Positions 1 to 64,000 of a stretch of 64,000 nt of DNA are shown piece after piece (the stretch's first letter is position 1; every line of letters starts with the position of its first letter). This DNA comes from Sulfuritalea hydrogenivorans sk43H. GTDB lineage: Bacteria > Pseudomonadota > Gammaproteobacteria > Burkholderiales > Rhodocyclaceae. The translations under genes and the position numbers were made by a program. The notes under the pieces were generated by a model. It was not told the origin of the DNA. It made no database searches and saw only the letters and a list, made by a program, of their open reading frames with translations. The stretch spans positions 3,720,001 to 3,784,000 of the forward strand of contig NZ_AP012547.1 in assembly GCF_000828635.1 (NCBI RefSeq). The letters run 5' to 3'.

Positions 1-424
1 CGGCCGGCACGTATTCGATGTTCTTGTGCATGTCGTCGCGGCTGATCTTCAGGTTGCGCATGGTGTTCTCGCAGGCCACCACCTTGACCCCGGCGGCGAC
101 GGCTTCCTCGATGCGGTTGGCAATGAGTGCGTCGGCCTTGAGCATGCCGATGCCGGGACCGTAGGCCACGATCTCGATCTCCGTCTTGTCGGCGCCGAGA
201 TCCGCCTGCACGTTCTTGGCGTTGTTGAGCGCGAGGTTCCATTTCTGCGGATCGGCGTCGGAGACCTGGATGACGACGCGCTCCTTCTGCGGCGCCTTCG
301 CGGCCGGCTTCTTCTTCTGCACCGCAACGGCCTTCTTCGGCTCGTCGGCGGCAAGCACGCTCAGGGGCAGGGCAAGGGCCGCGCAGGCGATGGCGGCGGC
401 GAGTTGACGCGGAATGCTGTACAT
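1..424 (-). CDS. DsrE-family periplasmic protein (3' end cut by window edge)
   Basis: About 141 residues are visible; the C-terminus lies beyond base 1. It starts MYSIPRQLAAAIACAALAL with a signal peptide ending near LAADEP, then a Lys/Ala/Pro linker. The rest is a DsrE-like fold: VVIQVSDADPQKWNLALNNA, the glycine-rich stretch YGPGIGMLKADA and VVACENTM, where the single Cys sits as in other DsrE proteins. It is a close paralogue of the next gene (536-958). DsrE-type proteins are small sulfur-relay or sulfide-responsive proteins; the role here is unknown. Start chosen at the only ATG before the signal peptide. Confidence 0.8.
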   Translation of the reverse strand, partial: MYSIPRQLAAAIACAALALPLSVLAADEPKKAVAVQKKKPAAKAPQKERVVIQVSDADPQKWNLALNNAKNVQADLGADKTEIEIVAYGPGIGMLKADALIANRIEEAVAAGVKVVACENTMRNLKISRDDMHKNIEYVPA

Positions 425-535
425 GGGTTCTCTCCTCGGGTAAATGGACGCTGCGTCTGACGCGCAGTCGCGCAAGCATAGCAGCCCGGCGGCGATCTCT
501 GCCGGCCCCTGCGTTTATGCGCAAATACAAACCGG

Positions 536-958
536 CTATGGCCGGATGTAGGTCCAGCCCTGCTGCTGCAGGCGCATGATTTCAACATAGCCCGCCCTGG
601 CATAGGCAATGCCGTCGATCATGTCGTCCTTCTCCAGCTTCTGCGCCGTCATCGAATTGCCGCAGGCGACGAAACGCACCCCGGCCGCCATCGCGTCCTG
701 CACCTTGTTCGCGGTCAGCGCCTCGGCCTTGAGCATGCCCAGCGCCGGACCGATGACCACCACCGCGACATCGACCTTGCCCAGCTCTTCCTGCACATTG
801 TTGATGTTGGTGAGCACCGTGTTCCACTTGCGCGAATCGTCGTCGTTGACCTGGAATACCACGCGGTTCGGCGCGCCCGCGTCCGCCGCGCGAACGCAGG
901 CTGCCGCCAGCGCGAGCAACGCCATCAGTGCAAATGTCGTGAAATGTCTCGGCTTCAT
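536..958 (-). CDS. DsrE-family periplasmic protein
   Basis: 140 residues. It starts at ATG 958 ([20 protein letters not shown]) preceded by a GAAGGA ribosome site; the frame stays open upstream but those extra residues lack homology character. A signal peptide is followed by [36 protein letters not shown] and FVACGNSM. These blocks match the neighbouring gene one for one, so the two are a tandem duplication. The lone Cys in VACGN is the likely functional residue. Function unknown. It is divergent from the FAD oxidoreductase at 1010. Confidence 0.85.
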
Positions 959-1009
959 GTCGGTTATCCTTCGCGGCAGAACATCGGGGCACTCTGCCAC
1001 AAATTCCTC

Positions 1010-2119
1010 ATGGATAAAATCGATTGTGCCGTCATCGGCGCCGGCGTCATCGGCCTGGCCGTGGCCCGCAAGCTGGCCGCCGCCGGCCGCGAAGTGCTGA
1101 TCCTCGAAAGCGAAAATGCCTTCGGCACCGGCATCAGCGCGCGCAACAGCGAGGTGATCCATGCCGGCATCTACTATGCCGCCGGCTCGCTCAAGGCGCG
1201 CCTGTGCGTCGCCGGTCGCCGCATGCTCTACGCCTACTGCGCCGAGCGCGGCATCGGCCATCGGCGCTGCGGCAAGCTGATCGTCGCCACCCGCGACGAT
1301 CAGCTTGCACGGCTCGACGGCATCGCAGCGGCCGCCCGCAGCAATGGCGTGGATGACCTGCAATTCCTGTCGCGCAATGAAGCCCGCGCGCTGGAACCGG
1401 CGCTGGAATGCACGGCCGCGCTGCTGTCGCCCTCGACCGGCATCATCGACAGCCACGCCCTGATGCTCTCGCTGCTGGGCGACGCGGAACGCGACGGCGC
1501 CGTGCTGGCGCTCAACAGCCCGGTGCGCGGCGGACGCGTCGACCGTGACGGCATCATGCTCGAAGCAGGAGTCGGCGCTGGCGAGACGGCGATCCTGGCG
1601 CAAAGCGTGGTGAATTGCGCCGGACTCGGCGCCCAGGGCATCGCCCGCGCCTTGCGCGGCCTGTCGCCGGCATCCGTGCCGCCGCTGCACTATGCCAAAG
1701 GCAACTACTACTCCCTGGCCGGTCGCGCGCCGTTCTCGCGCCTGATCTACCCGGTGCCGGAAGCAGCCGGCCTCGGGGTGCATCTCACGCTCGACCTTGG
1801 CGGGCAGGCGCGCTTCGGTCCCGACGTGGAATGGATCGAGAACATCGACTACGCGGTCGCGCCTGAACGCGCCGACGCCTTCTACGCCGAGGTGCGCCGC
1901 TACTGGCCGCAACTGCCCGACGGCGCGCTGCTGCCCGCCTATGCCGGCATCCGACCCAAGCCGCACGCGCCCGGCGCGCCGGCCTGCGATTTTCTGGTTT
2001 CAGGTCCGGCCGAACATGGCGTGCCAGGTTTGGTCAACCTGTACGGCATCGAATCACCGGGCCTGACGGCCAGCCTCGCGCTCGCCGACCATGCGGTTGC
2101 CAGCCTCAGCGGCCCGTGA
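1010..2119 (+). CDS. NAD(P)/FAD-dependent oxidoreductase, L-2-hydroxyglutarate oxidase-like
   Basis: 369 residues of the DAO/LhgO family. The FAD-binding Rossmann motif is at the extreme N-terminus ([19 protein letters not shown]), which fixes the start at ATG 1010. [15 protein letters not shown] and the C-terminal GIRPKPH and [14 protein letters not shown] are typical of L-2-hydroxyglutarate dehydrogenases and related amino-acid oxidases. The substrate cannot be fixed from sequence. A copy of the dispersed 20-base motif encodes VGAGETA around residue 190, in a variable part of the substrate domain. The 3' end overlaps the convergent enoyl-CoA hydratase gene by 14 bases. Confidence 0.85.
1571..1590 (+). 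repeat. dispersed 20-base motif, exact copy
   Basis: GTCGGCGCTGGCG-AG-ACGGC inside the FAD oxidoreductase gene, sense orientation, read as VGAGETA. One of ten copies matching all 18 fixed positions. Confidence 0.85.
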
Positions 2120-2882
2120 ATTTCGGCGCCCGCTTTTCCAGAAACGCCGCCATTCCTTCGGCGTAATCCTGCGTATCGAGGAAGGCGAAGGACGCGCGCT
2201 TTTCTTCCAGGCTCAAGGGACGATTCTCCATCAGCCGCGCGATCCACTGCTTGTGCCAGCGCGCCACCAGCGGCGCGCCCGAGGCGATGCGCGCCGCCGT
2301 TGCCTGCGCTTCGCGCTCCAGCTCGGCATCGGCCACCATCCGCGTCAACAAGCCCTTGGCATAGGCCTCGGCGGCGCTCAGCAGGCGTCCTTCAAGCAGG
2401 ATTTCCTTGGCCACGGCGGGGCCGGCCAGTTTGAGGAAGCCCGCGAGTTCGCCGGGGTACATGGAGAAGCCCAGCTTCATGATCGGCGCGCCGAAGCGCG
2501 CGCTGTCGCCGGCTATGCGCAGGTCGCAGGCACAGGCGATTTCCAGGCCGCCGCCGACGCAGGGGCCGAGGATCGCGGCCAGCGTGGGATGCGGGCAGGA
2601 CTCGATGGCGGCCAGCGCGGCGCCCACTGCCTCGTGGTAGGCCAGCGCCCGGTCGACATCGGCGCGCGCGGTGCGGAATTCTTCGAGGTCGCCGCCGGCG
2701 GCAAAGACCGGGCCCTCGCCGCGCACGATGACGCAACGCAGTGAAGCGTCGGCCGCCAGCTCGCCCATGACTTCGCGCAGCCGTCGCCACATCGCCGCGT
2801 TCAGCGCATTGAGCTTTTCCGGATTGAAGAGGGTGACGGTGGCGATCACGCCGTCACGCTCAAGGAGGATGTCGGGATTCAT
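2106..2882 (-). CDS. enoyl-CoA hydratase/isomerase family protein
   Basis: 258 residues with the crotonase fold. [13 protein letters not shown], the oxyanion-hole blocks ([29 protein letters not shown]) and [15 protein letters not shown] are seen. The first catalytic Glu of hydratases (GGGLE) is kept. The second (PEILLG in rat hydratase) aligns with PIMKLG, so no Glu is present there. Simple hydration of trans-2-enoyl-CoA is therefore doubtful; an isomerase or another crotonase activity is as likely. It is last in a minus-strand operon after the MFS gene (11-base gap). Confidence 0.85.
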
Positions 2883-2893
2883 GATTCAAAACC

Positions 2894-4180
2894 TCAGTCG
2901 TGCATCTGCCGGCAATGGCTCTCGCGGGCAAAAATCAGGATGGTGCCGGCAACGGCCATGGCGCCCACCGTCAGCGTGAAGCCGGCCTGGTAGGCCGCGG
3001 CATCGTAAATCCGCACGCCGGCCTGGATCACGCCGTTCCAGCGCTGGTCGAGCATCCAGCCCACCGCCGGCTGCAGCAGCATGCCGCCCAGGAGCGGTCC
3101 CATGTTGCAAAAACCCGAGGCCGTGCCCACCAGCCGCAGCGGCACCGATTCCTTGGCCCAGGCAAAACCGATGATGATGTTGCCCGAGGCAAAGCCGGTC
3201 GGAATCAGCAGCAGCACCATGGCCCACAGGGGCAGCGGCAGAAAGATGATCGCCGCCCAGCCCAGCAGCGCCACGCCGGAGGTGATCAGGTAGAGCGGCT
3301 TCCTCCTGCCCATGCGTTCCGACCAGCTGCCCAGGAGCGGCCCGCCCAGCGCCCATGCCACCAGCAGGATCGAGGTGATCGCGGCGGCGGCCTTGGGGTC
3401 CAGGCCATGCACCTGGCGCAGGAAGGGTACGCCCCAGAGCCCGGCGAAGGTCAGCACCGCGCCGGAAAAACCGATCGGCACCGCCGTCAGGATCCACACG
3501 TTGCGATAGGACAGCACTTCCATCAGGCCGCGCAGCAGCGAAGTCGAGGCGTGCGCTCCGTGCGCGCCCTGAAAATGGCTGGCATAGCCGCGCTCGACCG
3601 GATCGTCGCGCACGAAGAGCCAGGTGGCGATGCACAGCGCCGCCGTCAGTACCGCGGAAACACCCATCACCGGGCGCCAGCCGAAGGTCTCCACCAGAAA
3701 GCGCAGCGGCACGCCCGCCACCACGCCGCCGACCACGCCCATCAAGAGCGCCATGCCCGAGGCCAGCGCGTATTGCTTCGGCGCAAACCAGTGGCTGGCC
3801 AGCTTGAGCATGGAGACGAAAGCCACCGCCACCGACGCACCGATCAGCAAGCGCCCCATGTTGGCCCAGAAGATGCTGGGCGCAAAAGCGAACAGCGCCG
3901 TGCCCAGCGCGGCCACGCCTGCCCCTGCGGTGAGCAGGCGGCGCGGGCCCCAGCGGTCGGCGATCATCCCGGTGGGAATCTGCATCGCGACATAGGAATA
4001 GAAATAGAAGGCTGAAAGATTGCCCAGCGCCGCGCCGGTGATGGCGAACTCGGTCATCAGCTGGTCGGTGATCACCGCCGGCGCCACGCGCAGGTAGAAA
4101 CCGATCAGGTAGAGCAGCGCGCCCAGGCCCCATACGCTCCAGGCCAGCGAAGCGGGCGGAAAGTTTTTCTGATCGCTCAT
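2894..4180 (-). CDS. MFS transporter
   Basis: 428 residues with about twelve hydrophobic helices. The MFS signature after TM2 reads GMIADRWGPRRLL, and the matching motif in the second half is GSWSERMGRRKPL. It starts MSDQKNFPPASLAW at ATG 4180, overlapping the stop of the upstream thioredoxin-like gene by four bases (ATGA), so translation is probably coupled. The substrate is unknown; the fold resembles anion/organic-acid cation symporters. It sits between a periplasmic thiol-redox protein and an enoyl-CoA hydratase homologue. Confidence 0.85.
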   Translation of the reverse strand: MSDQKNFPPASLAWSVWGLGALLYLIGFYLRVAPAVITDQLMTEFAITGAALGNLSAFYFYSYVAMQIPTGMIADRWGPRRLLTAGAGVAALGTALFAFAPSIFWANMGRLLIGASVAVAFVSMLKLASHWFAPKQYALASGMALLMGVVGGVVAGVPLRFLVETFGWRPVMGVSAVLTAALCIATWLFVRDDPVERGYASHFQGAHGAHASTSLLRGLMEVLSYRNVWILTAVPIGFSGAVLTFAGLWGVPFLRQVHGLDPKAAAAITSILLVAWALGGPLLGSWSERMGRRKPLYLITSGVALLGWAAIIFLPLPLWAMVLLLIPTGFASGNIIIGFAWAKESVPLRLVGTASGFCNMGPLLGGMLLQPAVGWMLDQRWNGVIQAGVRIYDAAAYQAGFTLTVGAMAVAGTILIFARESHCRQMHD

Positions 4181-4707
4181 GCCGGAAAAGCCTCCGCCCA
4201 CCACAGCCTCGCCTTGAGGCCCCAGGTTGTCGCATAGCCGACCACGCGGAAACGCACATTGCCCCGCGCATCGACCACGAAATGCGTCGGCACGCTGCGC
4301 ACGCGCCAGTTCATCGCGTGGCGGCCATCGGCATCGATCAGTTGCGGCAGATCGATGCCGCGCTCCTTCAGATGCTTCAGCACCGTCGCCGCATCGCCCG
4401 ACTGCATGGCCACCGGAATCACGCGATGGTCCCGCGCCACGGCAACGATGTTGTCTTCCTCCGCCTTGCACACCGGGCACCAGGTCGACCAGAAAGCCAC
4501 CAAAGTCGCCGTCTCGCCAGCGCCGACTCTTGCATGCGTTCCATCAGTGAGCACACCGGCGAGCGGCGGTGCCGCGCCCTCGGGCAGGCCGCGCGTCTGC
4601 CAGTACTGGGCGCCAAGGATGACGGCGAGGATCAGGCCGGCTTCGAGCAGGCGGCGTTGCCAGCGTTTGGCGGGAAGCAAATTGCGGAAATTGAAAGTGT
4701 CGCTCAT
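4177..4707 (-). CDS. membrane-anchored thioredoxin-like disulfide oxidoreductase (ScsD/TlpA-like)
   Basis: 176 residues. One N-terminal membrane anchor (LLEAGLILAVILGAQYW), then a periplasmic thioredoxin domain with active site WCPVC in VAFWSTWCPVCKAEE and the cis-Pro loop RSVPTHFVVD. The C-terminal GYATTWGLKARLWWA is typical of ScsD-like protein disulfide oxidoreductases. Start set at ATG 4707 (MSDTFNF); an upstream TTG at 4758 is possible. A copy of the 20-base motif encodes VGAGETA immediately before the strand leading into CPVC, where homologues have a variable turn. First gene of a three-gene operon. Confidence 0.85.
   Translation of the reverse strand: MSDTFNFRNLLPAKRWQRRLLEAGLILAVILGAQYWQTRGLPEGAAPPLAGVLTDGTHARVGAGETATLVAFWSTWCPVCKAEEDNIVAVARDHRVIPVAMQSGDAATVLKHLKERGIDLPQLIDADGRHAMNWRVRSVPTHFVVDARGNVRFRVVGYATTWGLKARLWWAEAFPA
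4508..4527 (-). repeat. dispersed 20-base motif, exact copy
   Basis: GTCGGCGCTGGCG-AG-ACGGC on the minus strand, sense to the thioredoxin-like gene, read as VGAGETA. Confidence 0.85.
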
Positions 4708-4871
4708 ATCCGGCCGAATCTTAGCGGACGCAGCGGGTTTTCGCGGCAGGCGCCCCAACGCGGCTCAAGCAAGCGATTGGCGGGCTTGCCTTTCGAATTG
4801 CGCCGATATTGCCGGTTTCGCCCAACTGCCGCACAATGCATCGCATGTGGTACCGCATCTTGTTACCTGCC

Positions 4872-5612
4872 ATGAAGTTCGCCAGACCATCGTTGCGTGC
4901 CGGCTTCCTGCTGCTTTCGCTTCTGGCAATCGCGTTGCCGTCGCATGGCCAGGTCCTGCGCCTCAACAGCGGCGTCGGGGCGCCCTACCTGCAGGAAGAC
5001 AGGATGGGATTTCTCGATCTGCTGATACCCGAGGTTTTCCGCCGCATCGGCGTAAAGGCCGAGAGCGTGCGCTATGAGGCCACGGAACGCGCGATGATCA
5101 ACGCCGACAAGGGCGTCGATGATGGCGTGGCGATGCGCATCCGGGGACTGGAAAAGACCTACCCGAACCTGGTCCGCGTGGACGAAAAGGTCATCGACAA
5201 CGAGTTCATCGCCTACGCCACACGATTGCAGATCGCCACCACCGGCTTCGATGTCCTCAAGGCCTACCAGGTGGGTTACATCAATGGCTGGAAAGTATTC
5301 GAGTCCGGCCTGCTGCCCGGCACACCCGTGACAAAGGTACAGGGAGCGGAGCAGTTGTTCACCCTGCTGACCAGTGATCGCACCGACCTGATCCTCTTCG
5401 AGCGCTGGCAGGGCAACCATATCCTGCGCGAGCGCGGCATCAAGGCACGGATGCTGCGCCCGCCGCTCGTCACCACCGAGATGTTCATGTACCTGCATGT
5501 GAAGCATGCCCATCTGGTCGAACCTGCCGCCCGCGCACTGCGCGAAATGAAGGCCGACGGCAGTTACCAGCGCATTGCCGCCCGATCGCTGCCCGGCTAC
5601 GGAAGACCATGA
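4872..5612 (+). CDS. periplasmic substrate-binding-like protein
   Basis: 246 residues: signal peptide MKFARPSLRAGFLLLSLLAI, then a type-2 periplasmic binding fold (SBP_bac_3-like). Recognisable are GFLDLLIPEVFRRIGVKAE, the mid-domain VGYINGWKVFESGL and RTDLILFERWQGNHI. Start chosen at ATG 4872, directly before the signal peptide; in-frame ATGs at 4836 and 4845 also exist. Its stop overlaps the next start (ATGATG at 5609). It therefore looks like the ligand-sensing partner of the GGDEF-EAL membrane protein rather than part of an ABC transporter, since no permease or ATPase gene is nearby. That partnership is inference. Confidence 0.8.
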   Translation: MKFARPSLRAGFLLLSLLAIALPSHGQVLRLNSGVGAPYLQEDRMGFLDLLIPEVFRRIGVKAESVRYEATERAMINADKGVDDGVAMRIRGLEKTYPNLVRVDEKVIDNEFIAYATRLQIATTGFDVLKAYQVGYINGWKVFESGLLPGTPVTKVQGAEQLFTLLTSDRTDLILFERWQGNHILRERGIKARMLRPPLVTTEMFMYLHVKHAHLVEPAARALREMKADGSYQRIAARSLPGYGRP

Positions 5613-8041
5613 TGCCGCCCGACGTCGGCAGCGGCGGGCAGCGGCTGGCGCGACGCCTGGTGTTGCTGACTTTGCTGGCGAGCGGACTGATTGCCGCCTG
5701 CATCACCGCCGCCCAGCTCTATCTCGAATACGACCGCGAGGTCGATGCCATCCATCAGCGCTTCACGGAGATCGAAACCGCCTACCTGCCGAGCGTCAAG
5801 CAGGGCCTCTGGGTGATGGACCGCCAGGCGTTGCAGGTTCTCGCCGACGGCATCCGTCAGTTGCCCGACTTCGGCTATGCGGCAATGCGGGTCGAAGGCG
5901 CGCTGGTCGCCGTCAGCGGCACGCCGCCGGCGAAGCGCTTTCTGAGCCGGACCTTCGAAATCGACTACGAATATCGGGGAGCCACGCAGCGCATCGGCAC
6001 GCTCGAGGTCGTGGCCAGCGACGCCGGTCCCCTGCGCCGTACCTGGGAGCGGCTCGGCTTCGTGCTGATCCTGAACGGCCTCAAGGCCGCCGTCATCGCG
6101 GCGCTGGTCCTGCTCCTGGTGCGACACATGATCACCCATCCGGTATCGCGCATCCACGCCCACACCCGCAAGATGGCCGCCGGCCGGCTCGAAGAGCCGC
6201 TGGTACTGGCGGCGCGTTACCCATCGAGCCGGGACGACGAAATCCATGAACTCGCCGAGGCCGTGGACGACATGCGCGTCAGCCTGCGCGATCGCAATGC
6301 CGCCTTGCTGGAACTCAACGCACAACTCGTCGAGGCCGTCGCCGCCAAGGAAATCGCCCTGTTGCAGGTTCGCGCCCACGCCGAAGCGCTTGAGCTCGCC
6401 GCCGGCGTGTTCGCCCATACCTTCGAAGGCATCATGATCACCGATGCCACGGCCACGATTCTCTCGGTCAACCCGGCGTTCACCGCCATCACCGGCTACG
6501 CGGCGAGCGAGGCCATCGGCCAGACGCCCCGCCTGCTGCATTCCGAGCATCAACAGGCCAGCTTTTACAGTGACCTGTGGGCATCGCTGGTCGCCACTGG
6601 CAACTGGCGCGGCGAGCTCTGGAATCGACGCAAGGATGGCGAGGCCTATCTGCAATGGACCAGCATCACCACCATTCGCGATGCCGCCGGGCAGCCGCAT
6701 CGCTATATCGCCGTGATGACCGACATTACGGAAATCCGCCGCAAGGACGAACACATTTTCCACCAGGCCTATCACGACGCGCTGACCGACTTGCCCAATC
6801 GAGCCCTGTTGCAGAATCGCCTGGATCACGCCATCAAGACCGCACAACGGGACATGACGCGGATCGCCGTATTGTTCATCGACCTGGACCGCTTCAAGGT
6901 CATCAACGATAGCCTCGGACATGTCACCGGCGACGAATTGCTGCAATGCGCCGCCAGAAGGCTGACGAACTCCGTTCGTGCCAGCGACACCGTGTCGCGC
7001 CAGGGCGGTGATGAATTCGTCATTCTCGCGTCCATCGAACACATTGCCGATGCGGTGCACATTGCCGAAAAGGTCATTGCCGACATGAACGAACCCTTCG
7101 ACATCGGCGAACACCGGCTCAATGTCGGCGCCAGCGTCGGCATCAGCATTTATCCGCAGGAAGGCGACGATGCCGCCACGTTGCTGCGCAACGCCGATGT
7201 CGCCATGTACGCGGCCAAGGAGGCCGGTCGCGGCACCTTCCGTTTCTTCGACCCGGCGATGAACGAGCGCGCGCAAAAGCGGCTGCACCTGGAGGAAACC
7301 CTGCGCCGCGCGCTTTCCGGCAACGAGTTCGAACTGTTCTACCAGCCCAAGATCTGCCTCATCGACAGCCGCTACTGCGGGATGGAAGCGCTGATCCGCT
7401 GGCGCGATCCCGAGCTTGGCATCGTGTCGCCGGCGGACTTCATCCCCCTGGCGGAGGAAACGGGGCTGATCGAACCGATCGGCAACTGGGTACTGGAAAC
7501 GGCATGTGCGCAAATGCGGCGCTGGGCCGATGCCGGCCGGATTGCCGGACCCGTGGCGGTGAATGTTTCCGCCAAGCAGTTGAACAACCCGGACTTCGCC
7601 GCCGAACTCGAAGCGATCCTGAAACGCCACCGGCTGGAGGCGTCCTGTCTGCAGCTTGAGGTCACCGAATCGACGGTGATGACCGATCCCGAGATGGCCA
7701 TCGAGGCGCTGAGCAAGCTGGCCGCGCTGGGTGTCACCATTGCCATCGATGACTTCGGCACCGGGTATTCGAGTTTCAGCTACCTGAAGCGACTGCCGAT
7801 TCATCTGCTGAAGGTCGATCGCTCCTTCGTCACCGATATCGGCATCTCGCGCGAGGACGACGAAATCGTCACCGCGATCATCCAGGTCGCCCTGGCGCTC
7901 AAGCTCATGGTGGTGGCCGAGGGTGTGGAAACAGCGCGGCAGGCCGCGTTCCTGAACGGGCTCGGCTGCCATTTCGCCCAGGGCTACCTCTACGCCAGGC
8001 CGCTTCCCGTCAAGGAGTTCGAGGATTTGCTCGGCGCCTGA
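5609..8041 (+). CDS. membrane sensor with HAMP, PAS, GGDEF and EAL domains
   Basis: 810 residues. Two membrane helices (about 15-38 and 149-171) bracket a periplasmic sensor. A HAMP segment (about 172-225), a coiled stretch, one PAS domain (about 265-380), GGDEF (about 385-545) and EAL (about 555-800) follow. The diguanylate cyclase active site GGDEF (466-470) and the phosphodiesterase EAL (593-595, in GMEALIRW) are both intact, with DDFGTGYSS present, so both making and degrading c-di-GMP is possible. Overlaps the upstream binding-protein gene by four bases, which suggests joint ligand sensing. Confidence 0.9.
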   Translation: MMPPDVGSGGQRLARRLVLLTLLASGLIAACITAAQLYLEYDREVDAIHQRFTEIETAYLPSVKQGLWVMDRQALQVLADGIRQLPDFGYAAMRVEGALVAVSGTPPAKRFLSRTFEIDYEYRGATQRIGTLEVVASDAGPLRRTWERLGFVLILNGLKAAVIAALVLLLVRHMITHPVSRIHAHTRKMAAGRLEEPLVLAARYPSSRDDEIHELAEAVDDMRVSLRDRNAALLELNAQLVEAVAAKEIALLQVRAHAEALELAAGVFAHTFEGIMITDATATILSVNPAFTAITGYAASEAIGQTPRLLHSEHQQASFYSDLWASLVATGNWRGELWNRRKDGEAYLQWTSITTIRDAAGQPHRYIAVMTDITEIRRKDEHIFHQAYHDALTDLPNRALLQNRLDHAIKTAQRDMTRIAVLFIDLDRFKVINDSLGHVTGDELLQCAARRLTNSVRASDTVSRQGGDEFVILASIEHIADAVHIAEKVIADMNEPFDIGEHRLNVGASVGISIYPQEGDDAATLLRNADVAMYAAKEAGRGTFRFFDPAMNERAQKRLHLEETLRRALSGNEFELFYQPKICLIDSRYCGMEALIRWRDPELGIVSPADFIPLAEETGLIEPIGNWVLETACAQMRRWADAGRIAGPVAVNVSAKQLNNPDFAAELEAILKRHRLEASCLQLEVTESTVMTDPEMAIEALSKLAALGVTIAIDDFGTGYSSFSYLKRLPIHLLKVDRSFVTDIGISREDDEIVTAIIQVALALKLMVVAEGVETARQAAFLNGLGCHFAQGYLYARPLPVKEFEDLLGA

Positions 8042-8058
8042 GCCGCTTCACCGACGCG

Positions 8059-8451
8059 TCAGCACTGCTCCCACGGCAGGCCTTCGAAGCGCCAGCCGTT
8101 CATCGCGCCGCGATGGTGGTTGTCGTCGAGTTCGCCTTCGAAACCGTGCAGCACGTTGAACACCCGCGTGAAGCCGGCGGCTTCGAGCGCATGGCCGGCA
8201 TCGACCGAGCGGTTGCCGCTGCGGCAGATCAGTACGATGGGCCGATCGCCCGAATGTCCGGCGAGCTTCCTCACTTCGCCGACAAAGTGGGGATTGATTT
8301 CCCAGTCGGGACCGTCGTTCCAGGAGACATGGCTGACTCCGGCCGGATGGCCGACGAAGAAAAACTCCATCTCGCTGCGGCAATCGACGAACAAGGCACT
8401 GGGGTTGTCGTGAAGGAACTTGGCGGCTTCCTTGGGTGTCAGATGCTTCAT
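8059..8451 (-). CDS. rhodanese-like domain protein
   Basis: 130 residues, one rhodanese domain without signal peptide, starting MKHLTPKEAAKFLHD. The active-site loop is CRSGNRS with the catalytic Cys intact. FVDCRSEMEFFFVGHP and the C-terminal GWRFEGLPWEQC are typical of single-domain cytoplasmic rhodaneses. Sulfur transfer is the family activity; the acceptor is unknown. Start set at ATG 8451; an upstream ATG at 8520 would add 23 atypical residues. Divergent from a secreted rhodanese 86 bases away. Confidence 0.8.
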   Translation of the reverse strand: MKHLTPKEAAKFLHDNPSALFVDCRSEMEFFFVGHPAGVSHVSWNDGPDWEINPHFVGEVRKLAGHSGDRPIVLICRSGNRSVDAGHALEAAGFTRVFNVLHGFEGELDDNHHRGAMNGWRFEGLPWEQC

Positions 8452-8537
8452 GATGTTCTTCACCTCGCTGTTGGAACGGCAATTGTAGCCAAGCACGGTA
8501 TAGTAATCCGACCTGTCCATTCTTGCCGATCCATGCC

Positions 8538-8978
8538 ATGACGCTCCATGCTCTGAAACACCTGCTGTCCATCACGGCCGCCCTGCTGGCGATCACCGCC
8601 CATGCCGCGCCGGACCTCGCCGCGCCCGACGCCGCCGACGCGGCCGCCGCCGGCAAGCTCACGCTGATCGACATCCGCACACCGCCCGAGTGGAAGGAGA
8701 CCGGCATCGCCAAGGGCGCCCGGCGGGTCAACATGCTGCATCCGCAGGGTGCGACGGGCTTCGTCGAACAGTTGCTGGGCGAAGTGAAGGGCGACAAAAA
8801 TGCACCCATCGCGCTGATCTGCCGCACCGGCAACCGCACCACCCAGGTGCAGCGCTACCTGCAAAGCGTCGGCTTCACGCAGGTGTACAACGTCAAGGAA
8901 GGCATGGCCGGCAGCGGCGCCGGCCCCGGCTGGCTCAAGCGCGGCCTGCCGGTGGAGACCTGCACGACGCAGTGCTGA
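8538..8978 (+). CDS. secreted rhodanese-like protein
   Basis: 146 residues: signal peptide MTLHALKHLLSITAALLAITAHA, then one rhodanese domain with LIDIRTPPEWKETGI and active-site loop CRTGNRT, Cys intact. The C-terminal GLPVETCTTQC carries two more cysteines. Likely periplasmic sulfur-relay or thiol-handling role. It faces the cytoplasmic rhodanese at 8451 across a short divergent promoter region; the paralogues probably arose by duplication. With the DsrE pair at 1-958 they suggest an interest in reduced sulfur, which remains inference. Confidence 0.8.
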   Translation: MTLHALKHLLSITAALLAITAHAAPDLAAPDAADAAAAGKLTLIDIRTPPEWKETGIAKGARRVNMLHPQGATGFVEQLLGEVKGDKNAPIALICRTGNRTTQVQRYLQSVGFTQVYNVKEGMAGSGAGPGWLKRGLPVETCTTQC

Positions 8979-9083
8979 ACGCCGGGAGTTCCCGGAGGGA
9001 CGCACGGCGCTGGCGCCGGCGGCACGGCAGCGCCTGGCACGGATGCTAAAATCCGCGTCAATTCAAGCCCTTCCTTTCCATCT

Positions 9084-12779
<3,696 letters not shown>

Positions 12780-12796
12780 TCCCCAAGGAGAACCCA

Positions 12797-13255
12797 ATGT
12801 CCGAAAACGAACCGAATCGCCTGAGCTTCAATGAAGCCGTGGTCTTCGTCAAACAGCGCAAGCAGGCGGCGTTCGCCGCGATGCCGGTGTTCGGCGACGA
12901 AGAAGACGGCACCGCGGAAACCGCCGAAGGCGCACGCATCTTCATCCTGCTGCCCGATGAGGATGAAGGCTGGAGCCTGCGCTTCATCGCGGGGCCGTTC
13001 TTTACCGCCGCCTACGCGGCCAATGACACCATCCCCGCCGACGAGATTCCCGATCGCGTGCGCGAACTGCTGTTCATGCCGACACGCTGCGAGGAGGACT
13101 GGTTCAGCGACCAGCTGCAGGTACTTCTGGCCAAGCTGACGCAAGCCGCCGGCATTGGCGACCAGATGCCGGACTACGTGTCGCAAGCCACCAAGGGCGC
13201 CGGACCGGAAGCCGTCTTTCCGGTATCCTTCATCGGATTGAACAAGCCGCTTTGA
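12797..13255 (+). CDS. conserved protein of unknown function
   Basis: 152 residues, acidic, no signal peptide or membrane segment. Starts MSENEPNRLSFNEAVVFVKQ at ATG 12797, seven bases after AAGGAG, which rules out the longer upstream reading. Internal features are an acidic stretch (GDEEDGTAETAEGARIF) and WFSDQLQVLLAKLTQAAGI near the end. I do not recognise the family. It follows metH by 17 bases and precedes another unknown gene by 16, so the three may be cotranscribed. Confidence 0.7.
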   Translation: MSENEPNRLSFNEAVVFVKQRKQAAFAAMPVFGDEEDGTAETAEGARIFILLPDEDEGWSLRFIAGPFFTAAYAANDTIPADEIPDRVRELLFMPTRCEEDWFSDQLQVLLAKLTQAAGIGDQMPDYVSQATKGAGPEAVFPVSFIGLNKPL

Positions 13256-13271
13256 ACAAGGACTGCCCAGC

Positions 13272-13847
13272 ATGAGCCAGGAAATCCCGCGCGGCACCCG
13301 CGCCCACACCCCCGACCTGGACTGGAGCCAGGTGCGCGAAACCGTGCTGATGCTGGAGCTCGCCGCCGGGCAAGTCGATGCCGCGATGCGCGACTCGAAT
13401 TCCTCGGTCGACACGCTGATGGATACCTTCACCTCGATGGCAAGTACGCTGGGCATGATCGACGTGGCGCTGGGAACGCTGCCCGACACGGTCGGCAACG
13501 GCCTGGTCAAATCGGAAATCCAGGAAGGCGCCCGGCAGATTTCGCAGAAAGTGCATCACGCCATCATCGCCTTCCAGTTCTACGACAAGCTGGTGCAGCG
13601 CCTCGATCACGTCTGCCACAGCCTGAGCGAACTCTCGGCCGTGGTCAGCAGCACCGAGCGCATCTACAACCCGCAGGAATGGAGCGCGCTGCAGGAGCGC
13701 ATTCGCTCGAAATACACCATGGCCGAAGAGCGCGGCATGTTCGATGCGGTGATGGCGGGCGCCACGGTGCATGACGCGCTGAAGAACTACATGGCGGAGC
13801 GCATGCAGAAAGTGGAAGAGAGCAGCGGCGAGATCGAGCTGTTCTAG
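13272..13847 (+). CDS. alpha-helical protein of unknown function
   Basis: 191 residues, predicted mostly helical, cytoplasmic. The middle segment HHAIIAFQFYDKLVQRLDHV resembles the short conserved helix of CheZ-like and chemotaxis-associated proteins (a QDLTGQ-like position). The match is too short to name a function. AAGGA precedes ATG 13272. The 3' end overlaps the convergent DUF1840 gene by four bases. Confidence 0.7.
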   Translation: MSQEIPRGTRAHTPDLDWSQVRETVLMLELAAGQVDAAMRDSNSSVDTLMDTFTSMASTLGMIDVALGTLPDTVGNGLVKSEIQEGARQISQKVHHAIIAFQFYDKLVQRLDHVCHSLSELSAVVSSTERIYNPQEWSALQERIRSKYTMAEERGMFDAVMAGATVHDALKNYMAERMQKVEESSGEIELF

Positions 13848-14185
13848 ACGCCCCAGACCACGGGTTTTTTCTTCTTCAGCGACCACTCCAGCAGTTCCAG
13901 CAGCGGCACCGCGCGCTGCGTCAGCGTAACGAAGGGGCGCGAACTCTGCGCACCGCCGCTGCGATCGGGCTCGGTCCGCGGCAGGTCTTCCTCCTGCAAT
14001 CCTGCACGCTGCTGCTTGTCTTCCTCGATCGCGGCCTTGAGCCGGGCGATCGCTTCCGGCAATTGCTCGACGGTGACGATGCCCTTGTCGGTTACGTCCT
14101 TGCCCATGAGTTTCATCATGCGCTGGGCGACGTCGCCGAACATGATGACGTCGCCGGAAGCGGGAGACTGGAAGGTCACGATCAT
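13844..14185 (-). CDS. DUF1840 domain protein
   Basis: 113 residues matching the DUF1840 pattern along its length: DVIMFGDVAQRMMKLMGKD, GIVTVEQLPEAIARLKAAI and the C-terminal TLTQRAVPLLELLEWS followed by PVVWGV. This family of unknown function is common in betaproteobacteria. Cytoplasmic, no catalytic residues evident. Its promoter region contains the 88-base inverted repeat at 14204-14291. Confidence 0.8.
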   Translation of the reverse strand: MIVTFQSPASGDVIMFGDVAQRMMKLMGKDVTDKGIVTVEQLPEAIARLKAAIEEDKQQRAGLQEEDLPRTEPDRSGGAQSSRPFVTLTQRAVPLLELLEWSLKKKKPVVWGV

Positions 14186-14203
14186 CCGAAAAACCTCGGT
14201 TGT

Positions 14204-14291
14204 ATCCGCAGATTACACAGATTACGCAGATGACGCGATCCGACCAAGTAACGCCCCGATCCATCTGCGTTAATCGGCGAAATCTGCGGAT
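14204..14291. repeat. 88-base imperfect inverted repeat (ATCCGCAGATTA type)
   Basis: The left arm starts ATCCGCAGATTACACAG and the right arm ends AATCTGCGGAT; arms of about 30 bases pair imperfectly. The AT-rich sequence with repeated CAGATTAC/CAGATGA is unlike the surroundings. It fills most of the gap between the DUF1840 gene and the end of the alpha/beta hydrolase gene. I believe similar CAGATTACGCAGATTA-type palindromes are scattered in other proteobacterial genomes; only this copy is seen here. Confidence 0.7.
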
Positions 14292-14309
14292 CAAATGCTT
14301 CTGGCAGCA

Positions 14310-15113
14310 TCATCCTTCAAGCTCCCGCAACCAGTCGAGAATCTGCTGCGCCGGCTTTTTCCAGTCGCGCTCCAGCATCAGGCCGTGGCCCATGCCGGGA
14401 AAGACATGAGCATCCACGTCGTAGGTGCGGGCGGTCATTTCCACCAGCGAGGCGGGGATCAGGTGATCGAATTCCGCGCCCTGCACCAGCAGTGGCGTGC
14501 GCTTGACGCGCCCCGCGCGCGGCATGCCGAACAGCGACATGTCCCAGATGGCGCGATGCGATTCGGACTGCGAGCCCTTGTAGTAGCGCTTCAGGTCGTC
14601 GAGCGACACCGGCTGGGCGAACAGCGCCTCGCGCAGGGTTTCCAGCGAGGCCTTGCCGCCGCTCATCAGGCTGTTGAGGTCCTTCATCATGCCCGGCTTG
14701 GAAAACATCATGCCCATCGCCGCCGACAGCAGGCCTTGCGGCGGCACGGCACACATCAGCACGGCCCCGGGCGCGATGTGTTCTTCGAGATATTTCTGCA
14801 CCACGAAGCCGCCCATCGAATGCCCGATCAGCACCGGCGGCGCCGGCAGTGCCGCGGCCACGGCGGCGACATCGCGCACATAGTCGCCGATCGAAAAGCT
14901 GTCGAGGTGCTTGCGGCCCGGCGAGCCGCCGTGTCCGGAGAGGCTCACGGCATAGGCCGCGTAACCCGCCTCGGCGAAGAACGGCAGGAAATGCTCTTCC
15001 CAGCACCAGGCGGCGGTATAGGCGCCATGCACGAACAGCAGCGGCGTCGGCTGCGTTTTGCCCGCCGGCATGCGGACGAGGACTTCGTGATGTTCGAAAC
15101 GGGGTGGATTCAT
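14310..15113 (-). CDS. alpha/beta hydrolase
   Basis: 267 residues with an alpha/beta-hydrolase fold. Oxyanion HG in LLFVHGAYTAAWCWEEHFLP, nucleophile elbow GHSMGG, acid in EFDHLIP and catalytic His in GMGHGLM. No signal peptide. It starts MNPPRFEHHE at ATG 15113; the frame is open upstream, but the extension would run into the DUF2905 promoter. Substrate unknown; esterase or lipase-like carboxylic-ester hydrolysis is the family expectation. Divergent from the DUF2905 gene. Confidence 0.85.
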   Translation of the reverse strand: MNPPRFEHHEVLVRMPAGKTQPTPLLFVHGAYTAAWCWEEHFLPFFAEAGYAAYAVSLSGHGGSPGRKHLDSFSIGDYVRDVAAVAAALPAPPVLIGHSMGGFVVQKYLEEHIAPGAVLMCAVPPQGLLSAAMGMMFSKPGMMKDLNSLMSGGKASLETLREALFAQPVSLDDLKRYYKGSQSESHRAIWDMSLFGMPRAGRVKRTPLLVQGAEFDHLIPASLVEMTARTYDVDAHVFPGMGHGLMLERDWKKPAQQILDWLRELEG

Positions 15114-15190
15114 CGGCTGGGATTGCGGAGGGGCGGCACCCTCTGGTGGGATAAGATCGGCGGTCCGCCCAATTTTACCGCGCGCCATCC

Positions 15191-15379
15191 ATGCTGAAAT
15201 GGCTGATTGTCCTGTTTGCCACGGTTTTCGTATTCGGCCTGCTGCAACCGCGTTTGCTGCAATTGGGCCGGCTGCCGGGCGATCTGCGCTTCAAGCTGCG
15301 CGGCAGGGAATATTCCTTTCCCTTTGCCTCGGTAATCCTGTTTTCGCTGCTGGCCGCGTTTATCGGCTGGCTGCTCTGA
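15191..15379 (+). CDS. DUF2905 small membrane protein
   Basis: 62 residues: two transmembrane helices ([19 protein letters not shown] and [15 protein letters not shown]) around the conserved loop [20 protein letters not shown], characteristic of DUF2905. Function unknown. Overlaps the 3' end of the convergent cca gene by 20 bases. Confidence 0.85.
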
Positions 15380-16580
15380 GGGTGCGCAAGGCCTCGACGC
15401 GCGCCGCGCCGATGTTGCCGGGGATGGCTCGCGGATCGGCGGTCGCACCGGCAATGGCCCCGGCATCGATCGCGCGCACCGCCGCAAGGGCCGCCCGCCA
15501 CGCCGCCGCCTGCACGTAGTCGCGCTCTTCCCAGCCCAGCCGGCCGCGATAGTCCGCCTCGCAGGCCAGCAGTATCAATTCGAAGCGCTCGGGGCGGCGC
15601 AGCGCGTCGCAGCGTTCCAGCAAGGTCAATTGGGTTTCCGGGCGCAGCTCGGCGACGCGATGCATGTCGCCATGGAAGCGCGCGACAAGACGCGCGACGT
15701 CGCGGCAATCGGTGGGGACGCGCAGCCGTTCGCAAACGGCTTCGACCATGGCCAGGCTCTTCAATTCGTGGCCATGGTGGCGCGGCAGGATGTCGGCCGG
15801 CGTGCGCCCCTTGCCCAGGTCGTGCGTCAGCGCGGCGAAGCGCGCCGGCAGCGCCGCGGACAGGCGCGCCGCCATGTCGATCACCATCATGACATGCACG
15901 CCGGTATCCACCTCCGGGTGGTAATCGGCGCGCTGCGGCACGCCCCAGAGGGCGTCCAGCTCGGGCAGCAGGCGCGCCAGCGCGCCGCATTCGCGCAGCA
16001 CGTCGAACATGCGCGACGGCTTCGCTTCCATCAGGCCGCGCGCCAGTTCCTGCCAGACGCGCTCGGACACCAGCGCATCGACCTCACCGGCGGCGACCAT
16101 GTCGCGCATGAGCCGCAGGGTTTCGGCGGCAATCGAGAAATCCGTAAAGCGCGCGGCAAAGCGCGCCACGCGCAGGATGCGCACCGGGTCTTCGGCGAAG
16201 GCCGGCGACACGTGGCGCAACACGCGCGCCGCCAGGTCGGCGCGACCATTGTGCGGATCGATGATCGCCCCCGTTTCGCCCCTGGCCATGGCGTTGATGG
16301 TCAGGTCGCGGCGCACGAGGTCCTGCTCCAGCGTCACGCCCGGCGCGGCATGAAAGGCGAAGCCCGCATAGCCCGGCGCGGTCTTGCGCTCGGTGCGCGC
16401 CAGCGCGTATTCCTCATGGGTTTGCGGATGCAGGAACACCGGAAAGTCGCGACCGACCGGAACGAAACCCTGCGCCAGCATGTCCTGCGGCGTGGCGCCG
16501 ACCACCACCCAGTCGCGGTCCTTGACCGCCAGGCCCATCAGTTCGTCGCGTACCGCACCGCCCACGGCGTAGATTTCCAT
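15360..16580 (-). CDS. cca: multifunctional CCA tRNA nucleotidyltransferase
   Basis: 406 residues. Class II nucleotidyltransferase head at the N-terminus: [13 protein letters not shown], the metal-binding [21 protein letters not shown] and [15 protein letters not shown]. The C-terminal HD phosphohydrolase domain has THDLGKG and HHGHE. The HD part makes this the longer gammaproteobacteria/betaproteobacteria form that also repairs tRNA 3' ends. Start MEIYAVGGA at ATG 16580. Nine bases downstream of the NDUFA9-like gene, in one operon with it and the lytic transglycosylase. Confidence 0.95.
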
Positions 16581-16589
16581 GGCGGCTTG

Positions 16590-17501
16590 TCAGTTGCGCA
16601 GATACATCGGCGCCACGCTTTCCAGCGGCGTCGCCTTGCGGCCGAAGGGCAATGCGCAACCGGCGTCGCATACGCTGGCGACCTGCATCGAGCGAATGTT
16701 GTCGCGCGTCATCGGGCCGTTGGGAATGAACTCCATGGCCCAGGCCTGCAGCCACGCAATGCCATGCGGCAGGCCGATCACGGCGCGCGGATGGCCCGAG
16801 ACGGACGCCGCGTAACTGACCAGCTGGCGCAGGCTGTACTGCGTCGGACCGCACAGATCGTAGCGGGCACCGATGCTGTCGGACCGCGACAGGCTGTCCG
16901 CCACGGCGGCGGCAACGTCCTCCACCCACACCGGCTGGAAGCGCGCCTCGGCACCGGCCAGCGGGAAGAAGGGCGCGATCATCGCCATGCGCGCGAACAG
17001 CGTAAGGAAGGAATCGCCCCGCCCGAAGATTACCGAGGGCCGAAACAGCGTGAGATCGAGCCCGGCATCGCGCAGCGTCGCCTCGCCCGCCGCCTTGGAG
17101 CGCAGATAGCCGGAAGGCGCATCGGCTGCGGCTTTCAGCGCGGAGACATGCAGCACCCGGCGCACGCCGGCCGCCTTCGCCGCCGCGGCGATTTTCCGCG
17201 GCAGCTCGACATGGGCGCGGGCGAAGCCCTTGCCGTAAGGCTCGCCTTCGCCGCCCTTGAGGATGCCGACCAGGCTGATCACGGCATCCTGCCCGGCCAT
17301 CAGCCGGGCCAGCGTCGCCGGATCATGGACGTCCGCGTCGACCACGCGTACGGTGGGCAGCACCAGAAGATGCTTGGCCTTTTCGCGACGGCGCGTCGGT
17401 AGCGTAAAGCAACAGTCGGCGCTGGCGGGACGGCGAGCCAGTTCGCGCACGATGGCGCTGCCCAGAAACCCGGTGCCGCCAATCACCAGAATGTTTTTCA
17501 G
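16590..17501 (-). CDS. NDUFA9-like NAD(P)-binding protein, apparent CTG start
   Basis: 303 residues, atypical short-chain reductase of the complex I NDUFA9 type. The dinucleotide motif GGTGFLGSAIVRELA is at the very N-terminus and DLTLFRPSVIFGRGDSF lies mid-protein. The first strand is KNILVIGG, so the start must be just upstream. The only suitably placed codon is CTG at 17501, seven bases after GGAGG and overlapping the upstream stop (CTGA). The next option, GTG at 17486, would delete half of strand 1. A 20-base motif copy encodes RPASADC around residue 20. Confidence 0.85.
   Translation of the reverse strand: MKNILVIGGTGFLGSAIVRELARRPASADCCFTLPTRRREKAKHLLVLPTVRVVDADVHDPATLARLMAGQDAVISLVGILKGGEGEPYGKGFARAHVELPRKIAAAAKAAGVRRVLHVSALKAAADAPSGYLRSKAAGEATLRDAGLDLTLFRPSVIFGRGDSFLTLFARMAMIAPFFPLAGAEARFQPVWVEDVAAAVADSLSRSDSIGARYDLCGPTQYSLRQLVSYAASVSGHPRAVIGLPHGIAWLQAWAMEFIPNGPMTRDNIRSMQVASVCDAGCALPFGRKATPLESVAPMYLRN
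17415..17434 (+). repeat. dispersed 20-base motif, exact copy
   Basis: GTCGGCGCTGGCG-GG-ACGGC, antisense to the NDUFA9-like gene, read as RPASADC after the first helix of the Rossmann fold. Confidence 0.85.
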
Positions 17502-19453
17502 GGCAGTTCCTCCACGCCCTTCTCGCCCTGTCCGCGCGCGCCGATCACGCCCAGCGTGCTTTTCAGCGACTGCGGGCGGCCGGAAAACAGCGTGTTGTAA
17601 TACACCGCGTTGCTCATGACCTTCTTGACGTAATCGCGGGTTTCGCTGAAGGGGATGGTCTCGGCATAGATTGCGCCTTCCAGGGGGTGTTCCGCGCGCC
17701 ATTTGCGGGCCCGGCCGGGGCCTGCGTTGTAGGCCGCGGAAGCCAGTACCGGATGGTTGTCGAGCGAGTCGAGCACCATCTTCATGTAGTTGGTGCCGAG
17801 CGTGACATTGGTGTCCATTTCGGTCACCCGCGCCGGGTGGAAGTTGCTCAGGTTGATTTTCTTCGCCACCCATTTCGCCGTGGCGGGCATGAGTTGCATC
17901 AAGCCCTTGGCGCCGACCGAGGACTTGGCGTTCATGATGAAGCGCGATTCCTGCCGCATCAGGCCATATACCCAACCGTTGTCGAGCGCCAGCTGGTCGG
18001 CCTTGGGTCGCACCTGATCGCTGAAGGGCGCAATGTAGCGCAGGCCGTAATTGTGCTGCGCCAGCGTGCGGTCGGCGGTATTGATGGCGCGATCCCAGAT
18101 CTCATGGCGCCGGGCGAACTCCGCGGCGGCGAGCAAGGCCCTGTCGTCCATGCCGCGCAGCGCCCATGCCCATTCGCGGATGCCTTCGAGGCGCATATCG
18201 ACGCGGAACAGCGCCAGCGCCCGGCGAAAACCCTGATTCGCTTCGGCGACGGCAAGCTCTTCCGCGCTGGGGGGCGTCGCGTGCGGCGGCACTTCGATCG
18301 TGCGGCCCAGCTCCTCGTCGGCAAGATTGCCGTAGAAGTTGGGCTGGCCGCCGATCTTCAGAAACAGCGCACGGGCCTCGCCGGGCTGCCCGCCGGCAGC
18401 CAGCGCGCGCGCCAGCCAATAGGTCCAGTCCGGCTGTGCGGCGATGTTGGGCGACATGGCGCCTATCGCGCGGCGCACCGCGCTCCAGTCATGCACCCGC
18501 AAGGCAGCGCGCACATGCCACGCCCGCTGCTCTTCGGACAGAGTCGTGCCGACCGCTTTTTCATACCAATCCAGGGCCTCGGGCTGGTGCCGCAGCGCCG
18601 TCTGCCAGGCGATCTGGCCCCAGGCGTAGGCGCGTTCTTCGGCGCTGAATTGCGCTTCGATGCGCGACCAGCGTTTTGCCGCATCCTGCGGATCGTTGCG
18701 CGCCAGGCGCTGCACCGCGAACAGCGCCACTTCGCGCCCGCCGCGTTTTGCGGCAAAGCCGGCCGGGAGCTTGTCGAAATACCGTGCCGGGCTTTGCGCG
18801 ATGGATTCCAGGCCGCGTCCGTCGAAACCTTCGCTGGCCGGCAAGTAGGCAGCCGCGCTGCGCGCTGCGCCCACGCGCTTGGCTTCGAACAGCCGGCGCA
18901 CGCGCTGCCAGACTTCTTCCACCGTCAGGCCGCCGGCCGCAACCATCTGGTCGACCAGCGTCTCGCAGGCTTGCGGCAGATCCTGCCCGCTGTTCCAGTA
19001 GGGCCGCACCGAATCCGGGGTGTTTGCGGCCTGCGCCGCGTAGCAACTTGTTTCGGCGTCGGGCACCATCAAGGCCGGCAACTCGCGCCTGAAGCTTTCC
19101 CAGTCGCCTTTCTTGCCCATCACGCGCAGCCAGTCGCCGCGCAATTTCTCCGCAAGATAGGCGCCCTGGTAACGGCCCAGATAGTCGGCTACCCCGCTTT
19201 CATCGCCATCGTCCAGACGCAGCCGCAAGGCCCAGTATTCGGCCCAGGCCTGCAGGGGATGCCCTTGCAACGCCTCGATCTGCCGCCCCAGACGAACCCG
19301 TTCGCCGTTGCGAAAAGCCTCCCGCGCCGACAAGAAAACCGTATCGCCGCGCTCGGCATAAGTCGGCGCTGGCGCCACGGCGATCCCCATGAAGGTCGCG
19401 GCGACAAGGCCGATGCGGCATAGAGACGTGACAGAGTTGGGGTTATAGTTCAT
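17498..19453 (-). CDS. slt: soluble lytic murein transglycosylase
   Basis: 651 residues. Signal peptide, a long alpha-helical TPR-like U-domain (about 40-460), then the SLT catalytic domain with GLMRQESRF carrying the catalytic Glu, SSVGAKGLMQLMP, NVTLGTNYM and AYNAGPGRARKW. Cleaves peptidoglycan to 1,6-anhydromuropeptides in the periplasm. A 20-base motif copy lies directly behind the signal peptide, giving VAPAPTYAERG. First gene of the slt - NDUFA9-like - cca operon, divergent from the cyclo-ligase gene 43 bases away. Confidence 0.93.
   Translation of the reverse strand: MNYNPNSVTSLCRIGLVAATFMGIAVAPAPTYAERGDTVFLSAREAFRNGERVRLGRQIEALQGHPLQAWAEYWALRLRLDDGDESGVADYLGRYQGAYLAEKLRGDWLRVMGKKGDWESFRRELPALMVPDAETSCYAAQAANTPDSVRPYWNSGQDLPQACETLVDQMVAAGGLTVEEVWQRVRRLFEAKRVGAARSAAAYLPASEGFDGRGLESIAQSPARYFDKLPAGFAAKRGGREVALFAVQRLARNDPQDAAKRWSRIEAQFSAEERAYAWGQIAWQTALRHQPEALDWYEKAVGTTLSEEQRAWHVRAALRVHDWSAVRRAIGAMSPNIAAQPDWTYWLARALAAGGQPGEARALFLKIGGQPNFYGNLADEELGRTIEVPPHATPPSAEELAVAEANQGFRRALALFRVDMRLEGIREWAWALRGMDDRALLAAAEFARRHEIWDRAINTADRTLAQHNYGLRYIAPFSDQVRPKADQLALDNGWVYGLMRQESRFIMNAKSSVGAKGLMQLMPATAKWVAKKINLSNFHPARVTEMDTNVTLGTNYMKMVLDSLDNHPVLASAAYNAGPGRARKWRAEHPLEGAIYAETIPFSETRDYVKKVMSNAVYYNTLFSGRPQSLKSTLGVIGARGQGEKGVEELP
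19362..19381 (+). repeat. dispersed 20-base motif, exact copy
   Basis: GTCGGCGCTGGCG-CC-ACGGC, antisense to slt, read as AVAPAPT at the signal-peptide junction. Confidence 0.85.
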
Positions 19454-19496
19454 TTACCGGCTTCTACCTGGCTTGCTCCGACTTCCACGTTAGCAC

Positions 19497-20096
19497 ATGG
19501 CTGTCCCCTCTCCGTCGACCGAACACACCGCCGATTCCTCCGTTTTTCGCGCTGCGCTGCGACGGGAGAAGCTCGCCGCGCGCATGGCGCTTGAGGAAAA
19601 AGCCCGCCTTGCGCTTGCGGCGCGGATCGAGGCGCATCTGGCGCAGCTGCTGATGCCGCTCGCACCGCAAACCTTGGCGTTCTGTGCGCCCGTGCGCGGA
19701 GAGTTCGATGCGCAACCACTGGCCACCCTCCTCATTGAACGCGGCTGGCGGGCCGCAATGCCGATTGTCGAAGCGCCTGAAGCACCGATGAGCTTCCGCA
19801 CCTGGACGCCTGCCACCGCCATGAGCACCGACCGCCACGGCATTCCGGTTCCGACCGGGGGCGAGCTTGTCACCCCGGACATTGTGCTGCTGCCACTGGT
19901 CGCCTTCGACACCCGGGGATTCCGTCTCGGTTACGGTGGCGGATACTTCGACCGCACGCTGGCGACACTGGTTCCCCGTCCATTTTCAATCGGCGTCGGC
20001 TTCGAACTCGCCCGCGTGGCGGACATCCGACCGCAAGCGCACGACCTGCGCCTCGATGTCGTGATCACCGAAACAGGCATCGTGCGCCATACTTGA
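19497..20096 (+). CDS. 5-formyltetrahydrofolate cyclo-ligase
   Basis: 199 residues. The N-terminal helix FRAALRREKLAARMALEEKA and the conserved C-terminal block LLPLVAFDTRGFRLGYGGGYFDRTL (phosphate and substrate loop GYGGGYFD) identify the family. Converts 5-formyl-THF to 5,10-methenyl-THF with ATP. No 6S RNA can fit in the 43-base upstream gap. Start at ATG 19497, without a strong ribosome site. Confidence 0.92.
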   Translation: MAVPSPSTEHTADSSVFRAALRREKLAARMALEEKARLALAARIEAHLAQLLMPLAPQTLAFCAPVRGEFDAQPLATLLIERGWRAAMPIVEAPEAPMSFRTWTPATAMSTDRHGIPVPTGGELVTPDIVLLPLVAFDTRGFRLGYGGGYFDRTLATLVPRPFSIGVGFELARVADIRPQAHDLRLDVVITETGIVRHT

Positions 20097-20180
20097 ACCA
20101 TTGCAATAACCTTCGATTTCAACGCCCAGCCTTGCATCCGTCACGATTTCAGTGAATCATGACAAAAAGAAAGCCCCCAT

Positions 20181-21086
20181 ATGCCTGACGAAAACTTCCC
20201 GCTGCTGGTATTTCAGCCCGTGTCCGGCCCCAATCAGGAATGGGCCAGCGTATATGTGCACGGCGCCGAACTGGCCGATGCGGCAGTGTTGGAGCGGCTA
20301 TTTGAAAAATTCGGCCTGGCGGAAGCGATATCCGGTCTGGCCTGCCTGCTGCCCGCGGGCGTGGTCGAGCGGCTCGATGGCGCCCGGCTGCCGGCCCGAC
20401 TGGTGGTGCAGGAGGCCGGCAGCCCGCCGCCGACCGCAACGCTTCCAGCCTCGACCGCGCACAGCGGTCCGCAACATACCTTGCTGCTGAAGCTTCTGGC
20501 CCAGATCACCCATGATGCCGAAACGCGGGATATCGAAGCCACGCTGAAGCACGATCCGCAACTCTCGGTGCAGTTGCTGCGCCTGGTCAATTCGGTGGCC
20601 TTTTCGCCCAGCACGCGCATCAACAGTTTTGCCCACGCGATTACCCTGCTCGGCCGCCGGCAGTTGCAGCGCTGGCTGCAACTCCTGCTCTATGCCAGCC
20701 AGACGTCGGGCGGCGCGGCAAATCCGCTGATGGCTGCCGCCGCGCTGCGCGCCTCGCTGATGGAAGGCCTGTGCAAGGCCACGGGAGGCGACCGGACGAC
20801 ACAGGACGAAGCCTTCATGGTCGGCATGTTCTCGCTGCTCGAAGTCCTGTTCGCACAACCCCTCGCCAGCATCATTGCGCCGTTGCGCCTGGCAGAGGAG
20901 ATCAGTACCGCACTGCTGCAGCACACCGGAAAACTGGGAATTCTGCTGACCCTGGCGGAGGCGGCCGGGGGAGGGCCGGAAATGGTCGCTCCCGCGCTGA
21001 AGCAGGCCCGGATCAGCAATGAAATCTGGTGCAAGGCCCAGATCGGGGCCCTGCACTGGACCACGCAGATCGGCCGGGAACAGTAA
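20181..21086 (+). CDS. HDOD-domain regulator with degenerate EAL-like N-terminus
   Basis: 301 residues. The first 95 resemble the vestigial EAL region of YuxH-type proteins (FPLLVFQPVSGPNQEWASVY) with no catalytic motif. An HDOD domain follows (about 100-295: LKHDPQLSVQLLRLVNS, INSFAHAITLLGRRQLQRWL). HDOD proteins lack HD phosphohydrolase residues and act as signalling adaptors. Six bases upstream of a PAS-PAS-GGDEF-EAL gene, so the two are probably one c-di-GMP signalling operon. Confidence 0.85.
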   Translation: MPDENFPLLVFQPVSGPNQEWASVYVHGAELADAAVLERLFEKFGLAEAISGLACLLPAGVVERLDGARLPARLVVQEAGSPPPTATLPASTAHSGPQHTLLLKLLAQITHDAETRDIEATLKHDPQLSVQLLRLVNSVAFSPSTRINSFAHAITLLGRRQLQRWLQLLLYASQTSGGAANPLMAAAALRASLMEGLCKATGGDRTTQDEAFMVGMFSLLEVLFAQPLASIIAPLRLAEEISTALLQHTGKLGILLTLAEAAGGGPEMVAPALKQARISNEIWCKAQIGALHWTTQIGREQ

Positions 21087-21092
21087 AGGACA

Positions 21093-23153
21093 ATGGCCAC
21101 GGCCGATAGCGAACTGGAGGATCTGCGCCAGCAGGCGCAGATCCTCCAGCACATCAACGAATCGGTCATCTCCATGGACCTGGCCGGCTTCATCACCGGC
21201 TGGAACAGCAGTGCGGAACGCCTGTTTGGCTACAGCGAGGCCGAAGTCATCGGCCGCCACGTATTGTTTCTCTACGCGGACGAAAGCGAAGAAGACTTCC
21301 GTTTCGAGGATGCCTTTCTCAACCGCGGCGGCCGCGAGATGGAGGTGCGCCGGCGCAAGAAAAACGGCGAGATATTCTGGGCCCGGCTCCAGCTTTCGCT
21401 ATTGAAGGATGATGACGGCCAGCCGAACGGGATCATCGGCTTTCTTTCCGACATTACCGAAAGGCGCGATGCCGCCGAGCAGCTCCGCCTGCACGCACGC
21501 ATCTTCGAGCAATCGGACGAAGCGATCCTGATCACCGATGCGCGGGAAAAAATCGTGTCGGTCAATCCGGCGTTCACCCGCATCACGGGTTACAGCGCGG
21601 ATGAGGTCATCGGCGAAACGCCCCGCAAGTTCCGCTCCGGCCGGCACGATGCGGCCTTTTTCGCCAAGATGTGGGAACGGCTGCTCGGCACGGGTTACTG
21701 GCAAGGCGAGGTGTGGGATCGCCGCAAGGATGGCGAGATCTACCCGAAATGGCTGTCGATCGGTTCGGTGCGCGATGCCAAGGGTGAAATCACCCACTAT
21801 TTTTCCATCTTCACCGACATCACGGACAGAAAGCGGGCGGAGGGGCGCATCCACCACCTGGCTTACTTCGATGCCCTGACCGGATTGCCCAATCGCGTGC
21901 AGTTCAACCGCCTTGCCGATCAGGCGCTCATGGCATCGAAGCGCAAGGAGGGTTTCGGCGCGGTGCTGTTCATCGACCTCAACCGCTTCAAGCCGATCAA
22001 CGACACGCTGGGCCACGTCGTCGGCGACAAGGTGCTGCAGGAAACCGCCAATCGCTTCCGCTCCTGCCTGCGCGGCGCCGATATGGTTTGCCGCCTGGGC
22101 GGCGACGAATTCGCGGTGGGGCTGTTCGAGATTGCCAGCCGCGATCATGCCGCCAACGTGGCGCATAAACTCCTTGCCGCGCTGGATGATCCCATTGTCA
22201 TCGGCGGCCGCGAGCTGAAACTGGGCGCCGCGATCGGCATCAGCATTTTCCCGGAAGACGGCATGGACACGGAAACGCTGCTGCGCCAGGCCGACATCGC
22301 CATGTATCGCGCCAAGCAGACTGGGCCGGACGGCCTGTCCTTTTTCAGCGAAGACATGAACCAGCGCGCGGTCGATCGACTGAACCTCGAAGCGGGCTTG
22401 CGCCGCGCCATCGATCGCGACGAACTGCTGCTCCACTACCAGCCGAAGGTCAGCATCGAGACCGGCGCAATCATCGGCGCCGAGGCACTGGTGCGCTGGC
22501 GGCATCCGGAACGCGGCCTGGTGCCGCCCGCCGAATTCGTTCCGGTCGCCGAGGAATCCGGACTGATCGTCCATGTCAGCAACTGGGTTCTTGAAGCTGC
22601 CTGCCGGCAGATCCGGCAATGGATGGACGAAGGCTTGCCGGCGATGCACATCGCCGTGAATCTTTCGGCGCGCGATTTCTCCAGCAGCCTGCCGGCGCGC
22701 GTGCAGGAGTTGCTGGAACGGCACAAGATCGGCGCCGAATGGCTGGAGCTGGAGATCACCGAAGGCATGCTGATGCACCACACGGCAAAGGTGGTCGCCA
22801 TGATGGACGAAATCACGGCACTCGGCGTGGCCCTCTCGCTCGACGATTTCGGCACCGGCTATTCAAGCCTTTCCTACCTCAAGCGCTTCCCCATCGATAC
22901 GCTCAAGATCGATCGCAGCTTCGTCATCAGCATCCCCGACGATGTTGACGACTGCGCGATTGCCGGCGCCATCGTCAGCATGTCCAAGCAGCTGAAGCAC
23001 AACGTGATTGCGGAAGGCGTCGAATCCGGCGACCAGCTGGCGTTTCTCAAAAGCCTCGGCTGCGACGAAATCCAGGGCTACCTGTTCTCGCCGCCGGTGC
23101 CGGCCGAAACCTTCGCGGCCATGGTGCGCGAAGGCAAACGGCTGGCGGCCTAA
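21093..23153 (+). CDS. cytoplasmic PAS-PAS-GGDEF-EAL protein
   Basis: 686 residues without membrane helices. PAS 1 about 8-125 (GFITGWNSSAERLFGYSEAE), PAS 2 about 130-250 (KIVSVNPAFTRITGYSADEV), GGDEF about 255-415 with the intact site GGDEF at 336-340, EAL about 425-680 with intact EAL at 464-466 and DDFGTGYSSLSYLKRF. Probably a bifunctional c-di-GMP enzyme tuned by PAS ligands. AAAGGA sits five bases before ATG 21093. A MITE-like repeat begins 32 bases after its stop. Confidence 0.92.
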   Translation: MATADSELEDLRQQAQILQHINESVISMDLAGFITGWNSSAERLFGYSEAEVIGRHVLFLYADESEEDFRFEDAFLNRGGREMEVRRRKKNGEIFWARLQLSLLKDDDGQPNGIIGFLSDITERRDAAEQLRLHARIFEQSDEAILITDAREKIVSVNPAFTRITGYSADEVIGETPRKFRSGRHDAAFFAKMWERLLGTGYWQGEVWDRRKDGEIYPKWLSIGSVRDAKGEITHYFSIFTDITDRKRAEGRIHHLAYFDALTGLPNRVQFNRLADQALMASKRKEGFGAVLFIDLNRFKPINDTLGHVVGDKVLQETANRFRSCLRGADMVCRLGGDEFAVGLFEIASRDHAANVAHKLLAALDDPIVIGGRELKLGAAIGISIFPEDGMDTETLLRQADIAMYRAKQTGPDGLSFFSEDMNQRAVDRLNLEAGLRRAIDRDELLLHYQPKVSIETGAIIGAEALVRWRHPERGLVPPAEFVPVAEESGLIVHVSNWVLEAACRQIRQWMDEGLPAMHIAVNLSARDFSSSLPARVQELLERHKIGAEWLELEITEGMLMHHTAKVVAMMDEITALGVALSLDDFGTGYSSLSYLKRFPIDTLKIDRSFVISIPDDVDDCAIAGAIVSMSKQLKHNVIAEGVESGDQLAFLKSLGCDEIQGYLFSPPVPAETFAAMVREGKRLAA

Positions 23154-23184
23154 GGCTCATGGCAGCGAGAGCCACCCGCCGAAG

Positions 23185-23368
23185 GTGAAACACGCGAAAA
23201 CGCAGTTTCAGTGGAGGCTAACGCCGGCATCATCGGCGTTAAGCGCAGCGGCCGTAACTAAAAGCGAATTGATCGCCCGCCCCCTACCCCCCTCGCGGGG
23301 GGGGGTTACCAGTCGGCGCGCTGCGCGCGTCCATTACCCGAGACTTCGAACAAGGTGTTTCACGTTAA
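23185..23368 (+). repeat. MITE-like element, copy 1
   Basis: Bounded by GTGAAACAC (23185) and GTGTTTCAC (23355), a 9-base terminal inverted repeat. The inside carries GCGAATTGATCGCCCGCCCC, CCTCGCGGGGGGGGTT and GGCGCGCTGCGCGCGTCCATTAC, all shared with copy 3. It lacks the CAGCCGGCTGCGGCGGCGC core found in copies 2 and 3. The TTAA next to the right end supplies the TAA stop of the convergent patB-like gene. No open reading frame is credible inside. Confidence 0.8.
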
Positions 23369-24543
23369 AGACTCGCGGCCCGGGACAAGCGCACCAGGGC
23401 TTCGTCGAGCAGCGCGCGCCGCGTGCCGAAATTGAGGCGGACGAAACCCGGCGCCCCGAAATCCGCGCCGTCGGAAAGCCCCAGTCCGTGCCGCTCGAAC
23501 CAGCGGGCCGGATTGTCGATGCCGCGATCCGCGGCAAACTCGCGCGCATCGATCCACGCCAGGTAGGTCGCCTCCACCGGCCGCATGTCGAGGCCTGGCG
23601 TCGCGGCCACCGCCCGCTCGACGGCGCGCAGGTTGCCGCGCAGATAATCGAGCAGGGCGGCGTGCCAGTCGTCGCACAAGGTGAGTGCCGCCTCGTTCGC
23701 CACCATGCCCAGGGCATTCACGTGCGGCACGATGCCATGCATGGCCTCGCGAAAAGCGCGGCGCAGGCGGCTGTCGGGAATGACCGCGAAGGCACAGCCG
23801 AGACCGGGAATGTTGAAGGTCTTGGACGGCGCCATCAGGGTAATGGTGCGCGCCGCCAATTCGGGGCTTAGCGTCGCGAAAAGTCGGTGCCGGCGGGACG
23901 GCGACAGGATCAGGCCGTTGTGGATTTCGTCGGAACAGACCACCAGATCGTGCTTTTCCGCGAGCAGCGCGATCTGCCACAGTTCGTCGTCGTTCCACAC
24001 CCGCCCCGTCGGATTGTGTGGATGGCAGAGCAGGAACAGCTTGGCCTGACTGCTCTTGAGCACCGCATCGACGGTGGGGAAATCCCACAGCCAGCCCGCC
24101 GAGTCGCGCACCAGCGGAGCGCTCGCCACCCGCCGGCCGGAGAATTTCGGCGCCGAAAGAAAGGGCGGATAAATCGGCGTCGCGGTAAATGCCGCATCGC
24201 CCGCCGTTCCGACCGCGCGGCAGGCGACATTGAGCCCGGACACCAGACCGGGCAGCCAGACCAGCCATTCGGGGTCGATGGTCCAATCGAACGTGCGGGC
24301 GACATAGCCCACCACGGCATCGATCTGGCTCCGGGTGGGCTGGTTGTAGCCGAACACGCCATGATCGATGCGTTGCCGCAGCGCGCTGATGACCGGTGGC
24401 GGCGCGGCGAAGTCCATGTCGGCGACCCAAAGCGGGATCACGTCGCGAACCGCCTCGTTCGGACCTTGGCCAGCGGCATATTTCGCCCACTTCACCGAAT
24501 CCGTGTTGGCCCGATCCAGAACTGCGTCAAAATCAAAGCTCAT
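23365..24543 (-). CDS. PatB/MalY-type aminotransferase (cystathionine beta-lyase-like)
   Basis: 392 residues, fold-type I PLP enzyme. WVADMDF near the N-terminus, NPTGRVW, SDEIHNGL and the PLP lysine in MAPSKTFNIPGL are diagnostic of the PatB/MalY subgroup, which cleaves C-S bonds of cystathionine and related thioethers. Start MSFDFDAVLDR at ATG 24543. The upstream region has two overlapping palindromes (24583-24614). A degenerate copy of the 20-base motif lies at 23883 (SRRHRLF). The TAA stop lies in the MITE-like repeat. Confidence 0.9.
   Translation of the reverse strand: MSFDFDAVLDRANTDSVKWAKYAAGQGPNEAVRDVIPLWVADMDFAAPPPVISALRQRIDHGVFGYNQPTRSQIDAVVGYVARTFDWTIDPEWLVWLPGLVSGLNVACRAVGTAGDAAFTATPIYPPFLSAPKFSGRRVASAPLVRDSAGWLWDFPTVDAVLKSSQAKLFLLCHPHNPTGRVWNDDELWQIALLAEKHDLVVCSDEIHNGLILSPSRRHRLFATLSPELAARTITLMAPSKTFNIPGLGCAFAVIPDSRLRRAFREAMHGIVPHVNALGMVANEAALTLCDDWHAALLDYLRGNLRAVERAVAATPGLDMRPVEATYLAWIDAREFAADRGIDNPARWFERHGLGLSDGADFGAPGFVRLNFGTRRALLDEALVRLSRAASL
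23883..23902 (+). repeat. dispersed 20-base motif, 16 of 18 fixed positions
   Basis: GTCGGTGCCGGCG-GG-ACGGC, antisense to the patB-like gene. Confidence 0.55.
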
Positions 24544-24582
24544 GTGAATGCATCGACCCGCGGCAAGTGGGAGGCTTCGTCG

Positions 24583-24603
24583 CACACTATTTACAATAGT
24601 GTG
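24583..24603. promoter_or_regulatory. perfect inverted repeat upstream of patB-like gene
   Basis: CACACTAT-TTACA-ATAGTGTG, 8-base perfect arms, 40 bases upstream of the patB-like start. Likely an operator, or part of one with the overlapping site at 24594-24614. Confidence 0.55.
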
Positions 24604-24614
24604 ACATAAGTCAC
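24594..24614. promoter_or_regulatory. shared regulator site, copy 1 (CRP/FNR-like dyad)
   Basis: CAATAGTGTG followed by ACATAAGTCAC. The dyad TGTGA-CATAAG-TCAC resembles a CRP-family half-site pair. 18 of 21 positions recur at 27059-27079. It lies between the divergent patB-like and CsgG-like genes. The rest of the 324-base gap holds the CsgG-like leader, with AAAGGGG before ATG 24868; nothing else was recognised. Confidence 0.5.
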
Positions 24615-24867
24615 GCGGCATCAGATCGATCGTCAACCGGGAAAGGCCTTGCGGCGTTCATCGAAAATGCATTTTCGCCAACCGCGCGTTCGCCGCGCGC
24701 CCCCTGTGGGAGGTTCGTTGCGGTCCATTGGCCGAATCTGGCATGATGATCTTGTCTGGCTCGTTTGCGCATGAAGGTCTACACTTGCAGCATGGGTTTG
24801 AGGGAGGTGTTTGAACATCCCTTGTCGTCGCGTCGCCAATTTGCGTCTTACTGCTAAAGGGGTTGCA

Positions 24868-26445
24868 ATGTCAGTACTTTCGCCAAAGCGTCTTTCGCTG
24901 GGTTTTTCGCTGCTGGCTTTTTCCGCGGTTGCCTGCGCCCAACTCGGGCCGTCTGGCCCGGCGGCGGCGGCCACCTCCGCTGCCGGACCGAAAACGCCGG
25001 CCACCAAGACCATCACCAATTTCACGCAGGCCCTGCGTTGCATGGATCAGTTGTTTCTGGCCCATGGCAAGCAAGGCATCGTGATTACTTCCGCAGGGGT
25101 GCCGGACGAAACCGGCAAGGTCCGCACCGGGACCAAGGAAATGGTCATCACGGCAATCGCGAAAATGACCCTGCAGAGCAATGCCTTCGAATTCATCGAC
25201 TTCCATGGCGGCGGCGACGATCTGGCGCGGCTGTTCGAGGCTCGCGGCGATGCCGGCCGCAAGATTCCCGACTATTACATTCGCGGCTCGATCACGCAGA
25301 TGGACGACAACTCGGTGCGCAGCAGCAAGGGCGCCGGGATTTCACTGCCCTTCCTTGACCTGGGCTACTCGAAGGACGAATCCTTCGACCTGATCAGCAT
25401 GGACATGAGCGTGGGCGAAGCCGCCACGCGCAAGATTCTTCCCGTGACCAGCACCTCCAACACGATGGTCATGGTCAAGGGCGGGAAATCCGGCGAGGCC
25501 GGCGGCAAGCTGGGGAAAATCGGCCTGAGTTTCAACCTCGATCTCAGCCGCTCGGAAGGCCTGGGAGCCACCACGCGAACCCTGCTTGAACTCAGCCTGA
25601 TCGAAACCCTCGGCAAATTTACGCAGGTTCCCTACTGGCGTTGCCTGGATACCGACATCACCAACCCGCTGATTCGCGACCAGGCCCGCGAAAGCTACGA
25701 CATGCTGCAGGACAAGGAGCGCATCACCTTCGTCCAGCGCAAGCTGGGCGGCAGCATGAATCGCTACAAGGGGCCGGTCGACGGCGTGATCAATGCCGAT
25801 CTGAAGCAAGCCGTCGGAGAGTATCAGGCTGCCGTTGGCCTGGTGGCCAACGGTCAGATCGACTTCGACCTCTACGCCAGCTTGCTCGACGATATGCAGA
25901 ACAGCCTGGCCGCCCTGCCGGCCGTCAAGCCGGCAAGCGTGCCCGGCGTTTCCGCGGCCATCGGCGCGCCGCCCGCGGCAGCCGCGCCGGCTTACGTTCC
26001 ACCGGGCGCATCGGTCCCGACGGCCAACGCCTTCCGCATCAATCTCGATAGCGAAAAGGGGGGGCGTCCGACCTATCGCGTCGGCGAGTTCCTCAGCATG
26101 AACCTGTCGCTTTCAAGTGACGGCACGGCCTACTGCTACTACGAAGACAACGCGCGCAACACGGCGCGCATCTTCCCCAACCAGTTCCAGTCAAATCCGA
26201 CCCTCAGGGGGAACAGCAGCGTACGCCTGCCCAGCGGCGGCTTCAAAATCCGCTTCGACCAGGCCGGCCGCGAACGGGTCGCCTGCATCGGTGCCGACCG
26301 GGAACTGGTCGTTCCGAAAGCGTTGCAGGGAGTGCGGGACCTGACGCCATTGCCGGTCAAGTCGGTCGATGAAGTGGTCAACCAGTTCCGCCAGGTCAAC
26401 CCGAGCGCAGTAGTCAGTCAGATCGACATTACCGTGAATCGCTGA
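24868..26445 (+). CDS. CsgG/HfaB-like outer-membrane lipoprotein with PG-binding-like and DUF4384-like domains
   Basis: 525 residues. Signal with lipobox-like AVAC (Cys23). The CsgG-like domain (about 45-260) matches E. coli CsgG segments: PDETGKVRTGTKEMVITAIA, DYYIRGSITQMDDNS, LISMDMSVGEAATRKILPVT followed by STSNTMVMV, and LLELSLIETLGKF. In curli and holdfast systems CsgG/HfaB forms the oligomeric pore exporting fibre subunits. Two extra domains follow: a peptidoglycan-binding-like repeat (about 290-345, RYKGPVDGVINADLKQAVGE) and a DUF4384-like sandwich (about 390-480). Start at ATG 24868. It heads the small-protein cluster. Confidence 0.82.
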   Translation: MSVLSPKRLSLGFSLLAFSAVACAQLGPSGPAAAATSAAGPKTPATKTITNFTQALRCMDQLFLAHGKQGIVITSAGVPDETGKVRTGTKEMVITAIAKMTLQSNAFEFIDFHGGGDDLARLFEARGDAGRKIPDYYIRGSITQMDDNSVRSSKGAGISLPFLDLGYSKDESFDLISMDMSVGEAATRKILPVTSTSNTMVMVKGGKSGEAGGKLGKIGLSFNLDLSRSEGLGATTRTLLELSLIETLGKFTQVPYWRCLDTDITNPLIRDQARESYDMLQDKERITFVQRKLGGSMNRYKGPVDGVINADLKQAVGEYQAAVGLVANGQIDFDLYASLLDDMQNSLAALPAVKPASVPGVSAAIGAPPAAAAPAYVPPGASVPTANAFRINLDSEKGGRPTYRVGEFLSMNLSLSSDGTAYCYYEDNARNTARIFPNQFQSNPTLRGNSSVRLPSGGFKIRFDQAGRERVACIGADRELVVPKALQGVRDLTPLPVKSVDEVVNQFRQVNPSAVVSQIDITVNR

Positions 26446-26452
26446 GAAATCC

Positions 26453-27064
26453 ATGAAGCGTGTCGCCGCACCCTTCCTGTTCCTGGTGACGGGAGCCTTG
26501 GTGCTCTCGACAGATGCCCTGGCGGCGGAAGAAGCGCGACGGGTCGAACCCGGCGGCGCTTTTCTGCTGGCCGAGATCGTGGTTCCAGCCCAGCCGGACA
26601 GTGGGCAGAAGGCCAGGAAATCGGCAGCGGAAGCACGCGTCAAGGCCAAGGCCTATCAGGAATCGGAGTCGGGAAGCCCTGCGATCGTCGTCATTCCCGA
26701 GGAGGAGGAAGGACTGCTCGGTCCCCGGCGACAACCGGAAAGCGGTGCCTCCCAGAACCGGGCCAAGGCGCGTTTGTACCAGCAAGGACAAACCCCCGCA
26801 CAGGTACCGGTTCCGACCATTCCAGGCACCGGAACAAGCACTGCGGATCGTGCGCAGGACAATCGCGCCAAGGCGCGCAGCTACGTTGCCACCGACAACA
26901 CGGTAGTCATCGAGCGGATCGGAGCGGATGGCATTCCCATCGTTTCCTGCGGAAAACTGGTTTCCAACGTCGCAGGTCATATCGGTGATGACATGCAACC
27001 CGGCTCGGTATTTTTCATAATGCGAGACAACAAGCCGTTCAAGGTCCGGTGCGCCCAGCAATAG
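26453..27064 (+). CDS. exported protein with NRAKARxY repeats
   Basis: 203 residues: signal peptide MKRVAAPFLFLVTGALVLST, a low-complexity middle with three copies of a short basic motif (RVKAKAYQES, NRAKARLYQQGQ, NRAKARSYVATD), and a compact C-terminal domain (VVIERIGADGIPIVSCGKLV) with two cysteines. No family recognised. It follows the CsgG-like gene by seven bases and is probably cotranscribed. Its TAG stop lies within the second copy of the shared regulatory site. Confidence 0.75.
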   Translation: MKRVAAPFLFLVTGALVLSTDALAAEEARRVEPGGAFLLAEIVVPAQPDSGQKARKSAAEARVKAKAYQESESGSPAIVVIPEEEEGLLGPRRQPESGASQNRAKARLYQQGQTPAQVPVPTIPGTGTSTADRAQDNRAKARSYVATDNTVVIERIGADGIPIVSCGKLVSNVAGHIGDDMQPGSVFFIMRDNKPFKVRCAQQ

Positions 27065-27079
27065 TGTGTAAAAAGTCAC
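27059..27079. promoter_or_regulatory. shared regulator site, copy 2 (CRP/FNR-like dyad)
   Basis: CAATAGTGTG followed by TAAAAAGTCAC, with TGTGT-AAAAAG-TCACA as a CRP-like dyad. 18 of 21 positions are identical to 24594-24614. It lies 63 bases upstream of the first repeat-protein gene, suggesting a second promoter under the same regulator. Confidence 0.5.
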
Positions 27080-27141
27080 ATTTGAGGGTAACCGGGCAAT
27101 CATTCTGTCAACGTCGGATATCTTGAAGCGTTATTTGCTTT

Positions 27142-27504
27142 ATGAAAAGAGGATTGAAGCTGTTGCCACTTTCGACCCTCGCCTGTTTGGGCGGGTTGTT
27201 TGTTGCACCCGGTTTCGCCATCGGGCAGGTTACGGTAGGTGTGCCGGGAGCCAATGTGAAGCTGGAAAAGGGGGCGGGCGGCAACACGGCGATCAGCATA
27301 GGTCCGGGCAGCACGGCCAGCAATTCGGCAGGGTCGATTGACGCCGATGTGCAGATGGAAGGCGTGGCCGTGATCAACGATGATGTGTTTATCGACGGCG
27401 AAAAGATTCAGCGCGGGAAAACCCGGCACACTTCGAAGAAAACCGGAAAGTCCTATCGGATTCAGTGGGGGAAAAATGGAAACGTCAGTGTTGAGCAAAA
27501 CTAA
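27142..27504 (+). CDS. small exported repeat protein (one repeat unit)
   Basis: 120 residues: signal peptide (MKRGLKLLPLSTLACLGGLF), then one unit of the cluster repeat, ANVKLEKGAGGNTAISIGPG followed by STASNSAGSID, and a basic C-terminal half (KIQRGKTRHTSKKTGKSYRI). The repeat pattern matches the 37-residue units of the 30401 protein. The overlap with the next gene is 29 bases. Proposed role as a secreted fibre or matrix component is inference from context. Confidence 0.75.
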   Translation: MKRGLKLLPLSTLACLGGLFVAPGFAIGQVTVGVPGANVKLEKGAGGNTAISIGPGSTASNSAGSIDADVQMEGVAVINDDVFIDGEKIQRGKTRHTSKKTGKSYRIQWGKNGNVSVEQN

Positions 27505-27868
27505 TTTGCTTGCTGGCTTTGCATCGGTCACCCTTGCAGCGATGCTGGCCATTGCTCCAGCTCGGGTTCAGGCTGAAATCCTCCTGCAGACCAACTCCGG
27601 TGTATGGGTTAACGGAACGCAGTTTGCGGCCGGCTTCAAGACCATGCCGGGCGTCGTGGTGGCGCCGGATGCGCGCGGCAACAGCGGGTTCCAGGCACAG
27701 CGCGCACTGGCATGGTCTTCCTACCGTCGCGCCGACAGTTCGACGGGGCTGCTGTTAGTGGATCCCGCGGCAAGTGGTACATTGTCGGCGACAACGCCCC
27801 GTCAGGCGGCCGTTCGATCCCATGTTTCGCGGGCCAACGCGTATCGACTCGAGTATTTCAAAAAATAG
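27476..27868 (+). CDS. small exported protein of unknown function
   Basis: 130 residues. ATG 27476 follows GTGGGGG and overlaps the previous gene by 29 bases in another frame. A signal peptide (LLAGFASVTLAAMLAIAPAR) precedes a mature part with ILLQTNSGVWVNGTQFAAGF and ANAYRLEYFKK at the C-terminus. No cysteines in the mature part and no recognised family. Conserved spacing in the cluster argues that it is a real gene. Confidence 0.65.
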   Translation: METSVLSKTNLLAGFASVTLAAMLAIAPARVQAEILLQTNSGVWVNGTQFAAGFKTMPGVVVAPDARGNSGFQAQRALAWSSYRRADSSTGLLLVDPAASGTLSATTPRQAAVRSHVSRANAYRLEYFKK

Positions 27869-27877
27869 CCGGGGAAA

Positions 27878-28786
27878 ATGATGTCGTTCCAGAAACCAAT
27901 TATGACTGTGGTTCGTTTCGGATTGTTGATTGCGGCCAGTGCCATTGCACTGCTTGTCCATGCTGCGCCGCCACAACCCGTTGGCGGCAACTTTTCCCAG
28001 ATTGTCGGCAGCCGGACGGGGCAACTTGCCATCTGGCGATATGCCGAAAATCCGAAAATTTACGTGTTTGATTTTGCCGGTCTGGCGCATCAGGGGCGCA
28101 GCTTCAACCGGATCACCCAATTTACCGAACAGCAAAGTTCCGAGCCTTATCCACGAGTCCTGACGGCAGAGGAAATGGCAATGCGGCTTGCGGCCGCAAA
28201 ACGCTCCGAGTCGGATTTCGCGTTTGGCCACGACGTCATGGTCCATGAACTGGTGACGTTCTTCAATTTTGCGCAGCGCGACAAGGTCCCGCTGAACCCG
28301 GACGAAACCGCTGTCAGGGATTTCCTTGTTGCACAAGGCATGATGCGCGACTGGCGCGGCTTCTGGCAGGCTGTCGAACCCAACAATGTGATCCTTTCCA
28401 TCCCGCAGACCCAGGAAAAAAGCGCCGGCGAGCCCATGATCAACGCCGCGGCCCGCTACGCGATCCTGCTGCACGAGATGGCGCACGGCGAGTACTACAC
28501 GAACCCGTATTACACGCAATATTGCCGGCGATTCTGGCAGGAATCGCTGTCGGAAGCCCAGCGCGAAGCCTTCAAGGCCTTCCTCGGCAAGTACGGCTAT
28601 GCCACCGGTTTCGAGGAAATGATGATCAACGAGACACAGGCATACCTCATGTTTACCCCGGATCCGTCATCGTTCAGCGCCCGCAAATTGGGCGTTTCGC
28701 AGCAGGAACTTGACGCAATGAGGGACACCTTCCGCAAGGGCAGGCCACCCACCAGTCTGCCCTTGCACTGGAATATTGGAGAGTAA
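27878..28786 (+). CDS. secreted putative zinc peptidase (HExxH)
   Basis: 302 residues: signal peptide (FGLLIAASAIALLVHAAPP), then a domain with HEMAH in YAILLHEMAHGEYYTNPYY and a distal acidic helix FEEMMINETQAYLMF. HExxH plus a downstream Glu is the zincin arrangement, though no named family was recognised. Placed between genes for small exported repeat proteins, it could process or mature them in the periplasm or at the surface. That is inference; loss of activity cannot be excluded. Confidence 0.75.
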   Translation: MMSFQKPIMTVVRFGLLIAASAIALLVHAAPPQPVGGNFSQIVGSRTGQLAIWRYAENPKIYVFDFAGLAHQGRSFNRITQFTEQQSSEPYPRVLTAEEMAMRLAAAKRSESDFAFGHDVMVHELVTFFNFAQRDKVPLNPDETAVRDFLVAQGMMRDWRGFWQAVEPNNVILSIPQTQEKSAGEPMINAAARYAILLHEMAHGEYYTNPYYTQYCRRFWQESLSEAQREAFKAFLGKYGYATGFEEMMINETQAYLMFTPDPSSFSARKLGVSQQELDAMRDTFRKGRPPTSLPLHWNIGE

Positions 28787-28789
28787 GCC

Positions 28790-29098
28790 ATGAATAAACC
28801 ACATATCATTGTCGGCCTGGCGCTGCTTGCAATTGGCACCGGGGCCGTAGCTCAGAAAACGCAAACCACGAACATCAAGGGCAATACCGAAATCAACGTC
28901 AATACCAATAACACGACCGCTGTCGCGGTAGGTGAGAATGTCGTAGCCAAAAACCGGATTGGTGTCATCCAGGGTGACAAGAAGGGCGACACCAAGATTT
29001 CCGTCAGCGCAACCAACGTGACCAACGTGGTGGCCGGACGCAACAAGAAGGCATGTGTCAACATTGGAGCGATTGTCAAAAATGATGAATGTAAATAA
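28790..29098 (+). CDS. small exported repeat protein (two degenerate units)
   Basis: 102 residues: signal peptide MNKPHIIVGLALLAIGTGAV, then KGNTEINVNTNNTTAVAVGE and a second weaker unit KGDTKISVSATNVTNVVAGR. Two cysteines near the C-terminus (ACVNIGAIVKNDECK) could form a disulfide, unlike the 30 kb paralogues. Three bases after the peptidase gene; overlaps the next gene by 17 bases. Confidence 0.75.
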   Translation: MNKPHIIVGLALLAIGTGAVAQKTQTTNIKGNTEINVNTNNTTAVAVGENVVAKNRIGVIQGDKKGDTKISVSATNVTNVVAGRNKKACVNIGAIVKNDECK

Positions 29099-29402
29099 CC
29101 AAATTCTGCGCGTTTGCGCCGGTCTGTTCCTGGGCCTTGCAGTTTCCGTCGTCTCCGCGGAGCCGCTGAACGCCCACTCGAACCAGAAAATCAACAGTGC
29201 CAAAGCCAAGGGGTGGAATACCGGTTCAATCGGCACCGACCCTGCTCTCCAAAAGGACGTGGTGAAAATTCAGAAGAAGAAGGACGGTGGCTGCAGCGAC
29301 GTTAACGTCGGAACCGCACAAAAAGGAAAAACCAAGGCAGGCGAAAAGGCTCCGAAGGACATCGTGGTCGCTACCAAGAACGTTATCAACGTCTGCAAAT
29401 AA
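29082..29402 (+). CDS. small exported Lys-rich protein
   Basis: 106 residues. ATG pair at 29082/29085, GGAG upstream; overlaps the end of the previous gene in another frame. Signal peptide (LRVCAGLFLGLAVSVVSAEP), then a lysine-rich mature chain with cysteines in GGCSDVNVG and NVINVCK. The NVxxV/VATKNVINV spacing echoes the second unit of the preceding protein. Function unknown. Confidence 0.7.
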   Translation: MMNVNNQILRVCAGLFLGLAVSVVSAEPLNAHSNQKINSAKAKGWNTGSIGTDPALQKDVVKIQKKKDGGCSDVNVGTAQKGKTKAGEKAPKDIVVATKNVINVCK

Positions 29403-29413
29403 GGAACGAATCA

Positions 29414-30025
29414 ATGAAGACCATTTTTCGCCCGGCGACTTCCGCGCTGATCTCCGGCCTGATTGTTCTGGCCATGGGTAGCGGGCAGGCTGTCGCCGCT
29501 GATGACGACGCAGCAAAACTGAAAGAACTCGAGCGCGCCATGACGGCACCCGGCGAGGGCGAGCCCGCCAAGAAAAAGATGCGCACGCGCGCGATCGTTT
29601 TTGACAATGCCGGCTCCCCCGCGGCGGCCAGCGCGCCGGCGCCGGCGGCGGCTCTGGATTGTGCGAATCTCCCGCCTGACGTCAAAGCCAACGCGGTCGA
29701 TTTTGCCATTCAGTTCCAGGTCGGCAGCGCCAAGATATCGCCCACGTCGGAAGCCACCCTGGGCAGCATTGCGAAGATTCTGACGCTTGCCCCGGACCGT
29801 TGTGTCCTGGTCGAAGGACACACCGATATCACCGGCAATGCCGACAAGAACCTGGCTCTTTCCAGGGACCGTGCAAACTCGGTGGTGAATTACATTGCCG
29901 GCAAAGCCGGTATCGAACGCAAACGTCTGGTCCCGCTGGGGAAGGGCTCCAGCACACCCGCAGCCGGTCTCGACCCGCGCGATCCCAAGAACCGCCGTGT
30001 CGTTTTCAAGGTTGTGGCCGGTTAA
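29414..30025 (+). CDS. OmpA-domain envelope protein
   Basis: 203 residues: signal peptide (LISGLIVLAMGSGQAVAA), an acidic/basic linker, then an OmpA C-terminal peptidoglycan-binding domain (about 95-203) with VDFAIQFQVGSAKISPTSEA, LVEGHTDITGNADKNLALS and DPKNRRVVFKVV. It probably ties the putative fibre apparatus to peptidoglycan, a role inferred from context. Eleven bases after the preceding gene. Confidence 0.85.
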   Translation: MKTIFRPATSALISGLIVLAMGSGQAVAADDDAAKLKELERAMTAPGEGEPAKKKMRTRAIVFDNAGSPAAASAPAPAAALDCANLPPDVKANAVDFAIQFQVGSAKISPTSEATLGSIAKILTLAPDRCVLVEGHTDITGNADKNLALSRDRANSVVNYIAGKAGIERKRLVPLGKGSSTPAAGLDPRDPKNRRVVFKVVAG

Positions 30026-30046
30026 CGGCCAGCCTGGAGACTCAAC

Positions 30047-30361
30047 ATGCGTAAGCTCACTTTTCTCGTTGCCTCTGCTTTCGTCGCCCTGCCCGTTCTC
30101 GCACAGCCAGTCATGCGCTCCAGCAGCCCTGCGGGTGTGCAGATTCAAGGCGGCGTGGACCTCAAGGCGAAGCAGGACGACACTGCGGCGATCGCGGCAG
30201 GTCAGGACAATGAGGCGAAGAATTCAGCCGGCGCCATCAAGGGCGGCACCCAGATCCAGGGCAACACCAACATCAAATCCGAGCAGAAGAACGCAAGGGC
30301 TGTTGCGGTTGGCAAGGATAACAAGGCAACAAATGAAGCAGGCGTAATCGGCGGTAAATAG
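30047..30361 (+). CDS. small exported repeat protein (two units)
   Basis: 104 residues: signal peptide MRKLTFLVASAFVALPVLAQ, then two 37-residue-like units, starting VQIQGGVDLKAKQDDTAAIA and TQIQGNTNIKSEQKNARAVA, each ending in N-x-AG-x-I. It ends in GVIGGK, as does the next protein, showing a recent duplication. Almost no bulky hydrophobics and no cysteine, as expected of a repetitive beta-rich fibre subunit. Amyloid character is not demonstrated. Confidence 0.8.
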   Translation: MRKLTFLVASAFVALPVLAQPVMRSSSPAGVQIQGGVDLKAKQDDTAAIAAGQDNEAKNSAGAIKGGTQIQGNTNIKSEQKNARAVAVGKDNKATNEAGVIGGK

Positions 30362-30400
30362 GCAGTACCCACTTTTTGTTAACCCAAAGGAGAAGTAACC

Positions 30401-30730
30401 ATGCGCAAAATTGCAATCATCGCTCTGACCGTTCTTTCCACCGCGGCTTTCGCTCAGCAAGGCGGCCAAGTCAGCCAGAAGGGTGCCCAAGGCACGTCCG
30501 GCGGCGTCAACATCCAGGGCAACACCACCATCAAGGCTGACCAGAAGAACGTGACCGCCGTTGCCGTTGGCCAGGGCAACACGGCGAAGAACACCGCCGG
30601 CGCCATCAAGGGCGGCACCAACATCCAGGGCAACACCACCATCAAGGCCAGCCAGAAGAACGCGACGGCCGTTGCCGTTGGCAAGGGCAACACCGCTGCC
30701 AACGAAGCCGGCGTTATCGGCGGCAAGTAA
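30401..30730 (+). CDS. small exported repeat protein (two near-identical units)
   Basis: 109 residues: signal peptide MRKIAIIALTVLSTAAFAQQ, then units at 34-70 and 71-107. Both read GG-x-NIQGNTTIKA-x-QKN-x-TAVAVG-x-GNTA-x-N-x-AG-x-I. A strong AAAGGAG lies before ATG 30401 and a strong terminator 26 bases after the stop, so it may be the most highly expressed gene of the cluster. Repeating N/Q/G/A/V residues at fixed spacing are reminiscent of curlin-type amyloid repeats, but this is not the CsgA consensus. Confidence 0.82.
   Translation: MRKIAIIALTVLSTAAFAQQGGQVSQKGAQGTSGGVNIQGNTTIKADQKNVTAVAVGQGNTAKNTAGAIKGGTNIQGNTTIKASQKNATAVAVGKGNTAANEAGVIGGK
30500..30721 (+). repeat. two tandem 111-base coding repeats
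   Basis: Units 30500-30610 and 30611-30721, each 37 codons and strongly similar at DNA level (for example ACATCCAGGGCAACACCACC in both). In-frame expansion or contraction by recombination is plausible. Confidence 0.85.
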
Positions 30731-30756
30731 TACAGTCACTGCTGTTGAGTGGCCGG

Positions 30757-30786
30757 AAGGCGGGGGCAACCCCGCCTTCTTTTTTT
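30757..30786 (+). terminator. Rho-independent terminator of the repeat-protein cluster
   Basis: Stem AAGGCGGGG/CCCCGCCTT (9 bases, loop GCAA) followed by C and eight T. A second hairpin, CCCGATCCC-GTCAA-GGGTCGGG, follows at 30789-30810. Ends the plus-strand cluster before the convergent glycine-zipper gene. Confidence 0.9.
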
Positions 30787-30876
30787 GTCCCGATCCCGTC
30801 AAGGGTCGGGACGGTATCCCCCGGTGGGATAGGCAAGCGCGACGGGTAGCCTTGCGCCCCCCTCGCTCAAGGAATT

Positions 30877-31587
30877 TCAGTTGGCCATCGCCAGCACCAT
30901 GACGCGGCCGTCGTCGGCAAACGCCACCTTGTAGCTGTTTTCCTTGTAGGTCTTGTTGTTGCTGACCAACGCCGTCTTGACCGTGTAGGTCTTGCCCTTG
31001 GCGCTTGCCGGCAGCTTGAACTTCGAGTTCGTCTGGTAGCGGCCCGCGCCATCGACCGCAGCAACCTTTTCCGTCTTCTCTTCGACCAGCTTGTTGTTCT
31101 CGTCGTAGATGGCGTATTTCTGCTGCACCTGCGGCACCTTGTCGCCATAGCCGATCATGTCGGTGTTAGACGTGAGCTGGATCTCCTTCTGTCCCGAAGC
31201 GTCGGGCGGCGCCTCTTTCACCTGCGTGCTGAAACTGGCCGGTACCACGTCCTTCCTGGGCGGTGCGGAGGTCTTGGACGAAGCATATTCCTTGTTGACC
31301 TGCTGCGCGCTGGCGATCTTTTTCGATTCGAAGTACCAGCCGATCAGGAAGCCGGCAACCGCACCGATCACGGCACCCTTGGCGCAGTCCGACCCGGTGG
31401 CGCTCGCCAGGGCACAGCCGGCGGCGGCGCCGATCAGGGCGCCCTTGGCCTTGTCATCAATGACAAAGGTTCCGTCTTCGTTTTTCTTGAAGCTGCCGTC
31501 GGGGTTCGTCGCACAACCGGTTGATGTCGCCAGGAAAGCGATGGCGACAGCGGCAGCGATGGGGCGTTGCAGGTTGCGGGGGCTCAT
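30877..31587 (-). CDS. glycine-zipper lipoprotein
   Basis: 236 residues. Lipoprotein signal ending STGC (lipobox-like), a glycine-zipper pair of helices (GALIGAAAGCALASATG and GAVIGAVAGFLIGWYF), then a C-terminal soluble domain of about 110 residues (IQLTSNTDMIGYGDKVPQVQ). Glycine-zipper lipoproteins reside in the outer or inner membrane; function unknown. 23 bases downstream of the caspase gene with its own GGAGAA, so likely the last gene of that operon. Confidence 0.8.
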   Translation of the reverse strand: MSPRNLQRPIAAAVAIAFLATSTGCATNPDGSFKKNEDGTFVIDDKAKGALIGAAAGCALASATGSDCAKGAVIGAVAGFLIGWYFESKKIASAQQVNKEYASSKTSAPPRKDVVPASFSTQVKEAPPDASGQKEIQLTSNTDMIGYGDKVPQVQQKYAIYDENNKLVEEKTEKVAAVDGAGRYQTNSKFKLPASAKGKTYTVKTALVSNNKTYKENSYKVAFADDGRVMVLAMAN

Positions 31588-31610
31588 GTCATTTCTCCAA
31601 TAGGATGGGA

Positions 31611-34601
31611 TTACTTGATTACGATGGCGATCGGCTCGTCAATGCCGTGATCGCTGATGAAGGGCCGCTGCTCGTTGTTCGACAATTCCTTGACCCGGCG
31701 CGTGACATAGCGCTTGAGCCCGGTGGGATAAACCAAATTATCCTCCTTGTCCGCCGCCTTGCCGCGCAAGCCTTCGATCAGTGCCTTGGTGAAGAATCCG
31801 TTTTCATCATCCTCACCGGATTTTTCCTTGCCTGTGGACGAGGCAAAGATGGTGACGCCGCGCTCATCGTCGATCTTGTTGATCATCTCGGTGGCGTTCG
31901 ACGCCTTGCCCGACGCCTGGTTGGTCAGGGCGCCGGAATAGCAGGCGTCGAGGAAGAACATGGCGCGCCCCGGCAGGCTTTGCAGGGTGCCGACGATCTT
32001 ATCCCCGGGCACCCACTCCGCCGACTTGGCGGCCATGCCCCCCGGTTTGAAGGGAATGAAGTAATACGACTTGCCCTCGGCAATGCCGTGACCGGCAAGG
32101 AACAAAACACCGGCATCCTTCTCCTTGACGTTCGCCTTGAGCCAGTTGAGGCCTTCGATGATGCCATCCCGCGTCGCCATCTCGTCGGTGAGCATCTTGA
32201 ATTCGAGCTTGTTGTAGATTTTTCGAACGCCGGCCGGGGGATGGGCAATGCGGGCCATTTGCGACTTGAAGGCGTTGGCGTCCTTGACCGGACTCACCAG
32301 GTCATTGGGCGCCGGGTATTTGTTGATCGCCACGACCAGCATGTAGAGCGTTTCATAGTCGGCCTTGTCCCTCGCGGGAGGTGCCGGAGCCGCCGTGACG
32401 CGACTCACCTTGACAACGACCGGATCCGACTTGGCATTGCGGTTTTCGGCGATCAGCAGGATCTCGGCATCCTTGCCGGGCGGCACGCGCACCTGGATTT
32501 CCTGAGGCTGAACTTCGCCTTGCGCGCCGCGCTGCGTGACGGGCTTGATGCTGCGGTCGAGGCGACCGTTGACGCGAACCTTGATGTCCTTCACCGGGGC
32601 ATCCGGCGGGGTGCGCACCGCATAACGCACCTTGACCAGATCGCTGCTGGATTCGACCTGGCTGTCGGACTGCAACTCGATGACCGGCGGCACGATCTCG
32701 ACCAGCTTCGCAGCCGCGGCGGGCGCCACCGGCACGGCGGCGGCCTTCGGCATTGCCTTCGCGGGCGGTTGGGCGCGTGCTGCCGGCGGCGGCTCGGCAT
32801 TCGCGGCTTCGAGGGCCGCGAGATCCGCCTGTGCCAGGCGCAGGGCTTCCTTCTCGTCTCCCGCGGCAAGCAACTTCTGTATTACGTCGGGACGATAGAG
32901 TCGATCGCGAAAGCGGCCCGCCGTGAAAAAGTCCGCGGACTGGTTGAAGGCGCGGTTGAGGTGCCAACCGACCAGATTTTCTCCACCGACCGAGGTGTCG
33001 TAGTAGCCGGAAGGCGTCCAGACGATCCAGCGCTCGCGGTCGGCATGCACGAACAACGCCATCTGCTCGGCACCATCGTTGAGGCGCAGCCAGCGGATGC
33101 TGCCGTCGCCCAGTCCGGCGACCACCCAGCGGCCGTCCGTGCTGACGTTCACGGCCCACGCCGCGGCCGGTACGCGCCGCTCCCAGAGCACCGCGCCATC
33201 GCTGCTGAAATGCCTCAGGAACCATTCGCTGCCGAGGACAAAACTGCGATCGCCCGGCCCCATGGCCAGACTGCGCGCCACCTCGCCGGGGCGCAAGGAC
33301 AGCGCGCGGCCATTGACGCGCGGCGCAGTCGAGTTCTTCCAGTCGGCGTTATCGCCACGCGTTCGAGGGGCGCTCGCCTTGTCCGGGGGCGATCCGCTTT
33401 TCAGGCTGCCGGCGGCGAGATCGAAGACCATGCCGCCAGCCTGTGGCGAGAAACGAAAGGCAACTGTCTCGGCGGTCGGATTGAGCCGGAAGCTGTCGCC
33501 CGCATCGCGAAAATCAGCGCTTTGGGAGCGATTGGCCGCCTGGGTTTTTCCCTGCGGGTCGAATACCGCCCACGCCGGCTCCGCCGAAGCTGCCGCAACG
33601 CTGCCATCCGGCAGGCTTGCCAGCCCCATCACCGTATTGCTGAACTGGCCGATTTCGCGCTTCGCGCCGCGACCGTTCTGGCCGAACGCCAGCACCGGAA
33701 AGCGGCCGCCGCTGACATGGCTGCCCGCCGCAAACAGCGTGCTGCCGTCGGCGGACCAGGCGACGCGGCCAAGATTGCCGCCCTTGAGTTCGATGCTGTG
33801 AACCACGGCGAGGCTGGTCGCGTCGAGCAGATCGACGCGGGCCTGATCCTGATAGCCGACGGCAAGCGTGCGGCCATCGGCGGAGAAACTCACGCCATAG
33901 GGCTTGCCGCCGGGCGCCTGTTTGCGCGCCATGCGTTCCAGCCCCTTGGGTCCTATCCTGTAGATGCGGATGGCGCCGTCGATGCTGGCCACCGCGAGGC
34001 GACCGTCGGCGGCAAACTCGGCGCCGAAGATCGCCTCGTTGAACTCGGGATCGGCGCCGACAAACTGCAGATTGCGGCGAAACACCCGCAAGCCTTCCTG
34101 ACGCAGGCCGATCGCCAGATACTGGTTGTCCCGCGACCATGCAAGTTGCGTAATCGGCGCCTCCATGCCGGTCAGCGTGCTTTTCGGCGGCACGCTGGCG
34201 CTGGTGCGGTCGAACAGATGCAGCAGATGGCCGCCACCGCCGTCAAAGGCCGAATTGCCGCCCAGGGCCACCGTCCGTCCGTCCGGTGAAATCGCGGCGG
34301 CATACACCGCACCCAGGCTCTCGGCGCCGATCGGCGGACGCAGCACCGCGACAGCCTGGCCGCTGCGCGCATCCCACAGGCGAGCCGTCTTGTCTTCGGA
34401 AGCGGTGACGATCCAGCGTCCGGATGTGTCGGCACTGATGCGGGAAATCAGGCCCAGATGGCTGCCGGTCTCGATCCGCAGCACCGGCTCCCTTGGCAAA
34501 GTCGGCGCTGCCGGGACGGCGGCCGTGAAGCCGAGAGCGGCGACGCAAAGGCCGCGCAGCCACCATGCCAAAGCGGGACGGGACACCGGATGCGCTTTCA
34601 T
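31611..34601 (-). CDS. beta-propeller (WD40-like) protein with C-terminal caspase domain
   Basis: 996 residues: signal peptide, WD40-like propeller (about 40-560; IVTASEDKTARLWDARSGQA is a clear WD repeat), a Pro/Ala linker, an Ig-like segment (about 645-745), then a peptidase C14 caspase-like domain (about 755-990). The dyad is H838 (FLAGHGIAEG) and C887 (FFLDACYSGAL), both intact. The signal peptide places it outside the cytoplasm. Substrate unknown. Overlaps the upstream OmpA-like gene by four bases. A one-off copy of the 20-base motif sits at the signal-peptide junction. Confidence 0.9.
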   Translation of the reverse strand: MKAHPVSRPALAWWLRGLCVAALGFTAAVPAAPTLPREPVLRIETGSHLGLISRISADTSGRWIVTASEDKTARLWDARSGQAVAVLRPPIGAESLGAVYAAAISPDGRTVALGGNSAFDGGGGHLLHLFDRTSASVPPKSTLTGMEAPITQLAWSRDNQYLAIGLRQEGLRVFRRNLQFVGADPEFNEAIFGAEFAADGRLAVASIDGAIRIYRIGPKGLERMARKQAPGGKPYGVSFSADGRTLAVGYQDQARVDLLDATSLAVVHSIELKGGNLGRVAWSADGSTLFAAGSHVSGGRFPVLAFGQNGRGAKREIGQFSNTVMGLASLPDGSVAAASAEPAWAVFDPQGKTQAANRSQSADFRDAGDSFRLNPTAETVAFRFSPQAGGMVFDLAAGSLKSGSPPDKASAPRTRGDNADWKNSTAPRVNGRALSLRPGEVARSLAMGPGDRSFVLGSEWFLRHFSSDGAVLWERRVPAAAWAVNVSTDGRWVVAGLGDGSIRWLRLNDGAEQMALFVHADRERWIVWTPSGYYDTSVGGENLVGWHLNRAFNQSADFFTAGRFRDRLYRPDVIQKLLAAGDEKEALRLAQADLAALEAANAEPPPAARAQPPAKAMPKAAAVPVAPAAAAKLVEIVPPVIELQSDSQVESSSDLVKVRYAVRTPPDAPVKDIKVRVNGRLDRSIKPVTQRGAQGEVQPQEIQVRVPPGKDAEILLIAENRNAKSDPVVVKVSRVTAAPAPPARDKADYETLYMLVVAINKYPAPNDLVSPVKDANAFKSQMARIAHPPAGVRKIYNKLEFKMLTDEMATRDGIIEGLNWLKANVKEKDAGVLFLAGHGIAEGKSYYFIPFKPGGMAAKSAEWVPGDKIVGTLQSLPGRAMFFLDACYSGALTNQASGKASNATEMINKIDDERGVTIFASSTGKEKSGEDDENGFFTKALIEGLRGKAADKEDNLVYPTGLKRYVTRRVKELSNNEQRPFISDHGIDEPIAIVIK
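33342..33361 (+). repeat. possible degenerate 20-base motif
   Basis: GTCGGCGTTATCG-CC-ACGCG inside the caspase/WD40 gene. The first seven bases and ACG match; it may be coincidence. Confidence 0.25.
34501..34520 (+). repeat. dispersed 20-base motif, 17 of 18 fixed positions
   Basis: GTCGGCGCTGCCG-GG-ACGGC, antisense to the caspase gene, read as AVPAAPT directly after the signal peptide, as in slt. Confidence 0.75.
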
Positions 34602-35206
34602 CTGACCAGCATTTCGACGCGCCGGTTGCGCGCTTCCGCGACCTCATCCGCAGTGGCGACCAGCGGCTCGCGTTCGCCACGCCCCGAAGCGCTGATGTTC
34701 TCGGCCAGGAAGCCTTGCTCGATCAGCTGGGCGCGAACCTTTTCGGCGCGGCGCAGCGCCAGTCGATCGTTGTCCGTTACCGATCCGACGCGATCGGTGT
34801 GACCCACGACGATCAGATCCGGGGCCGGGCGCTTCTTGATTTCGGCAAAAACGTTTTCAAGTTCGCGTTGGGATTCGGCGGTCAGGACGTCGCCGCCCTC
34901 GACAAAATACAGTACGAAGCGGGCAGGCGCCATGGGCTGCGCATCCAGCGCTTCCTTGTACATTTCCCTGATCTCGGCCACACCCAGTTTGGCCGGAGCC
35001 GCTTCGCCGCCGCGAACCGTTGCGCTGGCATTGGCCTGGTCAAGCGTCAGCGGGCTTCCCTGGCGCGGCGTGACGACCATCCGGCCGGTCTTGCCGTCAC
35101 CATCCGGAAGGACGGAGAAATGCTCGCGCGGACTGCCGCAGGCAGCCAGCAGGGCGACGGTCATGGCCGCGGCGAACGCACGGAAACAAGGCGCGGGAAT
35201 GTTCAT
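34598..35206 (-). CDS. OmpA-like lipoprotein
   Basis: 202 residues: lipoprotein signal ending LLAACGS (Cys22), a short N-terminal segment, then an OmpA peptidoglycan-binding domain with VLYFVEGGDVLTAESQRELE, LIVVGHTDRVGSVTDNDRLA and EARNRRVEMLV. Start at ATG 35206, overlapping the FecR-like stop by one base (TGATG); its own stop overlaps the caspase start (ATGA). The tight overlaps argue for a joint function of FecR-like, OmpA-like and caspase proteins. Confidence 0.87.
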   Translation of the reverse strand: MNIPAPCFRAFAAAMTVALLAACGSPREHFSVLPDGDGKTGRMVVTPRQGSPLTLDQANASATVRGGEAAPAKLGVAEIREMYKEALDAQPMAPARFVLYFVEGGDVLTAESQRELENVFAEIKKRPAPDLIVVGHTDRVGSVTDNDRLALRRAEKVRAQLIEQGFLAENISASGRGEREPLVATADEVAEARNRRVEMLVR

Positions 35207-35691
35207 CACTTGTTCTCCTCGACATTCACCATGAACTGCCGGGCATTGCCTTTCACTTCCGCCTGCGGCGTGCTGATCTTCACGCTGTCGGGAGCGCCCT
35301 GCGCCAGATTGCCGGCCTGCAGCGACACCGTTCCTTGTTTGACAAATGCATCGAAGGCGCCCAGGTAAGTGGTCGGATCGTAGTTGAAGGTCTTCAATTG
35401 AACCTCGCCGGCCGGACCCATCGAGAGGGTCGAATTGTCGGCAAACATGAGGCCGACCGAGCCGTTGGCTTCGGTGATTACCGCATCCCCGACCTTGAGG
35501 CGGGCACCGACCGGGGAAGGAAACCTCTGGCCGCCGCGCTCGATGCGCACGATCCCGCGCGAAACCTTGACCTGCGCCACCCAGACTTGCGCCGTGGCCC
35601 CGGCGGCGCTCGCCTGGGCAACAACGGGGGACGAGAAAGCCAGACCGAGGATCGCGCTGCAACTCAAACGGCCGAGCCAAGTGATCTTCAT
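35206..35691 (-). CDS. FecR-domain periplasmic protein
   Basis: 161 residues: signal peptide (LGRLSCSAILGLAFSSPVVA), then one FecR-like domain (VSRGIVRIERGGQRFPSPVG, VGDAVITEANGSVGLMFADN, KISTPQAEVKGNARQFMV). No membrane anchor, sigma or anti-sigma part, so this is the stand-alone FecR type often found near OmpA and CHASE2 genes rather than iron-dicitrate signalling. First gene of the fecR-like - ompA-like - caspase - glycine-zipper operon. Confidence 0.85.
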   Translation of the reverse strand: MKITWLGRLSCSAILGLAFSSPVVAQASAAGATAQVWVAQVKVSRGIVRIERGGQRFPSPVGARLKVGDAVITEANGSVGLMFADNSTLSMGPAGEVQLKTFNYDPTTYLGAFDAFVKQGTVSLQAGNLAQGAPDSVKISTPQAEVKGNARQFMVNVEENK

Positions 35692-35739
35692 TGCGGAAGC
35701 CTCCAGAGCGGGAAGAAGAATTCTACCCATTCCGCCTGC

Positions 35740-36858
35740 CTATTTTGGCGCCTGAAAGAGAAAATCCCCGCCCTCGACATGGCCGGCCGAAACCACCGCG
35801 CCGTATTGCGGCTGCTGCGGATATTCCTTGCTCACATCCTTGCTCACCACGTTCCAGATTTGCGCGCCGGGCGTGAGGCTGCCGCTGGCCTGGAGTGTCT
35901 TGATCAGGTTCCAGGCAAAGATCGAATGCCCTTCCTTGCCCTCGTCGGAAACCGGCTCGTCGGCACCCGAGGAAAACACCAGCACCGACCGCTGCTTGAG
36001 GACCTCTTCCGCCTTGAGCTCCCGGCCTTGCGTCACCTTCTGCTCCTTGGTCAGGCTGCCGGAATAGCAGCTGTCGGAAATCAGGATCAATTGCCGGGCG
36101 CGTATCGCGGCGAGCAGCTTGGAAATGTCGCTGTTGGAAATCCAGCCCTGGGCGGTCTTGACCGAAGCATCGACCGGAATCCAGTAGCCCATCTTGATGT
36201 CTTCCATCAGGTAGCCGTGGCCGGCATAGAACAGCAGCACACTGTCATCGGGTTTGGCTTCAAGCGCCATGTCGTTGAGGGCTTCGATGATCTTCGCCTT
36301 GCCCGCATCCGGAACGATCCGGGTTTCGAAACCAAAGCGGGCCCGCAGCACATCGGCGATTTTCGACACGTCGGCAATCGGGGTTTCCAGCGGAGGGATC
36401 GGCGCCGCATAGGCGTTATTGCCGACCAGTATGGCGAAACGGCGGCGTACGGGCGCTTCGGCCACCGGGACGACAGGCGCCTGCGCCGCGGGTTGGGGCG
36501 TGCTGACGGCGGGCGCAACCGGAGTTGCAGCAGCAACGGGAGGCACAATGGGAGCCGCAACGGGCGCCGGCACAACGGCGGCCACCGGCTCGGGTCGGGC
36601 CAGACAGTTGCCACCCTTGGGGCTCTGTCCCGCCGGGCATTCCGGCACATCGGCCGCCGCCGGATTCTTGCGCAACTCCTCCAGCGCCTCGCGATAGAGC
36701 AGGGTGCGCGCCTGATGCCGCTGCATCTGGATCGCCTGAAACTGTCCCATGCCCGGAATGCCGCCCATGAACGCAGGCGGACGGATCATCTGCGCGTGAA
36801 CCATCGGGGCCATCGATATGGCGGCCCAAACCAGCCAGTACGACACTCGCGATTTCAT
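35740..36858 (-). CDS. secreted caspase-family protein
   Basis: 372 residues: signal peptide (MKSRVSYWLVWAAISMAPMV), a Met/Gln-rich segment, an Ala/Pro/Val linker (about 95-140), then a C14 caspase domain with RFAILVGNNAYAAPIPPLET, H214 (YAGHGYLMED) and C264 (SDSCYSGSL). Start at ATG 36858 behind GGAGGTGGGG. Overlaps the lipoprotein hydrolase gene by four bases. A paralogue of the propeller-caspase downstream but without the propeller. Catalytic residues look intact; target unknown. Confidence 0.88.
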   Translation of the reverse strand: MKSRVSYWLVWAAISMAPMVHAQMIRPPAFMGGIPGMGQFQAIQMQRHQARTLLYREALEELRKNPAAADVPECPAGQSPKGGNCLARPEPVAAVVPAPVAAPIVPPVAAATPVAPAVSTPQPAAQAPVVPVAEAPVRRRFAILVGNNAYAAPIPPLETPIADVSKIADVLRARFGFETRIVPDAGKAKIIEALNDMALEAKPDDSVLLFYAGHGYLMEDIKMGYWIPVDASVKTAQGWISNSDISKLLAAIRARQLILISDSCYSGSLTKEQKVTQGRELKAEEVLKQRSVLVFSSGADEPVSDEGKEGHSIFAWNLIKTLQASGSLTPGAQIWNVVSKDVSKEYPQQPQYGAVVSAGHVEGGDFLFQAPK

Positions 36859-37712
36859 TTCCCCACCTCCCGACCCGTCACCCGCCCCAACAGTGTGCCC
36901 CAGTCCCGCGCCCAGCAGCACTCGTGGTCAAAGCCGGGGATCACCTCCAAGTCGCCGCCCTTGCGGCGAACAAAGCTTTCGACAATCGCCGCCGGAACGA
37001 TCTCGTCCTTGCCGCCGACAAAATGCCGGCTTCGCGGCAAGCGAACATTCTCGCGCAACTCGGCCGGATCGAGCGATCCCGTCAGCACCGACGCCTTGTG
37101 CCAAGCCGCCCACTCCGCAACTGCCAGCGGCGCGGCAACCGTGACGAGCAGATCGACATCGTCGCGTCGCGCGGCCAGCAAGGTGGCCAGCACGCCGCCG
37201 CCCGAATATCCGACCAGACGAATTCGCCGTGCCGCCAGCGCCGACTTCTGCCGACTGATCGCCGCATCGTAGGCCTCGACGACTTCCGGCGCAAAGCGCC
37301 GCTCGGTCCAGTACGCGCTGTCGCAATTTCGCAGCGCCACCGCATCCAGGTACTGGCAGGGACGCCCCAGATAGACCACCGCTGCGGAAGGATGGGCAGC
37401 TGCCAAGGCCAGCGATACAGGCTTGGTCGGCGTCGGGTCGCGTGGTGGATGGTAAGGCGTAGTCCAGGCGGCACCGTCGCCTTCAATGTAGATCGTCAAC
37501 GTATCGCCCGGCACCGATGGTTTGCGCACAAACGCGGTGAGACTGAACGCCCCGGCCTTGACCGCCGTTTCAGTGAAGCCGTGCTCACCGGCCCATTGAG
37601 CGATCTCACGCGCGCCGCGAAACGAGTCCGACGTGCTGCAACCGGACAAGGCCGCAAACAAAAAGGCCGCGCTCAAGAGCGCGGCCCGGATCGGGGAGCC
37701 CCCCGGCAGCAT
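36855..37712 (-). CDS. alpha/beta-hydrolase-fold lipoprotein
   Basis: 285 residues: lipoprotein signal (AAFLFAALSGCSTS), the family hallmark TIYIEGDGAAW, nucleophile elbow GYSGGG, acid in GGKDEIVP and His in GFDHECCW. Probably an outer-membrane or periplasmic esterase or lipase of unknown substrate. Its start overlaps the stop of the beta-barrel gene (TGATG). The signal-peptide codons double as a Rho-independent terminator (37656-37686), so its expression may be attenuated. A 20-base motif copy encodes SALAARR. Confidence 0.82.
   Translation of the reverse strand: MLPGGSPIRAALLSAAFLFAALSGCSTSDSFRGAREIAQWAGEHGFTETAVKAGAFSLTAFVRKPSVPGDTLTIYIEGDGAAWTTPYHPPRDPTPTKPVSLALAAAHPSAAVVYLGRPCQYLDAVALRNCDSAYWTERRFAPEVVEAYDAAISRQKSALAARRIRLVGYSGGGVLATLLAARRDDVDLLVTVAAPLAVAEWAAWHKASVLTGSLDPAELRENVRLPRSRHFVGGKDEIVPAAIVESFVRRKGGDLEVIPGFDHECCWARDWGTLLGRVTGREVGK
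37226..37245 (-). repeat. dispersed 20-base motif, exact copy
   Basis: Minus-strand GTCGGCGCTGGCG-GC-ACGGC, sense to the lipoprotein hydrolase, read as SALAARR, a different frame from the VGAG copies. Confidence 0.85.
37656..37686 (-). terminator. terminator inside the signal-peptide codons of the hydrolase gene
   Basis: On the minus strand GGCCGCGCT-CTTG-AGCGCGGCC followed by TTTTTGTTT. It lies 26 bases after the beta-barrel stop but within the next gene, whose AALLSAAFLFAA it encodes. Confidence 0.75.
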
Positions 37713-38851
37713 CAGAAGCGAACGTTGATGTTCGCCATCAGCTTGTTGTTCTTGGCACGGCTGCGCCCTGTCTCCTGCTCATAACCAATGCCACCGGTCA
37801 TCGCATTCTTGATCGAAATGAAATTGGCGCCCAGCGACCAGACGAACGCACTCTTGCCCATCGCCGTGGCGTCCTGCTGCGCCGCTGTTGCAGTGCTCGA
37901 ACGATCATCCGCGACGTAAGCAAGGCCAAAATAGGGCATCACACCGTTCATCCAGTAGGCAGCCTGACCGGCAATCCGGAACTGCCCCACTTCATTGGTG
38001 ACTTTGGTATTGGCCAGGGTGGCCCCGTTGTTCGTGGTGTCGGCGCCCTTCTCCTGACCAAACAGGTAGCTGCCCTTGCCGGTCAATTGCCAGTTGCCGC
38101 TCCAGCGCGTATAGCCAATATTGGTACCGTAGAAGAAGCGCTTCGTATCAGTCTTTACGGTGCTGTCGACCGTGCTCTTGCCGTTGCCCCAGCCGATCGT
38201 CGCGTCAAGCGCCCAATCCTTGTTGATCTGCCAGCCGAGATAGGGTGCATAGGTGTAGCCGCTGGTGCTTACCGATTTGGAGGCATCCGGAGCGGCCAGG
38301 GTGTAGGACGCCGCCGAGCCCCGGCCATGGTCGAAGGCGAGCGAAAGGCCGATGGCCAGGTTCGGCGCGTATTGATAGTCGCCACCAAGCACGAAATTGT
38401 CGATGCGGTTGTCAAACTTGTTGGTCCGGTCGGCGCCGTTGAAGTTGTAAGTGCCGCGGTCATATTTCGCGTCGGCCTCGGCAACACTGGCCCAGACGTT
38501 CCACTTTCCAGCCGGATTGCCGGCAGCCAGACCTTTGCGTTCACCGGAATCACTCACCACGCCGGGCGGTGCAGTCAACGTGGCGCCACGGTTGCTCACA
38601 TTCGACGAAATTGCCAGCATCTGCTCCAGAGACGTGGCCTGGATGCTTTTCGCACCTGCCGCCGTGTTGGCACTCGAACCGAAGCACTCCGGATGCGATC
38701 CGGTAATCAATGCCTCGCACGACGCACTGCCGGCGCACGCATTGAAAGAAGCAATGGCGCTGGGGCAGGTTGTTGCATTCGCCATCCCGCTCGCGCCAAA
38801 AAAACCCGCCGCCATGCCAGTTGCCAACACATATCTAAGCTGCTTGATCAT
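37712..38851 (-). CDS. outer-membrane beta-barrel protein (autotransporter-type barrel)
   Basis: 379 residues: signal peptide (MIKQLRYVLATGMAAGFFGA), a short Cys-containing N-terminal domain (four Cys within about 45 residues), then a barrel of alternating strands (VLGGDYQYAPNLAIGLSLAF, ALDATIGWGNGKSTVDSTVK) ending ...NINVRF with terminal Phe as the BAM signal. No passenger repeat, so probably a porin-like or anchoring barrel. ATG 38851 follows GGAGG. First gene of the barrel - hydrolase - caspase unit. Confidence 0.82.
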   Translation of the reverse strand: MIKQLRYVLATGMAAGFFGASGMANATTCPSAIASFNACAGSASCEALITGSHPECFGSSANTAAGAKSIQATSLEQMLAISSNVSNRGATLTAPPGVVSDSGERKGLAAGNPAGKWNVWASVAEADAKYDRGTYNFNGADRTNKFDNRIDNFVLGGDYQYAPNLAIGLSLAFDHGRGSAASYTLAAPDASKSVSTSGYTYAPYLGWQINKDWALDATIGWGNGKSTVDSTVKTDTKRFFYGTNIGYTRWSGNWQLTGKGSYLFGQEKGADTTNNGATLANTKVTNEVGQFRIAGQAAYWMNGVMPYFGLAYVADDRSSTATAAQQDATAMGKSAFVWSLGANFISIKNAMTGGIGYEQETGRSRAKNNKLMANINVRF

Positions 38852-38990
38852 ATTCGCCTCCACAATAAATTGATTCCTGACCAGATTCCAAAATCACGCC
38901 GCCACGGAGAATCGTGATGCAACCTGACAGTTTGCCGATTCTTAGCCGGATAGCCATAAAAGAAATAAGCATATTCTGCAACCGCTAAAA

Positions 38991-39018
38991 CCAAAATACC
39001 GGGATCGCCGTATTTTGG
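38991..39018. promoter_or_regulatory. inverted repeat, operator or weak terminator
   Basis: CCAAAATAC - 10 bases - GTATTTTGG in the 247-base AT-richer gap between the beta-barrel gene and the next gene. On the minus strand TTTT follows, so it could end the cyclase transcript. It could also regulate the barrel gene about 140 bases away. No other feature was seen in the gap. Confidence 0.4.
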
Positions 39019-39098
39019 GGATCGAGAGTAAGTGGCTTTTCTGCAACATACCAGCCTCAGAGTCCGCTCGCATCGGAACGCGTCGGCGTCGACTGCAA

Positions 39099-39734
39099 CT
39101 AGTTCTTGCTCTCCCGCGCGTTTTTCACAGACTTCCGGTACAGCGAAATCAACAGCGCCGCTTCCGGGGTTTTCGGCCCGTCCTGCTGCAAATCGCCCAG
39201 CACCCTTTCCACCCGGTCCAGTTCGCGCATGTCGAACAGGCCGGACAACAGGTACATCTCCGGCCCCAGGTCGTTGGCTTCGGCCCGGCGCTTGAGATCC
39301 TGATAGGTATCTTCCAGCTTGATCAAGGCACTCTGGCTGGGCACCGAGCGCAAACGGGTTACTCCGCCGCGGCCCTGGCTGTCCAGCGCAGGCGTGCGCG
39401 CAAGCTGCCGGGCCATGACCAGCGGCAGCAGCTTGATTTCCGGAGCCGGCAAGCCGCCCGGTTTCCCTTCGCGCAAAGCCATGTCCAGACGCCCGGGGCC
39501 GGACCAGGTTTCCCGGCGCCCGTTCTCGAAGTACACCACCTGCAGGCGACTGTCCTTATCGAGGGTAAGCCGATCGCCTTCCTTGAGCTTGACGAAGGCT
39601 TCGACCGGAACCTGCGCCGCTTCGGCCAGCCGCGTGACCCTGCCCTGCACCGACATGACGAGCGCAACTTCGGTCGCCCACGCCCGGCCGGAAACCAGCA
39701 AAACCAGACCAATCCATAAATACCTGTATGTCAT
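39099..39734 (-). CDS. exported protein with FecR/SH3-like N-terminal domain
   Basis: 211 residues: signal peptide (YLWIGLVLLVSGRAWA), a FecR-like barrel (about 20-90: VALVMSVQGRVTRLAEAAQV, LQVVYFENGRRETWSGPG), then a helical TPR-like tail (LIKLEDTYQDLKRRAEANDL). Seven bases behind the CHASE2-cyclase gene, so cotranscribed with it. Coupling of FecR-like and CHASE2 proteins is recurrent in proteobacteria; the task here is not known. Start at ATG 39734. Confidence 0.75.
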   Translation of the reverse strand: MTYRYLWIGLVLLVSGRAWATEVALVMSVQGRVTRLAEAAQVPVEAFVKLKEGDRLTLDKDSRLQVVYFENGRRETWSGPGRLDMALREGKPGGLPAPEIKLLPLVMARQLARTPALDSQGRGGVTRLRSVPSQSALIKLEDTYQDLKRRAEANDLGPEMYLLSGLFDMRELDRVERVLGDLQQDGPKTPEAALLISLYRKSVKNARESKN

Positions 39735-39741
39735 GGCAACC

Positions 39742-41646
39742 TCATGCAACGTCGACAATCTCGAACGCCTCCACCGGCGCAACACGGCCCTTGACTGCGA
39801 GACGATGGAGGGCGCCCGTTTTCAGTTCGCCTCCAAACATCGAAACGGTATCACGGCTGGCCAGAATATGTGCGCCGGTTTCCTTGGTCTGGCCCTCCAG
39901 CCGCGAGGCGATATTCACCGTGTCGCCGATCGCGGTGTATTCCATGCGCACCGACGAGCCGATGTTGCCGATCACCGCCTCGCCGCTATGCACGCCGATG
40001 CCGATGTCGAATTCGGGCAGGTCGCGGCCGGCGAAGCGCTGTCCGACCCAGCCGCGGAATTCCATCGCGACGCCACGCAGGGCCACCGCCGCGCGCAGCG
40101 CGCGACGGGCATGATCGGGCTGGGCCAGCGGCGCGCCGAACTCGGCCATGATGGCATCGCCGATGAACTTGTCGATGGTCGCGCCTTCGGCGAGCAGCAC
40201 TTTGCAGGCACGCTCGAGATAGGTATTGAGCAGTTCCACCACTTCGCGCGCGCTGAGCTTTTCCGAGAAGGTGGTGAAGTTGCGGATGTCGGAAAACAGC
40301 ACGCTGATCTGTCGCGTCTGGCCGCCGAGCTCGGGCAGCTCGGGCGATTCCAGCAGCGCCGTGACCACCTGCGGCGAGACATAGCGGCCGAACATCTGGC
40401 CGATGCGCTCGCGCTCGCGCTGTTCGCGCGTCAGCCGCAACAGGGCAAGGCAGACCAGCACCACCAGCATGCCGACCTGCAGGTGGGCGACAGGAAACAG
40501 CAGGTTCTGCCGGAACAGCAGGTAGGCCGCCATCGCCGCGACCTGTATCGCCAGGAACACCAGCACCGCCGAGCGCCAGGCCGGGAGCGACATGCCGAAC
40601 CACGCCAGCGCGCCCAGCACCACGGCAAACATCGCCAGCCGCGCCGCGGCCGGCACATCATCGAGGAAGCGACCGGCCAGCAGGGTTTCGATCACGTTGG
40701 CCTGGATTTCCGGACCGGCCATCAGCGTATTGGCGCCGCCGATGCTGGTTGAATACGGTGTCGGATGCAGGTCGTTCATGCTGGCGTAACCGGCGCCGAT
40801 CACCACCACCTTGCCGGCCAGGGCGTGTACCTCGGGGTCGCTGGCGGCATTCGGCGCCAGCAGCTTGCGGAAGGACACGGTGTGGAAACTGCCCGGCGGG
40901 CCGGCAAACGCAATCGGTATCGCTCGCGCCGCCGGCAGCTCGCGGCCGCCGAAACGCCACGCCGCTGCCCGACTGTCCTGCCCGGTCGCGGCGGCGGCGG
41001 CCAGCAGGCCGAAAGACAAATGCGGCAGGCCTTGCGTTTGCGCAAATTCGCCGGGCGCCGCAACCAGCGCAAAACGCCGCACCGCGCCGTCGGCGTCGGA
41101 GGGCAGGTTGGCCAGCCCGACATGTCCCGGCAGATCAAGATTCGGCAAGGCCAGCAGGTAGTCCGGGCTGGGCAGGATGAAATCGTTCACCGTGTCGCCG
41201 GCGCCGACTCTGAAGCCGGCCAGCAGCACACCGCCCTGGTTGATCTGCCGGCGAAACGGCTGATCGTAGTTGCGCGAGGCTTCGCGCCCCACCAGGCCCA
41301 GCTTCTCGATCCAGCGTTCCGGGCTGCCGCTGAAAATGAAATCGATCGCGACCACCCTGGCGCCGACCTCGCGCAGCGTGGCCACTGCTTTGGCGAAATG
41401 CGGCGTCCAGAAGGCCAGCGGTTCGTCCGGCCGCTCGTTCAACGTCGGATCGTCGAGCATCACCAGTGCCGTGTGGCGCGGCGCTTCGCGCGGGCCGGCG
41501 ATGCGATGCCACAGATCGGTGTAGAGATATTCGATGCGCGTCGCGACGCCGCTGCGGTACAGCCCTTCGGCCACGACCGTCGCCAACAGGGCGGCGGCCA
41601 GTGCGATCATCGCCGTGTTGTGGCCGAGGCGACGTGCCAGCCCCAC
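39742..41646 (-). CDS. CHASE2-domain adenylate/guanylate cyclase
   Basis: 634 residues. N-terminal membrane helix, extracytoplasmic CHASE2 sensor (about 35-320; ALVMLDDPTLNERPDEPLAF), a cluster of three helices (about 325-410), then a class III nucleotidyl cyclase domain (about 440-630). Metal aspartates are seen in LFSDIRNFT and DKFIGDAIMAEFG, with GEAVIGNIGS and GDTVNIASRLE. Substrate cAMP versus cGMP is not settled. Start is GTG 41646 just after the ilvA stop. A 20-base motif copy encodes VGAGDTV in the CHASE2 domain. Confidence 0.88.
   Translation of the reverse strand: MGLARRLGHNTAMIALAAALLATVVAEGLYRSGVATRIEYLYTDLWHRIAGPREAPRHTALVMLDDPTLNERPDEPLAFWTPHFAKAVATLREVGARVVAIDFIFSGSPERWIEKLGLVGREASRNYDQPFRRQINQGGVLLAGFRVGAGDTVNDFILPSPDYLLALPNLDLPGHVGLANLPSDADGAVRRFALVAAPGEFAQTQGLPHLSFGLLAAAAATGQDSRAAAWRFGGRELPAARAIPIAFAGPPGSFHTVSFRKLLAPNAASDPEVHALAGKVVVIGAGYASMNDLHPTPYSTSIGGANTLMAGPEIQANVIETLLAGRFLDDVPAAARLAMFAVVLGALAWFGMSLPAWRSAVLVFLAIQVAAMAAYLLFRQNLLFPVAHLQVGMLVVLVCLALLRLTREQRERERIGQMFGRYVSPQVVTALLESPELPELGGQTRQISVLFSDIRNFTTFSEKLSAREVVELLNTYLERACKVLLAEGATIDKFIGDAIMAEFGAPLAQPDHARRALRAAVALRGVAMEFRGWVGQRFAGRDLPEFDIGIGVHSGEAVIGNIGSSVRMEYTAIGDTVNIASRLEGQTKETGAHILASRDTVSMFGGELKTGALHRLAVKGRVAPVEAFEIVDVA
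41189..41208 (-). repeat. dispersed 20-base motif, 16 of 18 fixed positions
   Basis: Minus-strand GTCGGCGCCGGCG-AC-ACGGT, sense to the cyclase gene, read as VGAGDTV. Confidence 0.7.
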
Positions 41647-41648
41647 GG

Positions 41649-43154
41649 CTACCCCAGAAACAGGCGGTACGCCGGGTTCTTCGTTTCGTCCCAGAAGCGG
41701 TAGCCGAGGTTCTTGAGAAAGGCCCGGAAATCCTTCATCTCCTTCGGCGGCACTTCCATGCCGACCAGCACACGGCCCGTATCGGCACCGTGGTTGCGGT
41801 AGTGGAACAGGCTGATGTTCCAGCCGGCGCTCATCTTGTTGAGGAAATGCATCAGCGCGCCGGGGCGTTCGGGAAACTCGAAGCGGTAGATCAGCTCGTT
41901 CTTGACTTGCGGCGCATGGCCGCCGACCAGATGGCGGATGTGCAGCTTGGCCATTTCGTCGTCGGTCAGGTCCAGCGCCGGGTAGCCGTTCTTCTGCAGC
42001 TGTGCGACCAGCTTGGTGGCTTCACCGCGATTGGCTACCTGCATGCCGACGAACACATGCGCCTCGCCGGCATCGTGGAAGCGGTAGTTGAATTCGGTAA
42101 TGCTGCGCGAGCCGATCAGGCTGACGAACTTCTTGTAGCTGCCCGGCTTCTCCGGCAGGGTCACGGCCAGCACGGCTTCGCGCTGCTCGCCGACCTCGGC
42201 GCGTTCGGCGACGAAGCGCAGGCGGTCGAAATTCATGTTGGCGCCGGAAGCCACCGCCACCAGCGTCTTGCCCTGCACGCCGTGCTTCTTGGCCCAGGCC
42301 TTGGCGCCGGCCACCGCCAGCGCACCGGCCGGCTCGAGGATCGAACGCGTGTCCTCGAACACGTCCTTGATCGCCGCACAAATGGCGTCGGTGTCGACCA
42401 ACACCATCTCGTCGACATACTGCTGGCACAGGCGGAAAGTCTCCTGCCCGACATACTTGACCGCCGCGCCATCGGCAAACAGGCCGACTGATTCCAGGCG
42501 CACGCGCTTGCCCGCCTTGAGCGAGCGGTCCATGGCATCGGCATCGGCCGCTTCGACGCCGATCACCCTGGTCTCGGGCCGCAGACGTTTGATGTAGGCC
42601 GCCACCCCCGAGATCAGCCCGCCGCCGCCGACGCAGCAGAACACCGCATCGATCGGGTCCGGATGCTGGCGCAGGATCTCCATGCCGATGGTGCCCTGCC
42701 CGGCGATCACGTCCGGATCGTCGAAGGGATGGACGAAATTGAGCTTCTGCTTCTTCTCCAGTTCCAGGGCATGGGCGTAGGCGGCGTCATAGGAATCACC
42801 GGCCAGCACCACTTCGGCGCCGCGCTTCTTCACCGCGTCGATCTTGATCTGCGGCGTGGTGGTCGGCATCACGATCACGGCGCGCAGCCCCAGCTTCTGC
42901 GCCGAGAGCGCCACGCCCTGCGCGTGGTTGCCGGCCGAGGCGCAGATCACGCCGCGCTTCCTCTGCGCCGGCGTCAGGTGGGCGATCTTGTTGTAGGCGC
43001 CGCGCAGCTTGAAGCTGAACACCGGCTGCATGTCCTCGCGCTTGAACAGGATGTTGTTGCCGACGCGCGCCGACAGGATCGGCGCCGGCTCCAAGGGCGT
43101 TTCGATGGCGACGTCATAGACGCGGGCGTTGAGAATTCTTTCGAGATAATCCAT
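41649..43154 (-). CDS. ilvA: threonine ammonia-lyase, biosynthetic
   Basis: 501 residues: PLP domain (about 20-320) with the Schiff-base lysine in FSFKLRGAYNK, SAGNHAQG and the phosphate loop CCVGGGGLISG. Two ACT-like regulatory domains follow (about 330-500; VLAVTLPEKPGSYKKFVSLI, YRFEFPERPGALMHFLNKM). This is the long, isoleucine-regulated form that makes 2-oxobutanoate for isoleucine synthesis. Start MDYLERIL at ATG 43154. Its stop is three bases before the cyclase GTG. Confidence 0.95.
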   Translation of the reverse strand: MDYLERILNARVYDVAIETPLEPAPILSARVGNNILFKREDMQPVFSFKLRGAYNKIAHLTPAQRKRGVICASAGNHAQGVALSAQKLGLRAVIVMPTTTPQIKIDAVKKRGAEVVLAGDSYDAAYAHALELEKKQKLNFVHPFDDPDVIAGQGTIGMEILRQHPDPIDAVFCCVGGGGLISGVAAYIKRLRPETRVIGVEAADADAMDRSLKAGKRVRLESVGLFADGAAVKYVGQETFRLCQQYVDEMVLVDTDAICAAIKDVFEDTRSILEPAGALAVAGAKAWAKKHGVQGKTLVAVASGANMNFDRLRFVAERAEVGEQREAVLAVTLPEKPGSYKKFVSLIGSRSITEFNYRFHDAGEAHVFVGMQVANRGEATKLVAQLQKNGYPALDLTDDEMAKLHIRHLVGGHAPQVKNELIYRFEFPERPGALMHFLNKMSAGWNISLFHYRNHGADTGRVLVGMEVPPKEMKDFRAFLKNLGYRFWDETKNPAYRLFLG

Positions 43155-43200
43155 GGCGGCGGGGCGGAAGGTTCGGTAGCCGCAAAGGGTAACATGGCGC

Positions 43201-43614
43201 ATGGACTTCGCTTACACGGCGGAAGCCGGTTTGGCCGGCCTGTTTCTCGCCAGCTTTCTTTCCGCGACGCTGCTGCCGGGCGGCTCCGAAGCCGTGCTGT
43301 TCGCCGTGATCAAGCTGCATCCCGAGCAAACACTGCCGGCACTGCTGCTGGCGACGCTGGGCAACACGCTGGGCGGCATGACCACCTACGCCATGGGCCG
43401 GCTGCTGCCGCAACACCTTGCCCCGGAGAAATCGGCGCTGGCGAGACGGCGCGGACCGCCGATCCTGCTGCTGGCCTGGGCACCGATCATCGGCGATGCC
43501 CTGTGTGCCGCCGCCGGCTGGCTGCGTCTGGCGCCGCTGCCCTGCGCACTGTGGATGGCGACCGGGAAAGCCGCGCGCTATGTGCTGGTGGCGGCCGGCG
43601 CCGGGATGGTCTGA
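43201..43614 (+). CDS. YqaA/DedA-like small membrane protein
   Basis: 137 residues with about four hydrophobic helices. ATLLPGGSEAVLFAVI and ATLGNTLGGMTTYAMGRLLP match the YqaA branch of the SNARE-associated/DedA family. Function unknown, possibly lipid scrambling as in the wider family. A near-exact 20-base motif copy encodes SALARRR in the central loop. Tail-to-tail overlap of 37 bases with the MATE gene. Confidence 0.8.
   Translation: MDFAYTAEAGLAGLFLASFLSATLLPGGSEAVLFAVIKLHPEQTLPALLLATLGNTLGGMTTYAMGRLLPQHLAPEKSALARRRGPPILLLAWAPIIGDALCAAAGWLRLAPLPCALWMATGKAARYVLVAAGAGMV
43431..43450 (+). repeat. dispersed 20-base motif, 17 of 18 fixed positions
   Basis: ATCGGCGCTGGCG-AG-ACGGC, sense in the YqaA-like gene, read as SALARRR between two membrane helices. 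Confidence 0.75.
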
Positions 43615-44945
43615 GCCGAGATGCGCAGGAAGTAGGCCAGCACGCCGAGACCCGCAATCGTCAGGCTCGCCACGCCCGCCAGCCAGAACCCGGCGGCGCC
43701 GCGTGCCGCACCGAACATGTCGGTCAGCCCCAGCAGATAACCGCCGCCAAGGCCCACGCCCCACAGCGCCACGGCATAGATCGCCATCGGCGCCATGGAA
43801 CGCTTGTAGCCGCGCAGCACCTGCGCCATGACCGCCTGCACGGCGTCGGCCACATGGTAGAAGGCCACGATGGCCAGCAACGTCGCAGCAGCGGCCGCGA
43901 CCTGCGGGTCGGCGGTGTAAGCCCGAGCCAGCGGACGGGCACCGAAGAAAATTGCCGTGCCGACCAGCAGCGCAACGCCGCAGCCGACGCCCAGCCCGAG
44001 CAGGCCGGCGTGCCGCGAGCGCCGACTGTCGCCGGCGCCCAGCGCCTGGCCGACCAGCACGCCGGTGGCACTGCCCAGCGCCATCGGCACCATGAAAACG
44101 AAGACCGCGACGTTGGCCGCAATCTGGTGCGCCGCCGATGTTTCCGGCCCGAGCCGGGCGATGAACAAGGCCATGAAGGTGAAGGCCGTGACGTCGACCA
44201 TGAAGGTCGCCCCCATCGGCAAACCGAGCAGCAACAACTCGCGCAGGGCCGGCAGGCGCGGCCACTCGAAGCGGGCAAACACGCCATAGACGGCATAGTC
44301 GATATCGCGCCGGCACCACAGCCAGGACAGTGTGGCGACGGTCCAGGTGATCACCGCCGTAGACCAGCCGCAACCGGCACCGCCCAGCGCCGGAAAACCG
44401 AAATGGCCGTACATGAAAACCCAGTTGAGCGGCGCCTTCAGCGCCAAACCGAGCAGGTTGAAGAACATCACCGGGCGCGGCCGGCCGATGCCGGTGGTGA
44501 AGCCGTAGAACACCCGGAAGAACAGCACGCCCGGCACCGCCCAGGCCACGCCGTCGAGATAGGCGCGCACTTTCACTTCGACCTCCGGCGTCAGGCGCGA
44601 AAACCGCAGCAGCAGGTCGGGATGCTTCAGCACGGCGAACGCAACCAGCGACAGGCCCAGCGCCAGCCAGGCGCATTGCCGCACGTCGGCGCCGATCTCG
44701 GCGAAGCGCTTCGCGCCGTAGTGATGCGCCACCACCGGGGTAAGCGCCAACAGCACGCCCATCGCCGTGACAAAGACGATGGCATAAATGCTGGCGCCGA
44801 TGCCGACCGCCGCGAGATCGACCGACGAAAGCCGGCCGGCCATCAGCGTGTCGATCACGCCATTGGCCATCACCGCCGCCTGGGCGATCAGCACGGGCCA
44901 GGCGAGGTGCAGCAGTTCGCGCGGAAGGGAACGTGGGGCTGACAT
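43578..44945 (-). CDS. MATE-family efflux transporter
   Basis: 455 residues, twelve predicted helices in two similar halves (PVLIAQAAVMANGVIDTLMA; GLPMGATFMVDVTAFTFMAL) as in NorM-type multidrug/Na+ or H+ antiporters. GQALGAGDSRRSRHAG marks the interdomain-type loop, where a degenerate 20-base motif lies. Substrate unknown. Confidence 0.9.
   Translation of the reverse strand: MSAPRSLPRELLHLAWPVLIAQAAVMANGVIDTLMAGRLSSVDLAAVGIGASIYAIVFVTAMGVLLALTPVVAHHYGAKRFAEIGADVRQCAWLALGLSLVAFAVLKHPDLLLRFSRLTPEVEVKVRAYLDGVAWAVPGVLFFRVFYGFTTGIGRPRPVMFFNLLGLALKAPLNWVFMYGHFGFPALGGAGCGWSTAVITWTVATLSWLWCRRDIDYAVYGVFARFEWPRLPALRELLLLGLPMGATFMVDVTAFTFMALFIARLGPETSAAHQIAANVAVFVFMVPMALGSATGVLVGQALGAGDSRRSRHAGLLGLGVGCGVALLVGTAIFFGARPLARAYTADPQVAAAAATLLAIVAFYHVADAVQAVMAQVLRGYKRSMAPMAIYAVALWGVGLGGGYLLGLTDMFGAARGAAGFWLAGVASLTIAGLGVLAYFLRISAQTIPAPAATST
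44007..44026 (-). repeat. dispersed 20-base motif, 16 of 18 fixed positions
   Basis: Minus-strand GTCGGCGCTCGCG-GC-ACGCC in the MATE gene, next to the family motif GQALGAG. Confidence 0.5.
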
Positions 44946-44995
44946 GCGCGGAGTCTAGCTGACGGCCAACAGCAGCAGCCCGCCGACAGCTGGCG

Positions 44996-45493
44996 TCAAA
45001 TCACCAGCGGCTGGTCGGGCAATTCGTTGGGGTTGCTCACACCCGCCGGAAAGTGGCGCGCCAGCAGTTCGCCGGCACGGGCCACCGCCTGCAGCGCACC
45101 CTGCCGCCATTCGCCGCGGCGGAAGCTCGCCTCCATGGCGCGGCAGATCGCATCCCATTCGGCCTGCGGCACGCGCGCCGCGATGCCGCGGTCGGCGAGG
45201 ATTTCGACACGATGATCGACCAGTTGCACGTAGATCAGGATGCCGCTGTTTTCGTCGGTATCCCAGACGCGCAGTTGCGAAAACAGATCCACCGCCCTGT
45301 CCCTCGGCGACAGATCGCGCCACAGTGCCGACAGAGGCAGCGGGCCTTCGACCACGAAGCGCAATTCGCCGCGATGCGATTTTTCGCAGGCTGCGATGGC
45401 ATCGCCGATCGCCGCGAGATCGGCGCGGGCAAGTACGCGCCGGGCGAACCAGTCCGGCAGCAGCAGATGCTCGAGTACCCGTGAAAGCTTCAT
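44996..45493 (-). CDS. TPM-domain protein (no signal peptide)
   Basis: 165 residues: TPM phosphatase-like domain with FVVEGPLPLSALWRDLSPRD, SGILIYVQLVDHRVEILADR and GIAARVPQAEWDAICRAMEA. Lacks an N-terminal signal. One base after the stop of the upstream YgcG-like gene, so third gene of the lemA - TPM - TPM operon. Often paired with LemA; the cellular task is not established. Confidence 0.8.
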   Translation of the reverse strand: MKLSRVLEHLLLPDWFARRVLARADLAAIGDAIAACEKSHRGELRFVVEGPLPLSALWRDLSPRDRAVDLFSQLRVWDTDENSGILIYVQLVDHRVEILADRGIAARVPQAEWDAICRAMEASFRRGEWRQGALQAVARAGELLARHFPAGVSNPNELPDQPLVI

Positions 45494-45494
45494 T

Positions 45495-46325
45495 TCACCA
45501 TCTCCCCGAGGCACCACCGCCGCCGAATCCGCCGCCGCCGCCCGAGAAGCCGCCGCCTCCCCCGGAAAATCCGCCGCCGCCACGGCCACCGGAAAACACA
45601 TTGACGAAGGACAGCAGGAACACCAGCACCGCCGCGCCAGCGGCAATGCCCAGGGAACCGAAGACCATGAAACCCAGCCAGCCGCCGATCGCCGCGGCCG
45701 CCAGCGAGCCGAACAGGCCGAACATCATGCGCAAAAAGCCGGCGCCGGCCACAACCAGGAACAACCATTCGATCCAGTCCGGCTGCTCGCCGCCCTGCGG
45801 CGCGGCGATGGGGGCCGGAACGGTTTCGCCAGGCTGACCGGCGCCGCCCAGCGCCTGATCAAGGGCCGCGATCGCCGTCTGCAACCCGCCGAAGAAGTCG
45901 CCCTGGCGAAAGGCCGGGGCCATGCGTTCGTTGACGATGCGGCTGGCAATCGCATCGGGGATGGGCCCTTCCAGTCCGTAGCCGACTTCGATGCGCATCC
46001 GGCGATCGTTCTTGGCGACGATGACGATGACGCCGTTGTCGGCGCCCTTGCGCCCGATCTTCCAGGCCTCCGCGAGGCGTATGCCGAATTGCTCGATGGC
46101 TTCGGGCTGCGTCGTCGGCAGCAGCAACACCGCGATCTGTGCGCGCCCGGCACGGTCGATCGCCGCCAGTTGCGCCTCCAGCCGACCGCGCTGGGTGGCG
46201 TCGAGGGTACCGGTCAGGTCGGTGACGCGCGCGCTGAGCGCCGGCAGCGGCACCGGCTCGGCCGCCCGCCCGATGCCGGGCAGCAGCAACCAGAGCAGGG
46301 CCAGCCAGGCCGGCCAGCGCAGCAT
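45495..46325 (-). CDS. YgcG-family TPM-domain protein with Gly-rich tail
   Basis: 276 residues: signal peptide ([20 protein letters not shown]), TPM domain (about 30-155; [40 protein letters not shown]), two or three helices (about 185-245), then a Gly/Ser/Phe tail ([17 protein letters not shown]...). The tail is typical of YgcG proteins. Start at ATG 46325. Operon with lemA. Confidence 0.87.
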
Positions 46326-46332
46326 CACGGTA

Positions 46333-46983
46333 TTACTTGGCCGGCGCGGGTGCGGGAGTCGGCGCTGGCGCCACGGCGGGTGCGGCGGCGGGCGGCGCGT
46401 CGAACTTGATCGCCGGCGGCGTCGACATCGCCTTTTCATCCTCGACCGTGAAATTGGCCTTGGTCTGCCAGCCCATGACCATCGCGGTCAGGTTGTTGGG
46501 GAAGGTGCGCACCGAGACGTTGTACTCCTGCACCGACTTGATGTAGCGGTTGCGCGCCACGGTGATGCGGTTCTCGGTGCCCTCCACCTGCGCCTGCAGG
46601 TCGCGGAAATTGGCGTCGGCCTTGAGGTTCGGGTAGTTTTCCGCGACGACCAGCAGCCGCGACAGCGCCCCGCCCAGTTCGCCCTGGGCCTTCTGAAACT
46701 TGGCGAAGGCGGCCGGGTCGTTGATCAGCTCGGGCGTGGCTTTCATCCCGGCGACATTGGCGCGCGCCTCGGTCACGCGGGTCAGCACGTCCTTCTCGTG
46801 GCTGGCGTAACCCTGCACCACCGACACCAAGTTGGGAATCAGGTCCGCGCGGCGCTTGTACTGGTTCAACACCTCCGACCACGCGGCATTCACCGCCTCG
46901 TCGTTGATCTGGATCTGGTTGTAACCGCAGCCGGACAGCAGGGTCGCCGCAAGGGCCAGCACGGCAAAGAGGCGCATACGCAT
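46333..46983 (-). CDS. lemA: LemA-family lipoprotein
   Basis: 216 residues: lipoprotein signal ([20 protein letters not shown]), then the LemA four-helix fold ([60 protein letters not shown]). A short Ala/Pro tail ([15 protein letters not shown]) includes a copy of the 20-base motif; most LemA proteins lack such a tail. Start at ATG 46983. Confidence 0.92.
46358..46377 (+). repeat. dispersed 20-base motif, exact copy
   Basis: GTCGGCGCTGGCG-CC-ACGGC, antisense to lemA, read as AVAPAPT in the C-terminal tail. Confidence 0.85.
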
Positions 46984-47120
46984 GGTGTTCTCCAATCGGG
47001 AGGGGAAACAGCTGCAAATATGGCGGCGATGTACTGCAATTGCAAGGGGGACTTCTTCTCCCACGCTCCAGCGCCGGGACTCGCACCGGCGCGGCCACCC
47101 ATCAGGCACGGACCCCAGAA

Positions 47121-47140
47121 GTCGGCGCTGACCACACGCC
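47121..47140 (+). repeat. dispersed 20-base motif, degenerate, intergenic
   Basis: GTCGGCGCTGACC-AC-ACGCC (15 of 18) between lemA and the FAD oxidoreductase gene; the clearest copy outside coding sequence. Confidence 0.45.
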
Positions 47141-47205
47141 GCGCAGGGCCTCTGCCGCGCCCCATCGCCTACAATAGAGCCCCCTCAGCCTCGCCGAACG
47201 CCAGC

Positions 47206-50200
47206 ATGACCGCCCGCCTGCGCGAAATCCCCTACAACTACACCTCGTTCTCCGACCGCGAGATCGTCATCCGCCTGCTCGGCGCGGAGGCTTGGGCGAC
47301 GCTGAACGAATTGCGCGCGGAGCGCGTCACCGGCCGCTCCGCGCGCATGCTCTACGAAGTGCTGGGCGACATCTGGGTGGTACGGCGCAATCCCTATCTG
47401 GAAGACGACCTGCTGGGCAATCGCGAACGGCGCGAGGCGCTGGTGGAGGCCCTGCGCCACCGGCTGCGCGAAATCGACAAGCGGCGTGAGGTTGGCACAC
47501 CCCGGAACGAGCGCGTCGCACTGTTGCTGACCGCCGCACAGGCCGCCGTGCAGTCCTTCGAGCGCTGGTTCGAGGAAACCCGCAGCCTGCGCAAGAAGGC
47601 GTTGAAGGCGCTGGCCCGCCACACGCGTCGCGACAACATCTGTTTTGACGGCCTGGCGCGCGTCTCGCATGTGACGGACGCCACCGACTGGCGTGTCGAG
47701 TATCCCTTCGTCGTGCTGGCGCCCGACACCGAAGATGAGATGGCGCCGCTGGTGCGCGCCTGCATCGAACTCGGCCTGACCATCATCCCGCGCGGCGGCG
47801 GCACTGGTTACACCGGCGGCGCGGTGCCGCTGGATGCCCTCTCGGTGGTGATCAACACCGAAAAGCTGATCGATCTCGGCGCCGTCGAGATGAAGCGCCT
47901 GCCCGGAACCGACAGGGACTACGCGACGGTGCGCACCGGCGCCGGGCTGGTTACGCGCCGCGTCATGGAAGCGGCTGAGAAAGCCGAGCTGGTGTTCGCC
48001 TGCGACCCGACCTCGGCTGACGCCTCCTGCATCGGCGGCAACATCGCGATGAACGCGGGTGGCAAGAAGGCGGTGCTGTGGGGCACGGCGCTGGACAACC
48101 TGGCCTCGTGGCGCATGGTGACACCCGACGGCAACTGGCTGGACGTCGAGCGCCTCAACCACAATTTCGGCAAGATCCACGAACAGGAAACTGTCAGCTT
48201 CCGCCTCGTGCGCTGGGACGCGACAGGAAAGAAGAAGCTCGGCGAGGAGCAACTCGACGTGCCGGGCCGGCTGTTCCGCAAGGAAGGCCTCGGCAAGGAC
48301 GTCACCGACAAGTTCCTCGCCGGCATTCCGGGCGTGCAGAAGGAAGGCACCGACGGCCTGATCACTTCGGCGGTGTGGGTGTTGCACAAGATGCCGCCGG
48401 TGACGCGCACGGTCTGCCTGGAATTCTTCGGCCGCGTCACCGACGCCGTGCCCTCCATCGTCGAGATCACCGATTACTTCAAGCCGGGCGGCGCGGGACT
48501 CGCCGCCGGCGTGCAACTTGCCGGCCTCGAACACCTCGACGAACGCTACGTGCGCGCCGTCGGCTATGCGACCAAGGCAAAACGGCACGGCCGGCCGAAG
48601 ATGGTGCTGATCGGCGACATAGTCGGCGCCGACGACACGGCGGTGATGGCCGCCGCATCCGAAGTGGTACGCATGGCCAATGCGCGCGGCGCCGAGGGCT
48701 TCATCGCCGTCTCGCCCGAGGCGCGCAAGAAGTTCTGGCTCGACCGCGCGCGCACCGCGGCGATTTCGAAGCACACCAACGCCTTCAAGGTGAACGAGGA
48801 TGTGGTGATTCCGCTGCCGCGCATGGGCGACTACTGCGACGGCATCGAACGCATCAACATCGAACTCTCGATCGCCAACAAGATCGAACTGGCCGACGCG
48901 CTGAGCGAATTTCTCAAGGGCGAACTGCCGCTGCATGCGGGTGACGCCAACCTCGACCCGGAGCTGCTGCTGGGCGACAAGCGCGAGCAGGCATTGGAGC
49001 TGATCGCCGAGGTGCGTGCCGGCTGGCAGGGCCTGCTCGACAATCTCGACCGGCATTTCGCCGAGTTGCAGGATTACCGTTTGCGCGTGTCGTGGAAGAC
49101 CGAACTCAAGGCGCCGCTGGAAGCCCTGTTCGACGGCAATGCCTTCCGCCCGGTGCTGGAGCGGATCACGGCGATCCACCAGGAAGTGCTGCGCGGCCGC
49201 GTCTTCGTCGCCCTGCACATGCACGCCGGCGACGGCAACGTGCACACCAACATCCCGGTGAATTCCGACCACTATGCGATGCTGCAGACCGCCTACAAGG
49301 CCGTCGAACGCATCATGGCTCTGGCCAAGTCGCTGGGCGGGGTAATCTCCGGCGAACATGGCATCGGCATCACCAAGCTGGAATTCCTTGGCGACGACGA
49401 GATCCGCCCCTTCCGCGACTACAAGCAGAAGGTCGACCCGGACGGCTGCTTCAATCGCGGCAAGCTGATGGCGGGTGGCGATCTGGCCAACGCCTACACG
49501 CCGTCGTTCGCGTTGCTCGGCGTCGAGTCGCTGATCATGGAGCAATCCGACGTCGGCAGGATTTCCGAGTCGATCAAGAACTGCCTGCGCTGCGGCAAGT
49601 GCAAGCCGGTGTGCTCGACCCATGTGCCGCGCGCCAACCTGCTCTACAGCCCGCGCAACAAGATCCTCGGCACCTCGCTGCTGATCGAAGCCTTCCTCTA
49701 CGAAGAGCAGACCCGGCGCGGCATTTCGCTGCAGCACTTCGACGAATTTTCCGACGTCGCCGACCATTGCACCGTGTGCCACAAGTGCGTGACGCCCTGC
49801 CCGGTGGATATCGACTTCGGCGACGTCTCGGTGGCGATGCGCAACTTCCTGCGCCGCCAGGGCAAGAAAAAATTCAATCCGGGCACGGCGGCGGCGATGG
49901 GCTTCCTTTCCGCCACCGACCCGGCAACCATCAAGCTGGTGCGCGCCGGCATGATCCAGCTCGGCTACAAGGCGCAGCGCCTCGGCCACGCACTGGCGAA
50001 ATCCTTCGGCCTGATCCAGGACAGCGTCAAGCATCCGCCGGCCACGCTGGGGCGCCCCGAACTCAAGGCGCAGGTGATCCATTTCCTCAACAAGCCGATG
50101 CCGAAGGACGTGCCCAACCGCACCTCGCGCGCCCTGCTCGACGTCGAGGACGACAGCCTGATCCCGGTGATCCGCGACCCGCAGCGAACTGCCGAGGATT

Positions 50201-50991
50201 CCGAAGCGGTGTTCTACTTTCCCGGTTGCGGCTCGGAGCGACTGTTCTCGCAAGTCGGGCTGGCCACGCAGGCCATGCTCTGGCATGCCGGCGCCACCAC
50301 GGTGTTGCCGCCGGGCTACCTGTGCTGCGGCTATCCGCAGACCGCCAGCGGCGACGAGGACAAGGGCCAAGCCATCACCACGGCCAACCGCGTGCTGTTC
50401 CACCGCGTCGCCAACACGCTGAACTACCTCGACATCAAGACCGTCGTGGTCTCCTGCGGCACCTGCATGGACCAGTTGCTGAAGTACGAGTTCGGCAAGA
50501 TATTCCCCGGCTGCCGGCTGGTGGACATCCACGAATGGCTGTTCGAAAAAGGCATCAAGCTCGATGGCGTGAAAGGCATGCAGTACATGTACCACGAGCC
50601 CTGCCACACGCCGATGAAACACTATTCGGGCGTCAAGGTGGCCAACGCGCTGATGGGCCAGCGCGTCGATCTCAGCGATCGCTGCTGCGGCGAATCGGGA
50701 TCGCTGGCCGTTTCGCGGCCCGATGTGTCGACCCAGATCCGCTTCCGCAAGCAACAGGAAATCGAGGCAGGTGCTGCCGAACTCAGAAGAGTCGGCGCCG
50801 GCGGTACGGCGGTGAAAATCCTCACCTCCTGCCCCTCCTGCCTGCAAGGCCTGTCGCGCTACGAGAACGATGCGGATATTTCCGCCGACTACATCGTGGT
50901 CGAAATGGCCAGGGCGATCCTCGGTCCCGACTGGATGCAGAACTACCTGCGCGCGGCCAACAGCGGCGGCATTGAACGGATACTGCTTTGA
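47206..50991 (+). CDS. fused DUF3683 / FAD-linked oxidase / Fe-S / CCG-domain oxidoreductase
   Basis: 1261 residues, start [20 protein letters not shown] at ATG 47206. Order: DUF3683 (about 1-150), FAD_binding_4 ([20 protein letters not shown]), FAD-oxidase C-terminal domain ([16 protein letters not shown]), two 4Fe-4S clusters ([11 protein letters not shown] near 793, [11 protein letters not shown] near 855), and two cysteine-rich CCG domains (CCGYPQ near 1040, CCGESG near 1160). This equals GlcD plus GlcF in one chain, so a membrane-linked 2-hydroxyacid (glycolate or D-lactate) dehydrogenase is likely; the substrate is not proven. A possible -10 TACAAT lies at 47170. Confidence 0.9.
48622..48641 (+). 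repeat. dispersed 20-base motif, 16 of 18 fixed positions
   Basis: GTCGGCGCCGACG-AC-ACGGC in the FAD oxidoreductase gene, read as VGADDTA. It may instead reflect a native codon run. Confidence 0.45.
50791..50810 (+). repeat. dispersed 20-base motif, 17 of 18 fixed positions
   Basis: GTCGGCGCCGGCG-GT-ACGGC, sense, read as VGAGGTA between the last two CCG-domain segments. Confidence 0.75.
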
Positions 50992-51596
50992 GCGAAACCG
51001 ACAGCGCACCGGGCCGGCCGATCGACAAGCGGCCCTTCTACTGGATGCTGGGCATTCTCGGCGGCATGGTCGTGTCCGTGCTCGGCTTCCAGTTCGCGGG
51101 CAACCAGAAGCTGCACAACACGGCGTTGTGGCAGCGTTTCAGGCCCGTGACGCTGGTCTCGCCGCCGCAGACCGCGACGCCGGTGGAAGTGCAGGACACG
51201 CGTCGCGTGGGCTATGTCGTGGTGCAGACGGAAAAGGGACTCTACTTCCTGACCGGGGCCAAATACGTGCCGCCCGCCGGATCGAAGGTGGTGGTGCAAG
51301 CCAACGAGCGCTGGGACTTGTTCCTCTGCGCCGAAGACGGCAGCCGCTGCATGAGCATCCATTCCTTCTGCGCCGAGGCCACCTGGCCCAATCTGCGGCG
51401 CGATGAGCAAGGCCGCATGGAATCCTGCTTCGCCCCACGCGCGCTCGACACGCCCTTGCCGGAAGTCTCCAGCGTGAAACCGCTGACGGCCGTGCCCGGC
51501 GGCGTCGGCAAGGGCAAGCGCATGCCGCCGGCCCTGGGCTTGTCCCATCCGCGCGAATGGTCCTGGCGCATGGGCCTGCCCGCACAATCGCGCTGA
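50988..51596 (+). CDS. membrane-anchored protein of unknown function
   Basis: 202 residues from TTG 50988, which overlaps the preceding stop (TTGA). One N-terminal membrane helix ([20 protein letters not shown]), then a periplasmic beta-rich domain ([20 protein letters not shown]) with three cysteines. No family recognised. Coupling to the dehydrogenase gene suggests an accessory role in that complex. The 153 bases after it look like a promoter region for the next gene; no firm site is named. Confidence 0.65.
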
Positions 51597-51749
51597 AACA
51601 CCCGATCAGGGCCGTGCGACACCACATGGCGCCGGATTGGCGCTATGCTTATGAAATGCGATACATATCAACTGCAAGCTCTGTGCCGATTCCGGCGATG
51701 ATTTGCTGCGAACTCCGACAGCCGAACTTTCGACCTTGAATGAAACGCC

Positions 51750-53432
51750 ATGAACTTTGACCTGCCTCCCACCGGTACCGACCCGAGCCCCGCCTTCGTC
51801 AATGCGATTGCCTGCCAGGACTGGCTGGTCACCGTTCCGCTGGCGAATGCCGTGCAGGCACAGTCGATGTTCCTGCGCCAGTTGAACCTGCTGCACCGTT
51901 TCGCCCTCCCTGCTTCCGAGCGTTTTGCCATTCTTGACACGCTGCGCGGTCCGGTAAGCGACGTGCAGGGAGACGCGGTAAAGAAGTTCGCCAGCAAGCC
52001 CCTGCCTTTCGCGCCGCACGAGCAGGCGGCGCTGGACAGCACGCTGAACGTCTGGCACATGCTGGCACTGGGCTACCTGCGCTGTTTCGAATCCCTCTGC
52101 GCGGGGGATTCCGGCGTTATCACGACGGCCGTCTTGCAGTCAAAGCGGACACTGCTCGCCGGCGACCAGGAGCTGGCAGCCAAGATCGCCGTCCTCGCCC
52201 AGCGCACGCTGTCGGTGTTTGCCGACTGGCAGGTTGATCTGTGTCGCGGCGAGCAGTTGCCCGACCCGACCTACTGGAAGAAATTGCACCAGATTTTTTC
52301 CGCCGCCGAGACTCTCGGCATCGCCGCGCGCGCGGTCAATGATCCGGTGCGGCACGGCAACGCGCCGACCAGCGCGCTGGCCGCCTACGGTGAATGCAAC
52401 CTGCTCTCCACGGCCAACCCCTATGAGCTCCCGGCACGCCATCTGGCCTGGGTGGCACGCTGGGCAAGGCGCTGGGGCGCCAAGCTGGCGCTGCTGAAAA
52501 TGCCGCCCGAAGACATTCGCAACCGCGCCGTGCCGCTGTGGGTCGACCTCGAGTCCGATCGGCCGGCAAGCTATGCGCCGCGAGCCTCAAGCAGCGGTCG
52601 CTGGCTGGAAACCACCGAGCTCAGGAAGAGCCTGGTGGCCCGCATCGCCTTGCTGGAACAAGGTCGCGCCCCCGCCCAGCTGCAGCTCGGCGACGACGTT
52701 ACCCAGCCCGCCGCGGGCCAGTTGCTGGAACGGGTTCTGCAACGCTGGTGCAAGGGCGGCGTGCCGCGTCGCCATGAACGCCGCAGCGCAAGCGGCACCT
52801 GCAATTTCATTGCGGGCTTCGAGGCGGTGCATTACCACCTCTCGGGCCGCCAGATGTTTCATGCCCCCTCGCGCGACGATACGACGCTGCGACGCGAGCG
52901 GGAACAGTTCGAAACCTTCGGCGACCATAGCCACAAGGCAGGAAGTACCGGCGGCGAAGAGGGCGCATCGAATCTCGAGAACTGGGAAATCATGGACGAC
53001 TGGCGCCTGCTCGATGAGTCCGCCACCGGCCTGCGCATCTCGCGGCCGCTGAAGGAAGGCGCGCGCATCGGGGCCGGCCAGTTGATCGCGGTAAAAACGC
53101 AGGACAGCCAGCACTTCACCCTGGGCAACGTGCGCTGGGCATTGCGCGAAGGAGATGCCTCCCTCGCGGCGGGCATTCAGCTATTCCCCGGCCAACCGCG
53201 TCCGGTCGCGATACGCACGGTGGAAGCCGACGGCCGCGGCACGTGGCGCCCGGGCTTCCTGCTGCCGGAAGCCGCCGACCTCAAGGAGCCGCCAAGCGTG
53301 GTTGTTCCCGTCGGCACATTTCGCATCGAACGCAGCATCGAGGTCATGGTCGATGAGAAACTACGAGTGCTGAAGCTGTCCCGCGTCCTCGATCGCGGCG
53401 TCGAGTTCGAGCGCTGCAATTTTCACGACTGA
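51750..53432 (+). CDS. 560-residue cytoplasmic protein, possible PilZ-like C-terminus
   Basis: No signal peptide or membrane helices. The N-terminal two thirds is helical (LTVWHML-type segments such as LDSTLNVWHMLALGYLRCFE). The last third is beta-rich: DESATGLRISRPLKEGARIG, LIAVKTQDSQHFTLGNVRWA and AAGIQLFPGQPRPVAIRT. The S-x-x-G-L-R spacing and the RW-LREGD... AGIQ pattern recall PilZ domains, but the RxxxR/DxSxxG signature is incomplete. Family not named. Convergent with phoR, which ends within its last codons. Confidence 0.65.
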   Translation: MNFDLPPTGTDPSPAFVNAIACQDWLVTVPLANAVQAQSMFLRQLNLLHRFALPASERFAILDTLRGPVSDVQGDAVKKFASKPLPFAPHEQAALDSTLNVWHMLALGYLRCFESLCAGDSGVITTAVLQSKRTLLAGDQELAAKIAVLAQRTLSVFADWQVDLCRGEQLPDPTYWKKLHQIFSAAETLGIAARAVNDPVRHGNAPTSALAAYGECNLLSTANPYELPARHLAWVARWARRWGAKLALLKMPPEDIRNRAVPLWVDLESDRPASYAPRASSSGRWLETTELRKSLVARIALLEQGRAPAQLQLGDDVTQPAAGQLLERVLQRWCKGGVPRRHERRSASGTCNFIAGFEAVHYHLSGRQMFHAPSRDDTTLRREREQFETFGDHSHKAGSTGGEEGASNLENWEIMDDWRLLDESATGLRISRPLKEGARIGAGQLIAVKTQDSQHFTLGNVRWALREGDASLAAGIQLFPGQPRPVAIRTVEADGRGTWRPGFLLPEAADLKEPPSVVVPVGTFRIERSIEVMVDEKLRVLKLSRVLDRGVEFERCNFHD

Positions 53433-54723
53433 ATCCGGTGCGGTGGAAACACCGCGCTGAAGGTCGAACCATGCCCCGGCTCGCTTTCGATCTGAAGCAC
53501 CGCCTGGTGCCGCTCCAGCACATGCTTGACGATGGCCAGGCCAAGCCCGGTGCCGCCCGCTTCGCGCGAACGACCACGATCGACCCGGTAAAACCGCTCC
53601 GTCAGGCGGGGCAGGTGTTCCGGAGCGATGCCGATGCCGCTGTCGCGCACTGAATACCGGCCGCCGGCCTCGCCCTCGGCGCTCCAGCGCAACATGATCT
53701 CGCCGCCGTCCGGGGTATAGCGCACCGCATTCACGGCCAGGTTGGCAAAGGCCGAACGCAACTCGCGCGCACTGCCCAGCAGGACCTTGGGCCCCCCGCT
53801 TTCAAGCGTGATGCGATGCCGCCCCGCCGAAAGCGCTTCGATTTCCTGACAGATGTCGGCCAGCATGGCGGCAACGTCTATCGGATCTTCAAGAGGCGGC
53901 GGCGCATCGGTTTCCAGCGACGACAGCGTCAGCAGGTCGTCGATCAGCTGCTGCATGCGCCGCGCCTGGTCGGCGGCGGTTTTCAGGTAATGGGCAAGCT
54001 CCTGTGGCGGCGTATCGTCCAGCGCATCCAATGCGGTTTCGACAAAGCCGAGCGTCACGGTCAGCGGCGTCTTCAGTTCATGCGAAACATTGGCGACGAA
54101 ATCGCGCCGCATGGTGGCGAGCTTCTGCAACTGCGTCACGTCGCGCACCAGCAGCAGCGTGCGTCCCGCCGCGAAAGGAGCAGCCTGGACCTGCAGGGTG
54201 CGGCCCGGATTGCGCTGGGTGCGCAGCTCCAGCGGCACGCCGCGATGATCGGGGCTGTCGAGGTAGGCCAGAAATTCCGGTTCGCGCAGCAGATGCGTGA
54301 TGCGGCTGCCGGTATCGATCGAACCCTTGAGGCCGAGGCAGGCCTCGGCGTGGAGATTCATCCACTCGATGGCGCGGTGGCCGTCGAGGATCATGACGCC
54401 GTCGGGCAAGGCCTCGGCGGCGCGGCGGAAGCGATCCAGCTCCTGGGTCGCCTGCTCGCGCTCGGCACTGGCCAGCCGGCCCCGCCGGTGCAGGGCTTCG
54501 AACACCGCACCCCAGGCACCGCTGGCGCTCGGTGTCGGCGTGCCCAGCGGACAACCGGCCCAGTGGATGAGGCGCAGCACCATCCAGAGCTGGCGCAGAA
54601 AAAAGAAGGCGAAGCTGCCAAGCGCCATCAGTACCGCACCGGACTCGCGTGCCGCAAACCAGCCCGCCAGCGTGGCCAGAGCCGCCAGCGCAATGGCCGC
54701 CAGCAGCTCCCTCAGTACCGCCC

Positions 54724-54727
<4 letters not shown>
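53423..54727 (-). CDS. phoR: phosphate regulon sensor histidine kinase
   Basis: 434 residues: two N-terminal hydrophobic helices, a PAS domain (about 105-200; LPDGVMILDGHRAIEWMNLH), HisKA with phospho-acceptor His in RDFVANVSHELKTPLTV, and HATPase_c with NLAVNAVRYTP, RDSGIGIAPEHLPRLTERFY and GGTGLGLAIVKHVL. Start GTG 54727 overlaps the phoB stop by four bases (GTGA). Architecture and gene order identify PhoR. Confidence 0.92.
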
Positions 54728-55410
<683 letters not shown>

Positions 55411-55452
55411 GGTTATTCGGTCTCTCCAAAAGCCTGCAGTCTATTGCGGCTT

Positions 55453-55470
55453 GATGACGGTTCCATGACA
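55453..55470 (-). promoter_or_regulatory. Pho box upstream of phoB
   Basis: Minus strand TGTCATGGAACCGTCATC: two GTCAT half-sites at the 11-base spacing of the E. coli Pho box (CTGTCATAAAACTGTCAT). 43 bases before the phoB start, in the gap shared with the divergent DUF971 gene. Confidence 0.75.
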
Positions 55471-55526
55471 TCGATGCGGCCCGCCGCGTGCGCTATCATA
55501 GCGGGCCAATTCAAGGAGCTGTCACC

Positions 55527-55946
55527 ATGTCCGGTCTCGACCCCAAGACCCCGATTCCCACCGAGATCACCCTGCACAAAAAGTCGCGCATGCTCGAACT
55601 CACCTTCGACGACGGCAGCCACTACAACCTGCCCGCCGAATTCCTGCGCGTCTGGAGTCCCTCCGCCGAAGTTCGCGGCCACGGTCCGGGACAGGAGACG
55701 CTGCAAACCGGCAAGCGCAATGTCGAGATCACCGCGCTGGAGCCGGTCGGCAACTATGCGGTGCAGCCGACTTTCTCCGATGGCCACAGCAGCGGCATCT
55801 ACTCGTGGGATTTGCTGCACAAGCTCGGCGCCGATCAGGAAGCGCTCTGGGCGGATTATCTCGACCGCCTTGAAAAAGCCGGTGCCAGCCGCGATGTGGA
55901 CTCGACGACCAAGCCACCCAAGTCGGGTGGCTGCGGCAGCCATTGA
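55527..55946 (+). CDS. DUF971 protein
   Basis: 139 residues: DUF971 (gamma-butyrobetaine hydroxylase N-terminal-like) fold with [40 protein letters not shown] and [13 protein letters not shown] short Cys-containing tail ([10 protein letters not shown]) could bind metal. Start at ATG 55527 behind AAGGAG. Thirteen bases before ubiE, the usual betaproteobacterial neighbour. Confidence 0.87.
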
Positions 55947-55959
55947 GCAAGAACTCGGC

Positions 55960-56691
55960 ATGAGCAAGACCCATTTCGGTTTTGAAACCGTAGACGAGAA
56001 GGAAAAGGCGCAGCGCGTAGCCGGCGTCTTTTCGTCGGTCGCGCAGAAATACGACGTGATGAACGATCTCATGTCGATGGGTCTGCATCGGCTCTGGAAG
56101 AAATTCACCATCGACATCGCCGCGCCGCGACCCGGCGAACGCGTGCTCGATGTCGCCGGCGGCACGGCCGATCTTTCGTCGGCCTTCGCCCGCCGCGTCG
56201 GTGCCGACGGTCAGGTCTGGCTCACCGACATCAACAACGCCATGCTCGGCGTCGGTCGCGACCGCCTGCTCGATGAAGGCGTACTGGCTCCGGTGGCCCA
56301 GTGCGATGCGGAAAAGCTGCCCTTCCCCGACAACCATTTCGACATCGTCACGGTGGCCTTCGGCCTGCGCAACATGACACACAAGGATCGCGCGCTGGCG
56401 GAAATGCGCCGCGTGCTGCGACCCGGCGGACGCCTGCTGGTACTGGAGTTTTCCAAAGTGTGGAAGCCGCTGGAAAAGGCCTATGATGCCTACTCGTTCA
56501 AGTTGCTGCCCTGGCTGGGCGAGAAAATCGCAGGGGACGCCGAGTCCTACCGCTACCTGGCCGAGTCGATCCGCATGCACCCCGACCAGGCCACGCTCAA
56601 GGCCATGATGGAACAAGCCGGGCTGGAACGGGTCGAAGTATTCAACATGACAGCCGGCGTCGTCGCGCTGCATCGTGGTTACAAGTTCTAA
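55960..56691 (+). CDS. ubiE: demethylmenaquinone/2-methoxy-polyprenylbenzoquinol methyltransferase
   Basis: 243 residues. SAM-binding [16 protein letters not shown], the family motif [19 protein letters not shown], and the post-core [20 protein letters not shown] and [14 protein letters not shown]-methyltransferase of ubiquinone/menaquinone synthesis. Start [20 protein letters not shown] at ATG 55960. A MITE-like repeat follows 33 bases after the stop. Confidence 0.95.
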
Positions 56692-56724
56692 AGCTCATGG
56701 TCACATCAGACCATCCGCAGAGAA

Positions 56725-56924
56725 TGAAACACGCGAATAGCGAATTGAAGGCCCGCCCCTCCCATCCGCTTCGCGGCCCACGGCTGTCTTTGCACAGCCA
56801 GCCGGCTGCGGCGGCGCACCGCATGCGGTGCGAAACCCCGCCTCGCCCCCTCACGGGGAGGCTTCTGATTTGCTCGCTTCGCTCGACTGTCACCGGTCGC
56901 TCTGAACGAGTTGTTTCACATTAA
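56725..56924 (+). repeat. MITE-like element, copy 2
   Basis: TGAAACACGCGAA at the left and TTGTTTCACATTAA at the right. The interior has GCGAATTGAAGGCCCGCCCC, CAGCCGGCTGCGGCGGCGCA and CGCCTCGCCCCCTCACGGGG, shared with copy 3. The right end lies about ten bases before the ribosome site of the Tim44-like gene. No credible gene inside. Confidence 0.8.
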
Positions 56925-56939
56925 CGAGGAGAAGAAACA

Positions 56940-57809
56940 ATGAAGCGATTGGTGATTGCCGTCTTTGCGGCGGTGGTTGGATTGGGCTTGATGGTTCCGG
57001 ATGCCGAAGCCCGGCGTCTGGGTGGCGGCAAGTCGGCCGGCATGCAGCGCCAGGCGACACCCGCTCCCACGGCACCGGCTGCGGCCGGCAAGCCTGCGGC
57101 CGCTCCGGCCGCAGCAGCGGCACCCGCGGCTGCGGCCAAGCCGGCCGGCATGAGCCGCTTCCTCGGCCCCCTGGCCGGCCTCGCCGCCGGTCTTGGCATC
57201 GCCGCGCTGCTGTCGCACTTCGGCCTCGGCGAAGGCATGGCCAACATGCTGCTGATTCTCGCACTGGGCATGGTGGCATTCTTCGTCATCCGCTGGCTCA
57301 TGAGCAAGCGCACTCCCCAAGCCGGCATGCAGTACGCCGGTGCCGGCCCCGGCAATGCCGCTCCGGCGAATTTCACGCCCGCTCGATTCGAAGGCTCGGG
57401 GGTCGGCGCTGGCGCTACGGTGGCCGCTGCTGCCGGAAACATCCCCGCCGATTTCGACGTGGAAGGTTTCCTGCGCCAGGCCAAGCTCAACTTCGTGCGC
57501 CTGCAGGCGGCCAACGACCGTGGCGACATGGACGACATCCGCGAGTTCACGGCGCCCGAGTTGTTCGCCGAGATCAAGCTGCAGCATCAGGAACGTGGCG
57601 GCCGCAACCAGGAAACCGACGTGATGCAATTGAACGCAGAACTGCTCGAAGTCGCTACCGAGGAAGGTCGCCACGTGGCCAGCGTGCATTTCTCCGGCCA
57701 GTTGCGTGAGGACAGCGGCACACCGGAAGCCTTCGCCGAAACCTGGCATCTGGTGAAGCCTACCGACGGCAGCCGCGGCTGGAACGTGGCCGGGATCCAG
57801 CAGGTCTGA
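56940..57809 (+). CDS. Tim44-like domain protein
   Basis: 289 residues: signal or anchor (VIAVFAAVVGLGLMVPDAEA), an Ala/Pro-rich stretch, two helices (about 75-125), then the Tim44-like domain (about 165-288; DVEGFLRQAKLNFVRLQAAN, LQHQERGGRNQETDVMQLNA). Bacterial Tim44-like proteins have no firm function; this position beside ubi genes is common in betaproteobacteria. A near-exact 20-base motif copy encodes VGAGATV in the linker before the domain. Confidence 0.85.
   Translation: MKRLVIAVFAAVVGLGLMVPDAEARRLGGGKSAGMQRQATPAPTAPAAAGKPAAAPAAAAAPAAAAKPAGMSRFLGPLAGLAAGLGIAALLSHFGLGEGMANMLLILALGMVAFFVIRWLMSKRTPQAGMQYAGAGPGNAAPANFTPARFEGSGVGAGATVAAAAGNIPADFDVEGFLRQAKLNFVRLQAANDRGDMDDIREFTAPELFAEIKLQHQERGGRNQETDVMQLNAELLEVATEEGRHVASVHFSGQLREDSGTPEAFAETWHLVKPTDGSRGWNVAGIQQV
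57402..57421 (+). repeat. dispersed 20-base motif, 17 of 18 fixed positions
   Basis: GTCGGCGCTGGCG-CT-ACGGT, sense in the Tim44-like gene, read as VGAGATV in the interdomain linker. Confidence 0.75.
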
Positions 57810-57856
57810 CGCTCGCCCGCGAAGCGGAATTCCCGGCGCGCAAAACGACCGTCACC

Positions 57857-58429
57857 ATGCAGCCCCTGCCCGCACCGCTGCTTGCAGCGATCAATCACCT
57901 GCTCGGGCAGGCCGCTTGGGCGCGGGAAAAGCTGGCGCCGTTTGCCGGACATGCCGCCCGGATAAAACTGCCGCCTTTCGAGGCGGCTTTTTTGATTGGT
58001 AGCGATGGATTCATTTCCGCACCCGCACCCGAGGCCGAGCTGGAGGTCAGCATTTCGCTGCCGGCTGCCACGCCGCTGCTGGCACTGCAGGGCAAGGAAG
58101 TGGTGATGCGGGCGGCACGCATCGAGGGTTCGGCGGAATTCGCCCAGACGCTGGCTTTCGTCATTCGCAACCTGCGCTGGGATGCGGAGGAGGATCTCTC
58201 GAAAGTCTTTGGCGACATCGCGGCCCATCGCATCGTGACCGGCACCCGCGAGTTTGTCGCCTGGCAACAGCAGGCGGCGCAGAACTTCGCCGAAAATCTC
58301 GCCGAGTACTTCACCGAAGAGCAGCCCATGATTGCACGCCAGGAGGATATCACCGGGTTTTCCGGCGATATCGATCGCCTGCGCGACGACGTCGCGCGAC
58401 TGGAAAAGCGGATACAAATGCTCGGCTGA
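57857..58429 (+). CDS. ubiJ: ubiquinone biosynthesis accessory factor UbiJ
   Basis: 190 residues: SCP2-like lipid-binding domain (about 20-130; GFISAPAPEAELEVSISLPA, VMRAARIEGSAEFAQTLAFV) and a C-terminal coiled segment (DIDRLRDDVARLEKRIQML), as in UbiJ. UbiJ organises late ubiquinone enzymes. ubiB, its usual downstream partner, is not next to it here. Confidence 0.88.
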   Translation: MQPLPAPLLAAINHLLGQAAWAREKLAPFAGHAARIKLPPFEAAFLIGSDGFISAPAPEAELEVSISLPAATPLLALQGKEVVMRAARIEGSAEFAQTLAFVIRNLRWDAEEDLSKVFGDIAAHRIVTGTREFVAWQQQAAQNFAENLAEYFTEEQPMIARQEDITGFSGDIDRLRDDVARLEKRIQMLG

Positions 58430-58522
58430 AGCTGGACTGATCGCCGCCTAAATTATTTTTATTGGCTCCTTCCAAACCGGGTGTGCACAATCACGCCTCA
58501 AACCAACCGGGAGGATATGTTC

Positions 58523-59086
58523 ATGAAAAAGCTGCTTTTTGTCGCTGCGACGCTGATCGCTCCGTTTGCCGCAACGCCGGCCCACGCCAACGACTCCGCG
58601 CTGCTCGACGAAGCACGCAAGGTGGCCACCACCTTGCCACCCAAGCTGCTCGTCGCCCTGCAGGAAGAAATCCGCAAGTCCGGAGCGGAAGGCGCGATTC
58701 CCGTCTGCAAGGACATGGCACCCAAAATGGCCGGCGAGATCTCGCAGCAGACCGGATGGAAGATCAAGCGCGTCAGCCTCAAGGCGCGCAACGACGCGCG
58801 GGCGATTCCCGATGAGTGGGAAAAGGCCGCACTGGAAGATTTCGACAAGCGCGCCGCCGCCGGCGAAGCGCCGGGCAAGCTGGAAAAGGGCGAGAAAGTC
58901 GGCAACGAATACCGCTTCGTCAAGGCGCTACCGGTGCAGGGCCTGTGCCTTAGCTGCCATGGCCCCGCCGACCAACTCAAGCCCGCAGTCCAGGCCGTAC
59001 TCAGCCAGCATTACCCCAACGACAAGGCCACCGGCTATTCGGAAGGCCAGATCCGCGGCGTGATCAGCGTGCGCAAGGGGCTCTGA
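58523..59086 (+). CDS. Tll0287-like periplasmic c-type haem protein (DUF3365)
   Basis: 187 residues: signal peptide MKKLLFVAATLIAPFAATPA, then a DUF3365-type sensor fold (SGAEGAIPVCKDMAPKMAGE, VSLKARNDARAIPDEWEKAA) with a c-type haem motif CLSCHG in VQGLCLSCHGPADQL and GQIRGVISVRK at the end. Likely a periplasmic redox or gas sensor. Start at ATG 58523, eight bases from GGGAGG; ATG 58517 is too close to it. The AT-rich upstream gap probably holds its own promoter. Confidence 0.88.
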   Translation: MKKLLFVAATLIAPFAATPAHANDSALLDEARKVATTLPPKLLVALQEEIRKSGAEGAIPVCKDMAPKMAGEISQQTGWKIKRVSLKARNDARAIPDEWEKAALEDFDKRAAAGEAPGKLEKGEKVGNEYRFVKALPVQGLCLSCHGPADQLKPAVQAVLSQHYPNDKATGYSEGQIRGVISVRKGL

Positions 59087-59101
59087 GCGCGCAGGTTTGA
59101 A

Positions 59102-59128
59102 GCCACCTGAGCTCACGCCTCAGGTGGC
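59102..59128. terminator. stem-loop between convergent genes
   Basis: GCCACCTGAG-CTCACGC-CTCAGGTGGC, perfect 10-base arms, no T-run. Its right arm holds the stop of the convergent gene. Confidence 0.55.
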
Positions 59129-59650
59129 GAGGGCAATACTGTAGCCCGCGGGCCGGGCAGCCTCGAGTGCAAGCAGGCGGTTGTAGATTTCTGCGGGCGG
59201 GGTTCCCTTGGCCTTCTCGAATTCATACAAGGCTATTCGCGCCAGGCGCGATTGCTCGAGTTCGGACTGTGCCCTGGCGATGCCTGCCGCATTGATCGCC
59301 GGCGAGCTTCCGCCGGCAAAGCGGGACGCCGCCAGATCGCCGTAGGCCTTCGCGGGAACCACCACCACCTCGCGGCGATAGGCCATCTCGTGCGCCAATC
59401 GCGCGGCGAGTTCGGCATCTTCGCCGAGCGCCTTGAGCGTGGCCGCCTGTTGCTGCTCGAGTTCCGCTGCGCGCTGCAACTGGCGCACGGCCTCGGCGCT
59501 GATGCTGACATCATCGGCCGCCAGCGTCGCCTCGACCTGTTCCGCAGCCGGCTTCGCCGGCGGCAAAGGGCCGGAAGAACTTGCCGGCGTAGCGGCAGAT
59601 TGTGTAGCGAACTGGTCAAGAGACCGGGTCAAATCCCCCAGACGGACCAT
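59120..59650 (-). CDS. protein of unknown function
   Basis: 176 residues, no signal peptide. Ala/Ser/Pro-rich N-terminus, then ADDVSISAEAVRQLQRAAEL and a helical middle (LAARLAHEMAYRREVVVVPA). The DVSIS-x-EA pattern is found in flagellar-linked and filament-associated small proteins, but the evidence is thin. Start ATG 59650. Isolated between the haem protein and a MITE-like repeat. Confidence 0.55.
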   Translation of the reverse strand: MVRLGDLTRSLDQFATQSAATPASSSGPLPPAKPAAEQVEATLAADDVSISAEAVRQLQRAAELEQQQAATLKALGEDAELAARLAHEMAYRREVVVVPAKAYGDLAASRFAGGSSPAINAAGIARAQSELEQSRLARIALYEFEKAKGTPPAEIYNRLLALEAARPAGYSIALAT

Positions 59651-59706
59651 CGGACACCCCGAAAAATGGAAGTGTCCGACTCATTGCAAGCATCAGGCCA
59701 GCACCG

Positions 59707-59903
59707 TTAATGTGAAGCGCCGTGTTCGAAGGCTCCGGTAATGGACGCGCGCAGCGCGCCGATTAATAACCCCCCCCGTGAGGGGCGAGGCGGGAATTCG
59801 CGACGCATGCGTCGCGCCGCCGCAGCCGGCTGGCTGTGCAAAGCCGGCCGTGGGCCGCGTAGCGGAAGGGGGGCGGGCGACCAATTCGCCTTTAGCGTGT
59901 TTC
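59707..59903 (-). repeat. MITE-like element, copy 3 (inverted)
   Basis: Read on the minus strand: GAAACACGCTAAAGGCGAATTG, GTCGCCCGCCCC, CAGCCGGCTGCGGCGGCGCG, CTCACGGGGGGGGTTATTAA, CGCGCGTCCATTACC and CTTCACATTAA. Matches copies 1 and 2 in order. It sits directly behind the 3' end of the NodT-like gene, separated by a hairpin. Confidence 0.8.
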
Positions 59904-59910
59904 TTCTTCG

Positions 59911-59935
59911 GCGGATGGCACTCGGTGCCATCCGC
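59911..59935 (-). terminator. perfect hairpin after the NodT-like gene
   Basis: GCGGATGGCAC-TCG-GTGCCATCCGC, 11-base perfect arms, one base after the stop of the outer-membrane gene. No T-run. It may terminate the RND operon or belong to the MITE-like repeat, since CATCCGC also precedes copy 2. Confidence 0.55.
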
Positions 59936-59936
59936 G

Positions 59937-61340
59937 TTAAGAGGGCTTTGCCTCCGCCACGCCGCCACCCAGCGCCTTGTAGAAACTTGCGGCCGTCGCC
60001 AGCAACTGCCGCCGTACCGCCAGCGCCGACTGTTGCGCGGCAAAATGTTCGCGCTGGGCATCGAGCAGTTCGAGATGGCTGGAAACGCCGGCCTGGTAGC
60101 GCGCCTCGACAATCTTCAGGCGCTGGCCCTGTGCGGCAACATTGGCTTCCTGCGCCTGAAGCTGTTCGGCCAGCTGGCTGCGCGCCGCCAGCAGGTCGGC
60201 AATTTCGCGGAAGGCCAGCTGGATGCTCTTCTCATACTCGGCCACGGCGATGTTCTTGCGCGCCTTTGCCAGATCGACGTTGTCGGTGCTGCGCCCGGCA
60301 TCGAACAGCGGCAGGCGCAAGACCGGCGTGAAACTCCAGGCACCGCTGCCGGCATCGAACAACCCGGAGAGACCCCTGCTGGCAGTTCCGGCGGCGGCCG
60401 TCAGCAGGATCTTCGGCAGGAAGGCGGCGCGCGCGGCGCCGATGTTGGCATTGGCCGCAATCAATTTCTGCTCGGCGGCCAGCACGTCCGGACGGGCCAG
60501 CAGGATTTCCGCCGGCAGGCCCACCGCGACGTCGGCAACCAAGCCCTGTTGCGCCAGCTTGCCGCCCCCGGCCGCCGCCGGTGAACTGCCCACCAGCAGA
60601 CGCAAGGCGTTTTCCGCCGCCGCATGGCTGCGCGCCAGATTGGCGACTTCCGCGCGCGCATTCTGGAAGGCGCCGTCGGCTTGCAGAAAATCGAGGTCGC
60701 CGGCCAAGCCGACGTCGCGGCGGCGCGCGACCAGAGTGCGGGTTTCTTCGCGGCTCTTCCGGGTGGCCTGCGCCAGCTCAAGCCGCTCGCCAAGTTCCAG
60801 CAGGCTGAAATACGCATTGGCGACGTCGGCAATCAACGACAGGCGGAAGGCCTGGTGCGCAAAGTCGCTGGCCAGGAAATTGGCGCGCCCGGCATCATCG
60901 AGGCTCTTCACCCGTCCCCAGAAATCCAGCTCGAACGAAGCCACCGCCAGATTGACGTCGTAACGCTGGCTGTTCTGCTGGCGGCCGGTGCCGGACAGAT
61001 CCGCCGGCGTCAGCGATGCCGCGCGTTGCGCGGCAAGATCCACGGTCGGAAACCGGTCGGCGCGGGCAATGCCCGCCAGCGCACGGGCCTCATCGACACG
61101 CCCGATGGCGATGCGCAGATCGCGGTTGTGTTCCAGCGCCGCGGCGATCAGGCCCTGCAAGTGCGCATCGGGGAAAAATGCGCGCCAGTCGGTGCCGAAC
61201 GGCGCGCCTTTCGCCGTATCGCCAGCGCCGACTGTCATCGGCCAGGCAGTCGGCACCGGCGCCGCGGGCCGCTGGTAATCGGGAGTGAACGAACAGCCGG
61301 CCGCGGCAAGGGCAATGGCGAGAGGAAGGAATTTACGCAT
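59937..61340 (-). CDS. NodT-family outer-membrane efflux lipoprotein
   Basis: 467 residues: lipoprotein signal (LPLAIALAAAGCSFTPDYQR), two OEP/TolC-like repeats (helical barrels; RADRFPTVDLAAQRAASLTP, AGNARAAFLPK-type segments such as IGAARAAFLPKILLTAAAGT). Outer-membrane channel of the tripartite RND pump encoded upstream; its start overlaps the pump stop by eight bases. It contains two exact 20-base motif copies (60011, 61213), read as SALAVRR and VGAGDTA. Confidence 0.93.
   Translation of the reverse strand: MRKFLPLAIALAAAGCSFTPDYQRPAAPVPTAWPMTVGAGDTAKGAPFGTDWRAFFPDAHLQGLIAAALEHNRDLRIAIGRVDEARALAGIARADRFPTVDLAAQRAASLTPADLSGTGRQQNSQRYDVNLAVASFELDFWGRVKSLDDAGRANFLASDFAHQAFRLSLIADVANAYFSLLELGERLELAQATRKSREETRTLVARRRDVGLAGDLDFLQADGAFQNARAEVANLARSHAAAENALRLLVGSSPAAAGGGKLAQQGLVADVAVGLPAEILLARPDVLAAEQKLIAANANIGAARAAFLPKILLTAAAGTASRGLSGLFDAGSGAWSFTPVLRLPLFDAGRSTDNVDLAKARKNIAVAEYEKSIQLAFREIADLLAARSQLAEQLQAQEANVAAQGQRLKIVEARYQAGVSSHLELLDAQREHFAAQQSALAVRRQLLATAASFYKALGGGVAEAKPS
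60011..60030 (-). repeat. dispersed 20-base motif, exact copy
   Basis: Minus-strand GTCGGCGCTGGCG-GT-ACGGC in the NodT-like gene near its C-terminus, read as SALAVRR. Confidence 0.85.
61213..61232 (-). repeat. dispersed 20-base motif, exact copy
   Basis: Minus-strand GTCGGCGCTGGCG-AT-ACGGC in the NodT-like gene, read as VGAGDTA shortly after the lipoprotein signal. Confidence 0.85.
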
Positions 61341-64000
61341 CGTGCTTCTCCTCGTGGTGGCGGGCGTGACCAGGGAAGATTCGCCGCACCACCACGAAAA
61401 ATACCGGGACCAGGAACACCGCGAGCAGCGTCGCGGCGAACATGCCGCCGATCACGCCGGTGCCGATGGCATGGCGGCTGTTGGCGCCGGCGCCGGTGGA
61501 CACCGCCAGCGGCAGCACGCCGAACATGAAGGCAATCGAAGTCATCAGGATCGGCCGGAAACGCAGGCGGCAGGCTTCGAGCGTGGCTTCGATCAGATCC
61601 TTTCCCTGCTCCTGCAGCTCGCGCGCAAACTCGATGATCAGGATCGCGTTCTTCGCCGAGAGGCCGATGATGGCGATCAGGCCGACCTTGAAATACACGT
61701 CGTTGGGCAGGCCGCGCAGCGTCACCGCCAGCACCGCGCCGAAGATGCCCAGGGGCACCACCAGCATCACCGCGAAGGGAATCGACCAGCTCTCATAGAG
61801 TGCAGCGAGGCAGAGGAAAACCACGATCAGCGAAACGGCGAAAAGGAAGGGCGCCTGGGTGCCGGAAAGCCGCTCCTCGAAGGAACTGCCCGACCATTCG
61901 AAGCCGATGCCGGGCGGCAGCTTGGCGGCAACATCCTCCATCGCCGCCAGCGCATCGCCGGTTGAACGCCCGGGCGCCGGATTGCCCGCAATCTTCATCG
62001 AAGGCAGGCCGTTGTAGCGGTCGAGCTTGGGACTGCCGACGATCCACTGCGCCGTGGCGATTTCGGCCAGCGGAATCATGTCGCCGCGCGCATTCTTGAT
62101 CGGCAGCTGCAACAAGTCTTCCGGCGTGCGCCGGGTGTCGGCCTCGGCCTGCATCTGCACGCGCAGGATGCGGCCTTCGCGCACGAAATCGTTGATGTAG
62201 GCCGTGCCCAGTGTCGCCTGCAGGGTGTCGTTAAGATCGCCCAGATCGATGCCCAGCGCGCGCGCCTTGACCCGGTCCACGGTGAGGAAGACCTGCGGGC
62301 CGGCCTCCTGCCCTTCCGGACGCACCCCGGCCAATGCCGGATTTTGTCCGGCCAGACCGAGCGCCATGTTGCGCGCTTCGAGCAGCTTGTCGCGGCCGAG
62401 GCCGCCGCGATCCTGCAGGCGGAAATCGAAACCGCCGACGGCGGCCAGTTCCGGAATCGGCGGCACGTTGATGGCGAAGATCATGGCCTGCTTGATGCGG
62501 AAGAAAGCCATGTTGGCGCGCTGCACCACCGACTCGGCGCTGTTCTCCTTGTTCGGCCGCTCGTCCCAGCTCTTGAGGCGGACGAAGGTAATGGCGGCGT
62601 TCTGGCCGCGTCCGAAAAAGGAGAAACCGAGCACGCCGATCACGTGGGCAACTTCCTTCTGCGCCAGGTAGTGTTTCTCGACGGTTTCGAGAACTTCGAG
62701 GCTGCGCTCGCGCGTCGCGCCCGAGGGAAGTTGGACGATGCTGAGGAAGTAACCCTGGTCTTCGCTCGGCAGGAAGCTGCCGGGCAGCTTGGCAAAGAAC
62801 CAGCCGGTGGCCGCCAGAATCGCGGCATAGACCACCAGCCAGCGCCCGGGCTTGCCCAGCATGCGCCGCGTGGTACCGATGTAGCGATTCACGGTGGCGG
62901 CAAAGAAGCGGTTGAACCAGCCGAAGAAGCCGCTGTGCGGCATCACGTCGTCGGCGCCGGGCTCATGCTTGAGCAGCGTCGCACAAAGCGCGGGCGTCAG
63001 CGTCAGTGCCATGAAGGCCGAAAAGACCATGGTCAGGATCAGCGTCACGGCGAACTGGCGGTAGATCGCGCCGACCGAACCGCCGAAAAACAGCAGGGGC
63101 ACGAACACCGCCGTCAGCACCACCGTGATGGCGATGATGGCGTTGATGATCTGCCCCATGGCCTTGCGTGTCGCGTCGCGCGGACTGAGGCCTTCCTCGC
63201 TCATGATGCGCTCGACGTTCTCGATCACGACGATGGCATCGTCCACCACGATGGCGATCGCCAGCACCATCGCGAACAGCGTCAGCACGTTGATCGAATA
63301 GCCGAGCACATAGAGGCCGATCATGGCGCCGAACAGCGAGACCGGCACGACCACCGTCGGAATGAAGGTGGCGCGCACGTTTTCGAGGAACAAATACATC
63401 ACCAGCACCACCAGGATCATGGCTTCGATCAGGGTCTTGACCACTTCGCGGATCGAGATGTCGACAAAGGTAGAGGTGTCGTAGGGCACCATCCAGGAAA
63501 TGCTGGGCGGGAAATATTTTGCCAGTTCGGTCATTCGCGCATTGACCGCCTTGGCCGTGTCGAGCGCATTGGCGCCCGGCGCCATGCGCACGGCAATCGC
63601 GGCCGTGGGCTGCCCATCGACGCGGGCCGCGATGTTGTAATCCTGTGCGCCCAGCTCGACGCGGGCGACATCCTTGACGCGTACCGTGGCGCCGCGACCG
63701 TCGCTCCTGATGATGACGTTGCCGAATTGCTCCGGAGTCGCGAGGCGGCCCTGGGTGATGATCGTCGCCGCGTATTCCTGCCCCGGCACGGCCGGCACCT
63801 GGCCGAGCTCGCCGGTGGCGATCTGCGCGTTCTGGGCGCGCACCGCCTTCGCCACGTCGGCGGGAGTCAGGCCGAATGCCGTCAAACGCTCGGGCTTGAG
63901 CCATAGCCGCATCGAATACTCGGTACCGAACAGGATGGCCTCGCCCACGCCCGGAGTGCGGCGGATGCTTTCCAGCACGTTGGCGGCGGCATAACTGCCC
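61333..64000 (-). CDS. RND multidrug efflux permease, AcrB/MexB (HAE1) type, N-terminus beyond window
   Basis: About 889 C-terminal residues are visible; the frame is open to the window end (SYAAANVLESIRRTPGVGEA). The proton-relay aspartates are in TM4 (AIVVDDAIVVIENVERIM), and PSISWMVPYDTSTFVDISI and TASIAFMFGVLPL-type (LMTSIAFMFGVLPLAVSTGA) segments mark HAE1 pumps. Drug/proton antiporter spanning the inner membrane, working with a periplasmic adaptor (presumably upstream, outside the window) and the NodT-like channel. Ends EEKHDA. Confidence 0.94.
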   Translation of the reverse strand, partial: GSYAAANVLESIRRTPGVGEAILFGTEYSMRLWLKPERLTAFGLTPADVAKAVRAQNAQIATGELGQVPAVPGQEYAATIITQGRLATPEQFGNVIIRSDGRGATVRVKDVARVELGAQDYNIAARVDGQPTAAIAVRMAPGANALDTAKAVNARMTELAKYFPPSISWMVPYDTSTFVDISIREVVKTLIEAMILVVLVMYLFLENVRATFIPTVVVPVSLFGAMIGLYVLGYSINVLTLFAMVLAIAIVVDDAIVVIENVERIMSEEGLSPRDATRKAMGQIINAIIAITVVLTAVFVPLLFFGGSVGAIYRQFAVTLILTMVFSAFMALTLTPALCATLLKHEPGADDVMPHSGFFGWFNRFFAATVNRYIGTTRRMLGKPGRWLVVYAAILAATGWFFAKLPGSFLPSEDQGYFLSIVQLPSGATRERSLEVLETVEKHYLAQKEVAHVIGVLGFSFFGRGQNAAITFVRLKSWDERPNKENSAESVVQRANMAFFRIKQAMIFAINVPPIPELAAVGGFDFRLQDRGGLGRDKLLEARNMALGLAGQNPALAGVRPEGQEAGPQVFLTVDRVKARALGIDLGDLNDTLQATLGTAYINDFVREGRILRVQMQAEADTRRTPEDLLQLPIKNARGDMIPLAEIATAQWIVGSPKLDRYNGLPSMKIAGNPAPGRSTGDALAAMEDVAAKLPPGIGFEWSGSSFEERLSGTQAPFLFAVSLIVVFLCLAALYESWSIPFAVMLVVPLGIFGAVLAVTLRGLPNDVYFKVGLIAIIGLSAKNAILIIEFARELQEQGKDLIEATLEACRLRFRPILMTSIAFMFGVLPLAVSTGAGANSRHAIGTGVIGGMFAATLLAVFLVPVFFVVVRRIFPGHARHHEEKHDA

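What the first reader, a model, noticed from the sequence alone, without database searches (positions are those of the whole stretch)
1571..61232. A 20-base motif (GTCGGCGCTGGCGNNACGGC) is scattered through coding sequences in about twenty copies
Seen directly. Ten copies match all 18 fixed positions (1571, 4508, 10084, 12243, 17415, 19362, 37226, 46358, 60011, 61213). About nine more differ by one to three bases, and one at 33342 is doubtful. Both strands are used (roughly 12 plus, 7-8 minus), sense and antisense to the host gene. It is read in several frames (VGAG[DE]TA, SALAxRR, RPASAD, AVAPAPT). The two NN positions vary freely. The sequence has no stop in any frame, which would let it spread inside genes. 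Chance cannot explain ten exact 18-position matches in 64 kb. I do not recognise it as a described element. Candidate roles are a DNA-uptake or recognition signal, a nucleoid- or replication-associated site, or a minute mobile insertion.
Basis: seen in the sequence. Interest (0 to 1): 0.87.

Follow-up and report, generated by a model that had tools for sequence, protein, structure and literature searches.

The report
Genome-wide DNA uptake-like tag with dialects
A DNA word of some twenty bases is sprinkled hundreds of times through the genomes of a group of environmental bacteria, with a slightly different spelling in some lineages, much as some other bacteria tag their DNA so that relatives can recognise and take it up; if that is its role, it is a self-recognition tag in a family where we found none described.

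Summary
The window holds 21 copies at up to 3 mismatches (0.72 expected). The genome holds 318 exact copies, balanced between strands; the reversed pattern has none. In a 464 kb sample it is the most over-represented word, about one copy per 4.8 kb, far above a codon-shuffled null, read in several frames, about 2.6-fold enriched between genes. All 30 congeners carry it (3-311 copies) and five other genera of the family have 29 or more copies; 386 genomes of other families have 0-4. Crucially, it has dialects. Three sister genomes spell GTT for GTC (199-237 copies; 0 in this genome) and one GTAGAC (106 copies), and both changes are seen in place at orthologous sites; samples of two other genera show two further spellings. 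Many sites changing together imply something that reads them in trans. Filled and empty sites often have equal length, so it is not a fixed-length insertion; there is no replichore bias. Best explanation: a DNA-uptake (self-recognition) sequence of the Neisseria/Pasteurellaceae kind, longer and sparser, in another family. Uptake is not shown and no receptor was identified.

The parts
1571..1590 (+). motif copy, exact; in FAD-dependent oxidoreductase (DAO) gene 1010-2119 +, frame VGAGETA
4508..4527 (-). motif copy, exact; in thioredoxin-like (AhpC/TSA) gene 4177-4707 -, frame VGAGETA; orthologous copies are GTT in G015 and G027
8986..9028 (+). longer variant (type B: AGTTCCCGGAGGGACGCA...GCGCTGGCGCCGGCGGCACGGC) that contains the 3-mismatch hit at 9009; between called genes
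10084..10103 (-). motif copy, exact; antisense in metH-like gene 9084-12779 +; 8 of 8 empty orthologues have the same length as the filled form
10962..10981 (+). motif copy, 2 mismatches; metH-like gene, frame VGAGDTL; GTT in G015 and G027
12243..12262 (+). motif copy, exact; metH-like gene; the site that looks most like an insertion (11 of 12 empties 18 or 30 nt shorter)
17415..17434 (+). motif copy, exact; antisense in NAD-epimerase-like gene 16590-17486 -; filled (<=2 mismatches) in 12 of 15 aligned genomes, GTT in G015 and G027
19362..19381 (+). motif copy, exact; antisense in lytic transglycosylase (SLT) gene 17498-19390 -
23883..23902 (+). motif copy, 2 mismatches; antisense in called gene 23365-24543 -
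34501..34520 (+). motif copy, 1 mismatch; between called genes
37226..37245 (-). motif copy, exact; in called gene 36855-37379 - (no Pfam match), frame SALAARR
41189..41208 (-). motif copy, 2 mismatches; in CHASE2/guanylate cyclase gene 39742-41646 -
43431..43450 (+). motif copy, 1 mismatch; in called gene 43201-43614 +, an uncertain call
44007..44026 (-). motif copy, 2 mismatches; in called gene 43578-44945 -
46358..46377 (+). motif copy, exact; in the 5' part of called gene 46222-50991 +, which is probably over-extended upstream, so the host is uncertain
47121..47140 (+). weak match, 3 mismatches; may be chance
48622..48641 (+). motif copy, 2 mismatches; frame VGADDTA; GTT in G015, GTC in G027
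50791..50810 (+). motif copy, 1 mismatch; frame VGAGGTA
57402..57421 (+). motif copy, 1 mismatch; in called gene 57150-57809 +; GTT in G001, G015, G027; GTAGAC in G010; long type B forms in G004, G012, G016, G022
60011..60030 (-). motif copy, exact; in outer-membrane efflux protein (OEP) gene 59937-61238 -, frame SALAVRR; GTC kept in G001, G015, G027, where C to T would change Ser to Leu
61213..61232 (-). motif copy, exact; same OEP gene, near its called start; GTT in G001, G015, G027; GTAGAC in G010

Best explanation
The motif (RARA-GTCGGCGCTGGCG-NN-ACGGC-GA) is a DNA-uptake or self-recognition sequence. A DNA-binding protein of the natural-transformation apparatus, most likely a minor type IV pilin, binds it and so favours uptake of DNA from the same or close species; fragments that carry the motif are recombined in, so copies spread and are kept by biased uptake (molecular drive), settling where protein sequence or intergenic space tolerates them. 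When the reader protein changes its preference, copies across the genome drift to the new spelling, which gives the dialects. Shown here: the genome-wide repeat, its strand balance, its dialects, in-place change at orthologous sites for two of them, and its near-restriction to one family.
For: Most over-represented word in 464 kb of its genome: the first 38 of 80 listed 11-mer rows (19 words and their complements) are pieces of it or of its C-for-T variant. 318 exact copies, 154/164 by strand, control 0. Dialects: GTTGGCGCTGGCGNNACGGC has 199, 230 and 237 copies in G001, G015, G027 and 0-5 in the other 28 of 31 genomes; GTAGACGCYGGCGNNACGGC has 106 copies in G010 and 0 in the other 30; in samples of two other genera G152 spells GTCGAC (12 of 15 hits) and G358 CTC..GCGG (12 of 19 hits; reversed control 5). 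G001, G015 and G027 form one clade (support 1.0 in the one tree that has all three). In-place change: over 8 sites shared with other genomes the three GTT genomes have T in 12 of 17 genome-sites, the others (G010 apart) in 0 of 40; G010 has A at position 3 in 4 and at position 5 in 6 of 13 shared sites, the others in none. At 60010 all three GTT genomes keep C, where the change would be non-synonymous. In G000 position 3 is C in 96 of 96 copies (as invariant as positions 4 and 7), whereas T9 is C in 22 of 96: a position that sets the dialect is among the most guarded. Leading/lagging 43/53. 31 of 96 copies intergenic against 12.5% of the sample not called coding. Two inverted pairs with loops of 5 and 6 nt and one in G001 (C62:27726/27753), an arrangement described for DUS (PMC3630211, section 11). 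No copy in eight 4-kb bins of GC < 0.58 (about 6.6 expected at the mean density). First and second codon positions less conserved in the motif than in flanks (0.79 against 0.89) but third positions slightly more (0.72 against 0.67) over 13 sites: permissive places, as reported for DUS (PMC2397512 passages). [quoted passage not shown] ComEC in 30 of 31 and DprA over cut-off in 28 of 31 genus genomes.
Against: I know of no uptake or transformation experiment in this group, and no receptor was identified: ComP_DUS (PF16732) is in 30 of 31 genus genomes but also in 68 of 80 genomes of the order, 67 over the cut-off, so it says nothing. G016 keeps ComEC and DprA yet has almost no motif. DprA over the cut-off is missing in G004 (99% complete, 311 copies), G013 and G001 (a GTT genome); ComEC is missing in G030 (79% complete). 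Density (about 1 per 4.8 kb with near-copies) is below that of Neisseria. Third positions are more conserved than flanks at only 7 of 13 sites. No inverted pair closer than 120 bases was found in 169 loci of relatives, only one direct pair (GTC form only). Copy density rises with GC over all bins, so the low-GC result may be composition. The longer variants (types B to E) and the cassette array of L064, where nine copies in 6.1 kb all point one way, are not explained by uptake alone.
Confidence: 0.62

Rival explanations
1. The motif is the binding site of an intracellular chromosome protein (nucleoid, segregation, replication or recombination factor), which would also force a concerted change of spelling when the protein changes.
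For: Dialects need only a trans-acting reader, not an uptake receptor. Copies are spread round the chromosome.
Against: No orientation bias on the replichores in the sample (43 leading, 53 lagging), unlike polar sites of the FtsK or Chi type (recalled); no concentration near origin or terminus in the sampled stretches. Hundreds of copies exceed the site families of this length that I recall. G016 and G346 have almost none, so it is dispensable over evolution. Low-GC bins have none, which uptake predicts, but composition may explain it.
Confidence: 0.18
2. The motif is a tiny mobile element (or the common remnant of a family of short hairpin elements, types B to E) that inserts in frame in genes, like Rickettsia palindromic elements.
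For: The sharp mismatch spectrum with no excess at 4-5 mismatches means that whole copies appear at once. Longer forms with hairpin inserts of 15-27 nt and up to about 70 nt occupy the same points. Site 12243 looks like an insertion.
Against: 10 of 19 sites (8 of the 14 with at least two filled genomes) have a same-length empty orthologue, and length differences scatter in both directions. Little is conserved beyond -3 to +24 around the copies, and I saw no flanking duplication, though I made no formal search for one. The spelling changes in place across orthologous sites, which independent decaying copies would not do; position 3 is C in 96 of 96 copies.
Confidence: 0.12
3. The repeat is a protein-level or codon-usage effect (a common GAG-type peptide in a GC-rich genome).
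For: The commonest sense frame reads VGAGxTA (27 of 38 sense copies).
Against: 26 of 64 coding copies are antisense, several frames are used, 31 of 96 copies are intergenic; codon shuffling leaves 0-1 copies at <=1 mismatch against 44; the reversed pattern has 0 in the genome.
Confidence: 0.01

Closest known systems
DNA uptake sequence (DUS) of Neisseriaceae, read by minor pilin ComP
   Same: Most over-represented word of the genome, both strands, coding and intergenic, inverted pairs that can form hairpins, dialects that differ by one or a few bases between related species, family members without it, appearance by block replacement.
   Different: About 22 conserved positions with a two-base gap (about 34 bits) against 10-12 bases; 318 exact copies here (385 with a looser pattern; about 790 with near-copies by extrapolation) against 943-5918 in the DUS genomes named in PMC3630211 section 6; another family; receptor unknown.
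Uptake signal sequence (USS) of Pasteurellaceae, predicted receptor PpdA/ComN
   Same: Dialects within a family (Hin-USS and Apl-USS, in passages of PMC12616744), many copies in both orientations, motif with conserved flanks (the last two recalled).
Rickettsia palindromic elements and other short in-frame inserts
   Same: Short repeats tolerated inside coding genes (recalled; the review PMC2229807 was seen only in a search listing).
   Different: No fixed insertion length, and concerted in-place change of spelling.
HIP1 of cyanobacteria, Chi, KOPS
   Same: Genome-wide over-represented short words (recalled).
   Different: Those are 8-base or polar words (recalled); this one is long, non-palindromic and unpolarised.

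Membership tests
DNA uptake sequences (DUS/USS) | Most over-represented word, hundreds to thousands of copies | tested here: met
DNA uptake sequences (DUS/USS) | Both orientations, no replichore polarity | tested here: met
   154/164 in the whole genome; leading 43, lagging 53 in the sample
DNA uptake sequences (DUS/USS) | Dialects between related species, changing in place | tested here: met
   two further spellings in samples of other genera, not tested for in-place change
DNA uptake sequences (DUS/USS) | Permissive positions and intergenic enrichment | tested here: met
   31 of 96 intergenic with home-made gene calls; 1st/2nd codon positions 0.79 against 0.89 in flanks
DNA uptake sequences (DUS/USS) | Inverted pairs forming hairpins | tested here: inconclusive
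   two pairs among 96 copies of G000; none in 169 loci of relatives; one in the listing for G001
DNA uptake sequences (DUS/USS) | Copies themselves more conserved than their surroundings | tested here: inconclusive
   third positions 0.72 against 0.67 overall, higher than flanks at 7 of 13 sites, clear at widely shared ones (60010 0.95/0.68, 10961 0.84/0.60)
DNA uptake sequences (DUS/USS) | Absent from recently acquired DNA | tested here: inconclusive
   0 copies in eight 4-kb bins of GC < 0.58, but low GC is only a proxy and density rises with GC throughout; the cassette array of L064 is rich in the motif
DNA uptake sequences (DUS/USS) | Natural-transformation machinery present | tested here: met
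   ComEC 30 of 31, DprA over cut-off 28 of 31; not diagnostic, since 10 of 14 control genomes have each over the cut-off
DNA uptake sequences (DUS/USS) | Sequence-specific surface receptor | tested here: inconclusive
   PF16732 pilin in 30 of 31 but in 68 of 80 of the order; the G000 copy lies directly upstream of other prepilin-like ORFs, i.e. pilus-operon-like (by eye)
DNA uptake sequences (DUS/USS) | Presence of the motif raises DNA uptake or transformation | not testable with these tools
   needs a competent culture
Short mobile insertion element | Filled sites longer than empty sites by a constant length | tested here: not met
   10 of 19 sites have a same-length empty; differences from -30 to +140 nt
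Short mobile insertion element | Copies decay independently after insertion | tested here: not met
   concerted in-place dialect changes, invariant position 3
Polar chromosome sites (KOPS, Chi) | Strand bias from origin to terminus | tested here: not met
   (sample of 464 kb)

The most novel reading that the evidence does not exclude
An independently evolved self-DNA recognition system, outside Neisseriaceae and Pasteurellaceae, with at least five dialects across several genera of one environmental family, its own unknown receptor, and gene cassettes of integrons that carry the tag and so travel preferentially between cells of the same dialect.
Probability: 0.35. Interest if true: 0.92.

Novelty: new variant of a known kind. 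Interest (0 to 1): 0.82.

Why it matters
In the papers I could see, uptake sequences are described from two families, Neisseriaceae and Pasteurellaceae, and why they evolve is still debated. A further family with one common spelling, four others and two genomes with almost none would allow the receptor to be sought by co-variation with the spelling, and drive models to be tested on independent dialect shifts. It would also mean that DNA exchange in these environmental bacteria is partitioned by sequence.

Tried and rejected
Genus restriction: one search suggested that the motif is limited to one genus (6 other-genus family members had 0-1 copies); the wider search showed five other genera with 29 to 317 copies in most of their sampled genomes, so I dropped that claim. 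Rfam at gathering threshold (0 matches) and tRNA search (none) on the window gave nothing. ComP_DUS as a marker of the receptor was dropped. That G016 might use a long type B form: its over-represented word is CGCAGAGGCGCAGAG, a different repeat, and one type B copy was seen. That stray clusters of copies in other genomes are integron cassettes: only L064 clearly shows attC-like sites; the 18 stretches L317-L334 do not show such arrays by the simple core search used. Co-variation between pilin sequence and dialect was not tested; I only printed pilin-like ORFs found by a crude pattern. Gene calls come from a home-made codon-usage caller and some are doubtful (43201-43614; the 5' part of 46222-50991), so the coding/intergenic split and frame counts are approximate. 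The printed output was cut in the middle; the table was made from the stored result of that run and leaves out orthologues whose motif segment is not 22 bases long (for example site 4507, where G015 and G027 also have T). The genus and family searches of other spellings find only the spellings asked for, so genomes listed with few copies could carry another spelling.

Literature: 'DNA uptake sequence' + dialect + Neisseriaceae 44 papers, 12 listed; 'DNA uptake sequence' + Rhodocyclaceae 0; Sulfuritalea + repeat 46, 15 listed, none on this by title; a five-term uptake-signal search 0; novel or putative uptake sequences 76, 25 listed; palindromic elements 13, 10 listed; motif strings 0; 'uptake sequence' + Burkholderiales + transformation 1, on N. 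meningitidis mutants; Sulfuritalea + natural transformation 0. Papers seen: PMC3630211 outline, abstract and sections 6 and 11; PMC2397512 (some from its abstract), PMC4212676 and PMC12616744 passages only; all others only as search listings.
Full report
WHAT IS THERE. The pattern GTCGGCGCTGGCGNNACGGC occurs 21 times in the window at up to 3 mismatches, 10 of them exact, against 0.72 expected. The genome (G000, one contig of 3,802,648 bases; the window is 3720001-3784000) has 154 exact copies on one strand and 164 on the other; the pattern read backwards has none. In a spaced sample of 464 kb (twenty 20-kb stretches plus the window) the first 38 of 80 listed over-represented 11-mers (19 words and their complements) are pieces of it or of its C-for-T variant. 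The mismatch spectrum to the 22-base form is 39, 32, 19, 6 and 6 at 0 to 4 mismatches, against 0, 0, 0, 1 and 7 for the reversed pattern: 96 copies at up to 3 mismatches, about one per 4.8 kb, by extrapolation about 790 in the genome. The conserved stretch runs from an A/G-rich tetranucleotide before GTC to GA after the 20-mer, about 34 bits.

NOT A CODING EFFECT. Of 96 copies, 64 lie in called genes, 31 between genes and 1 at an edge, while 87.5% of the sample is called coding. In genes 38 copies are sense (27 of them in the VGAGxTA frame) and 26 antisense. Shuffling synonymous codons within genes leaves 0-1 copies at up to one mismatch (44 observed) and 6-15 at up to three (64 observed) in each of 20 shuffles.

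WHERE IT OCCURS. All 30 congeners held carry the GTC form, from 3 copies (G016) to 311 (G004). One of them, G010, has a contig of the same length (206,597) as JAOTRV010000004.1, titled Sulfuritalea sp. isolate MAG2, so the genus is probably Sulfuritalea in a broad sense; G000 itself is unnamed. With a pattern that covers several spellings (GTNGRCGCYGGCGNNACGGC), 297 genomes of the family were searched: G000 385, G010 396, G027 273; in other genera G116 146, G145 287, genus g32 62-317 in nine of eleven genomes (but G346 0 and G358 3), g106 36-265 in four, g123 29-133 in nine, G130 14, G152 13; the rest 0-8, mostly 0-3. In 399 genomes of the order the 386 from other families have 0-4 copies each.

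DIALECTS. GTTGGCGCTGGCGNNACGGC: G001 199, G015 230, G027 237, against 0 in G000 and 0-5 in the other 27. GTAGACGCYGGCGNNACGGC: G010 106, none in the other 30. In samples of other genera G152 has AGTCGACGCTGG in 12 of 15 hits (reversed control 0) and G358 an ACTCGGCGCTGGCGNNGCGGCG-like form in 12 of 19 hits (reversed control 5; its top word is another repeat). 11-mers of the common AAAAGTCGGCGCTGGCG form head the list in G116, G145, G130, G206, G218, G230, G252 and G324; G346 has nothing comparable. Three trees from different regions put G015 and G027 together (support 0.996, 0.918, 1.0), with G001 beside them in the one region that has it (1.0); G022, a GTC genome, is their next neighbour in two of three. 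At shared orthologous sites the GTT genomes have T in 12 of 17 genome-sites, the others (G010 apart) in 0 of 40; G010 has A at position 3 in 4 of 13 and at position 5 in 6 of 13, the others in none. Site 4507, where the GTT genomes differ in length, also has T in G015 and G027 (not in the count). At 60010 the three keep C, where C to T would turn Ser to Leu. In G000 position 3 is C in 96 of 96 copies, as are G4 and G7 invariant, while others drift (T9 is C in 22, G11 is A in 10). A reader that acts in trans is the natural explanation.

INSERTION OR SUBSTITUTION. Orthologues at window sites were aligned across up to 17 genomes. Of 19 sites with filled and empty members, 10 have an empty of the same length as the filled form (8 of the 14 sites filled in at least two genomes), and the other differences scatter from -30 to +140 nt. 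At 10084 all 8 empties have the same length and the block is simply different. One site (12243) looks like an insertion: 11 of 12 empties are 18 or 30 nt shorter. Longer versions sit at the same points: type B (AGT, a 15-21 nt hairpin, then the rest), type C (GTTATGCGAAGCGGTATCCCC...GGGACGGCGCTGGCG, 4 in the 464 kb sample), and forms of about 60-90 nt. I cannot explain these.

DISTRIBUTION. By GC skew of the sample the terminus is near 1.9 Mb; copies on leading and lagging strands are 43 and 53 (summed by hand). Eight 4-kb bins with GC under 0.58 hold none, but density rises with GC in all four classes (0, 0.62, 0.87, 1.29 per bin), so composition may be the cause. Two inverted pairs with loops of 5 and 6 nt form perfect hairpins in G000; 169 loci of relatives hold no such pair. 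At 13 window sites in genes the motif's third codon positions are slightly more conserved than the flanks (0.72 against 0.67, higher at 7 of 13 sites), first and second positions less (0.79 against 0.89).

COMPARISON. Neisseria DUS: very abundant repeat, dialects, inverted pairs, family members without any (PMC3630211 sections 6 and 11); [quoted passage not shown] The present motif shares several of these and is undecided on others (see the membership test); it differs in length, density and family. ComEC and DprA are present in nearly all congeners, also in G016, which all but lacks the motif; a receptor is not identified.

VERDICT. A real, dialect-forming recognition sequence of one family; an uptake sequence is the best explanation (0.62), another trans-acting DNA-binding protein the main rival (0.18). 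The searches named in Tried and rejected found no report of it.

Noticed in passing
L064 1-6122 (JALHPU010000019.1): Cassette array with attC-like sites (GTTGGGC cores at about 292, 1378, 1968, 2910, 4738, 5240, five of them with a long inner imperfect repeat) carrying nine motif copies (<=1 mismatch) in 6.1 kb, all on one strand: apparently integron cassettes unusually rich in the tag; no integrase was looked for.
   Followed up: partly
window 56711-56925 and 59706-59940: Inverted copies of a roughly 215-bp repeat with many further matches in the congeners searched (11 genomes).
   Followed up: no
window 14290 (-): Word TCCGCAGATTTCGC, 8 copies in the 464 kb sample and none in the relatives' loci scanned then: a separate repeat with imperfect symmetry.
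   Followed up: no
window 8986-9028; L172 10623; L174 5162 and 17210; L187 17195; L185 16987: Longer hairpin-bearing variants of the motif (types B, C, E) with the insert after AGT or inside the core.
   Followed up: partly
L191 7142-7223; L194 1076-2207 (G016): G016, which all but lacks the motif, has a different short repeat CGCAGAGGCGCAGAG.
   Followed up: no
L317-L334: In genomes of the family or order with only a few copies, several of the listed copies lie close together, as if brought in on transferred DNA or by contaminating contigs.
   Followed up: partly
window 24001-32000: Stretch of lower GC (0.596); no copy between 23902 and 34501.
   Followed up: no
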